Source: an uncultured Dokdonia sp. (GTDB lineage: Bacteria > Bacteroidota > Bacteroidia > Flavobacteriales > Flavobacteriaceae). Taken from it: a stretch of 41,132 nucleotides of DNA. Location: positions 1-41,132 of the forward strand of contig CAJXSW010000013.1 in assembly GCA_913060645.1 (NCBI GenBank), in the 5' to 3' direction. Below, one piece after another: positions 1-41,132 of the stretch. The notes under the pieces are model-generated. The model made no database searches, had not been told where the DNA came from, and saw only the letters and a program-made list of their open reading frames with translations. The position numbers and the translations under genes were made by a program. Numbering within the stretch: the stretch's first letter is position 1; every line of letters begins with the position of its first letter.

Positions 1-50
1 GATCTACACTATCCTCTTCGTCGGCAGCGTCAGATGTGTATAAGAGACAG
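1..50. other. Sequencing adapter (Illumina Nextera), artefact
   Basis: The first 50 bases are synthetic. Bases 1-9 (gatctacac) are the end of the Illumina P5 primer, 10-17 (tatcctct) match a standard Nextera i5 index, 18-31 (tcgtcggcagcgtc) are the Nextera read-1 primer site, and 32-50 (agatgtgtataagagacag) are the Tn5 mosaic end. Four consecutive kit elements in the right order leave little doubt. Genomic sequence starts at 51, so this is a contig end with untrimmed adapter. The index name is from memory. Confidence 0.97.
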
Positions 51-3000
51 TCTTATTAAGAATTGCATGTAAAGAAATCGATGAGAGTGTTTATAAAATA
101 CTAGGAAAAGATGTGAATCTAAATTTTGTTTTCACAAAACCAAAAGGAAATGGTTGGCACTCAGTTATAAATTTAATATACAAGAATATTGAATCTTTTG
201 ATATTCCAGACTTATATTATATAGCACCTGTATTAGAGGAATGGAATAGTAAAAACAGTAGAGGAGAATCAAGTAAAAAAGCTGGATTATTTGCTTTATA
301 CTTTTACAAAAAAATACAACTAAATGAAGAACTGTTTTATGAGGAAAACTCTTTAAACGTATTGATAAAAATTATTACTCAAAGTGGTCATGAATTAAAA
401 AATGAGTTATCTATAATATTTGAAGAAATATTAAAAAATAATTGGTCTAACCATAGTGACCCTTATTTTGATTTATGTATGTTCATTTTAAAGCCTGAAA
501 TAGAGACTATTCAGGTTCTAATGACTCTTCCTGAATATGTGATAAAATTAGCTGACTTATTTTGGTTAAAATCAACCGATAGATCAGGATATCACAGTAG
601 TATAGGTGTAGAACAATATTATTCAATAACAACAAATTTAAAGTACGATTATTCTCCTGCAAGTGCATTACAGACTCCTATTAATTACTTGCTGACTTTT
701 TCTTTTGAAAGCACATTAGATTTTATAATAAATTTCACAAATAAAACAGTTGAGTATTATGTGAAATCTGATTTTAATGACAAAATTGAAGAAGTCGAAA
801 TTCAATTATCAAATAAAATAAAAGTTAAACAATATATAAGTCATTCTCTATGGCATTTGTATAGAGGTAATAGCTCTCCAATAACTCCATATCTCTTACA
901 ATCGATTCACATGGCTTTGGAAAAGCAACTTCTATACATAACAAAAAATAATAAATCAGAGGTCATTGAAAGTTGGTTACTGTATTTAATAAAAAAGTCG
1001 AAATCTGCTTCAATAACTTCTGTTGTAACAAGTGTTGTGTTAGCTTACCCAGATAAATTATTTAATGTTGCTAAAGTTCTATTCAGTTGCCAAAAATTAT
1101 TTCATTATGATAATTCTAGAGCTGTCTCTGAATTTCAAGTTAAAAGTTTATACTCGATAGGTTATGGATTAATGCGCGAAAACAAAAAATATTCAGATGA
1201 AAGAATAAAAACATGTGATGATTCTCATAGAGGAGATTCATTGGAGACATTAGCTTTAAACTATCAGTTATTCAGAACGGAAGAAATTAGCGAAGAAGAA
1301 TCCAAAAATAGATTAGAAATAATTTGGGATATTATAGATAACTTTCATAAAAAGTTACCTACAAGGGATAAAGAAACTGATAAAGATAAAACTACAAGGC
1401 TTTTATTAGCAAGGCTTGATAAAAGAAAGATGAATATATCTACCGAAGTACAAGGTGATAAAATATTATTGAGTTTTAATCCTGAAATTGATGAAGAGTT
1501 GAAAAAACATAGTGAAGAGGCTGTAAAAGAAAGCCTATTTATGATGAAGTATTCAGCACTAAAATTATGGTCAACTTTCAAGCTTAAAGGAGACAAAAAA
1601 CAAGAAAAATACGAGCAGTATGATAATGACTGTAAGAAAGTATTAAGTGAAACTAAAGAAATTTTAAATGGATTAAAAAATGAGGATTACCAATTTCACC
1701 TTTTTAATAGTTCAATTCCAGCACTCACTTGTTCAGCCCTTATTCGTTTTTACAGTAATGAATTAACGAAAGAGGAAAAAGAATTTTGCAAAGAAATAAT
1801 ACTTGAATATGCAAGTGCTCCCTTTCAAGATGGATACAATTATCAAGTATCTGATGGTGTTGAAGAATCAATTTCTTCTATTCCTTTTTTAATTAATCTA
1901 TTTCCTGGTGAAAGTAACAAACTCAATTTGATGTTGTTTTTAGTCCTAATGGATAATCGAACAATAGGTCATCAAGTTAGGTTTTGCAATTTTTCAATAA
2001 AAGCTTTTGCTAATCACTTATGGGCTATTTCCTCTTTTAACGCCTCAAAAATATTACAATGTTTTTTAAAATTCAAACCTTTATTTAATACTATTAAAGA
2101 AGAGAAATCTACAAAAGAAGATACGCCTTATAGCAGAACAAGGGTTTCATATCAAGAAATTGCGAAAGAGTTTTACGAGCAATACGAAAAAGAACTTGAA
2201 GAAGCATTTAATATGGACGGTGAATTAGTCGATTTTAAAATTGACAATTATACTCTACAAGATTTAGATATTATTTTTCAATTAATACCTGTAAAAACCA
2301 AAGATGAAACTTTACTTAATTATGTTTCAGAAATTATATCATCATTAAGCGACAAATTAATAAAAGACAATAGATATAGAGACCGAGATAGAAGTCAAGA
2401 TATTGATTCTTCATTACGATATAGATTCCTTAAAAAATACGCATACTTTGTATTATACAGACCTGTAAATGATATCACCAGATTCATCCAACCATTTATT
2501 GATAACTTTCAAATAAATGATGAAATGAAATCATTTTTTGAGCAATTTATTTGGGCTGAAGATAAGATAAATCAGTACGAACAGTTTTGGGTTGTTTGGG
2601 AATCTTTTTATCCTAAAATAATAGAATTTGGCAAAGATGGAGGTGGACATTACTATAATGGCATTATTAAAACTTACTCATTAGCATGGGATAATTGGAG
2701 AGAAGATGTAAAAGATTGGAATAGCTTAAAAGAAAGGGAAAAATTATTTTATAAAAAAATAGTTAGAGACTTAATTGATAATCCAGCTGTGCTTAACTCT
2801 ATTGCTCAATTTTTAAATCAAATTGGAAGTGACTTTATAGAAGAAGGGATATTTTGGATAAGCCAGTTAGTTAGAAAAAACGAAAACAAAAAAGTAGGAG
2901 TAAATACTGTTTACTATACAGCAAGATTAGTTAGAAAATATATTTATTTGAATAGAACTAAAGTTAAGCACAATGTAAAAATTAAGGCAGAGATATTAAT

Positions 3001-3067
3001 TATTTTAAATTTCTTAATAACTAAAGGCTCTGTGAATGCATATCTCTTAAGAGAAGATATATTATAA
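51..3067 (+). CDS. 5'-truncated giant helical protein, possible STAND/Avs-like defence ATPase C-terminus
   Basis: The frame is open from base 53 without a stop (first codons give LLRIACKEIDESVYKILGKD), so the GTG at 113 is unlikely to be the true start and the gene is cut by the contig end. About 1004 residues remain. They are almost all alpha-helical, rich in Lys, Glu, Asn, Ile and Phe, with no signal peptide, convincing membrane segment, Walker A motif or nuclease motif. This fits the C-terminal sensor or repeat part of a large STAND-type NTPase whose ATPase domain would lie upstream; phrases such as SPASALQTPINYLL and the C-terminal SVNAYLLREDIL feel familiar from such proteins, but that is recollection only. 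Sampled lines are 25-28% GC against 40-45% in core genes, which suggests horizontal acquisition. It could also be an unrelated helical-repeat protein. Confidence 0.85.
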
Positions 3068-3275
3068 CATATTCATTCTCTAAATCGCGTAGAGCTATTT
3101 GGTTTTATTTGTTGGCGCATCAAAACATAATAATTCAGTAGTTATGTTGATTAGAAGTAACGATAAAACAAAGTATTTTACGACTGTAAGTGTTGATCAA
3201 TCCCCAAAAGAGCTTGACATCATTACTCACAGGTTTTTAGTTATAGAATTTCGTTAATATTCTAAAGTCTACTGT

Positions 3276-3387
3276 AGCAGTAAGTCCGTAAAACGGCTGT
3301 TACATAACTGCTGACGATATAGACCTAAAGGCGCTATATCTGCATCTATGTAAAATAGAACAGAAAAAGTTCTATTCGCCGTTTTAC
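3276..3387 (+). ncRNA. Possible structured RNA, multibranch fold
   Basis: A perfect 10-bp outer helix pairs gtaaaacggc (3288-3297) with gccgttttac (3378-3387). Inside it lie two hairpins: gatatag/ctatatc (3316-3322 with 3334-3340) and aatagaac/gttctatt (3354-3361 with 3369-3376, loop agaaaaa). An alternative fold competes: agcagt (3276-3281) with actgct (3307-3312), enclosing ccg-taaaa-cgg (3286-3296), uses the same bases as the 5' arm of the outer helix. Two exclusive folds around one strand resemble a switch or attenuator. No family is recognised, strand is unproven, and no clear promoter was found. Confidence 0.4.
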
Positions 3388-3488
3388 TCATATATCAATT
3401 TGTACTATAATTTATATTATGTCAAATAGAATATTTAATAACACAGCGTTTAGTTCTTTACTTCCCTTAGATATCCTCTTTAAACTAA

Positions 3489-3516
3489 AATCGCTCTAAT
3501 TTTTATTAGAGCGATT
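3489..3516 (-). terminator. Hairpin terminator after the S41-like peptidase gene
   Basis: Perfect 12-bp stem aatcgctctaat/attagagcgatt with a 4-base loop. On the minus strand it is followed by ttttag, about 75 bases after the stop codon at 3592. It could also work on the plus strand. Confidence 0.75.
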
Positions 3517-3554
3517 CATTCAACTTTGAGCAAGTGATTTATACGTGCTGCTTT

Positions 3555-3574
3555 TTACTTTCGCGAAAGCGTAC
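3555..3574. repeat. Dispersed palindrome copy 1
   Basis: Core ctttcgcgaaag (3558-3569) with an intact right flank (cgtac) and a degenerate left flank. It lies 18 bases beyond the stop of the minus-strand peptidase gene. Confidence 0.9.
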
Positions 3575-3591
3575 CACTCATTATAATTAAT

Positions 3592-5247
3592 CTATAGTTT
3601 CTGTAATACCGCAAGTTTTTTCTTTGCCGTTGGTACGAGTGCATTTGTAGGATCTTGTTTTATAAGCTTTGTATAATTTGCAATTGCTTTATCAGTTTGT
3701 TGCATTTCTTCTTGTGCGCTTGCAAGACTGTATAATGCTCCCGTAGACGCTGGATACATATTGGCTACCAGTTCTAAAATAAACAATCCGCCTTCTTTAT
3801 TACCACCTGAAAATAGTCTGTAGCCAGCTGTACCAAATTCATCTTGAAAATCATAGTATTTATATCTTGGATCTTTTGCCACTTGTATCCCCACAGATTT
3901 TACCTCTGCAAATTTACCTGCGGTAAATAACTCCGTGAGATAATCCATTGGGTTTAAAATAGCTCCGGTCTCATTATAATTGAGCGCTACGTCAAGCACG
4001 GGATCTTGATTTGTAAAATACTCCTCAGATGTCATCGCTACAGCTAGATGTGGTATGGTCCAGTCTTTATTATCCCACTGAGATCTATCTTGCCACCAGG
4101 CAAATGAGAGATATGCGTTGAGTCCAGAGTTAGGTAAAGTAACGCGTCTAGTATCGCCATAAAAGTTTATATTTTCGGCAGTGGGCTCTCCTACTATAAT
4201 TGCCTCTGTGTACTGCTCTATCTCATTTGTAAGATTTTGACAAGCAGAAAAGGTGTTACGACCTATAATATAAAAGAATTTACCACGGCTATTTATCTCA
4301 GGTCTTGCCATAAGTCCTTTTATGAGGGGTTTGTTGTTATAATTATTTCCACCACCGTTGAGACGCACGTCATACACAAGCTTCTGTACGTCTGTCTTAT
4401 CTATAAACTCAAAAAGACGTTTATAAAAATCGTGTAGCGTTTCTTCATCATCGTGAAAAACGGAGCTCTGACGCACATACAAGGTTTTTGTACCTGGTAT
4501 CATTTCAAAATAATACAGCTTGTCGTTAAGATGTTTTAAATAAAATGGAGTCACATCTTGCGCTCTACCACTCTCCCACTGCTCACTAGGGATTGTAAAG
4601 CCATAATCTCTTGATAACTCTTTAAGCGGTATCGCATTAAGGATATGGGTAAATTGTTTTCCATCCTTTTCTAATGTGAGTGTAACTGCCGTGCTGTATC
4701 TAGGTATTACTCCTTGAGCGTGCAATACTGCAGGCACGGTGAGAAAACGCATCCCGTAGGCTTTTAGATATGATTCATTTTCTACTGGTACAACGGCACG
4801 TACTTTTTCTATGGCTTGTAATACTGGTACAGTTCCTATTTTGAGAACTTTGGCGCCTATAATGGCTGCGTTTTCTTTAGTTGCCCCTTCTACAAATACA
4901 CCGTCTTCAAAATGATATAGATTTACAGGCAGCACTCCTTGTGATGCAACCGTACTAAAAGGTACTTGCGTGTGACCGTACTCAAAGAGTGACACCATAC
5001 GACTTAACCCTACTTTTACCTCGTGCTCTTGCATCGTAGGGATTTTATTATAAAATGCATCTGCGGCCGCATTCCATTTTTCGGCAGTGACTTTTTTAAA
5101 TAAGAAGGGGTATTCCTTATGTACTGTTTCTTTTAGATAAGTTAGATCTTCTTGCCACTGTGCAGCGGTAAGAGCCTCCTGAGCAAAAGCGCTTGCACTG
5201 CATAGTAGTACTAAGAGTGTAAGGCTAAGTTGTTTTATGATGGTCAT
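3592..5247 (-). CDS. S41-family (C-terminal processing-like) peptidase, exported
   Basis: 551 residues starting at the Met that opens the signal peptide (MTIIKQLSLTLLVLLCSASAFAQ, cleavage after AFA or AQ); the 28 upstream codons of the longer frame are not credible. The tail domain resembles S41 peptidases: KLVYDVRLNGGGNN near residues 289-302, then GRNTFSACQNL with the likely nucleophile Ser334. The C-terminal 50 residues look like a TPR unit (LYSLASAQEEMQQTDKAIANYTKLI). No PDZ domain is obvious. The family usually acts on peptides in the periplasm; the substrate is unknown. It lies downstream of the DUF4251 gene in the same direction, 176 bases away, with a terminator and a palindrome copy after its stop. 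Confidence 0.85.
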   Translation of the reverse strand: MTIIKQLSLTLLVLLCSASAFAQEALTAAQWQEDLTYLKETVHKEYPFLFKKVTAEKWNAAADAFYNKIPTMQEHEVKVGLSRMVSLFEYGHTQVPFSTVASQGVLPVNLYHFEDGVFVEGATKENAAIIGAKVLKIGTVPVLQAIEKVRAVVPVENESYLKAYGMRFLTVPAVLHAQGVIPRYSTAVTLTLEKDGKQFTHILNAIPLKELSRDYGFTIPSEQWESGRAQDVTPFYLKHLNDKLYYFEMIPGTKTLYVRQSSVFHDDEETLHDFYKRLFEFIDKTDVQKLVYDVRLNGGGNNYNNKPLIKGLMARPEINSRGKFFYIIGRNTFSACQNLTNEIEQYTEAIIVGEPTAENINFYGDTRRVTLPNSGLNAYLSFAWWQDRSQWDNKDWTIPHLAVAMTSEEYFTNQDPVLDVALNYNETGAILNPMDYLTELFTAGKFAEVKSVGIQVAKDPRYKYYDFQDEFGTAGYRLFSGGNKEGGLFILELVANMYPASTGALYSLASAQEEMQQTDKAIANYTKLIKQDPTNALVPTAKKKLAVLQKL

Positions 5248-5395
5248 TGGTTCGTTTTTTGATTTATATAAGAGACCACAAATAACACACAATGTTACAC
5301 CACCGCCACATGATATGCCCTGAACAGTCACAATTCACTCCCGAACTGTAACTCATTCATTACAAACTGCTTTACAGGTTTAAAAATGCCTTTTT

Positions 5396-5413
5396 ACGCT
5401 TTCGCGAAAGCGT
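5396..5413. repeat. Dispersed palindrome copy 2
   Basis: Perfect 18-bp palindrome acgctttcgcgaaagcgt, 10 bases downstream of the stop of the minus-strand DUF4251 gene, between two codirectional genes. Confidence 0.95.
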
Positions 5414-5423
5414 TATAACAACA

Positions 5424-5972
5424 TTATTCGGCATCTAAGTCAATAAATCCATCATAGCGAATGCTTGTGCGCTGCACGCTGTTTACAGAAATCTGAACTT
5501 TCTTGGTATTAAAAAATTCTATAAACACCTCATAGGTTTCAGCATCTTGAGATATAGAAAATTTCATTTCTGTGCGATCTGTTTTCTTGTCTTTGGTAAT
5601 TTCAAAAGATTTAGGAATTCCAGAAAATTCCACACCGTTTGATGAGTTATAGCCACCGCCCATCCTGCGCTCGCCATAATACGGTAAATAAGCGCTCACG
5701 CTATCATTATGGATTTTAAGAAAGTTACCATTACCCAGTAAATTGATGCGGCTACCGCTATTACCAGCCCCTAGCCCATTGTTTACTGCTAGTTGGTTGA
5801 GCACATTACTTGCCAGCGGGTATGCCCAGGTTGCTGTAATATCAATCTTGCGATTGTCTATTAATTCTTGCACACTGCTTGCTGTTGCCAGCTCTTGCTG
5901 CGTCATGGGTTCCTTAGTTTTACATGCGATTGCGAGTATAAGAAACGGGATGATGATGATGTATTTCTTCAT
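5424..5972 (-). CDS. DUF4251-family lipoprotein
   Basis: 182 residues starting at MKKYIIIIPFLILAIACK, a lipoprotein signal with Cys17; the longer frame upstream lacks a plausible start. After a short linker the mature part carries the pattern of DUF4251 proteins: a small N-terminal strand region, SVSAYLPYYGERRMGGGYNSSNG near the middle, an EFSGIPKSFEIT strand and a C-terminal VNSVQRTSIRYDGFI. DUF4251 proteins are common Bacteroidota envelope lipoproteins of unknown function. The family call is from recalled motifs. It is divergent from the MFS gene at 6089, so the intervening 116 bases hold both promoters. Confidence 0.8.
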   Translation of the reverse strand: MKKYIIIIPFLILAIACKTKEPMTQQELATASSVQELIDNRKIDITATWAYPLASNVLNQLAVNNGLGAGNSGSRINLLGNGNFLKIHNDSVSAYLPYYGERRMGGGYNSSNGVEFSGIPKSFEITKDKKTDRTEMKFSISQDAETYEVFIEFFNTKKVQISVNSVQRTSIRYDGFIDLDAE

Positions 5973-6077
5973 AAGATGCAGTTTTATTAGATAGGTAGCA
6001 AAAACTATTCCTTTGTGGGGTGTTAACACGGTGTTAGATTTTACATAAAACGACCATCGCTCGTAAGGCATTCTTGT

Positions 6078-6085
6078 ACTTTTGC
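6078..6085 (+). promoter_or_regulatory. Bacteroidota -7 element for the MFS gene
   Basis: tacttttg matches TAnnTTTG exactly and ends 3 bases before the ATG at 6089. If it is used, transcription would start at or next to the start codon, giving a leaderless mRNA. No clear -33 TTTG was found. Confidence 0.5.
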
Positions 6086-6088
6086 CGA

Positions 6089-7303
6089 ATGCAAAAAACG
6101 AAAGGATCGCAAATAGAATTTATCGCACTTATGGCGGCTTTAATGTCTGTCACCGCACTATCTATTGATGCCCTACTTCCAGCACTTGATATTATAGGTG
6201 TTGCGATACAAACCAAAACTCCCGCCGATAATCAGTTACTCATAAGCATGATTTTCTTAGGTCTAGGACTGGGACCACTCGTCTTTGGACCACTAGCCGA
6301 TGCTAAAGGTAGAAAATCTTCTGTTTACTTTGGGTTTACCGTCTTTATAATCGCTTCATTTATATGTATGTACACACGTAGTTTTGAAGTAATGATATTA
6401 GGCAGGATATTACAGGGCATCGGACTTTCGGCGCCGCGTACGATCTGTGTTGCCATCATAAGAGACCTTTATGAAGGTGATTATATGGCGCGTATCATGT
6501 CTTTTGTGACTGTAGTTTTTTTACTTGTTCCTATAATCGCTCCCGCTATGGGTAAAGTGATTCTTGACATCTGGAACTGGCAAGCGATTTTCTTAGTACA
6601 GGTAATAATAAGCCTCTTTGTAATGCTATGGTTCTGGAGGCGCCAAGAGGAAACACTCAAACCAGCAAATAGAATTCCTTTCTCTATGGAGCGTATCTCT
6701 AGGGGATTCCGCGAAACCATAAAATACAAGCGCACCATGGGATTCACGATTATACAAGGTTTTATTGTAGGTTCGTTTATTGTGTACATAAGTGCTAGTC
6801 AGCAAATTTTCCAAAATCAATATGGCCTCGTAGATGAGTTTCCTTACATTTTTGCCGGTCTTGCCTCGGCTATAGGCGCTGCCATCTTACTCAATGCCAA
6901 CTTTGTCGTGCGTTTTGGGATGGAAAAAATAGTCACTGGTGCCCTCATAGGCTTCTTTGTGGTGTCCTTGTTATATGTAATTTTATTTAATGATGTGTTG
7001 CATCCTTCGGTATATGTACTCATAGGGTTCTTTGCGATGCAGTTTTTCTGTATAGGTTTTATGTTTGGTAATCTTAGAGCACTAGCGATGGAGCCTGTAG
7101 GCCACATTGCTGGTATAGGAGCGGCAATTACGGGTCTTATTTCTACACTTATGGCAGTTCCCATCAGTACTTTTATAGGTCGTTTTATTGAGGAGACCAC
7201 GCTCCCACTCTTCATTGGTTTTTCTTCGTGTGCCGCAATATCACTCTGTATTCTGTTCTGGATAAAGAAAAAGGCTCCAAGAACGGTTGTCTTGAAGCCT
7301 TAA
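6089..7303 (+). CDS. Bcr/CflA-type MFS drug exporter
   Basis: 404 residues from the ATG at 6089 (MQKTKGSQIEF); the track's TTG five codons earlier lies in the promoter. About 12 membrane segments with the drug:H+ antiporter pattern: LSIDALLPALDII in TM1, the loop motif GPLADAKGRKSS between TM2 and TM3, and LGRILQGIGLSAPRTICVAIIRDLY in TM4. This matches the Bcr/CflA subfamily, which exports compounds such as bicyclomycin or chloramphenicol; the substrate here is unknown. An imperfect hairpin (about 7272-7300) overlaps the last codons and may help terminate transcription. It converges with the deaminase gene, with a palindrome copy between them. Confidence 0.88.
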   Translation: MQKTKGSQIEFIALMAALMSVTALSIDALLPALDIIGVAIQTKTPADNQLLISMIFLGLGLGPLVFGPLADAKGRKSSVYFGFTVFIIASFICMYTRSFEVMILGRILQGIGLSAPRTICVAIIRDLYEGDYMARIMSFVTVVFLLVPIIAPAMGKVILDIWNWQAIFLVQVIISLFVMLWFWRRQEETLKPANRIPFSMERISRGFRETIKYKRTMGFTIIQGFIVGSFIVYISASQQIFQNQYGLVDEFPYIFAGLASAIGAAILLNANFVVRFGMEKIVTGALIGFFVVSLLYVILFNDVLHPSVYVLIGFFAMQFFCIGFMFGNLRALAMEPVGHIAGIGAAITGLISTLMAVPISTFIGRFIEETTLPLFIGFSSCAAISLCILFWIKKKAPRTVVLKP

Positions 7304-7324
7304 TATAATTGTAGTGGTTATTAG

Positions 7325-7344
7325 TACGCTTTCGCGAAAGCGTA
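7325..7344. repeat. Dispersed palindrome copy 3
   Basis: Perfect 20-bp palindrome tacgctttcgcgaaagcgta between the convergent MFS and deaminase genes. It fills nearly half of the 50-base gap. Confidence 0.97.
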
Positions 7345-7353
7345 ACTCCATAA

Positions 7354-7797
7354 TCACTCGTTCCAAACTGCAGCAGCCTCTTCTCCAAGAAACTGTTGCA
7401 TGTTAAACTCTTGATCACGTGCCTCAATATCTCTAGCATAAAACATATCGCTATAGATAAAGCCAGCATCTTTTGCCATGGCAGCAGAAGCTCCGTAATA
7501 AATATGCTGAAATCGAGCCCATCTCGCTGCGCCTAAACACATCATGCAAGGCACGCAACTCGTATACAAATCACAATCTGAAAGATCCTTTGTACCCAGT
7601 ACTTTACAAGCTAGCTGAATACAGCGTAACTCTGCATGCTGCGTAGGATCTTGCGATCCTCCCACGAGATTATGACAAGCCGCAATGACTTGCCCAGAAC
7701 GAACAATGACGGCGCCAAAAGCGCCGCCACCGTCTGTATCTTTACCTTCTCGCGCTAGCGCAATGGCTTGCTGCATAAAAGATGACTGATAACTCAT
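7354..7797 (-). CDS. Nucleoside/guanine deaminase, CDA superfamily
   Basis: 147 residues, the usual length of a CDA-fold deaminase. Zinc and catalytic motifs are complete: HAE at 54-56 and PCMMC at 83-87. The C-terminal FIYSDMFY region resembles guanine deaminase (GuaD-type) more than tRNA adenosine deaminase TadA, so a purine base or nucleoside substrate is more likely than tRNA. The start codon lies 1 base after the stop of the aldehyde dehydrogenase gene, so the two are almost certainly cotranscribed. Substrate assignment is inference. Confidence 0.85.
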   Translation of the reverse strand: MSYQSSFMQQAIALAREGKDTDGGGAFGAVIVRSGQVIAACHNLVGGSQDPTQHAELRCIQLACKVLGTKDLSDCDLYTSCVPCMMCLGAARWARFQHIYYGASAAMAKDAGFIYSDMFYARDIEARDQEFNMQQFLGEEAAAVWNE

Positions 7798-7798
7798 A

Positions 7799-9196
7799 TT
7801 ATTCAGTTTCTGCTAGTAAAATAGACTTAGCATTTACAAATTCTTTAATCCCGAATCCTCCGTGCTCTCTACCATATCCAGAGTCTTTTACTCCTCCAAA
7901 AGGCATCATAGGCTGTGCAAGTCCGTAAGAATTAATGAATATCATTCCTGTATCGAAGTGCTCTTGTGCTAGCTTTACTGCTGCTTTTTCATCTTTAGAG
8001 AAAATTCCTCCTCCTAGTCCAAAACGGCTATCATTTGCTATGCGCATTGCATCTTCATTATCTTTTGCTTTAATTAAAGAAGCTACTGGGCCAAAGAGTT
8101 CGTCATCATAAGCTGGTTGTCCAGGCTGTACGTTACTTAGTACCGTAGATGGGTAGTAATATCCGCTACCATCTGGTATTTCTCCTCCAGTTTCAATCTT
8201 TGCTCCTTTTTCCACACTTTCTTTTACTTGGTCGCTTAGCAACTCTTGTAAATCTTTACGAGCAATAGGTCCGAGTTGTGTTCCCTCTTTATTAGGATCT
8301 CCCATAACCACATCTTTCATTCCTTGTACGAAACCTTCCTTAAATGCATCATACACCTTATCTACTACGATAAAACGTTTTGCTGCAATACAAGTCTCAC
8401 CATTATTTATGATTCTACCTTGTACACAAGCTTTTACAGCTTCTTCTACATCTGCATCATCAAGTACGATGTATGCATCGTTACTTCCCAGCTCTAACAC
8501 TGTTTTCTTAATTGATGCTCCTGCAGTTTTTGCTATGATTTTTCCTCCAGCAGAACTTCCTGTAAATGTCACTCCGCGTACTTTATCATTGCTTATCACC
8601 TTATCAGACTGTGCGTGATCTATCACAAGTACCTTAAAAAGTCCTTCTGGTACGCCAGCTTTAAGTAATAGCTCTTCTATCATTAATGCACTACCTGTTA
8701 CATTCTGAGCGTGCTTTAATAAAATCCCGTTACCCGCTAGTAAGTTGGCAATGGCAACTCTAAGTGGTTGGTACGTTGGGAAATTCCACGGCTGGATACT
8801 ATATATAACACCTTCTGGAGAAAAGTTGATAATTCCTTTTCCACCATCTAGTAGTGTTCTTTCTATAGGTTGTAATTCTTTTACTCCGTTTTCGGCAGTA
8901 TATTCTGTGATAGCAATACAAAGGTCAATCTCACTTTTTCCTTGCTCAATGGTTTTACCCATCTCATCGGTCATGAGTTGTACAAGTTGATCTTTATAAT
9001 TTTTAAGTTGCTCTCCTATATTCTTTATTACAGTGGCTCTATCGTCAAGCGATTGCATTTTCCAGTCATTAAAAGCGTCGTGACAGTTGTCTATCGCTTC
9101 TGTAACCTGATCATCTGTAAAATATGTATACTCCTTAATTGATTGTTCGGTATGAGGATTTATGGTTCTAAAACCTCCTTTTATTTCTCTTTCCAT
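7799..9196 (-). CDS. NAD(P)-dependent aldehyde dehydrogenase, succinate-semialdehyde type
   Basis: 465 residues covering a complete ALDH fold. Visible motifs: GVIYSIQPWNFPTYQPLR (cofactor domain), TFTGSSAGG, the general base in VLELGSNDAYIVLDDAD, the catalytic Cys in NNGETCIAAKRF, and PFGGVKDSGYGREHG near the end. Length and motifs fit the succinate-semialdehyde dehydrogenase group, which oxidises short semialdehydes to acids in the cytoplasm. It is the first gene of a two-gene unit with the deaminase, which suggests shared use in nitrogen-compound breakdown, but no pathway partner is nearby. On its strand a TAatTTTA sequence about 25 bases upstream of the ATG may be its -7 box. Confidence 0.9.
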   Translation of the reverse strand: MEREIKGGFRTINPHTEQSIKEYTYFTDDQVTEAIDNCHDAFNDWKMQSLDDRATVIKNIGEQLKNYKDQLVQLMTDEMGKTIEQGKSEIDLCIAITEYTAENGVKELQPIERTLLDGGKGIINFSPEGVIYSIQPWNFPTYQPLRVAIANLLAGNGILLKHAQNVTGSALMIEELLLKAGVPEGLFKVLVIDHAQSDKVISNDKVRGVTFTGSSAGGKIIAKTAGASIKKTVLELGSNDAYIVLDDADVEEAVKACVQGRIINNGETCIAAKRFIVVDKVYDAFKEGFVQGMKDVVMGDPNKEGTQLGPIARKDLQELLSDQVKESVEKGAKIETGGEIPDGSGYYYPSTVLSNVQPGQPAYDDELFGPVASLIKAKDNEDAMRIANDSRFGLGGGIFSKDEKAAVKLAQEHFDTGMIFINSYGLAQPMMPFGGVKDSGYGREHGGFGIKEFVNAKSILLAETE

Positions 9197-9319
9197 TGGT
9201 AATGTTTTTTTTGTTGTTGTAAAATTACGGGGAGACTACATGCTGAGAATGCACTTTAATAGTATTTAAGAGTTGTCTTTAGAGAAGTTTAACGAGTAAG
9301 GTATCATCTCTATAATAGG

Positions 9320-9355
9320 AAAGAGCCACTACCTTATATGTGGTAGTGGCTCTTT
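9320..9355 (-). terminator. 14-bp hairpin terminator after the 44-aa gene
   Basis: aaagagccactacc (9320-9333) pairs perfectly with ggtagtggctcttt (9342-9355) around an 8-base loop. It lies 46 bases after the stop of the small minus-strand gene and separates it from the aldehyde dehydrogenase unit. The T-tract is weak on both strands. Confidence 0.7.
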
Positions 9356-9400
9356 ATCAAGGGGTTTATCTTAAAAAAACTTACAAGTATTATATAAGTC

Positions 9401-9535
9401 TTACTCATTATCTAAAGTAACGTCTCCGTTACCTTTAATCTCAAATTCTTCTTTTGGGATGGTACGATTAAAGTTTGAAGATCTTCTGTGTGCGTCTTGA
9501 AAGTCTGCGTGCTTTTTGTTTTGTGTAGTATTCAT
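9401..9535 (-). CDS. Small 44-aa protein, hypothetical
   Basis: A 44-codon ORF with ATG at 9535 and TAA at 9401, starting MNTTQNKKHADFQDAHRRSS and ending in GNGDVTLDNE. It is very polar, with no membrane segment or cysteine. Support for a real gene: an A-rich leader (aaaaaaaacataaagct) typical of Bacteroidota start regions, codon choice like its neighbours, and its own strong hairpin terminator downstream. A TActTTTA sequence about 20 bases upstream may be the -7 element. No family is recognised. Confidence 0.65.
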   Translation of the reverse strand: MNTTQNKKHADFQDAHRRSSNFNRTIPKEEFEIKGNGDVTLDNE

Positions 9536-9608
9536 AGCTTTATGTTTTTTTTGATAAAAGTATTTTAAAGCATCATAGCTAGTTGTTAATCAAAATGCTA
9601 ATTCAGAG

Positions 9609-10328
9609 TTATTTAACGTTTTGAGCTACCGATGCTACAATGCCGTTCTCTGGTTCTGAAACATAAATAACTACTGTAATATCGTCATCCTTTGCTACCC
9701 ACGAAGGAATACTTAGAACCACATCTTGCTGATAATAAGAAGCTTGTTCTTTTTTGAAATTTGCAACGATGTGCGTATTTTTTAAGGTTTTATTTCTGTT
9801 TTCTCCTCTATTTACAATGGTCGTTTTTTCCTTTACAGTGAGAGCATACATAATTATAGCATTATCTGGAAGCTCTTTAAAACTTGCTTGAATAGTAACA
9901 CCTTGCGCCACACGCGCTACTGAAGCAATAGTAACTGCTGACTTATCAATACGACTAGTTTCACTAGCTACTGCTCCCCTTAGCTCTCTTTCATTAGATC
10001 CTACCACATGATTACGACCATTAATAACTGCTTGAGGAGTATAAACGCTCCTTATATTAAAAGTACGACCATAATCATATTGGTGATTTGTATTACTAGC
10101 AGATGCGTAAGGATCTTTCCAGCCTATATAATCCCAATAGTCTACATGATAAGATAGAATAATAACGTCCTCCTTAAGTTCTTCAGATAGACGAGCTATT
10201 AATTTATCTGCGGGTGGACAGCTACTACATCCTTGTGATGTAAATAATTCAATCACCGTAGGAGATTGACCGATTGCTGTAAATATTGTGCTTAATAATA
10301 AAAACGAAGTGAGCAGTATTGATTTCAT
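9609..10328 (-). CDS. DUF1223 thioredoxin-fold protein, exported
   Basis: 239 residues from MKSILLTSFLLL; a Met three codons upstream (10337) is also possible. Signal peptide of about 21 residues ends at AIGQ. Directly after comes the DUF1223 hallmark VIELFTSQGCSSCPPADKL, with CxxC at Cys34 and Cys37, then SYHVDYWDYIGWKDPYAS and VYTPQAVINGR. DUF1223 has a thioredoxin-like fold and is usually periplasmic; its partner is unknown. It is divergent from the basic-protein gene at 10604. Confidence 0.88.
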   Translation of the reverse strand: MKSILLTSFLLLSTIFTAIGQSPTVIELFTSQGCSSCPPADKLIARLSEELKEDVIILSYHVDYWDYIGWKDPYASASNTNHQYDYGRTFNIRSVYTPQAVINGRNHVVGSNERELRGAVASETSRIDKSAVTIASVARVAQGVTIQASFKELPDNAIIMYALTVKEKTTIVNRGENRNKTLKNTHIVANFKKEQASYYQQDVVLSIPSWVAKDDDITVVIYVSEPENGIVASVAQNVK

Positions 10329-10483
10329 AGGAGCCATTTTATAATGGGTCGAGAGTAGATAGGTTCCATTACATAGCCATTATTAGAATTAAAACGAAAC
10401 AATAGCAACAACGCTGATGCAATCAGTTTTTACCAATTTACAAAACTGTTATTCAGCAGATTAAGTGTTTTGTGGATTTAAAA

Positions 10484-10497
10484 TTTTCGCGAAAGCG
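10484..10497. repeat. Dispersed palindrome copy 4
   Basis: ttttcgcgaaagcg, with a degenerate left flank, in the divergent interval between the DUF1223 and basic-protein genes, about 40 bases upstream of the sigma-54-like promoter. Confidence 0.85.
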
Positions 10498-10505
10498 GTA
10501 CTACT

Positions 10506-10553
10506 ACCCTACTTGGTATAGGGTGCTTTTTAGACTTTGGCACGCTACTTGTA
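10506..10553 (+). promoter_or_regulatory. Sigma-54-like promoter with an upstream inverted repeat
   Basis: tggcacg (10538-10544), 4 bases, then ttgt (10549-10552) fits the sigma-54 -24/-12 consensus TGGCACG-N4-TTGC except that the last base is T. Transcription would start near 10564, giving a leader of about 40 bases before the ATG at 10604. Just upstream lies an inverted repeat accctA-N7-Tagggt (10506-10511 with 10519-10524) followed by a T-run, which may be an activator site or a small terminator. Confidence 0.6.
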
Positions 10554-10603
10554 ATTATCTAATCGTGAACATCAATCCACACAATTAATTAAAAACTAAC
10601 ATT

Positions 10604-11884
10604 ATGAAACATCTTGCATTATTATTTATAGGACTACTTACCTTCTCGGCAAGTACCTATGCAGCAGAAGAAGATACATCAATACGACGCGGTACCGTAT
10701 ATGACGGTAGCAAGTATATTTTTGTAGAAAACGGTATCGAATTTTCAGTATTTCCAGATGGAGAGTTTGATTTTTATATACCACAGTATGTAGAAGGAGT
10801 AAGTCTTTCTGTAAACGCTGGGCCAGTAGGCATAAGCTTTAACACAGGTTTTGACTATGATCCATATGTACAGTATGATGAGTATGGAGCTGTGATTCAA
10901 GTAGAAGACACTCCGCTTTATTATGATAATTACGGACGCTTAGCACAAGCAGGTGACGTACGTATCAACTATAGAGACAACAGAATATCTCGTGTAGGAG
11001 GACTACAGATTTATTACAACAACCGCGGATTATTTTCTCACTATACAGGCTTCATCAACGTGTATAACAGAAACTATGTATTCCATCCATACCACAACTA
11101 TTATTACAGACCAGTTTTTAACAGATGTCTAGTATTTAATACACCATATAGAAGATATTACACACCAGTACGTTATAACTATGCATTCCATAGAAACAAT
11201 TATAGCAGAGGTTACAACCGTGGGTATGCAAATGCTCGCCGTGACTTTAGACGTCCAGATAGAGGTCGTGTAGCTCACAATAATGGTAGACGTGATAATG
11301 TAGACCGTAATAACGCTCGCTTTACAAGAGCAAATACAGGACGCGTTGCAAGTCGTGCTAACACTACTACTACAAGAAGAAATAATACTTCTGCACGTAG
11401 AACATCTAGCGCAAATACATCAAGTAGAAATGGTCGTGTGGCACAATCTACTAGTCGTAATGGTGCACAACGCGGTACAGCAACGACTACATCAAGAAGA
11501 AGTACAGATAAACGTGCTGTAATCTCTAATCGTAATGAAACACAACGAGGAAGACCTACAGTAGCTACTACACCTAGACAACGCCCTACGGCATCTTCTA
11601 GATCTGGAAATAGCGTACGTAAGAGTACTCCTAGAACTACAAGACCTACAACGCGTACTACAAATAGAAGTACTAAGTCTGTAGCAACAAATAGAGGATC
11701 ACGTACACAGTCTAAAGCTGCACCTCGTACCTCACAAAAAAGAGCGGTATCTACTAAGAGTAGAAGCTCAAGTAAAGTTAACACTCAGCGATCTTCATCT
11801 CGTAAAGCTGCACCGCAGCGCACGAGCAGAAGCTCAAATAGCAAGTCAAGTAGGAGCACATCTACGAGATCTAGAAGAGGATAA
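10604..11884 (+). CDS. Exported protein with long Arg/Ser/Thr-rich basic tail
   Basis: 426 residues with a signal peptide (MKHLALLFIGLLTFSASTYAA). Residues about 22-190 look like beta structure rich in Tyr, Asn and Gly (for example VQYDEYGAVIQVEDTPLYYD and FHPYHNYYYRP) and contain the only Cys (NRCLVF). From about residue 195 to the end the chain is low-complexity, dominated by Arg, Ser, Thr, Asn and Ala with almost no hydrophobic residues, and must be extremely basic. Such a tail suggests binding to polyanions at the cell surface or disorder; no function is known to me. It has its own sigma-54-like promoter and a strong terminator, so it is a single-gene unit. Confidence 0.85.
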   Translation: MKHLALLFIGLLTFSASTYAAEEDTSIRRGTVYDGSKYIFVENGIEFSVFPDGEFDFYIPQYVEGVSLSVNAGPVGISFNTGFDYDPYVQYDEYGAVIQVEDTPLYYDNYGRLAQAGDVRINYRDNRISRVGGLQIYYNNRGLFSHYTGFINVYNRNYVFHPYHNYYYRPVFNRCLVFNTPYRRYYTPVRYNYAFHRNNYSRGYNRGYANARRDFRRPDRGRVAHNNGRRDNVDRNNARFTRANTGRVASRANTTTTRRNNTSARRTSSANTSSRNGRVAQSTSRNGAQRGTATTTSRRSTDKRAVISNRNETQRGRPTVATTPRQRPTASSRSGNSVRKSTPRTTRPTTRTTNRSTKSVATNRGSRTQSKAAPRTSQKRAVSTKSRSSSKVNTQRSSSRKAAPQRTSRSSNSKSSRSTSTRSRRG

Positions 11885-11913
11885 GAATTAGATTTTTGGT
11901 TGGTTAGTTTGGT

Positions 11914-11953
11914 AGACCCTAGTTGCTATAAGCGCTAGGGTCTTCTTTTTTTT
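11914..11953 (+). terminator. Intrinsic terminator of the basic-protein gene
   Basis: agaccctag (11914-11922) pairs with ctagggtct (11935-11943), with a further gct/agc inside, followed by a T-tract at 11946-11953. Confidence 0.9.
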
Positions 11954-11988
11954 ATAACTTAGCTACTATTAACCATAAGTGTCTAAAT

Positions 11989-12477
11989 ATGAGAATTTTA
12001 AACGTATTACTTGTTCTGGTAGTGCTTACTGCCAGTTGTAAAAAGAAAAAGAAATCTAACACCACCACTAGTCCACCCATTACTTCTACGAGCAATAGAC
12101 CCAGTGATAGCGCTAGAGAAGCTGCCATCTTACAGCTCGTAAATGACTACCGAGACTCTCTTGGCATAAGTACCCTGAGAAGCACTACCCTATCTCAAGC
12201 CCAAGCCCTTGATCACACTAATTATATGGTAGACAAGCGGCTTATGAGTCACGATAACTTCTTTAAGCGTAGTGATTACTTAAAGTACAAAGGCGCCACC
12301 GCTGTGAGTGAGAACGTAGGTAAAGGTTACCGCACGGCTCAAGGTGTTGTAAACGGCTGGCTCAATAGCCCCAAGCACAAAGCAGCTATAGAAAGTGATG
12401 CCACACATACCAGCATTGCGTCCATACAAGATGCAAACGGGATATGGTACGACACGCAGCTTTTTTTAGACTTTTGA
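11989..12477 (+). CDS. CAP-domain (SCP/PR-1-like) lipoprotein
   Basis: 162 residues. A lipoprotein signal ends at LTASC (Cys17), followed by a Lys run and a Ser/Thr linker. The CAP domain then covers about 40-162: AILQLVNDYRDSLG, the conserved His in LDHTNYM, SHDNFFKR, SENVGKGY and GWLNSPKHKAAI. The family's cavity residues (two His, Glu in SEN) are present. Bacterial CAP proteins are surface proteins of unclear activity. It follows a terminator, so it probably has its own promoter; the next gene is 73 bases downstream with a palindrome copy between. Confidence 0.88.
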   Translation: MRILNVLLVLVVLTASCKKKKKSNTTTSPPITSTSNRPSDSAREAAILQLVNDYRDSLGISTLRSTTLSQAQALDHTNYMVDKRLMSHDNFFKRSDYLKYKGATAVSENVGKGYRTAQGVVNGWLNSPKHKAAIESDATHTSIASIQDANGIWYDTQLFLDF

Positions 12478-12483
12478 GATAAT

Positions 12484-12499
12484 TACGCTTTCGCGAAAA
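12484..12499. repeat. Dispersed palindrome copy 5
   Basis: tacgctttcgcgaaaa: intact left half, degenerate right half, 6 bases after the stop of the CAP-domain gene. Confidence 0.85.
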
Positions 12500-12550
12500 T
12501 GTGACCACTCAATTTCAGTATCTTAGGAACTTCAAAAACCATAATAACCA

Positions 12551-13867
12551 ATGATTAGATCCCTTACCATTACCGCTTGTATACTAGCGATGTTTTCTTG
12601 TCAAGAAACAAAGAAAAAAGAAGTAGCACCACCAAAAGAAATGACGGAGGCCGAAGTACTAGCAAAAGCGAAAGAAATACACAGCAACGTGATGACGCTA
12701 GACACGCATTGCGATATAAACGTAGATAACTTTACAGACACCGTAAACTATACACAAAACCTAGCATCACAGGTAAACTTACCTAAAATGCAAGAAGGTG
12801 GTCTAGACGTGCCGTGGTTTGTAGTATATACAGGTCAAGGAGAGCTTAACGAAGAAGGTTATAAAGCCGCCTATGAGAATGCAATGTCAAAGTTTGATGC
12901 CATTCATAAACTCTGTGAAGAGATTGCTCCAGAGCAAATCCAGCTGGCTACGACTTCTCAAGAAGCAAGAGATATCTGGAAATCTGGTAAAAAAGTAGCA
13001 ATGATTGGTATAGAAAATGGATATCCAGTAGGAACAGATGTTTCTAATGTAGAGAAGTTCTATAATCTAGGAGGTCGTTATATGTCACTAGCACATAATG
13101 GGCATAGCCAGCTAAGTGATAGTAACACCGGTGAAGCCGATGATGTATGGCTGCACAATGGATTGAGTGACTTAGGAAAGGAAGTTATTGCAGAGATGAA
13201 CCGTGTAGGGATGATGATAGATGTATCACACCCTAGCAAGGAAGCCATGCGCCAGATGATTGAGCTAAGTGAGACACCTATTATAGCTTCTCACTCTTCT
13301 GCTAGAGCATTATGTAACCATAGCCGTAATCTTGATGACGAGCAATTGCAATGGATGCAAGATAACGGTGGCGTAGTGCAAACAGTAGCTTTTAAAAGCT
13401 ACTTAAACACAGAAAAAAATGACGCATACCAAGCTGAAGCAAATCAAGTCATAAAAAACATCGCAGATTCTCTAGGAGTTACATGGCTAGATCGTACTGC
13501 AGCAAGAGCATTACCAGAAGCCGAAAGAAAAGCGTATTACAAAACCTATACAGACGTGTTACTTCCTGCACAGCAGAAGAAACTGGCAGAACGCACAGAC
13601 CTTCCTCCTGCCGTAGACGTGACAGACTTTATAGATCACATCGATTACCTCGTAGAAAAGATAGGAATTGACCACGTAGGTATCTCATCAGACTTTGATG
13701 GTGGTGGCGGTGTAGAAGGCTGGAGCGATGCGTCAGAAACTATGAATGTAACTATAGAGCTTGTGCGTCGTGGTTATACACAAGAAGAAATCGAGCAACT
13801 ATGGAGTGGTAATTTACTACGTGTTCTTGATGAAGTGCAAGCATATGCCGCAGAGCAGAAAAGCTAA
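12551..13867 (+). CDS. Membrane dipeptidase, family M19, lipoprotein
   Basis: 438 residues. Lipobox-like FSCQ (Cys17) after a short signal. Zinc-site motifs of renal-type dipeptidases are present: DTHCD (His53, Asp55), GIENGYP, MIDVSHPSKE, IIASHSSARALCNHSRN and IGIDHVGISSDFDGGGG. M19 enzymes cleave dipeptides, including D-amino-acid ones, in the periplasm. Slightly longer than the roughly 400-residue average because of an insert around 290-360 (NTEKNDAYQAEANQVIK and onwards). A strong shared terminator separates it from the convergent helicase gene. Confidence 0.92.
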   Translation: MIRSLTITACILAMFSCQETKKKEVAPPKEMTEAEVLAKAKEIHSNVMTLDTHCDINVDNFTDTVNYTQNLASQVNLPKMQEGGLDVPWFVVYTGQGELNEEGYKAAYENAMSKFDAIHKLCEEIAPEQIQLATTSQEARDIWKSGKKVAMIGIENGYPVGTDVSNVEKFYNLGGRYMSLAHNGHSQLSDSNTGEADDVWLHNGLSDLGKEVIAEMNRVGMMIDVSHPSKEAMRQMIELSETPIIASHSSARALCNHSRNLDDEQLQWMQDNGGVVQTVAFKSYLNTEKNDAYQAEANQVIKNIADSLGVTWLDRTAARALPEAERKAYYKTYTDVLLPAQQKKLAERTDLPPAVDVTDFIDHIDYLVEKIGIDHVGISSDFDGGGGVEGWSDASETMNVTIELVRRGYTQEEIEQLWSGNLLRVLDEVQAYAAEQKS

Positions 13868-13901
13868 TTTCTCATTATAGAAATTAATCATTCTCAAAAA
13901 T

Positions 13902-13937
13902 AAAAGAGCCCAGAAGTTTATACTTCTGGGCTCTTTT
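13902..13937. terminator. Bidirectional terminator, dipeptidase and helicase genes
   Basis: Perfect 16-bp stem (13902-13917 with 13922-13937), 4-base loop, A-run on one side and T-run on the other, midway between convergent stops. Confidence 0.93.
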
Positions 13938-13969
13938 TATAAATATACTATGGTAGTTTCTTACAGAGA

Positions 13970-15493
13970 TTACATATCTCGTTCTCTACATATCTGGTTA
14001 ACTCTAAGCTTTAACTTACGCTCATAATCTTCTTGTAACCAGTCTCTATAGTTTTTAGTATTATTCATAATACTATATGAATATAAACGCACACGGTAAG
14101 CGATATCATCCTTTAACTTACGTGCAAGGATTCTAGCATCAAAAACATCTTCACTATTTTCAATCACCATTTCTGCATGTTGCTCGATGGCATTTTCTAA
14201 TGCTGTTTTTGCTTTAAGTCCCTCTTTAATTACACGTTTGTATTCCTTCTTGATATCAAAATAAACATTCTTAGTATTTGCAAATTCCTTACGTAAATCT
14301 GGAGGCATCACATAAGTAAAGTTGCGTTCTATCTCCTCATCTGCAATTAGGTTTTCAAGATAGAAATCTGGGTATGCAAAAATCTCTTTCCAGTCTATTG
14401 GTGCTTCCCAAAGTCCAAAACGCGCTGCATTATTTCCTAAATCAAGTACCTTAAATGTAGTTTTACCTGGAGCAATACGTGATCCACGACCTATCATCTG
14501 GAAGTATAAGGTAAGTGACTTTGTTGCTCTGTTTAAGATAATAGTATCCACCGTAGGTTCATCAAAACCAGTAGTAAGAATACTTACAGAAGTAAGTATA
14601 GCATCTGGAGTATTTTTAAACCAGTCTAAGATTTCTGTTCGTTCCTTAGCACTATTAGTGTTATCTAGGTGGCGTATGTCATAGCCTGCCATTTTAAACG
14701 TCTCATAGACGTAGCGAGAGGTATTTATACCATTATTGAAGATAAGCGTCTTCTTACCTTTAGATTGATCTTCATAAGCGCTCAAAAGCTTTTGCTGCAT
14801 GATGGTATCTGTGTACAGAATGTCTGAAGACTTTACTGTATAATCACCATTAATACCAAGCTTAAGCGAACTCAACCCTACATTATAGCTTATTGTTTTT
14901 GCTTTAGATAAGAATCCTCTTTTTATCAAAGCAGGTATACTCTCCCCTATCAACAGTTCGCTATAGTTGTCTTTCATAGGCAACTTAATATTAGAACTTA
15001 GTGGAGTTGCAGTTACGCCCAAAATAAAGGCCTTATCAAAGTAGCTGAAGAGTTTTCTAAAGGAGTTATAATGCGCCTCATCAATAATAACAAGACCCAC
15101 ATCGTCCATATTCATCTGTTCCTCTTGCAATCTGTTAGTAAGCGTTTCTACCATCGCCACATAACACATGTAATCATCACCTTCTTCTAAGGTCTTAACG
15201 TCACTACTTATGATCATGTTAGGAACCATAAATTCTGTAAGCATTCTTGAGGTTTGATTAGAAAGCTCAATACGGTGCGTGAGGATTACTACTTTCTTAT
15301 TTGCTCTTTTTATGTAGTTACGAACTATCTCAGAGAAAATAACTGTTTTTCCACCACCAGTAGGTAGTTGATACAACAAGTTATAGTCTTCCGATGTACG
15401 ATCCATTACGCTAAAAACAGCCTCAAGATCCTTGAGTTGGTAGTCGTATAATTCTTTTTCTGGAGTTTCTTTTTCTTGAATAGCGTCGCTCAA
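13970..15493 (-). CDS. DEAD/DEAH-box SF2 helicase, ResIII-like
   Basis: 507 residues. Motifs in order: YDYQLKDLEAVF (Q-like), QLPTGGGKTVIF (Walker A), IDEAH (Walker B), GVTATPLSS (motif III), LIFNNGINTSRYVYETF, SVSILTTGFDEPTVDTIIL (motif V) and YFQMIGRGSRIAPGK (motif VI). This is a type-III-restriction-like helicase core without nuclease or methylase domain and with no such genes nearby. The start is a TTG at 15493: an in-frame stop lies seven codons further upstream and the next Met is residue 30, inside the helicase core. The role is probably nucleic-acid remodelling; the substrate is unknown. Confidence 0.9.
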   Translation of the reverse strand: MSDAIQEKETPEKELYDYQLKDLEAVFSVMDRTSEDYNLLYQLPTGGGKTVIFSEIVRNYIKRANKKVVILTHRIELSNQTSRMLTEFMVPNMIISSDVKTLEEGDDYMCYVAMVETLTNRLQEEQMNMDDVGLVIIDEAHYNSFRKLFSYFDKAFILGVTATPLSSNIKLPMKDNYSELLIGESIPALIKRGFLSKAKTISYNVGLSSLKLGINGDYTVKSSDILYTDTIMQQKLLSAYEDQSKGKKTLIFNNGINTSRYVYETFKMAGYDIRHLDNTNSAKERTEILDWFKNTPDAILTSVSILTTGFDEPTVDTIILNRATKSLTLYFQMIGRGSRIAPGKTTFKVLDLGNNAARFGLWEAPIDWKEIFAYPDFYLENLIADEEIERNFTYVMPPDLRKEFANTKNVYFDIKKEYKRVIKEGLKAKTALENAIEQHAEMVIENSEDVFDARILARKLKDDIAYRVRLYSYSIMNNTKNYRDWLQEDYERKLKLRVNQICRERDM

Positions 15494-15545
15494 AAGTGTA
15501 GGTTTCTTCGGTTAAAAGTCAATCTTGCAAAACTAAGTGATTTTT

Positions 15546-15565
15546 ATGCTTTCGCGAAAGCGTAC
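15546..15565. repeat. Dispersed palindrome copy 6
   Basis: atgctttcgcgaaagcgtac, one mismatch in the outer arm, between the DUF6155 stop and the helicase start on the minus strand. Confidence 0.93.
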
Positions 15566-15634
15566 TGCAAGAATTCTTGACACAATTTTAAAAATTATGC
15601 CTTATTTATTGAAAATGGACGAAAGAGAGTGTTT

Positions 15635-16144
15635 TTAAGATGGATCTGCTGCTTCGTCAAACAAATCTGCGTTAGGCCACTTACGTTCTTCTGCTAGTGA
15701 AACGATGTGTTCTATCCTCTCTCCTAGTTCTTCTAATAGATGATGATAAGTAACATACTGCACGAGTTCTTTAAAGGAATTGAGCATACTTTTATAAAAC
15801 GCATCTGGAAGTCCTGGACTAGATTGCTCAAATGTTTGTGCAATCTCAATATTAAAAAGCATCACATCAGACAGTAGCAGCGGGTTCATTCCTAATGTTT
15901 TAAAGTGCTTGATATACTTTTGAGCAATAGAACGTCTTTTTCTAGGCCGTTTGCGTCGTGTAGGGAAATACTCGTTGCTTATTTTAATTTTTGCTTCGTC
16001 TACGAGCTTATCTTCTTTAGGGTTAAAAACAAAGTCATAATAGGTCTTCACCTCAGGTATACGTTCATAAAGCTCCATAATTTGCTCTTGAAGCTCTGCA
16101 TTGCTTAATGTAGAAATTTGCTTTTTTAACGCCCGTTTGCTCAT
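15635..16144 (-). CDS. DUF6155-family protein
   Basis: 169 residues, soluble and mostly helical. Opening MSKRALKKQISTLSNAELQEQ, then TYYDFVFNPKEDKLVDEAK, the basic segment TRRKRPRKRRSIAQKYIKHF at about 82-101, and an acidic tail. These match my memory of DUF6155, common in Bacteroidota and of unknown function; the Arg/Lys run suggests nucleic-acid contact. It lies just upstream of the helicase gene in the same direction (140-base gap with a palindrome copy), so joint expression is possible but not shown. Confidence 0.75.
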   Translation of the reverse strand: MSKRALKKQISTLSNAELQEQIMELYERIPEVKTYYDFVFNPKEDKLVDEAKIKISNEYFPTRRKRPRKRRSIAQKYIKHFKTLGMNPLLLSDVMLFNIEIAQTFEQSSPGLPDAFYKSMLNSFKELVQYVTYHHLLEELGERIEHIVSLAEERKWPNADLFDEAADPS

Positions 16145-16208
16145 TGCTAATTGATTACTTATTGCGAATTTATAATAAAAAATAGTCGTAAAAAGCGAAT
16201 CAAAAACC

Positions 16209-16216
16209 TATTTTTG
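16209..16216 (+). promoter_or_regulatory. Bacteroidota -7 element, 127-aa gene
   Basis: tatttttg is an exact TAnnTTTG, 38 bases before the ATG at 16255. No good -33 box was seen. Confidence 0.5.
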
Positions 16217-16254
16217 CAACTATACCAACTTCATATATAAATCATCATTTTACA

Positions 16255-16638
16255 ATGAATACACTTCAAGATAGTAAAGCCGTAAACTTGATCAAAAAAC
16301 TCATAGGAGATGTTGCTCAAAACGGAATTATAACAAATACAGTAGTTGAAGACCTTAAAACGCTTCGCCCTCATACTATTACAGAGCAACTACCTTTATT
16401 AGCCAAAGCTACACGCCTTGCTGCTGAACATATAGAGGAAACAGGAACTTTTGCAATTCCTATCCCTGCAGATGATGACATTGAAGATGAAAATGAAGAA
16501 GTGATTGCAGCTGCAGATCCTGCGGAAAGCACTCCTGAAGAAAGCCTACACTACTTCTTTTGCTTGATAAGAGATGTAGATAAAAAAACAAATGAAGACG
16601 AATTACGTGAGTACGTAAAGGCGTTAAGAGAGTACTAG
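16255..16638 (+). CDS. Acidic hypothetical protein, 127 aa
   Basis: Not recognised. No signal peptide or membrane segment. The N-terminal 65 residues are helical (AVNLIKKLIGDVAQNGIITNTVVEDLKTLRP), followed by an acidic linker (IPADDDIEDENEEV) and a C-terminal helical part (ESLHYFFCLIRDVDKKTNEDELREYVKALREY). The layout suggests a small cytosolic adaptor-like protein. It is a single-gene unit between a -7 element and a strong terminator. Confidence 0.8.
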   Translation: MNTLQDSKAVNLIKKLIGDVAQNGIITNTVVEDLKTLRPHTITEQLPLLAKATRLAAEHIEETGTFAIPIPADDDIEDENEEVIAAADPAESTPEESLHYFFCLIRDVDKKTNEDELREYVKALREY

Positions 16639-16658
16639 TATACAATTACTCTTTATAC

Positions 16659-16702
16659 ATATCATAAAAAAGCCACTCAATTGAGTGGCTTTTTTATGAT
16701 AT
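16659..16702. terminator. Bidirectional terminator, 44-bp perfect palindrome
   Basis: A perfect inverted repeat centred between 16680 and 16681 (core agccactcaattgagtggct), with an A-run on one arm and a T-run on the other. It separates the convergent 127-aa and 103-aa genes. Confidence 0.93.
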
Positions 16703-16735
16703 ATAAGTTTGTACTTCAAGTTGTAAATGAGAACT

Positions 16736-17047
16736 TTAATCAAATTTCTTCTCAATACTTTGCCCTATTGAAGAGCTTTTAAAAACGTATGTATATAACC
16801 ACATTAGTGTAAAAGAAGGAATGATGTCTAAACCAGGCACAATCTCCTCTACAAAGGTGATAACACCTCCTACTTTTCCTGCAGCGCCTTTATACAATCT
16901 TGTCATGAGCCATCCAGATAATGGTGCCCATACCACGTCAGACATATCTCCTATTACCGGAAACACCCAACTTGAGGTAACAATACCTAAGACGTCAATA
17001 AGAAGTCCAATTAATAAAAGCTTGTATTTATTTGTTTGATTATCCAT
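16736..17047 (-). CDS. Small membrane protein, hypothetical
   Basis: 103 residues. Two or three membrane segments (KLLLIGLLIDVLGIVTSSWVFPVIGDM and FVEEIVPGLDIIPSFTLMWLYTYVF) joined by a loop with WAPLSGWLMTRLYKGAAGK. No Cys or known motif. Downstream of folE in the same direction (51-base gap), so it may be cotranscribed with it. Function unknown. Confidence 0.8.
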   Translation of the reverse strand: MDNQTNKYKLLLIGLLIDVLGIVTSSWVFPVIGDMSDVVWAPLSGWLMTRLYKGAAGKVGGVITFVEEIVPGLDIIPSFTLMWLYTYVFKSSSIGQSIEKKFD

Positions 17048-17098
17048 AAGTATATTAAATATAATACTTTAAACTAATCAAATAACATTCCAAAATTA

Positions 17099-17695
17099 TT
17101 AATCTAGAGTAGATGAAATCAATTTGAGAAATTCATTACGAGTTTCTTGCTTTTCAAACTGTCCTCTAAAACCTGAAGTGGTCGTTGTGGAGTTTTGCTT
17201 TTGTACACCTCTCATCATCATACACATGTGAGACGCCTCAATGACCACAGCAACACCCTTAGGATTTAATGTCGAGTTGATGCATTCTAAAATATCATGT
17301 GTAAGCCTTTCTTGTACCTGAAGTCTTCTTGCAAACACATCTACAATACGTGGTAGTTTACTTAGCCCTACGATGTGACCATTAGGAATGTATGCAATAT
17401 GAGCCTTACCGAAGAAAGGGAGCATATGATGCTCACACAATGAGTAAAGCTCTATGTTCTTTACGATAACCATATCATCATAATCCTCTTTAAACATCGC
17501 TCCTTTGAGTATAGCAGCTGGATCCATGTCATATCCAGAAGTAAGAAATTGCATTGCTTTTGCCGCTCTCTCTGGTGTTTTTACAATACCTTCTCTAGTG
17601 GTGTCTTCTCCTAAGTTTTTAATAATTGAGGTGAAATTATCTTTTATTTCGTCTGTAACTTCAATGTTATACTCTTCAAAACTTCTATATGGCAT
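17099..17695 (-). CDS. folE: GTP cyclohydrolase I
   Basis: 198 residues, standard length. Converts GTP to dihydroneopterin triphosphate, the first step of folate and pterin synthesis. Visible: [16 protein letters not shown], the zinc ligands in [18 protein letters not shown] (Cys87, His90) and [12 protein letters not shown] (Cys158), and [23 protein letters not shown]. All key residues are present, so this is the zinc-dependent type I enzyme. No other folate genes are nearby. Confidence 0.96.
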
Positions 17696-17719
17696 GGGAG
17701 ATATTTATTTTTGTTTAAT

Positions 17720-17727
17720 CAAATATA
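17720..17727 (-). promoter_or_regulatory. Bacteroidota -7 element for folE
   Basis: Minus-strand tatatttg matches TAnnTTTG exactly, about 24 bases upstream of the folE ATG. Confidence 0.55.
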
Positions 17728-17794
17728 CTATTTATTAAACATTTTTATTTCTCTATTTAACTTTTTATTTAGAGTTTTCTTAGAATGACACGGT

Positions 17795-17802
17795 TAGATT
17801 TG
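17795..17802 (+). promoter_or_regulatory. Bacteroidota -7 element for the DUF5916 gene
   Basis: tagatttg matches TAnnTTTG exactly, 22 bases before the ATG at 17825. It is divergent from the folE promoter about 70 bases away. Confidence 0.55.
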
Positions 17803-17824
17803 TCAAGCCAATCAAACACATGCT

Positions 17825-20290
17825 ATGCGCATTTTTCTATTTGGGATATTCTCCCTGTTTTTACTATTGCCCCATTTCCTTAAAGGTCAGCAAACTAAAA
17901 CGCTTAATGCAGAGCGCATAAACACGCCACCTAAGATAGACGGTGTGCTCGATGATGCTGTATGGAAGTCTCTAGCTACTTATGATGGCTTTAACATGTT
18001 TGAGCCTGGGAATGTAGGAACGATTGAAGAAGACCAGCGCACAGAAATTAAAATGGCTTATGATGATAAGGCAGTTTACATAGCAGCCTACTTATTTGAT
18101 CCAGACCCAGAAAGTATACCCAGTCAGTTCAGCCAGCGAGATCAAGTATTCTCACAAGCAGATCATTTTGTCGTTGCCTTAAATACTTATAATGATGGTA
18201 TCAATGAAACTCGGTTTTATGTAACTAGCGCCGGAACGATAGGTGATCAACGTATTACACAGAACAACAGAGATTTTGGATTTAATGTAGTTTTTGAATG
18301 TAAAGTTTCTAGAGATGACAAAGGATGGTATGCAGAGTATCGCATTCCTTATAATGCACTTCGATTTCCAGAAGTAGCAGTTCAAGATTGGAGTGTGAAT
18401 TTCTATAGAAGATTAGTAAAAAAGAATGAAACACATACATGGAATTTTATAGAACGTGGTGTTGGCAGGGACACGCAGTATAATGGTACAGTGACTGGTG
18501 TACGTGACATTGATCCACCAGTAAGGCTTACTTTTTTCCCATTTGCACAAACCTCTACTAATTTCTTTGATGGAAATAATGAAACCAACTTTACTGGAGG
18601 TCTAGATATAAAATATGGTCTTACAGATAGTTTTACACTTGACGCCCAGTTAATTCCAGATTTTGGCCAAGTAGCTTTTGATAATGTAGAGCTCAACTTG
18701 GGTCCTTTTGAGCAAACTTTTGGGGAGAATAGAGCATTCTTTACAGAAGGAATAGATTTATTTAATAAAGGAAGAATTTTCTTTTCAAGACGTATAGGAG
18801 GAGCACCTTCCGCCAGCCCTGAATTATTAGACACAGAGGAGGTGATATCTTCACCCTCTACTGTAAAGCTTGTAAATTCTGTAAAGATCTCTGGACGTAC
18901 CAAAGGCGGTCTGGGTATAGGGTTTTTAAATTCAGTAGGTCAAGAAACCTTTGCTACCATAGAGAATACAACAACGACAGAGGTAAATGGCGTTGAAGTA
19001 ATTGAAAAAAGTAAACGCAACGAAGTGGTAGAACCACTCACAAACTATAATGTATTTGTACTAGACCAACAGTTTAATCAAAACTCTTCTGTATCGCTTA
19101 TTAATACTAATGTAACAAGAAGTGGCAGTAAATTTAGAAATGCAAATGTTACTGGTGGTGTATTTGATATAGCAGATAAAGGGAATAACTTTAGAGCATC
19201 TGGACGTGCAATTTTTAGTAACGTAAGGGAAGCCGGAGAAACCACTATCGGTTTTCTATCAGAATTTGACTTTAGAAAGATTAAAGGAAACTGGCGTTAT
19301 CGTTTTGGTCATGACTTTGCAGATACTAAACTCAACATCAACGACCTAGGGGTGAACTTTAGAAATAACTTTAATAGTTTTGCTGTAGGTGGATCTTATG
19401 AGCTAATACAACCTAAGGGTAAATTTAATAGATATCGTTTTGATGTAACCGTAAGACATAGACGTCTATATGAGCCTAGTATTAAAACAAGAAACAGCAT
19501 ACGCTTTGATTCTTTTTTCTCAACAACAGAGCGCTTAGCTTTTGGACTTGACATGAGTCTCAACGGAAAGGATCAGGATTATTTTGAGCCAAGAGTAGAA
19601 GGAAGATTTGTCACCTTTGAGTCTAACCTAGGTAGTAGTGGATTTATCTCAACCGACTTTAGAAAGAAATTTGCTTTTGATTTAAGAGGTTCTGTGCGTT
19701 CGTGGTTTGGAAATCAAGATCAATTTAATCACAGTATAAATTTCTCACCACGTTATAGATTTTCAGATAAATTGCTCGTTATTTTATCATCTAATTACTC
19801 TAGTAGAAAAGACAACTTTGGATGGGTTGATAACACAGATACAGAGGTATTTTTGGGCCTTAGAGACGTAAAATCTTTAGAGAACAGAGTGAATGTAAAT
19901 TATAATTTTGACCCCTATAAGGCGCTCAACTTAAGTCTACGTAACTTCTGGGCAGTATCAGATCACAGTAGTAATGTGTATTACCTATTAAATACTGACG
20001 GGTCGAGATCTCAAATAGATAACTATGATACCACCGTACAGCGTGATCCTAATGCAAACTTCAATATCTGGAATCTTGATGTGAGTTATCGCTGGCGTTT
20101 TGCTCCAGGAAGCGAAGCATCCCTACTCTATCGTCATCAGATTTCGAACTTTGATGAGCAATCCACTTTAGATTATGGACAGAGTCTTGGCAACTTATTT
20201 GATGAACCTCTTAACCACACGCTATCCCTTAGAGTTACTTATTTTATAGACTATAATAATGTCAAAGGCATCTTTAAAAAGACCGCCTAG
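17825..20290 (+). CDS. DUF5916 protein: CBM9-like domain plus outer-membrane barrel
   Basis: 821 residues with a signal peptide (MRIFLFGIFSLFLLLPHFLKGQ). Residues about 25-230 form a CBM9-like beta-sandwich (PPKIDGVLDDAVWKSLATYDGF, MAYDDKAVYIAAYLFDPDP, YAEYRIPYNALRFP). The rest is beta-rich with alternating aromatic and polar strands and ends in an outer-membrane-barrel-like C-terminus. This is the DUF5916 architecture, common in Bacteroidota and sometimes linked to glycan or lipid handling; the ligand is unknown. It probably spans the outer membrane with the sandwich in the periplasm. Confidence 0.88.
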   Translation: MRIFLFGIFSLFLLLPHFLKGQQTKTLNAERINTPPKIDGVLDDAVWKSLATYDGFNMFEPGNVGTIEEDQRTEIKMAYDDKAVYIAAYLFDPDPESIPSQFSQRDQVFSQADHFVVALNTYNDGINETRFYVTSAGTIGDQRITQNNRDFGFNVVFECKVSRDDKGWYAEYRIPYNALRFPEVAVQDWSVNFYRRLVKKNETHTWNFIERGVGRDTQYNGTVTGVRDIDPPVRLTFFPFAQTSTNFFDGNNETNFTGGLDIKYGLTDSFTLDAQLIPDFGQVAFDNVELNLGPFEQTFGENRAFFTEGIDLFNKGRIFFSRRIGGAPSASPELLDTEEVISSPSTVKLVNSVKISGRTKGGLGIGFLNSVGQETFATIENTTTTEVNGVEVIEKSKRNEVVEPLTNYNVFVLDQQFNQNSSVSLINTNVTRSGSKFRNANVTGGVFDIADKGNNFRASGRAIFSNVREAGETTIGFLSEFDFRKIKGNWRYRFGHDFADTKLNINDLGVNFRNNFNSFAVGGSYELIQPKGKFNRYRFDVTVRHRRLYEPSIKTRNSIRFDSFFSTTERLAFGLDMSLNGKDQDYFEPRVEGRFVTFESNLGSSGFISTDFRKKFAFDLRGSVRSWFGNQDQFNHSINFSPRYRFSDKLLVILSSNYSSRKDNFGWVDNTDTEVFLGLRDVKSLENRVNVNYNFDPYKALNLSLRNFWAVSDHSSNVYYLLNTDGSRSQIDNYDTTVQRDPNANFNIWNLDVSYRWRFAPGSEASLLYRHQISNFDEQSTLDYGQSLGNLFDEPLNHTLSLRVTYFIDYNNVKGIFKKTA

Positions 20291-20341
20291 TACGTTGGTA
20301 AAAAGGAGGTATTATAGTACTTTCACAGTCAATATTGTATT

Positions 20342-21007
20342 ATGGTAAAGGCAGAACATATATCAAAAACTTTTGGAAACTTACAAGTCCTTAAAGACGT
20401 TGCATTAGACGTAAAAAAGGGAGAAGTAGTTTCTATTGTAGGGCAAAGTGGTGCTGGTAAAACTACACTACTACAGATTCTAGGCACTCTAGACATGCCC
20501 GATAACAATGCCCAAACACAACTTACCATTAACGGAAAATCACTAACAGGGCTTAAATCTAAGTTACTAAGCGCATTCCGTAATGAGCATATTGGCTTTA
20601 TATTTCAGTTTCACCAACTACTTCCAGAGTTTACAGCTATGGAAAATGTGTGTATTCCTGCATTTATTGCCAAAAAAGATAAAGCACCCACAGAGGCCCG
20701 AGCAAAAGAGCTTCTTGACTTTTTGGGCCTGTCCCATCGCTATAATCATAAACCTAACGAACTTTCTGGAGGTGAGCAACAGCGAGTAGCAGTTGCTAGA
20801 GCGCTTATCAATAATCCTGCGCTCATACTAGCAGATGAGCCTTCTGGTAATCTCGATACAGAAAGCGCAGATCATCTTCATAAGTTGTTCTTTAGACTAC
20901 GAGATGAATTTAATCAAACGCTTATTATCGTTACTCACAATGAAGAGCTAGCAGATATGGCAGACCGTAAGCTTGTAATGAAAGATGGCGAATTTGTTAC
21001 TAGTTAA
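20342..21007 (+). CDS. LolD-like ABC transporter ATPase
   Basis: 221 residues, one ABC ATPase domain. Walker [10 protein letters not shown] (34-42), Q-loop in [16 protein letters not shown], signature [15 protein letters not shown], Walker [13 protein letters not shown] and the switch His in VTHNEE. Length and the [10 protein letters not shown] segment fit the LolD/MacB group, which powers lipoprotein release from the inner membrane. No LolC/E-type permease gene is adjacent, so the partner must be elsewhere. The aaggaggt sequence at about 20304-20311 is too far from the start to be its ribosome site. Confidence 0.88.
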
Positions 21008-21013
21008 CCTTAG

Positions 21014-21031
21014 TACGCTTTCGCGAAAGCG
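21014..21031. repeat. Dispersed palindrome copy 7
   Basis: tacgctttcgcgaaagcg, 6 bases after the stop of the ABC ATPase gene and 35 before the next start. Confidence 0.95.
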
Positions 21032-21065
21032 CACCACACCCCTACTACATAAAACATAGTAATAC

Positions 21066-21830
21066 ATGAATAAAAAGGATCTTAAAATCTTCTTGGACGA
21101 AAAAGCAATTCAATATGAGAATGGCGATTTTATTCCTCATGATCCTATTCAAATCCCTCATCAATTTGAACTAAAAGAAGATATCGAGATTGCCGCTTTC
21201 TTAACAGCTACTATTGCCTGGGGCAATCGCAAGAGTATCATTACGAATGCTACAAAAATGATGGAGATCATGGGGAATGCACCTTATGATTTTATCTTAA
21301 ACTACGATCCAGATCAAGCGCACCTTTTTGATGGGTTTGTACATCGTACTTTTAATAGCGGAGATTTAGAGACATTTATAAGAGCATTACAGCACATTTA
21401 TCTCAATCATGGCGGCCTAGAAAATGCTTTTAAGAAGGGAATCACAAGTGAAGGCCTACAACCCGCTATTTCAAATTTTAAGAAATTATTTTTTGAGGTC
21501 GAACATTTACCAAGAACACAAAAGCATGTGAGTGACCCACTCAAGAACTCTGCTGCAAAACGAATCAACATGTTTTTGAGATGGATGGTACGTGATGCAA
21601 ATGCGGGAGTAGATTTTGGAATCTGGAAAACAATTTCTCCTAGTTTACTTTCATGCCCCTTAGATGTACATACGAGTAATGTAGCAAGGAAACTCAAGCT
21701 GCTTACAAGAAAGCAAAACGATGGAAAAACCTTATTAGAGCTTGATAAAGCCCTTAGAAAGATGGATCCTAAGGATCCTGTTAAATATGATTTTGCATTA
21801 TTTGGATTAGGAGCGTTCGAGAAGTTTTAG
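21066..21830 (+). CDS. TIGR02757 (DUF2400) family protein
   Basis: 254 residues, soluble. Carries the features I recall for TIGR02757: IEIAAFLTATIAWGNRKSIITNATKMM near the start, the central KRINMFLRWMVRDANAGVDFGIWK, and LLSCPLDVHTSNVARKLKLLTRKQNDGKT. The layout resembles the HhH-GPD glycosylase fold with a possible catalytic Asp in LDVHT, but glycosylase activity is unproven. Single gene between the ABC ATPase and the histidine kinase. Confidence 0.82.
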   Translation: MNKKDLKIFLDEKAIQYENGDFIPHDPIQIPHQFELKEDIEIAAFLTATIAWGNRKSIITNATKMMEIMGNAPYDFILNYDPDQAHLFDGFVHRTFNSGDLETFIRALQHIYLNHGGLENAFKKGITSEGLQPAISNFKKLFFEVEHLPRTQKHVSDPLKNSAAKRINMFLRWMVRDANAGVDFGIWKTISPSLLSCPLDVHTSNVARKLKLLTRKQNDGKTLLELDKALRKMDPKDPVKYDFALFGLGAFEKF

Positions 21831-21893
21831 TTATTCTCTATGCACCATAAGTATTATTTCTATAGAATATGATAAGCTATATTTAAGAAAGAC

Positions 21894-21901
21894 TATTTTT
21901 G
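21894..21901 (+). promoter_or_regulatory. Bacteroidota -7 element for the histidine kinase
   Basis: tatttttg is an exact TAnnTTTG ending 14 bases before the GTG start, so the leader would be very short. Confidence 0.5.
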
Positions 21902-21915
21902 ATTAAAATTATACT

Positions 21916-23109
21916 GTGATAGCACCTCAAAAGCCCACTAACGAAAGTAAACGTCTCGAAGTTTTAAAGTCGTATAATCTGCTTGATACACTTCCAGAAG
22001 ATGCTTACGATACTATTACGAAGCTAGCTTCATATATCTGTAATACGCCTATATCACTAGTTACTTTGCTAGATGCAGATCGCAACTTTTTAAAATCAAG
22101 ACGTGGGATAGATATCGCTGAGTCACCTAGAGATATTTCTTTTTGTGGTCACGCTATACTTGCAGAAGAACCTGTATTTATCGTAGAAGATGCTCGCCTG
22201 GATGAACGTTTTCAAGACAACCCACTTGTAAAGGATTTTAAAGCGATTTTTTATGCAGGTGTTCCTTTACGCACAAGTGATGGTTATGCGCTAGGTACTT
22301 TGTGTGTGTATGATCACAAACCAAGAACCTTATCCTTAGAAGAACAAGATGCTTTAAGAGGACTTGCAAAGCAAACAGTATTACTCTTTGAGGCGCGTAA
22401 ACGCAATATAGACCTTGCAGCCGCACAAAATGAAACAGCACAGCGCAATGACCGTTTAGAAGATTTTGCACGATTAGTTGCGCATGATCTTAAGTCTCCA
22501 CTAGCGAGTATAGAAGGTTTACTTAACCTTTTAAAAGAAGATTATCTCGGAGAGAATGATGAAGACTTTGCATTATATATAAAGCATTTAGATACTTCGG
22601 CTAAGTCTATGAGAGATTATATAGACGGGCTTCTCGAGTATTATAGGGCAGACACCCTACTTGCAACGAAAGAAGATACTACTCTTTTTACACTAGTTAA
22701 GGATGTAGCAGATTTACATAAATCTAGTAATGTTGCCATTAAGATTGAAGATGACTTGAAACTAGTCGCTGTTTCTGCAATTGCTATAGACCAGATATTG
22801 TCAAATCTCGTTGATAACGCCACCAAATACAATGATAAAGAGGCACCAACAATCCAAATAAGCGGAAACGAATCAAAAGACTTCTACACTATCTTCGTAA
22901 AAGATAACGGCACTGGGATTCCAGAAGACAAACAAGAAATCATTTTTGACCTCTTTAAAACTACTGGCACTAAAGATCGTAATGGTAGACAAGGATCTGG
23001 AATGGGTCTTGCAACCGTGCGCAAACTTGTGGAAGGATTGGGTGGTACTATTAGTGTTTCTTCTGTGGTAGGAGAAGGGAGTATTTTCACTTTTACCATT
23101 AGGCGATAA
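21916..23109 (+). CDS. GAF-domain sensor histidine kinase, orphan
   Basis: 397 residues from a GTG. An N-terminal GAF domain (about 15-155; ICNTPISLVTLLDADRNFLKS, SFCGHAILAEEPVFIVEDA) is followed by a short coiled linker, a dimerisation helix with phosphorylated His190 in ARLVAHDLKSPLASIEG, and a HATPase domain with the N box DQILSNLVDNATKYND, G1 VKDNGTGIPED and G2 GRQGSGMGLATVRKL. No membrane segment, so it is a cytoplasmic sensor. The GAF ligand is not predictable. No response regulator is adjacent. Confidence 0.92.
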   Translation: MIAPQKPTNESKRLEVLKSYNLLDTLPEDAYDTITKLASYICNTPISLVTLLDADRNFLKSRRGIDIAESPRDISFCGHAILAEEPVFIVEDARLDERFQDNPLVKDFKAIFYAGVPLRTSDGYALGTLCVYDHKPRTLSLEEQDALRGLAKQTVLLFEARKRNIDLAAAQNETAQRNDRLEDFARLVAHDLKSPLASIEGLLNLLKEDYLGENDEDFALYIKHLDTSAKSMRDYIDGLLEYYRADTLLATKEDTTLFTLVKDVADLHKSSNVAIKIEDDLKLVAVSAIAIDQILSNLVDNATKYNDKEAPTIQISGNESKDFYTIFVKDNGTGIPEDKQEIIFDLFKTTGTKDRNGRQGSGMGLATVRKLVEGLGGTISVSSVVGEGSIFTFTIRR

Positions 23110-23122
23110 AGTCCGTTTTAAG

Positions 23123-23130
23123 TATTTTTG
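23123..23130 (+). promoter_or_regulatory. Bacteroidota -7 element for the BatA gene cluster
   Basis: tatttttg is an exact TAnnTTTG, 19 bases before the ATG at 23150, just after the kinase stop. It may start a four-gene unit. Confidence 0.5.
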
Positions 23131-23149
23131 AACAAACTTAAAAACGCAC

Positions 23150-25081
23150 ATGCAGTTTAGACATCCAGAACTCCTTTACGCACTGTTCTTACTGCTCATC
23201 CCTATTCTCGTTCATTTATTCCAACTACGTAAGTTTAAAACAGAAGCGTTTACAAACGTTGCCTTTCTTCAAAAGCTCAACATTCAAACTCGTAAGAGTA
23301 ATTCCATAAAAAAATGGCTTGTGTTATTGTCTCGTATGGCGGCAATTGCTGCAATTGTGCTGGCATTTGCTCAACCATTTATCACACAGTCAGATAGTGC
23401 AACGCGAGAAAAGGAAACTATCATTTACTTGGATAACTCATTCAGCATGCAAGCAAAAGGTCCTTCTGGACAATTGCTGCGCACGGCTACGCAAGATATT
23501 ATTACTAATATTCCAGAGGATCAAACCTTCACTTTAATTACAAATACAGATACGTATAGAAACACCTCTATTAAAAATATGCGTAACGAGCTGCTACAAC
23601 TACCATATGCAGCGTCACAGTTATCTGAAACTGCCGTAACACTCAGAGCACAGAAAGAATTTTCTAGAGACCAATCAAAGGATAAGAGGCTCATTATGAT
23701 TTCTGACTTTCAGGATAATGGCGAGACATATCAGCTACAAACAGATGGTATAGAAAAACATTACGTGCAGCTCCAGCCTGTCATAAAAAACAATGTAAGT
23801 ATAGATTCCGTTTTTATATCACAAAGAAAATCAGGAAGCATAGCCCTTACTGTAGCGCTTTCAGCAGGTGAAAAGAAAGATATAAATACTGCCGTTTCTC
23901 TATACAACGGTGATCAATTACTGGCTAAGGGAACAGCATCTTTTGATAGCGAACTAACGACTACCGTAGTTTTTGATATAGACACAAAAGAAGAAATCGC
24001 AGGGCGTATCGTGATTGAAGATCCCCTACTCGCTTTTGATAACACCATGTTTTTTAACATTAATAAAAGTCAGCCCATCAAAGTGCTTGCAATAAATGGT
24101 GCAAACTCAGATTATTTGTCACGTATTTTTACGGCTCCAGAGTTTGAGTATAAAAGCACAAACATTAAGAACCTTGATTATAGCAGCATACCAGAGTTTA
24201 ATTACATTGTTGTAAATCAAGTTTCAGAAATAGGCGTATCTCTTAGTGGTGCTTTGAACGCTTTCGCGAAAGCGGGAGGAATCACCACCATTATTTTAGA
24301 TCCAAATGCAGATGCCGCTAGTTACAACAATGCGTTAAGAGATTTAGGAAACTTTGAAATCTCACAAAGTGAAACCACTAAACGATTAGTAACCACCATC
24401 AACTATGACCATCCTGTGTATAAAGATGTGTTTGATGCAAGGATAAAGAACTTTCAATATCCGTCTGTTTCAAAATCCTTTGCTTTACAAGGTGGAGATG
24501 CGTTACTTCGTTTTGAAGATGGAAGTCCTTTCTTATCATATGCTTCAAATTTCTTTTTAATCTCTGGAGGTATAGACGTTGCAAATTCAAATCTCCAAAG
24601 TTCGCCGCTCATAGTCCCTACATTTTACAATATGTCGCGACAGAGCTTGCAGTTGCCACGATTGTATATGCCCATAGGTATAAACACAACATACGACATA
24701 CCTGTCGCGCTTCAAGAAGATGATATTTTGAGTCTGGAAGACATGTTAGACCCCTCAAATACACTTATTCCTCTGCAACAATCTAAAGGAAATAAAGTGC
24801 AAATTACAACGAGTGACTCGCCATCTAAAGCAAGTATTTATAATATTAAACTAGCAGATAATACGGTACAGCAAGTCAGTTATAATTACAGTCGTAGCGA
24901 AAGCACATTACGATATGCTGCATTAAATACGGGTGCTACAGATCATTATAACAGCTCTGTAGAAGATCTTTTTGACGAATTCAAAACAGCAGATAGTGTC
25001 CAATCGCTTTGGAAATGGTTTGTTATTTTTGCTTTGTTATTCCTAGTACTAGAAATCTTGATTTTAAAATTCTATAAATGA
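23150..25081 (+). CDS. BatA-like membrane protein
   Basis: 643 residues. The N-terminal BatA signature (FRHPELLYALFLLLIPILVHLFQLRKFKTEAFTNV) gives one membrane segment and a second follows at about 58-76 (WLVLLSRMAAIAAIVLAFAQP). A large periplasmic part contains the start of a VWA-like strand (TIIYLDNSFSMQAKG, a DxSxS metal site) and a C-terminal anchor (WKWFVIFALLFLVLEILIL). BatA-type proteins belong to aerotolerance gene clusters, usually beside MoxR, but none is here. The next gene starts 4 bases before its stop (ATGA overlap). Palindrome copy 8 encodes residues NAFAKA near 370. Confidence 0.85.
   Translation: MQFRHPELLYALFLLLIPILVHLFQLRKFKTEAFTNVAFLQKLNIQTRKSNSIKKWLVLLSRMAAIAAIVLAFAQPFITQSDSATREKETIIYLDNSFSMQAKGPSGQLLRTATQDIITNIPEDQTFTLITNTDTYRNTSIKNMRNELLQLPYAASQLSETAVTLRAQKEFSRDQSKDKRLIMISDFQDNGETYQLQTDGIEKHYVQLQPVIKNNVSIDSVFISQRKSGSIALTVALSAGEKKDINTAVSLYNGDQLLAKGTASFDSELTTTVVFDIDTKEEIAGRIVIEDPLLAFDNTMFFNINKSQPIKVLAINGANSDYLSRIFTAPEFEYKSTNIKNLDYSSIPEFNYIVVNQVSEIGVSLSGALNAFAKAGGITTIILDPNADAASYNNALRDLGNFEISQSETTKRLVTTINYDHPVYKDVFDARIKNFQYPSVSKSFALQGGDALLRFEDGSPFLSYASNFFLISGGIDVANSNLQSSPLIVPTFYNMSRQSLQLPRLYMPIGINTTYDIPVALQEDDILSLEDMLDPSNTLIPLQQSKGNKVQITTSDSPSKASIYNIKLADNTVQQVSYNYSRSESTLRYAALNTGATDHYNSSVEDLFDEFKTADSVQSLWKWFVIFALLFLVLEILILKFYK
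24259..24274. repeat. Dispersed palindrome copy 8, inside the BatA gene
   Basis: Full 16-bp palindrome inside the reading frame, read as Ala-Phe-Ala-Lys-Ala; the frame is not broken. Confidence 0.95.
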
Positions 25082-26331
25082 AAGCACTCATAAAGAACGC
25101 CATAATTGTAGACAGTGATAGCCCACATCACGGTAGTACAAAAGATGTAAGAATTAAGGATGGCCTCATTATAGAAATAGGAGAACATCTAGAAAATACA
25201 AAAGGAGAGACGCTTATAGAGCGCGATAATCTCCATATATCACAAGGTTGGTTTGATAGTAGCGTGAGTATGGGACAGCCAGGATTTGAGGAGCGAGAAA
25301 CTATAGATCACGGATTACAAGTTGCGGCGTTAAGTGGTTTTACAGCAGTAGCACTCAACCCAAATACCTACCCTATTATTGACACTAGCTCTGATGTTAC
25401 TTTTGTAAAGAAAATGGCAGAAGGACATGCAACATCTCTTTTTCCTATAGGTGCGCTTACGCGAAATAGTGAAAGCGTAGACCTAGCAGAATTATACGAT
25501 ATGCAACAATCTGGGGCTGTCGCTTTTGGGGATTATCAAAAACCAATCGTAAATCCTAATCTACTTAAAATTGCTCTTCAGTACACGCAAGGATTCAATG
25601 GACTTGTTTTATCATTTCCTCAAGAGCAGAAAATTGCAGGAAAAGGAATGGTAAATGAAGGAGAAATAAGCACTCGAGTAGGTCTTAAAGGAATTCCCGC
25701 TATAGCCGAAAGTCTTCAAGTAGCAAGAGACTTACATATACTAGAATATGCTGGCGGAAGCCTGCATATACCTACAATTTCCACAAAGGCAAGTGTGGAA
25801 CTTATAAAACAAGCTAAAACGAAAGGATTAGACGTTACTTGTAGTGTTGCAATACATAACTTGTACCTACTAGATACTGTTATAGATGATTTTGACACTC
25901 GTTATAAAGTTTTACCACCACTAAGAAACCAAGAGCATGTAGATGCCTTGATAGAAGGTGTAAAAGATGGTACTATCGATATGGTGACCAGTGATCATAA
26001 TCCGCTAGATGTTGAGCGGAAGCACGTAGAGTTTGATAATGCTATGTATGGAGCTATATCTCAAGAAGCTACATTTAAAGCGCTACTTACCATAGTGAGC
26101 GAGAAACGAGCAGTTACCTTACTTACTGCCGGGAGACGTAGATTTATAGGTACAAGTAATCCAATACAAGAAAATACCCCAGCAGATATTACTTTATTTA
26201 CAACAAAAGGCACGGCTACATTTACTCAAGAACACATCAAATCAACTTCAAATAATGCCATATTCCTTAATCAAAAAATGAAAGGGGAAGTTTATGGAAT
26301 TATTGCAAATAACCAACTAGTACTTAACTAA
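25078..26331 (+). CDS. Dihydroorotase-like protein lacking metal ligands (PyrC-prime type)
   Basis: 417 residues with the dihydroorotase (amidohydrolase) fold, but the metal site is largely gone. The DxHxH segment of active enzymes is WFDSSVSMGQPG (about 58-69), with no His. The His of the usual HIST motif is Thr in LHIPTIST, and the PHH pair is IHN. TSDHNPLD (304-311) and a possible Lys (GDYQKPI) remain. It is therefore probably not a dihydroorotase; a structural or regulatory partner, like the inactive PyrC homologue of Pseudomonas, is more likely. It sits inside the BatA cluster by ATGA overlap, which suggests a shared but unknown role. No pyrB is nearby. Confidence 0.88.
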   Translation: MKALIKNAIIVDSDSPHHGSTKDVRIKDGLIIEIGEHLENTKGETLIERDNLHISQGWFDSSVSMGQPGFEERETIDHGLQVAALSGFTAVALNPNTYPIIDTSSDVTFVKKMAEGHATSLFPIGALTRNSESVDLAELYDMQQSGAVAFGDYQKPIVNPNLLKIALQYTQGFNGLVLSFPQEQKIAGKGMVNEGEISTRVGLKGIPAIAESLQVARDLHILEYAGGSLHIPTISTKASVELIKQAKTKGLDVTCSVAIHNLYLLDTVIDDFDTRYKVLPPLRNQEHVDALIEGVKDGTIDMVTSDHNPLDVERKHVEFDNAMYGAISQEATFKALLTIVSEKRAVTLLTAGRRRFIGTSNPIQENTPADITLFTTKGTATFTQEHIKSTSNNAIFLNQKMKGEVYGIIANNQLVLN

Positions 26332-26660
26332 TGGATGAAAACACCGTTTTTGAAGGAAAAACAGCTGCAGTCTTAAGCTACATTACCTTCGTAGGATTAA
26401 TTATAGCCTATTTTATGAATAGCGAGTCAAAAAATGAGTTTGCCGCTTTTCACCTTAGACAGTCATTAGGTTTAACCTTGAGCTACTTCTTAGTAATGAT
26501 GCCGCTTAGCTATCTTGACATACCTATGGCATCTATAGGATTTCTAGTGCTGTTTTTTGCACTTTGGCTTTTTGGAATTATTTCGGCTTTTCAAGGAAAA
26601 CGCCAACTTGTACCTTTAGTAGGTGCGTTTTATCAAAATGTTTTCGGCGGAAACAACTAG
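26331..26660 (+). CDS. Small membrane protein, DUF4870-like
   Basis: 109 residues, start overlapping the upstream stop by one base (taatg). Two or three membrane segments (AAVLSYITFVGLIIAYFM, LTLSYFLVMMPLSYLD, IGFLVLFFALWLFGIISAF) around FAAFHLRQSLGL, a layout like DUF4870-type proteins. No catalytic motif. Translational coupling ties it to the dihydroorotase-like gene. Function unknown. Confidence 0.75.
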   Translation: MDENTVFEGKTAAVLSYITFVGLIIAYFMNSESKNEFAAFHLRQSLGLTLSYFLVMMPLSYLDIPMASIGFLVLFFALWLFGIISAFQGKRQLVPLVGAFYQNVFGGNN

Positions 26661-26731
26661 TCTCCCTTCGAGCCAGCAACAATTATACATCAGGACATTA
26701 CTTGCCTTGTAATGTCTACTATTTCAATTAT

Positions 26732-27373
26732 ATGTTATTAGAATATATCACACGTAAACCATCAAAACCTTCTACGGGTAAAGCTCCATTAATTATTCTC
26801 CTTCATGGTTATGGAAGTAATGAAGAAGACCTTTTTAGCTTTGCAGAAGAAATTCCTGAAGAATACTTTATAGTATCTGCAAAAGCTCCTATCGCTATGC
26901 AACCTTATGGAAATGCATGGTATCATATCACTATAGATGGTGATGGTGTAAAATCTTCAGATAATGAAGGTGCTCGAGAGTCTAGAGATATCATCGCACG
27001 ATTTATAGATGAGATTGTAGCGGAGTACGATGTAGATAAGCATAATGTAACCTTGCTAGGTTTTAGCCAAGGAACCATTTTAAGCTATGCAGTAGCACTC
27101 ACCTACCCAGAAAAAGTTAAGAATGTTATAGGCTTGAGTGGTTATATCAATGAAGAGATTATAGATTTAAAAAGTAATCCCTCATATGCGCATCTTAATA
27201 TTTATAACTCCCACGGAACTGTAGATCAAGTAATACCAATAGATGCTGCTCGCAAAACACCTGGCTATCTCAAAAATATAGGGATTGAATCCACACTAAG
27301 TGAGTTTCCTGTAGGTCACGGAGTTCACCCTACTAACTTCTATGAGTTTAAGGAGTGGTTACAAAGTAAATAG
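26732..27373 (+). CDS. Alpha/beta hydrolase, carboxylesterase/phospholipase type
   Basis: 213 residues from the ATG at 26732; the longer frame from 26564 overlaps the previous gene and is not credible. Catalytic elements: oxyanion region PLIILLHGYGSNEEDLFSFAE, nucleophile Ser in GFSQGTILSYA, acid in SHGTVDQVIPI and His in PVGHGVHPTNF. This is the small esterase family that includes YpfH and acyl-protein thioesterases; it acts in the cytoplasm on unknown esters. Last gene of the BatA cluster, followed by a strong terminator. Confidence 0.9.
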   Translation: MLLEYITRKPSKPSTGKAPLIILLHGYGSNEEDLFSFAEEIPEEYFIVSAKAPIAMQPYGNAWYHITIDGDGVKSSDNEGARESRDIIARFIDEIVAEYDVDKHNVTLLGFSQGTILSYAVALTYPEKVKNVIGLSGYINEEIIDLKSNPSYAHLNIYNSHGTVDQVIPIDAARKTPGYLKNIGIESTLSEFPVGHGVHPTNFYEFKEWLQSK

Positions 27374-27414
27374 AGACATAAAAAAACAGGCATAAAGCCT
27401 GTTTTTTTATGTCT
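27374..27414. terminator. Bidirectional terminator, 18-bp stem
   Basis: agacataaaaaaacaggc (27374-27391) pairs perfectly with gcctgtttttttatgtct (27397-27414), 5-base loop, between convergent genes. The stem starts directly after the hydrolase stop. Confidence 0.93.
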
Positions 27415-27447
27415 AATCGTGATGTAAAATCACATATGTATACTCAC

Positions 27448-27939
27448 TTAATTAGGATACACTAAACTTTCCACAGTTTTGTAATCTACCGTTCCATCTT
27501 CATTTACAAAATACTCAACGAGCATTTCTCCCCATTTCTTACCATCAGAAAAGTCGGCGATGATCCAGCGGTGGTTTAAGATTTGTACTTTATTGATTTG
27601 GAAAGGTCTTCCATCACCTACAAATGTGATAAGCTCATTACCTTGAGCTGTATTTTTTGCATATAATCCATCTTCTATCGCTGGTTTAATTATAGCTAAG
27701 TCAAGATCATCATTATCAAAATATTCCTTTGCATTGTCATTGCCTAACAGCGTGAAATACTCCACATTTGCAAGACGTTCTTGATACATTCCTGCAATAG
27801 AATCTTTGTCTGCAAGTTTTACTTCTAATTTTTCAATTTGTCTTGCTTGATATTCTAACCCCTTGCTACTGTTGATATATTGAAAAATAATATACAATGC
27901 TGCAAAAAGGAATAAGTATAAAAAAATATTACGTCTCAT
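27448..27939 (-). CDS. Membrane-anchored hypothetical protein
   Basis: 163 residues. One N-terminal membrane anchor (RRNIFLYLFLFAALYIIFQYI), a short coiled-coil-like part (YQARQIEKLEVKLADKDSIAGMYQERL), then a compact domain of about 100 residues (TLLGNDNAKEYF and HRWIIADFSDGKKWGEMLVEYFV). The mature part probably faces the periplasm. It starts 3 bases after the stop of the MBL hydrolase gene, so the pair is cotranscribed. No family recognised. Confidence 0.8.
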   Translation of the reverse strand: MRRNIFLYLFLFAALYIIFQYINSSKGLEYQARQIEKLEVKLADKDSIAGMYQERLANVEYFTLLGNDNAKEYFDNDDLDLAIIKPAIEDGLYAKNTAQGNELITFVGDGRPFQINKVQILNHRWIIADFSDGKKWGEMLVEYFVNEDGTVDYKTVESLVYPN

Positions 27940-27942
27940 AAA

Positions 27943-28734
27943 TTATGTAGTTAAGGTAAGTCCGTCGTAAGCTAGAAAGACATTTTCGGGTAATTTTTGT
28001 TCGGCTTCTGCGTGAAAACCAAGATGGTGGCTTATATGCGTAAGATAGGTGCGCTTAGGTTTGATTTTTGCCACGAGAGCAAGCGCTTCCTCTACATTAA
28101 GATGTGTATAATGCGCTTCTTCCCTCAAGCAGTTTAACACGAGAATATCTAATCCTTGTAATTTTTCAATCTCCTCATCTGTAATAGTCTTAACATCTGT
28201 GAGGTAAGCAATATCTTGAAAACGATATCCAAAGACTTGCAATGATCCATGATATGCCTCAATAGGCTGCACTACGATATTACCTAATGTAATAGGTACA
28301 CCATTTACAACTTCTTTTGAAGCTACACTAGGTGCTCCGGGGTATCTATTTTCTGTCGTAAAAATGTAATCAAAACGTTCGGCAAGAGTTTTTAATACTC
28401 GTTTATGAGCATAAATAGGCATATCACCCTGTCTAAAAACAAAAGGTCTTATGTCATCCAGTCCAGCGACGTGATCTGCATGCTCGTGCGTTAATAATAT
28501 ACCATGTAAAGGTGCAGGATCTCCTGCGGTAGTACGCTTTCGCGAAAGCGTATTCAACATTTGTTGTCTAAAATCTGGACCACAATCTATTACATAATTA
28601 TAATCTTCCCATTCTATTAGAACAGAAACACGTAATCTTTTATCCCTAGCATCTGTGCTTAAACACACGGGATGTGTACTTCCTATTACAGGAATTCCTT
28701 GTGATGTGCCAGTACCGAGAAAGGTGATTTTCAC
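27943..28734 (-). CDS. MBL-fold hydrolase, PhnP-like
   Basis: 263 residues from a GTG at 28734. Opening MKITFLGTGTSQGIPVIG is typical of PhnP-like metallo-beta-lactamase-fold phosphodiesterases. Metal motifs: THEHADH at 82-88, IEAYHGSL, LTDVK and the C-terminal THISHHLG. Substrate is probably a cyclic phosphodiester or phosphonate-pathway compound, unproven. Palindrome copy 9 lies inside the gene, so TLSRKRT (62-68) in the loop just before the metal motif is encoded by the repeat and is probably an insertion compared with relatives. First gene of a two-gene unit. Confidence 0.88.
   Translation of the reverse strand: MKITFLGTGTSQGIPVIGSTHPVCLSTDARDKRLRVSVLIEWEDYNYVIDCGPDFRQQMLNTLSRKRTTAGDPAPLHGILLTHEHADHVAGLDDIRPFVFRQGDMPIYAHKRVLKTLAERFDYIFTTENRYPGAPSVASKEVVNGVPITLGNIVVQPIEAYHGSLQVFGYRFQDIAYLTDVKTITDEEIEKLQGLDILVLNCLREEAHYTHLNVEEALALVAKIKPKRTYLTHISHHLGFHAEAEQKLPENVFLAYDGLTLTT
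28533..28552. repeat. Dispersed palindrome copy 9, inside the MBL hydrolase gene
   Basis: Perfect 20-bp tacgctttcgcgaaagcgta, read on the minus strand as Thr-Leu-Ser-Arg-Lys-Arg-Thr. It is the same full-length form as the intergenic copies 3 and 12. Confidence 0.97.
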
Positions 28735-28798
28735 TAATGTTTGAGAAAATAATGCGCTTATAACGCCGTTAATTGTGTAACAAAAATACAGTTATTTT

Positions 28799-28828
28799 TT
28801 TGGCTACTACAACCTTTTAGTATCTTTG
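28799..28828 (+). promoter_or_regulatory. Full Bacteroidota promoter, 485-aa gene
   Basis: tttg (28799-28802), 18 bases, then tatctttg (28821-28828): both the -33 TTTG and the -7 TAnnTTTG match. The best promoter in the window, 32 bases before the ATG at 28861. Confidence 0.75.
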
Positions 28829-28860
28829 AGTGACCATTAATTAATGGATAAAAACACACT

Positions 28861-30318
28861 ATGGCTGTTAAAATTTTAGGAGACAAAGACTTTGAAAAAG
28901 TACCTCCTCTCAAGAATAAGGTACTTCGCGTAAATCTAAACGCAAACATATATGGAACTTTTGCCGAAATAGGTGCTGGACAAGAAACGGTTCGTCATTT
29001 TTTTAGAGCAGGTGGTGCAAGTGGTACCATCGCAAAGGCAATGAGTGCATATGATAAAGACTTCTCTGATGCTATTTATGGTGTGGAAGATGATGGTCGT
29101 TATGTAACAGAAAAGCGTCTTAAGAAAATGCTTTCGCATGAAATGAAGCTCATTGAAGATCGTATCTCACGCTACAAGCAGCCAGATAAAATCTTCTTTA
29201 CATACGCAAACACGGTAGCTACCATAGATTTTGCAAAGAAATATAAAGGTCACGGATGGGTAGGAATTAGATTCCAGATCACTCCAGAAGGGGAATTTAA
29301 TGAGATTATACTTCACGTTCGTTTTCATGAAAATGATGCTCGTTTACAACAGCTTACCCTAGGAACATTAGGTGTAAACTTAATTTATGGTGCTTTTTAT
29401 AAGCATGATAACCCTAAAAACTTACTTCGCTATCTATACGATCATATCGATCAAGATCAGATAGAGATTGATACTATAAACTTCTCTGGACCTCAGTTTG
29501 AACACGTAGATAACCGTTTAATGAGTTTACAGCTTGTTAAAAACGGAATGACAGAGGCCGTAATGTTTGATGCAAAAGGAAATAACATTCTTCCTGCAGC
29601 ATTACTATACAAGAAAAACGTACTTGCACTGCGCGGTAGTTTCCGTCCTGTAACTAAGGTAAACATGGATATGTTTGAAAAAGCATATCAAATGTTTGTA
29701 GAGGCAAATCGTGTAAACGAGAAAAAGACAGAAGCTATTTTTGAAATCACACTATCTAACCTTCGCGCCGAAGGTGATATTGATGAGGAAGATTTCATGG
29801 CTAGAGCTAGATTACTAGGCTCACTTGGACAGACCGTAATGATCTCAAACTTTAAAGAGTATTATCGCGTTGTTGAGTATTTCTCAAACTATACTAAGGA
29901 GCGTATGGGGCTGGTTATGGGTGTAAATAACCTAATTGACATCTTCGACACTAGCTACTACCGTCACTTGAGTGGAGGTATTCTAGAAGCATTCGGTAAA
30001 TTATTCTTTAAAGATCTTAAGGTATTCTTATACCCTATGAAAGATCCAAAAACTGGTGAATACACTAATAGCGATAATTTAAAAGTACATCCACGTATGA
30101 AAGAGCTTTATAAGTTCTTTAAACTCAATGGAAAAGTACTTGATATTGAAAATTACGACCCAGAAATTACAGATATCTTCTCTAGAGAAGTTTTAAGAAT
30201 GATTTCTGATGGTGAAAAAGGTTGGGAAGGTATGCTTCCAGAAGGAGTTGCAGAGCTTATTAAGTCTCGTAATCTTTTTGGATACCAATCTCAAGCACTT
30301 CTAGAAGCCAAAAAATAA
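28861..30318 (+). CDS. Conserved protein of unknown function, 485 aa
   Basis: Soluble protein without signal peptide. Blocks such as FAEIGAGQETVRHFFRAGGASGTIAKAMSAYD, the central KIFFTYANTVATIDFAKKYKGHGWVGIRF and SGGILEAFGKLFFKDLKVFLYPMKD look strongly conserved-like. I believe it belongs to a family widespread in Bacteroidota and some cyanobacteria that databases label inconsistently, including as a TonB receptor, which this sequence (no signal, no barrel) does not support. No catalytic motif is recognised. It has a full promoter and overlaps the next gene by one base. Confidence 0.8.
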   Translation: MAVKILGDKDFEKVPPLKNKVLRVNLNANIYGTFAEIGAGQETVRHFFRAGGASGTIAKAMSAYDKDFSDAIYGVEDDGRYVTEKRLKKMLSHEMKLIEDRISRYKQPDKIFFTYANTVATIDFAKKYKGHGWVGIRFQITPEGEFNEIILHVRFHENDARLQQLTLGTLGVNLIYGAFYKHDNPKNLLRYLYDHIDQDQIEIDTINFSGPQFEHVDNRLMSLQLVKNGMTEAVMFDAKGNNILPAALLYKKNVLALRGSFRPVTKVNMDMFEKAYQMFVEANRVNEKKTEAIFEITLSNLRAEGDIDEEDFMARARLLGSLGQTVMISNFKEYYRVVEYFSNYTKERMGLVMGVNNLIDIFDTSYYRHLSGGILEAFGKLFFKDLKVFLYPMKDPKTGEYTNSDNLKVHPRMKELYKFFKLNGKVLDIENYDPEITDIFSREVLRMISDGEKGWEGMLPEGVAELIKSRNLFGYQSQALLEAKK

Positions 30319-30743
30319 TGAATGTGATTAATTACATAGCTGGTATCTTTTTGCTATTTCTTGTATCCGCTTGCGGAGGTAAGATTACTACAAGCGACAT
30401 AAAAGGAGAAACCTGGCAACTTGTTAAGATGACTGCCGGTATGGTACCACCATCCGATCAAGAAGCTGAGCTTTCTATGAGCCAGACTTATGTTTTTACT
30501 CCAGAAATGACATTTACAAAGCAGCAAACTAAAGATGCGTTTACTATAAAAGCCTCTGGAACATACACTACAAAGGAAACTAGTGAAGGTATTTTTTATT
30601 CATTAAAATACACAGAAGGTTTGCAAATAGTAGGAAGTTGTACTGGAAATGATAATGAAGAGTTGCTACTACGTAAGGATGGTAAACTACAGAATAGCTG
30701 GATGATGTGTGATGGACCTTTATTGGTTTATGAAAAGCAATAA
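30318..30743 (+). CDS. Lipocalin-like lipoprotein
   Basis: 141 residues starting on the upstream stop (taatg). Lipobox VSAC with Cys19, then a small beta-rich domain opening GETWQLVKMTAG, with ASGTYTTKETSEGIFYSLKYTEG and a C-terminal LLVYEKQ; the layout fits the lipocalin-like lipoproteins of Bacteroidota. Three further Cys (SCTG, MMCD and one in the lipobox region) may form a disulfide. Translational coupling suggests it works with the 485-aa protein, although one is cytosolic and one exported. Confidence 0.72.
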   Translation: MNVINYIAGIFLLFLVSACGGKITTSDIKGETWQLVKMTAGMVPPSDQEAELSMSQTYVFTPEMTFTKQQTKDAFTIKASGTYTTKETSEGIFYSLKYTEGLQIVGSCTGNDNEELLLRKDGKLQNSWMMCDGPLLVYEKQ

Positions 30744-30764
30744 TTACATAAATACTTATAAAAC

Positions 30765-30795
30765 AAAGGGCGATACATTAAATGTATCGCCCTTT
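30765..30795. terminator. Bidirectional terminator, 15-bp stem
   Basis: aaagggcgatacatt (30765-30779) pairs with aatgtatcgcccttt (30781-30795), a single base between, so the loop opens a few pairs. Between the lipoprotein gene and convergent bcp. Confidence 0.9.
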
Positions 30796-30818
30796 ATACT
30801 TTGACTAAGTTCACAACA

Positions 30819-31274
30819 CTACGCGTCAAGCAATTGTGCAGCGTGGTCTTTAGTTTTTACTTTTTGTATCACATCGCTCACCACACCTTCTTCATCTACT
30901 TTAAAAGTCATACGGTGAATACCGTCATATTCCTTACCCATGAATTTCTTAAGTCCCCAAACACCAAAGGCGTTGATGACTGTTTTGTCCTCATCTGCTA
31001 GTAGCTGGAAAGGAAACTCATATTTAGTTGCAAAATTCTTCTGGCGTTTTTGAGAATCTGCGCTCACTCCTAGTAAGTGATATCCTTGCGCCTGTAATTC
31101 CTTGTAGTTATCTCTTAAATTACAAGCCTCTGCTGTACAACCTGGTGTACTTGCTTTTGGGTAAAAGAAAACGATAAGTTTCTTACCTTTAAAACTCGCA
31201 AGTGTTACTTCGTTTCCATCTTGATCTGTTGTTGTAAAATCTGGGACTTTATCGCCCACTTTTAGTGTGTTCAT
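30819..31274 (-). CDS. bcp: Thiol peroxidase of the BCP/PrxQ group
   Basis: 151 residues, full length. Reduces hydrogen and organic peroxides with thioredoxin. Opening VGDKVPDFTTTDQDGNEV, active site FFYPKASTPGCTAEACNLRD with peroxidatic Cys46 and resolving Cys51, as in two-Cys BCP enzymes. The expected Thr/Pro before Cys46 is present. Divergent from nth; the 210-base gap holds palindrome copy 10. Confidence 0.95.
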   Translation of the reverse strand: MNTLKVGDKVPDFTTTDQDGNEVTLASFKGKKLIVFFYPKASTPGCTAEACNLRDNYKELQAQGYHLLGVSADSQKRQKNFATKYEFPFQLLADEDKTVINAFGVWGLKKFMGKEYDGIHRMTFKVDEEGVVSDVIQKVKTKDHAAQLLDA

Positions 31275-31349
31275 ATGTGTTTCGTTTTGGCAATGCTGGA
31301 AATTTCATCCATCATTGGCACTAGTTAATTATCTTTACATAGCAATTCT

Positions 31350-31368
31350 ATGCTTTCGCGAAAGCGTA
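31350..31368. repeat. Dispersed palindrome copy 10
   Basis: atgctttcgcgaaagcgta. The variant first bases create an ATG in frame with nth, but the true start is probably 31485. It lies downstream of tatcttta (31330-31337), a 7/8 match to the -7 box, so it may be in the nth leader. Confidence 0.93.
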
Positions 31369-31484
31369 AACTATCACATCTAGTGAAAGCATGGAATTAT
31401 AAAGTTACGAGTTCTCGCTATTACAATAAAGGAATACGTTTAAGCTTTATGGATTACACCATAAAGAATAATTATGCACATCAT

Positions 31485-32156
31485 ATGACTAAACAAGAAA
31501 AGGTAGACTTCACGATAAAAACATTGCAAGAATTATATCCTCAGATACCTATTCCATTAGATCACAAAGATCCGTATACGCTTCTTATTGCCGTATTGAT
31601 GAGTGCTCAGAGCACAGATGTTAGGGTTAATCAAATCACTCCCCTTCTATTTGAAGTGGCAGATAATCCTTATGACATGATTAAACTTACGGTTGAAGAT
31701 ATTAGAGATATCATAAAACCAGTAGGACTCTCACCTATGAAGGCAAAAGGAATTCATGGCTTATCACATATGCTTATAGATAAGTATAATGGTGTGGTGC
31801 CTGCGAGCATTGAGAAACTTACAGAGTTTCCTGCGGTGGGTCATAAGACGGCAAGTGTTGTGGTGTCTCAAGCATTTGGCATCCCTGCATTTCCTGTAGA
31901 TACTCACATACATAGATTGATGTATCGCTGGGGCTTTACAAATGGTAAAAATGTGGTACAAACAGAAAAAGATGCAAAGCGTTTATTTCCAGAGCATGTA
32001 TGGAATGATCTTCACTTACAAATTATATGGTATGGTCGCCAGTACTCACCAGCAAGAGGCTGGGATCTAGAAAAAGATATCATCACAAAAACCATAGGTC
32101 GCAAGACAGTGATAGCCGACTATGAGAAAATGATGGCAAAAAGGAAGAAAAAATAA
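31485..32156 (+). CDS. nth: Endonuclease III without Fe-S cluster cysteines
   Basis: 223 residues from MTKQEKVDFTIKTLQELYP; longer starts at 31350 (inside the palindrome) and 31449 only add unrelated sequence. HhH-GPD fold with FPAVGHKTASVV (catalytic Lys121) and PVDTHIHR (Asp139), the pair used to cut at oxidised pyrimidines in DNA. The C-terminus has no Cys at all, whereas E. coli Nth ends in a 4Fe-4S cluster bound by four Cys. I recall cluster-free versions in related bacteria, so this may be normal for the group. Single gene; its stop lies inside a terminator stem. Confidence 0.92.
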   Translation: MTKQEKVDFTIKTLQELYPQIPIPLDHKDPYTLLIAVLMSAQSTDVRVNQITPLLFEVADNPYDMIKLTVEDIRDIIKPVGLSPMKAKGIHGLSHMLIDKYNGVVPASIEKLTEFPAVGHKTASVVVSQAFGIPAFPVDTHIHRLMYRWGFTNGKNVVQTEKDAKRLFPEHVWNDLHLQIIWYGRQYSPARGWDLEKDIITKTIGRKTVIADYEKMMAKRKKK

Positions 32157-32183
32157 AACCTCGATGACTGGTCGAGGTTTTAT
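32153..32183. terminator. Bidirectional terminator, nth and the 50-aa gene
   Basis: ataaaacctcga (32153-32164) pairs with tcgaggttttat (32172-32183), 7-base loop. The nth stop codon is in the stem, and the convergent small gene ends 7 bases further on. Confidence 0.88.
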
Positions 32184-32189
32184 CAAAGT

Positions 32190-32342
32190 TTAGTTGATGA
32201 ATGCTTCAAATTTCATCGATTTATAATGCATAACACTTAAAGCCTTAGAAAAGTTCAAGAGAAAATCCACGGTCTCTTGCTTTGGTTCAAATTGGTTCGT
32301 CTTATTATGACCTGACGAGGGTGTAGTGTAAGTTTTTGCCAT
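32190..32342 (-). CDS. Small 50-aa protein downstream of sigma factor
   Basis: A 50-codon ORF, ATG at 32342 and TAA at 32190. Opens MAKTYTTPSSGHNKTNQFEP and ends in FLLNFSKALSVMHYKSMKFE plus AFIN. The first half is polar, the second an amphipathic helix. Support for a real gene: same strand as and 52 bases after the sigma-factor gene, an A-rich leader, and a strong terminator 7 bases after the stop. I think related proteins occur in other flavobacteria, from memory. A role as a small sigma partner is speculation. Confidence 0.72.
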   Translation of the reverse strand: MAKTYTTPSSGHNKTNQFEPKQETVDFLLNFSKALSVMHYKSMKFEAFIN

Positions 32343-32394
32343 GCGGTTTTTGTTTGATTCTTATTAAGAACGCAAATATGTACCGCATATTATA

Positions 32395-32979
32395 TTAATC
32401 TGTTAGAATTATATTATTGGTATCAATTACTTTTCTCATATTGATAAGCGCATAACGCATTCTACCTAAGGCAGTATTGATGCTCACACCTGTACGCTCA
32501 GAGATTTCTTTAAAGCTCATCTCTTGATAAATACGCATTTTGAGTACTTCTTTCTGATCTTCTGGAAGCTCTTCAATAATACGCTTAACATCTCTGTTTA
32601 CTTGATCTCGCACCATTTGCTTTTCGGCATTGAGGCTATTATCGCTCAAAACAGAAAATATAGAAAACTCACCTGCGTTATCAAACTTAGGCATCCTATT
32701 ATTACGACGGAAGTGGTCTATCACCAGATTGTGCGCAATACGCATCGTCCATGGTAAAAATTTACCTTCCTCATTATACTTGCCCTTCTTGAGCGTCTTG
32801 ATAACTTTAATAAAAGTGTCTTGAAAAATATCTTCAGAGATATCGCGATCGTACACCTTCGAGTATATAAAACTATATATACGTTGCTTATGTCTCGCAA
32901 TGAGCATAGCTAGTGATTGTTCGTCTCCTTTGATGTAATTGCTAACGAGCGTAGCATCGTCTATTAATACACTTTTCAT
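32395..32979 (-). CDS. ECF-type RNA polymerase sigma factor
   Basis: 194 residues. Sigma region 2 (MLIARHKQRIYSFIYSKVYDRDISEDIFQDTFIKV and LPWTMRIAHNLVIDHFRR) and region 4 (LPEDQKEVLKMRIYQEMSF and KEISERTGVSINTALGRMRYA) joined by a linker; no region 1 or 3, as in ECF factors. No anti-sigma gene with a membrane segment is adjacent, but a 50-aa protein follows. Its regulon is unknown. The linker segment FDNAGEFSIFSVLSDNSLNAEKQM is a distinctive feature of this flavobacterial group, from memory. Confidence 0.92.
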   Translation of the reverse strand: MKSVLIDDATLVSNYIKGDEQSLAMLIARHKQRIYSFIYSKVYDRDISEDIFQDTFIKVIKTLKKGKYNEEGKFLPWTMRIAHNLVIDHFRRNNRMPKFDNAGEFSIFSVLSDNSLNAEKQMVRDQVNRDVKRIIEELPEDQKEVLKMRIYQEMSFKEISERTGVSINTALGRMRYALINMRKVIDTNNIILTD

Positions 32980-33199
32980 AAGTACTACTTTGTAGGTTAA
33001 AATTGCAAGGGGAATTCCCTTAGCCCAAAATTTTATAAAGTAGTATTATGCTATACGCAGAGTATGTGTTAGTGAATATTTCGGTAAATATATAATAAAT
33101 CTGTTAACATTTGCAAAAAAACATTCATTTTGCACAATAAATTAAAAATAACGTTCAAAATGCGACTAGCACTTGGTTTCAATAGCAATGCACTTTCGG

Positions 33200-33207
33200 T
33201 ATCTTTG
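33200..33207 (+). promoter_or_regulatory. Bacteroidota -7 element for uvrA
   Basis: tatctttg matches TAnnTTTG exactly, 21 bases before the ATG at 33229. The -33 region is weak (tttc at 19 bases). No LexA-type operator was recognised. Confidence 0.55.
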
Positions 33208-33228
33208 TAATAGAACTAAAGAATTGCG

Positions 33229-36024
33229 ATGCTTATAGACGTTAAGGATGTAAATCCTAAGAAGAATATTATCATTAAGGGTGCCAAACTGCACAATCTT
33301 AAAAATATAAATGCAGTAATCCCTCGTAACAAGCTCATTGTTATCACGGGACTTTCTGGATCTGGTAAATCTTCTCTGGCTTTTGACACCCTTTATGCAG
33401 AGGGACAGCGCAGGTATGTGGAGAGCCTCTCCTCCTACGCTCGCCAGTTCTTGGGCAGACTTGATAAACCTAAGGTAGATTATATAAAAGGAATTGCTCC
33501 TGCCATTGCCATTGAGCAAAAGGTAAATAGCACAAACCCACGATCTACAGTAGGTACATCTACAGAGATTTACGATTATTTAAAGCTACTTTTTGCCCGT
33601 ATAGGTAAGACATATTCTCCTGTTTCTGGAAATGAAGTTAAAAAGGATACGGTATCAGATGTGGTTGCTCATGTTTCCGCTTTCGCGAAAAGAGAAAAAC
33701 TCCTCCTACTCGCTCCTATTCATTTAGAAAAAGGAAGAAAAATAGAATCTAAACTGCAAGCATTATTGCAACAAGGATATGCTCGTATACAAGTAAAAGG
33801 CGAAGTAAAACGCCTTGATGAAGTTGCGGAAATAGGAAGCAAACTGAAAGCAAAAGATGTACTACTCGTTGTAGATAGGATTATTAATAATCCAGAAGAT
33901 GAAGATTTTATAAACCGACTTTCAGATGCTGTACAGACGGCATTTTTTGAAGGAAAGGGCGAACTATTTATAGAAAAGCTAGCAGATAATTCTCGCCGCC
34001 AGTTTTCAAACAAGTTTGAGCTTGATGGAATTACTTTTTTAGAACCTAATGTTCACTTATTCTCTTTTAACAATCCTTACGGTGCATGCCCTACTTGCGA
34101 AGGTTATGGTGATGTAATAGGAATAGATGAAGATCTTGTAGTACCTAATACTGGACTATCAATCTACGAGAACGCCGTATTCCCATGGCGTGGTGATAGC
34201 ATGAGCCACTATCGCGATCAGCTCGTAAATCGTGCTTATAAATTTGATTTTCCTATCCATAAGCCTTGGTTTGAGTTAACTCCAGAGCAACAACAGCTTG
34301 TTTGGGACGGTAATAAAGAATTTGATGGGCTCAATAAGTTCTTTAAATTCTTAGAATCTAAGGCATATAAAATTCAGAACAGAGTAATGTTATCGCGCTA
34401 TCGCGGTAAAACAAAGTGTAATACCTGTAAAGGAAAACGCCTACGCCCTGAAGCAACTTATGTGAAAATAGGTGGTAAAAATATTGTAGATTTAGTAGAG
34501 CTACCACTAGACGAAGTCGCAGCTTTCTTTAAGAGCTTAACGCTTAATGAGTATGATACTACGGTTGCAAAAAGATTACTTACGGAGATCACAAGTAGAT
34601 TGAGCTTTCTAGATAAAGTAGGACTCAACTACCTTACGCTCAACAGAAAATCAAACACACTCTCTGGTGGTGAGTCGCAACGTATCAATCTTGCAACATC
34701 TCTTGGAAGCAGTCTTGTAGGCTCTATGTATATTCTTGATGAGCCAAGTATAGGTTTACACCCTAAAGACACAGAAAAGCTCATTGAGGTGCTACAATCG
34801 CTACGTGATCTCGGTAATACCGTTATCGTTGTAGAACATGACGAGGATATCATGAAAAAAGCAGATTTTATAATTGATATTGGCCCAGAAGCAGGAACCT
34901 TTGGAGGAGATGTGGTTGCTGTAGGTGATTATGATGAGATTTTAAAAAGCGATTCTCTAACTGCAGGATACCTCAATGGAACCTTAGAAATTGAAGTTCC
35001 TAAGAAGCGTAGAACTTCAAAGTTTTATGCCGAAGTTATAGGCGCTCGAGAAAACAACTTACAGAACGTAAACGTACGTTTTCCACTTGGTGTATTTACC
35101 GCTGTAACCGGTGTTTCTGGAAGCGGAAAATCTACCTTAGTTAGAAAAATATTATATCCTGCCATGCTTAAAGCAATAGGCGGCTATGGTGAAAAAGCAG
35201 GTCAGTTTACAGAACTCAAAGGGAACTATGACAATATAAAAACCATAGAATTTGTAGATCAAAACCCGATTGGAAGATCTTCTAGGTCCAATCCTGTGAC
35301 TTACATTAAAGCTTACGATGATATTCGTAAATTATTTGAAAGTCAGAAGCTTAGCAAAATAAGAAACTATAAAGCAAAACACTTTTCTTTTAACGTAGAT
35401 GGCGGTAGATGTGAGACTTGTAAAGGTGAAGGTGAAGTAACCATTGAGATGCAATTCATGGCAGATGTGCACTTAGAATGTGAAACTTGTAAGGGCAAGC
35501 GTTTTAAGAAAGAGGTACTCGAAGTACAATTCAACGATAAGAATATTGATGATATTCTCACGATGACTATTGATGATGCCGTGGCATTTTTTACAGCGCA
35601 TAATGAGGCAAAAATCACTCGCAAGCTTAAACCATTACAAGATGTAGGTCTAGGATATGTAACGCTAGGTCAAAGTTCCTCTACCCTATCTGGTGGTGAA
35701 GCACAGCGTATAAAACTTGCAAGTTTCTTAGTAAAAGGAACAACAAAGGATAAGACCTTATTCATTTTTGATGAACCTACGACAGGTTTACATTTTCATG
35801 ATATTAAAAAGCTCTTAGCTTCCTTTGAGGCACTTATTGCAAAAGGTCACTCTATTATTGTGGTAGAACACAACATGGATCTTGTAAAATGCGCAGACCA
35901 TGTTATTGATATGGGGCCAGAAGGTGGAAAAAACGGAGGTATTCTAGTCGCTTCCGGAACTCCGGAAGAGGTAGCAAAAAACAAGAAGTCCTTTACTGGA
36001 AAATACTTGAAAGAAAAACTCTAG
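33229..36024 (+). CDS. uvrA: Excinuclease ABC subunit A
   Basis: 931 residues, the usual length. UvrA finds bulky DNA lesions and loads UvrB in nucleotide excision repair. Two ABC ATPase halves: Walker [10 protein letters not shown] (41-49) and GVSGSGKST (about 627-635), signatures [14 protein letters not shown] and [14 protein letters not shown]. Zinc modules: [10 protein letters not shown] with CNTCKGKRL, and [10 protein letters not shown] with CETCKGKRF. Palindrome copy 11 encodes SAFAK at 150-154, a linker before [14 protein letters not shown]. No other uvr gene is adjacent. Confidence 0.97.
33678..33692. repeat. Dispersed palindrome copy 11, inside uvrA
   Basis: cgctttcgcgaaaag variant, left arm intact, right arm mutated (aaaag for aaagc). 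In frame as Ser-Ala-Phe-Ala-Lys-Arg. Confidence 0.85.
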
Positions 36025-36049
36025 TCGTTCTCAAACATATAATTCTCTC

Positions 36050-36080
36050 GAAAGTCCTATTTTAGTAAAATGGGACTTTC
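36050..36080 (+). promoter_or_regulatory. Hairpin covering the start codon of the 279-aa gene
   Basis: gaaagtcctatttta (36050-36064) pairs with taaaatgggactttc (36066-36080), 15 bp with one G-U pair and a single-base loop in theory. The ATG at 36070 lies inside the 3' arm, so the structure could hide the start codon. It may also act as the uvrA terminator, since a short T-run (tttt) follows. Confidence 0.6.
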
Positions 36081-36909
36081 TTCGTTTTTAAAAAACCTTG
36101 TACAATCTACGAGTTCTCCGGTGTTTGATTCATCGGTGTTTAACCATGAGCTTGCCTCAAAAACAAGCTGGTCTCCAAAGGCTGGCGGTGGTGCAAATTT
36201 TAAAACCAAAACACTAGAAGTAGTTTCAGATAATGAGTTACGTTATAAGGCCTCATCCACCGGTAAAATTTTTAGCGGGATATTTATTCTATTTCCACTC
36301 ATATTTGTTGGAGTAGGTATCACAACCACTATTAATGACGGTTTTAGCATAGAATCAATACTTTTCGCACTGTTTCCTTTAGTATTCATCGGTGTAGGCA
36401 TCTTCCTTTTAAAAAAATTACACACTATAACTACGTTTGATAAGTCTGGAGGATATTTTCACAAAGGCAAAAAGCAACAAATCAAAAGCCTTACTATCAC
36501 AGAAGATGCAAATACCTTTAAACTAGACACCATAAAGGCACTCCAAATCTTGCCTGAAAAAGTTCGTGGCGATAAAAGCTCTTACACAAGCTACGAGATT
36601 AATCTTGTTTTTGAAGATGGCTCGCGTTATAACGTGGTTGATCATGGTCATCGTAACAGCATAGAACAAGATGCTGTTCTCCTTAGTGATTTTCTAAGGG
36701 TTCCTGCTTGGAATAAAATGACTGCTACTACTTATTTTTCTAAAAATATCGATACTACAGATGCCTATAACAGTCTTGAACCAGATATTATCAATCAAAA
36801 TGAAGTAAAGGGCAACTATGATTCTACTTCAACAACGTACTCAAATGAAGAGGAAGTCGTTGACGAACTTGATCAAGATTACGACTCATCAAAACCAAGA
36901 AAAATGTAA
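36070..36909 (+). CDS. Membrane protein of unknown function, 279 aa
   Basis: Starts MGLSSFLKNLVQ; there is no other early Met, so the start inside the hairpin is probably correct. Two membrane segments (about 66-85 IFSGIFILFPLIFVGVGITT and 94-113 SILFALFPLVFIGVGIFLL) follow a soluble 60-residue head. The C-terminal part is cytosol-facing beta-rich sequence (KSLTITEDANTFKLDTIKAL, NLVFEDGSRYNVVDHGH), ending in a disordered acidic tail. No family recognised. It lies 45 bases after uvrA in the same direction. Confidence 0.8.
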   Translation: MGLSSFLKNLVQSTSSPVFDSSVFNHELASKTSWSPKAGGGANFKTKTLEVVSDNELRYKASSTGKIFSGIFILFPLIFVGVGITTTINDGFSIESILFALFPLVFIGVGIFLLKKLHTITTFDKSGGYFHKGKKQQIKSLTITEDANTFKLDTIKALQILPEKVRGDKSSYTSYEINLVFEDGSRYNVVDHGHRNSIEQDAVLLSDFLRVPAWNKMTATTYFSKNIDTTDAYNSLEPDIINQNEVKGNYDSTSTTYSNEEEVVDELDQDYDSSKPRKM

Positions 36910-36913
36910 CAAG

Positions 36914-36933
36914 TACGCTTTCGCGAAAGCGTA
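36914..36933. repeat. Dispersed palindrome copy 12
   Basis: Perfect 20-bp tacgctttcgcgaaagcgta, 4 bases after the stop of the 279-aa gene. Confidence 0.97.
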
Positions 36934-36946
36934 ATAATTTCTACCT

Positions 36947-38467
36947 ATGAAACTACAATTTATGAAACTACTTCACAGTTATTTTTTATGTTTTCTCGCA
37001 ACCACACTAGCAGCACAAACCAATACGGAGATTCACCTCTTTGATATTGTGAATGATGGCACAACGGCATCGCTTGTTAATGGAAAAAATATAAGTAACA
37101 ACGAAGGATATGATAGTCAGCCGCAATTTCTAGCAAAAGATATCCTTATTTATGCAGGATCTTTAGAAGGCCAAACGGAGATTATGCAATACACTCGAGG
37201 GACAACTCGAGTATTTAATAAAACCACTTCCGGTGGTGAGTATTCTCCGCAATTTATTATTGGTAAACGTGGTATTTCGGCAGTACGCTTGGACACCACC
37301 GGCTTACAGCGATTATACGCTTATCTTCCAAGAAAAGAGGAAACTCCTCTACTCATAAAAGATGCAGTGGTTGCTTATTACACATGGGCAGATGCACAAA
37401 CCATCGTCTCTGCGGATATTGTTGAAGATGATTTACATCTGGTTATTCATAATATTAAAATTGGTCGCAGCAATGATCTTGGGATTAATGTGGGCAGATC
37501 TTTTCATAAAATACCTAATACAAATCTTGTAAGCTTCATAGATAAATCTGAAGATGCGTGGGTGGTAAAATCAATTGATCCATCTTCACTTAAAATTGAA
37601 GAAATCACAGCCCTCATTCCAGGAGTAGAAGATATCGCGTGGCTGCCAGATGGGAGTCTACTGGCAGCAAAGGAAAATACTGTATTTATTAAAAAGAAAG
37701 ATGCGCAGTGGACATCTTTCTACAGTTTTGATGATGAAGATTTAAAGAATATCTCACGCTTTGCAATAGCTGCAGATGGCTCTCAAATTGCAATCGTTTC
37801 AGAGGTTTCTCCAGGTAAAACGGTAGATAAACATTTACAACCTTTTAATGATAGGAACTTAAATGCTTTTGCAGATTCTTTTACTGAAGATGTTGTTGTA
37901 CGCAATTTCTTTAAGGATACACTTTATAAAGGGAGAGATGCATTACGCAATCATTATGAAACTTATTTTAAGAAAACGGCAACATCAAAAGTTGCTGTAC
38001 TTAACAGAATCATTAAGGGTAATATAGTTATTGATGAAGAGGAAGTAACAGTGAATGGTGTTACTAATAAGCAAGCGACTATTTACGAAGTACGCAATGG
38101 CAAGATAGCTTCTATGTCATTTATAAGAGATAATAGAGATGCAACAGATCCACAGCCTACAGTAGACAAGCAGCTAAAGAGTTATAACGAGGGAGATATA
38201 GAAGGGTTTATGGATTTGTATACAGATAGCATCGCGTTATACCACTATCCCACCGTTCCAGAACTTACGGAAAGATCAGTTATTACTAAGACCTATGGAG
38301 ATATGTTTACACAGCTTCCTGACCTAAAGGCCATTATTAATAACAGAATCGTAATAGGAAATATAACCATAGATCATGAAAAGCTATTTGCAAATGGTAA
38401 TACATGGTATGGTGTGGCAATCAATGAAGTTTTAAATGGAAAAATCAACAGAGTTACATTTCTTTAG
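36947..38467 (+). CDS. TolB-like propeller fused to two NTF2-like domains
   Basis: 506 residues; the start could also be Met6 (36962). Signal peptide ends at TLAAQ. Residues about 25-285 show propeller-type repeats (SQPQFLAKDILIYAG, EYSPQFIIGKRGISAVRL, VEDIAWLPDGSLLAAKE, RFAIAADGSQIAIVSE). Then come two tandem SnoaL/NTF2-like domains (about 290-395 and 400-506), each opening with the same pattern: VDKHLQPFNDRNLNAFADSF and VDKQLKSYNEGDIEGFMDLY. Both keep the HYETYF/TKTYGDMF-type segment. No catalytic residue set is clear, so ligand binding is more likely. A gene fusion worth noting; function unknown. Confidence 0.82.
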   Translation: MKLQFMKLLHSYFLCFLATTLAAQTNTEIHLFDIVNDGTTASLVNGKNISNNEGYDSQPQFLAKDILIYAGSLEGQTEIMQYTRGTTRVFNKTTSGGEYSPQFIIGKRGISAVRLDTTGLQRLYAYLPRKEETPLLIKDAVVAYYTWADAQTIVSADIVEDDLHLVIHNIKIGRSNDLGINVGRSFHKIPNTNLVSFIDKSEDAWVVKSIDPSSLKIEEITALIPGVEDIAWLPDGSLLAAKENTVFIKKKDAQWTSFYSFDDEDLKNISRFAIAADGSQIAIVSEVSPGKTVDKHLQPFNDRNLNAFADSFTEDVVVRNFFKDTLYKGRDALRNHYETYFKKTATSKVAVLNRIIKGNIVIDEEEVTVNGVTNKQATIYEVRNGKIASMSFIRDNRDATDPQPTVDKQLKSYNEGDIEGFMDLYTDSIALYHYPTVPELTERSVITKTYGDMFTQLPDLKAIINNRIVIGNITIDHEKLFANGNTWYGVAINEVLNGKINRVTFL

Positions 38468-38491
38468 ATCACAACAACTAATAGCATTACT

Positions 38492-39286
38492 ATGAAATTA
38501 TTTTTGGCAATATGCATCATTACGCTCTCACTATCGAGTTGTAAGAATAATCCAAATCAACAAGAAAAAACATCAGATCTCATTGAGGACACCTCAGAAA
38601 TACCTAACTCTAAAACAGATCACCAGTTACGCCAAGTAATAAAGGCAACCATCACACCAGAATTAGACGGACTAGCGACAGATCCTGCTTGGCAAGATAT
38701 AGCATGGCAACCCCTTGATCAAAAATGGTTAGGAGAAGACTATACAGCAGAGGATTTTTCTGGTAAATACAAGCTCACGTGGACACCAGAAGCGCTATAC
38801 ATCATAGCTGAAATTACAGATGATGTTATTTATGACAAGGAAGATGATCCGCTTACATTATGGTGGGATGATGATTGTCTTGAGATCTTTATAGATGCAG
38901 ATAATTCTGGTGGTGGGCACCAGTTTACACATAATGCTTTTGCTTACCACGTAGCGCTAGATGGAAATGTGGTAGATGTCGCTCCTGGTCAAGTCCCTAC
39001 GCTGTATAATAATCACGTGGAGTCGAAAACTGTAAAGACAGGAGAAAATACAATGATTTGGGAATGTAAGATGACCGTTTATAATGACACCTACAAAGAT
39101 GGTGGTGTCAATGAACCTAAAATTCTGGATGTACATCAGAAACTAGGTTTTGCGCTTGCTTATTGTGATAACGACACAAGTGCAGAACGAGAAAACTTTA
39201 TAGGTTCTGTAGCTGTGCTTGGTGAAGATAAAAATAGAGGCTGGATAGACGCTGGAATCTTTGGCACCATAGAGCTCGTAGAATAA
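38492..39286 (+). CDS. CBM9-like lipoprotein
   Basis: 264 residues. Lipobox LSSC (Cys17) after MKLFLAICIITL. The mature part is a CBM9-like (DOMON-type) sandwich: ATITPELDGLATDPAWQDIAWQPL, KLTWTPEALYIIAEITDDV, WWDDDCLEIFIDADNSGG, and a C-terminal GFALAYCDND. Family 9-like domains bind sugars or haem; which one applies here is not known. It is 24 bases after the propeller gene, so the two are probably an operon on the cell surface. Confidence 0.85.
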   Translation: MKLFLAICIITLSLSSCKNNPNQQEKTSDLIEDTSEIPNSKTDHQLRQVIKATITPELDGLATDPAWQDIAWQPLDQKWLGEDYTAEDFSGKYKLTWTPEALYIIAEITDDVIYDKEDDPLTLWWDDDCLEIFIDADNSGGGHQFTHNAFAYHVALDGNVVDVAPGQVPTLYNNHVESKTVKTGENTMIWECKMTVYNDTYKDGGVNEPKILDVHQKLGFALAYCDNDTSAERENFIGSVAVLGEDKNRGWIDAGIFGTIELVE

Positions 39287-39301
39287 CATTAATTTGCTTT
39301 A

Positions 39302-39334
39302 AAAATCTCAAACAATCGTTTGGGATTTTTTTTT
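39302..39334 (+). terminator. Intrinsic terminator after the CBM9-like gene
   Basis: aaaatctcaaac (39302-39313) pairs with gtttgggatttt (39318-39329, one G-U pair), loop aatc, and a T-tract runs to 39334. Confidence 0.93.
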
Positions 39335-39352
39335 GCTTTCGCGAAAGCGTAC
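39335..39352. repeat. Dispersed palindrome copy 13
   Basis: gctttcgcgaaagcgtac, directly after the T-tract of the terminator. Confidence 0.95.
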
Positions 39353-39375
39353 TTCTAACACATACATTGTTTTAG

Positions 39376-39383
39376 TATCTTTA
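39376..39383 (+). promoter_or_regulatory. Likely -7 element for the M28 peptidase
   Basis: tatcttta matches 7 of 8 positions of TAnnTTTG, 29 bases before the ATG at 39413. Confidence 0.4.
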
Positions 39384-39412
39384 AAACGTAACAAATTATT
39401 AAACCCTTCATA

Positions 39413-40798
39413 ATGATAAACACGCATACGTCTACCCTATTTAAATCTCGTAATAACGCATACACAACACTTCTATTTGCTGTTGTAACAATGCTATTAT
39501 CGATTAGTGATATAAGCGCTCAAACAGATGATAGAATCTACGAAATTATAGATGCAGTATCTGAAGATCGCTTGAGAGCAGATGTAAAGAAATTAGCCGA
39601 TTTTGGGACACGGCATACATTAAGTGATACTGTATCAAACACAAGAGGAATAGGAGCTGCGAGAAGATGGATAAAAAGCGAATTTGAAAAGACTTCGCAA
39701 AACTGTAATAATTGTCTAGATGTATTTTATCAAAGTAACCTTATAAAAAAAGGCGATAATGATCGTATCACAAAAGATGTGATGGTTGTAAATGTACTGG
39801 CAGTTCAAAAAGGAACTAAATATCCTAATCGCTATGTAATTATGAGTGGGGATATAGACAGCCGTATATCTGATCCTAATAATTATACAGATGACGCGCC
39901 AGGAGCAAATGATAACGCCAGCGGAATGGCTGGAACGATGGAAGCTGCAAGAGTACTTTCTAAATATTCTTTTGAGAACAGTATTATCTACGTAGGTCTT
40001 TCTGGTGAAGAACAAGGACTTTATGGTGGAAAAGGACTTGCTGCCCATGCTAAAGAAAAAGGATGGGAAATCATCGGGATTATGAATAATGACATGATAG
40101 GTAACATTGAAGGTGTAGATGGCGTTATTGATAACCGTACGTTTAGAATTTTCTCTGAGCCTGTACCTCCTACAGAGACAGAGCAGCAACGCAGAGCTCG
40201 CCGTTTTTATGGTGGTGAGGTAGATGGAATTTCTCGCCAACTAGCAAGATTTATTTACAAAACTACACAAGACTACATGCCAGAAATGAACCCTATGATG
40301 GTGTATCGTTTAGATCGTTTTGGTCGTGGTGGTCACCACAGACCTTTTAATGACGCTGGTTTTGCAGGTATCCGTATCATGGAAGCTCATGAAAACTACA
40401 CACAACAACATCAAGATATCCGTACAGAAAACGGCATTAACTACGGAGATACGTTTGAGCATGTAAACTTCCCATATAACGCAAAGCTTACTGCGGTAAA
40501 TGCAATTAACCTTGCAAGTATTGCTTGGGCACCTCCTACTCCTAAAAATTTAGGCATTGGTGGTATTGTAGAGGCAAACGCGAGATTACAATGGGATGAA
40601 GTTGAAGGAGCAGTAGCTTATAAAGTGTACTGGAGAGATACGACTTCACCTACTTGGGACAATGCACGTCTTGTTACAGATGGAACTTCGGCAACATTGA
40701 AAGGAATCGTAATTGACAACTTTTTCTTTGGCGTTGCTGCTGTAGGTAAAGATGGTCATGAAAGTCCTGTTGCTTTCCCTAGCCAGATTATTAGATAA
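39413..40798 (+). CDS. M28-family zinc aminopeptidase, exported
   Basis: 461 residues with a signal-like segment (residues 18-36, ending SDISAQ). M28 metal motifs: MSGDIDSR (about 144-151; the first ligand, usually His, is Asp here), PGANDNASG (163-171), YVGLSGEEQGLYGGK and NNDMIGN; MEAHENYTQQHQD carries the late His. A C-terminal domain of about 90 residues (APPTPKNLGIGGIVEANARLQWDEVEGAVAYKVYWRD) has a fibronectin-III-like pattern. It probably removes N-terminal residues from peptides outside the cytoplasm. Confidence 0.88.
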   Translation: MINTHTSTLFKSRNNAYTTLLFAVVTMLLSISDISAQTDDRIYEIIDAVSEDRLRADVKKLADFGTRHTLSDTVSNTRGIGAARRWIKSEFEKTSQNCNNCLDVFYQSNLIKKGDNDRITKDVMVVNVLAVQKGTKYPNRYVIMSGDIDSRISDPNNYTDDAPGANDNASGMAGTMEAARVLSKYSFENSIIYVGLSGEEQGLYGGKGLAAHAKEKGWEIIGIMNNDMIGNIEGVDGVIDNRTFRIFSEPVPPTETEQQRRARRFYGGEVDGISRQLARFIYKTTQDYMPEMNPMMVYRLDRFGRGGHHRPFNDAGFAGIRIMEAHENYTQQHQDIRTENGINYGDTFEHVNFPYNAKLTAVNAINLASIAWAPPTPKNLGIGGIVEANARLQWDEVEGAVAYKVYWRDTTSPTWDNARLVTDGTSATLKGIVIDNFFFGVAAVGKDGHESPVAFPSQIIR

Positions 40799-40837
40799 CA
40801 ATACATATTGATTTTAAATCATCACAACATATACCTT

Positions 40838-41132
40838 ATGAAAAAAGTATTAATACTAAGTGCCCTTATTGCTGGTACCGCTTTCGCGAAAGCGCAAACC
40901 TCTTTTGACAAAGATATTGCTGCTGTAGAAGCTAAAGTAATAGAGTGGCGCAGGGATTTCCATCAAAATCCAGAACTAGGAAATCGCGAATTCAAAACTG
41001 CCGAGAAAATAGCAAAACACCTCGAATCTTTAGGAATTGAAGTACAAACAAGAGTTGCTAAAACTGGAGTCGTAGGCTTACTTAAAGGAGATATGCCAGG
41101 TAAAGTGGTTGCTTTAAGAGCAGATATAGACG
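40838..41132 (+). CDS. M20-family amidohydrolase/peptidase, 3' end cut by window
   Basis: 98 codons visible, start MKKVLILSALIAGTAFAKAQ with cleavage after KAQ or AFA. Then FDKDIAAVEAKVIEWRRDFHQNPELGNREFKTAEKIAKHLESLG matches the opening of M20 amidohydrolases (N-acyl-amino-acid or hippurate type), and the first metal region would follow after VALRADID. Palindrome copy 14 encodes AFAKA at residues 15-19, right at the signal-peptide cleavage region. It follows the M28 gene by 39 bases in the same direction, so peptide degradation may be shared. Confidence 0.88.
   Translation, partial: MKKVLILSALIAGTAFAKAQTSFDKDIAAVEAKVIEWRRDFHQNPELGNREFKTAEKIAKHLESLGIEVQTRVAKTGVVGLLKGDMPGKVVALRADID
40879..40894. 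repeat. Dispersed palindrome copy 14, inside the M20 gene
   Basis: Full 16-bp cgctttcgcgaaagcg in frame; read as Ala-Phe-Ala-Lys-Ala at the end of a signal peptide. Confidence 0.95.

Follow-up and report, generated by a model that had tools for sequence, protein, structure and literature searches.

We analysed a 41,132-nt window, a contig from a Dokdonia sp. (Flavobacteriaceae), which contains 14 copies of a palindrome, located by searching with a 16-mer at up to three mismatches. This search returned 15 matches, compared with 0.04 expected from shuffled sequences, and seven of the 15 were exact. The TTTCGCGAAA core was present in 14 of the matches; the fifteenth, at 25454, has a broken core and was rejected as a palindrome copy. 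The 14 sites are:

Site 1, 3556..3571, strand. : intergenic; right GC arm alone intact.
Site 2, 5397..5412, strand. : intergenic; full 16-mer.
Site 3, 7327..7342, strand. : intergenic, between converging genes; full 16-mer within the 20-bp palindrome.
Site 4, 10482..10497, strand. : intergenic, between diverging genes; right GC arm alone intact.
Site 5, 12486..12501, strand. : intergenic, centre 16 bp past a stop codon; left GC arm alone intact.
Site 6, 15547..15562, strand. : intergenic; both GC arms; counterpart in genome G004 broken by one substitution.
Site 7, 21016..21031, strand. : intergenic, centre 16 bp past a stop codon; full 16-mer.
Site 8, 24259..24274, strand. : within gene 23150-25081; full 16-mer; encodes AFAKA.
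Site 9, 28535..28550, strand. : within minus-strand gene 27943-28734; full 16-mer in the 20-bp palindrome; encodes TLSRKR.
Site 10, 31351..31366, strand. : at the start codon (doubtful) of ORF 31350-32156; both GC arms.
Site 11, 33678..33693, strand. : within the uvrA-like gene 33229-36024; left GC arm alone; encodes AFAK.
Site 12, 36916..36931, strand. : intergenic, centre 14 bp past a stop codon; full 16-mer in the 20-bp palindrome.
Site 13, 39334..39349, strand. : intergenic; both GC arms.
Site 14, 40879..40894, strand. : within an ORF that extends past the end of the window; full 16-mer.

These copies agree in number and coordinates with an earlier, sequence-only reading of the window, and the 20-bp form which it described as the longest occurs three times. 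It had placed ten copies outside genes; ORF-based annotation puts five inside, and the count outside is nine or ten depending on the copy at 31351, which sits on a doubtful start codon. It had also placed several copies 4-10 bases past a stop codon. Several do lie near stops, but with their centres measured as 14-19 bases away.

The constant element of the motif extends beyond its symmetric centre. At least one GC arm was present in all 140 cores identified in 441 kb (both arms in 99, one arm in 41, none in 0). The true unit is therefore the 12-mer TTTCGCGAAAGC, usually extended to a palindrome of 14-20 bp, (ta)CGCTTTCGCGAAAGCG(ta), and the 41 half-only sites retain this same exact 12-mer. The sequence-only reading had given 10-12 bases of the core as intact in every copy; a symmetric 10-mer is indeed in all 14 window copies, but what does not vary is the 12-mer, which includes one flanking GC. 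As that reading had proposed, we counted the exact 16-mer genome-wide, and found it enriched, with 503 occurrences in the 3.11-Mb genome and none of the reversed-sequence control. The 12-mer occurred 817 times on the forward and 817 times on the reverse strand (reversed control, 0 and 1); it is over-represented about 6,800-fold. By extrapolation, this genome carries about 950 sites, roughly one per 3 kb. Strand matches in genome G000 at zero, one and two mismatches numbered 239, 34 and 60, versus 0, 6 and 67 for the reversed word; two-mismatch forms were thus not in excess in G000, nor were they in G001. Half-only sites showed no orientation bias relative to the gene strand in G000, and in G001 their orientations were split 8 versus 4, small numbers without a visible link to GC skew. 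There was little conserved sequence around motif copies. A screen of 80 named Flavobacteria loci, none longer than 21 kb, found no repeated 10-bp palindromes other than AT-rich words and, in four carrier loci, TTTCGCGAAA itself.

Sites are spaced more regularly than chance. The coefficient of variation (CV) of spacing was 0.59 in G000 compared with 1.005 +/- 0.076 by chance, and 0.54 in G001 compared with 0.90, while a strict null allowing one site per gene or intergenic region gave a CV of 0.838 with a minimum of 0.664 of 3000. Single copies lay 0.1-12 kb apart, 86 of 129 gaps measured 1.5-4 kb, and gaps shorter than 500 bp were depleted in G000 (3 versus 25.6 expected). Spacing in G207 was less regular, at a raw CV of 0.73. 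Site-free gaps of 7-9 kb were also seen within ordinary-looking gene stretches, and longer bare gaps occurred in G004 (11.8 kb, around the lost sites 15555 and 21024) and in G016 (10.5 kb). Each of 20 stretches of the G001 chromosome held 5-9 sites, so that no regional restriction was apparent. Sites preferred intergenic DNA. Their density there peaked between converging genes, at 2.92/kb, compared with 1.45/kb where genes diverge. Of 78 distances from a site centre to a stop codon, 33 were below 30 bp. Nevertheless, 61 of the 140 sites in 441 kb were inside genes and 15 were between divergent genes.

Comparison with relatives indicated that selection acting on the DNA itself protects the sites from substitution. 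Substitutions affected 40 of 888 positions in sites (4.5%) versus 775 of 3460 in flanks (22%). Coding sites were kept in 34 of 40 comparisons versus 7.4 expected, and intergenic sites in 27 of 34 versus 13.7 expected. Coding copies use all three reading frames (13/19/29) and impose genus-specific residues on their host proteins. Near relatives differ at sites by single substitutions, and some distant intergenic differences include indels. The protein positions of coding sites 24262 and 33681 align without gaps in the forms displayed for other genera; at coding site 28538 most other genera are gapped in the protein alignment. On whether copies were inserted as whole units, these observations point both ways. 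Site 9 was retained in 13/13 Dokdonia compared, and the one-arm state of site 5 was unchanged in 3/3 near relatives. Some absent sites have a substitute nearby: site 7 is missing in G001 and G016, which carry a site at the equivalent of 21708, and site 10 is missing in G001, G016 and G009, of which G001 and G016 carry a site at the equivalent of 32171. Since G001 and G016 are near kin, these substitutes may represent one event each. Replacement is not general, as G004 lacks sites 15555 and 21024 (site 7 being broken there) with no substitute.

Besides Dokdonia and Nonlabens, at least one other genus uses the motif densely: it was carried by all 18 Dokdonia genomes, by Nonlabens loci and by one further genus, with 421-1049 12-mers per strand in 20/20 carriers (reversed control, at most 3 per strand). 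In a one-protein tree, Dokdonia, Nonlabens and G027 formed a group and G207 adjoined Leeuwenhoekiella; a single clade of all carriers was not rejected (p-AU 0.622). Other sampled relatives had no or few copies, often in blocks of transferred appearance. Under either leading reading the motif marks gene flow: metal-efflux blocks of other genera in which stray copies occur probably came from motif carriers. No sites were present in two Nonlabens phages or in the two stretches of lowest GC content among those seen. A literature search for the exact motif words returned nothing related, as judged by title and the start of the abstract.

We tentatively favour, at somewhat short of an even chance, the reading that the motif is an evenly distributed double-stranded address for a putative, probably dimeric, protein, most likely one organising the chromosome. 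Of the candidates named by the sequence-only reading, a symmetric protein site or chromosome-organising site survives as the leading one. The reader would be a symmetric, sequence-specific homodimer that recognises the signal in double-stranded DNA, needing one perfect half-site and usually having two; no such protein was found in this analysis. It may act intracellularly, to organise or maintain the chromosome, and require a binding address every few kb, as the predominance of 1.5-4 kb gaps suggests; a site would therefore matter mainly where it has no close neighbour. Sites would arise and vanish largely through point mutation, tolerant places (just past stop codons, and variable protein stretches) would host them, and some absent sites would have a nearby substitute. 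A more specific version is a sequence-encoded ruler, in which the dimeric protein binds the exact palindrome every few kb chromosome-wide and folds regular short loops, with the spacing itself under selection. Sites would then be avoided near one another, be replaceable nearby when lost, and set residues of host proteins; we regard this version as rather unlikely. Copies in the efflux blocks of other genera are not specifically explained by an organising address, and to our knowledge no nucleoid protein has been described that uses about 1000 palindromic sites of 12-16 bp at even spacing.

A close rival, although itself doubtful, is that the motif serves in DNA uptake as a self-recognition sequence, as the USS does in Haemophilus and the DUS in Neisseria: a receptor on the cell surface or in the periplasm would favour DNA containing the 12-mer, whose density would rise through repeated transformation. 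The exact core stands far above one-mismatch forms in G000 (239 versus 34), comparable in kind to the 92- and 82-fold drops reported in PMC1939737 for the two known cases, and the excess falls with mismatch load at zero and one mismatch. As in uptake sequences, intergenic DNA is preferred and coding copies sit where the protein tolerates them; the absence of orientation bias, the point-mutational changes at sites and the site-free phages and low-GC stretches also fit, and self-preferring uptake has been reported in Riemerella columbina, put in Flavobacteriaceae by its authors. However, G000 lacks a two-mismatch excess, the palindromic form of the motif sets it apart from the known uptake sequences (PMC1939737), and titles in the literature on Dokdonia competence or transformation included nothing on that subject. 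PMC1939737 reports even spacing of Haemophilus uptake sequences, yet less even than compaction would need. ComEC was found in 19/19 carriers tested, but does not discriminate them because it is also in 20/21 non-carriers. Judging the uptake machine by the T4P/T2SS platform protein PF00482 alone, it was present in six carriers and missing in 13 of 19, including five single-contig carriers (G001, G004, G005, G007 and G207). This weakens the uptake signal that the sequence-only reading had listed, without removing it. If the motif is an uptake signal, it would be the first in Bacteroidota found by our searches of open-access papers, and in the majority of the carriers tested it would operate with the customary pilus missing.

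The remaining explanations fit less well. A HIP1-type highly iterated palindrome, made or kept by a DNA methyltransferase with linked repair or recombination, appears improbable. The motif is an over-represented GC-rich palindrome dispersed over the coding and non-coding DNA of a clade, as PMC4390886 describes for HIP1, and two words outside sites in G000 were somewhat above expectation (GAAAGC 270 versus 176, GCGAAAGC 14 versus 6), as were more half-site words in G207. However, CGCG and TCGCGA outside sites were at or below expectation in all four genomes examined, and neither of the two methyltransferase families tested was present in all carriers: the C5 family PF00145 was missing in 10/19 carriers, and PF01555 was above cut-off in both non-Dokdonia carriers tested but in 0/17 Dokdonia, three of which had weak matches below it. 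The earlier suggestion of a methylation signal is thus disfavoured. A transcription terminator or mRNA 3'-end hairpin, also suggested earlier, would account for the density between converging genes, the sites close to stop codons and the folding of the 20-mer as RNA at -7.3 kcal/mol. It is nonetheless very unlikely, given the gene-internal sites, those between diverging genes, the unbiased half-only sites that keep the exact 12-mer, and the loss of the symmetric stem in the two half-only examples folded; on the same grounds the motif was rejected as an intrinsic terminator, which is a downstream, oriented, stable hairpin. Least probable of all is a REP/REPIN-like element, in which a RAYT transposase would have dispersed a mobile palindrome. 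Short, mostly intergenic palindromes near gene ends, the protein-alignment gaps at 28538 and the distant indels would suit it, but the Y1/RAYT family was found in just 4/19 carriers, coding sites 24262 and 33681 align ungapped, single substitutions separate near relatives, coding copies are frame-independent and spacing is even. A CRISPR repeat was rejected, as copies are single and form no clustered array with spacers of one length. The sequence-only reading had likewise excluded both CRISPR and REP.

The motif can be placed among known systems as follows. Noc/NBS, parS and MatP/matS are palindromic protein sites tied to chromosome organisation, known in no more than tens of copies and confined to certain regions. 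The motif is likewise a palindrome of similar length, but its copies number about 950 and were distributed uniformly over the single chromosome sampled (G001), and a regional organiser of this type was rejected. As an organising address, the motif would constitute an evenly spaced, high-copy, whole-chromosome site system. A Chi-type site was also rejected, as the motif is mostly palindromic and its half-only sites are unbiased to gene strand in G000. REP/REPIN elements share short intergenic palindromes near gene ends, but 15/19 motif carriers have no Y1 transposase, and the motif changes by substitution among near relatives with little conserved sequence around it. HIP1 (GCGATCGC, cyanobacteria) is similarly a dispersed, hugely over-represented palindrome of one clade. 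It differs in being 8 bp rather than 12-16 bp, and the motif has a strong intergenic bias, regular spacing, no inner CGCG/TCGCGA enrichment and, for the two families tested, no methyltransferase conserved among carriers. USS and DUS resemble the motif in several respects: an exact core of 9-12 bp greatly exceeds its one-mismatch forms, copies number about 1000 or more, intergenic DNA is favoured although genes also hold copies, orientation is unbiased and even spacing has been reported. The motif differs from them in its palindromic form, its density of about one per 3 kb, the absence of a two-mismatch excess in G000 and G001, and carriers that mostly lack the T4P platform protein.

The sequence-only reading had counted 14 palindrome copies in the window. 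A search with the full 16-mer CGCTTTCGCGAAAGCG gave 7 exact matches there and 15 at three mismatches or fewer, against 0.04 expected, and 14 of these were true copies as claimed. The window corresponds to contig C13 in a draft assembly that totals 3.11 Mb over 219 contigs, is 89% complete and was assigned to Dokdonia by named neighbours and tree placement. The family extends throughout this genome: the exact 16-mer turned up 503 times and its reversed control not once. The core TTTCGCGAAA occurred 140 times across 441 kb, made up of a 400-kb sample of the genome and the window, with GC arms on both sides in 99 cases, on one side in 41 and on neither side in 0. Since all 140 cores carry GC on at least one side, the constant unit is the 12-mer TTTCGCGAAAGC, whose flanks show weaker preferences for G (84%), T and A. 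These sites correspond to 239 exact strand matches to the 12-mer, where base composition predicts 0.04 and the reversed word gave 0. One-mismatch forms numbered 34 (1.4 expected, 6 reversed) and two-mismatch forms 60 (24.7 expected, 67 reversed), which puts the limit of the excess at one mismatch. The Dokdonia genome G001 was similar (270, 27 and 27 at zero, one and two mismatches versus 1, 7 and 64 reversed). Outside sites, neither CGCG (369 observed versus 531 expected) nor TCGCGA (35 versus 52) was enriched in the window's genome, nor in G001 or the two dense carriers from other genera, G027 and G207; GAAAGC (270 versus 176) and GCGAAAGC (14 versus 6) were mildly enriched in the window's genome. 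Scaling the genome's 817+817 strand matches by 239 per 140 sites extrapolates to about 950 sites in this incomplete assembly.

Exact 16-mers were present in 18/18 Dokdonia genomes (138-711 each; reversed control 0). A survey of 199 family genomes, one per genus, found at least one in 26; apart from the window's own genome, only G027 (495) and G207 (153) had many and 23 had 1-12. Among 295 class genomes, matches occurred in five, namely the window's own and four with 1-2, and the reversed control matched once, in one genome. The 12-mer reached 421-1049 copies per strand in 18/18 Dokdonia, and counts for G027 and G207 were 476-588. It was missing from 15 of 21 further genomes in the family; 5 of the rest had 1-7 strand matches in all and G093 had 19 and 23. 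Two named Nonlabens loci (L082, L107) each had 4 sites in 21 kb, a locus from a MAG (L057) had 1, and three Leeuwenhoekiella loci had none. G027 was placed with Nonlabens, and a single clade of all carriers was not rejected in the tree test.

Spacing was more even than chance. In G001, a single contig, each of 20/20 stretches spread round the chromosome held 5-9 sites. Gaps in the window's genome (n=129) averaged 3.1 kb with a CV of 0.59, and 86/129 measured 1.5-4 kb. A null keeping the coding/intergenic split gave a CV of 1.005 +/- 0.076 (minimum 0.78 of 2000) and 25.6 gaps below 500 bp, against 3 observed; when the null was tightened to allow no gene or intergenic region more than one site, it gave 0.838 +/- 0.061 (minimum 0.664 of 3000) and 10.0. 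The CV in G001 was 0.54 versus 0.90 under a uniform null, and raw values, taken without a null, were 0.46 in G027 and 0.73 in G207.

Using gene calls from ORFs and a hexamer score rather than a dedicated gene finder, 79 of the 140 sites lay outside genes and 61 inside, despite 90.5% of the sequence being called coding. Intergenic density fell from 2.92/kb between converging genes to 1.95 for tandem and 1.45 for diverging pairs. The proximity to stop codons remarked on from the window held in the larger sample (centre-to-stop distance below 30 bp in 33/78), and no centre lay within 23 bp of a start codon. Coding sites used all three frames (13, 19, 29). Sites with only one GC arm intact showed no orientation bias, either in genes (6 same, 9 opposite, of 15) or between tandem genes (6 and 5 of 11). 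In the window, the start of the ORF at 31350-32156 coincides with a copy that is likely intergenic, as translation probably begins further inside.

We compared window sites with 13 Dokdonia loci of differing alignment extent. Coding sites were retained in 34/40 comparisons and intergenic sites in 27/34, versus 7.4 and 13.7 expected from all aligned 12-mers; these counts cover aligned sites only, so that unaligned intergenic sites drop out, and are non-independent, as relatives share ancestry. Substitutions affected 40/888 site positions and 775/3460 flanking positions, and the coding site at 28538 was intact in 13/13. The DNA signal appears to take precedence over the protein: residues encoded by sites were near-constant in Dokdonia (TLSRKR 12/13, AFAK 10/10, AFAKA 7/8), and among the 14 commonest forms compared the equivalents varied, both in Nonlabens, with 2 rows per gene, and in the remaining genera, with 73, 50 and 43 rows, and were mostly gapped there for the TLSRKR gene. 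In three Dokdonia genomes (G001, G016, G008) uvrA lacks the 12-mer, yet the DNA still encodes AFAK. Absence in near relatives reflected single substitutions (G004 at 15550 and 21019), and intergenic differences in more distant relatives included indels. G001 and G016 have no sites at 21024 and 31359 but do carry them at positions matching 21708 and 32171. Replacement as a general rule is contradicted by G004, where 15555 and 21024 were lost without substitute, leaving an 11.8-kb gap, and by a 10.5-kb gap in G016.

Sampling covered 20 stretches in 16 of the 23 genomes with few copies, and these stretches formed mutually similar blocks in 9/16; one block is common to G185 and G093, another to G189 and G190. 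Nine proteins were scanned: two RND permeases, an outer-membrane efflux protein, an AraC-type regulator, two P-type ATPases (one with heavy-metal domains), a conjugative-transposon TraM and two with marginal matches only. Transfer from motif carriers is the simplest and a likely reading of these stray blocks. In efflux blocks from nine other-genus genomes (L122, L123, L125-L132, L136, L139), the palindrome lies mostly within genes, partly at matching positions, in hosts with otherwise few or no copies. Loci L137 and L140, from two genera, have a common block with a single palindrome, at the end of the 309-aa TraM gene seen in L137. G093 had 14 cores in 57 kb read, and an uncultured Ulvibacter has an identical ortholog.

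Two Nonlabens phages (L480, 35.7 kb; L481, 35.65 kb) contained no site and no TCGCGA at all, but are mutually similar and hardly two data points. The longest site-free gap sampled (11.9 kb, GC 0.326; contig C7 of the window's genome, 3833-15723, L034) is probably an island; it contains a 678-aa protein whose start resembles an ATPase. The window's first 3.5 kb (1-3560; GC 0.284, a 984-aa ORF, no site) is also a probable island, and synteny with G004 starts only at 3168. Avoidance of islands is only suggested, because other 7-9 kb gaps have ordinary GC and ordinary genes.

Symmetry with half-site tolerance, chromosome-wide uniformity, even spacing and coding constraint support the sites being an evenly needed double-stranded address. 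Candidate mechanisms were examined by protein-family searches on 40 genomes, comprising 19 carriers (17/18 Dokdonia, leaving out G012, plus G027 and G207; 4 of the 19 below 90% complete) and 21 non-carriers. A C5 methyltransferase was found in 9/19 carriers, PF01555 above cut-off in 2/19, both non-Dokdonia, and the REP transposase RAYT in 4/19. ComEC was present in 19/19 carriers and 20/21 non-carriers, and the T4P/T2SS platform protein in 6/19 and 4/21. We tentatively favour chromosome organisation through a putative protein reader, ranked above a DNA uptake signal because the motif is palindromic and the pilus is missing; uptake is a possible, somewhat less probable role. What speaks most strongly against a classical uptake sequence is the platform-protein result, though not conclusively, since Riemerella columbina, a member of the same family according to its authors, is described as taking up its own DNA preferentially.
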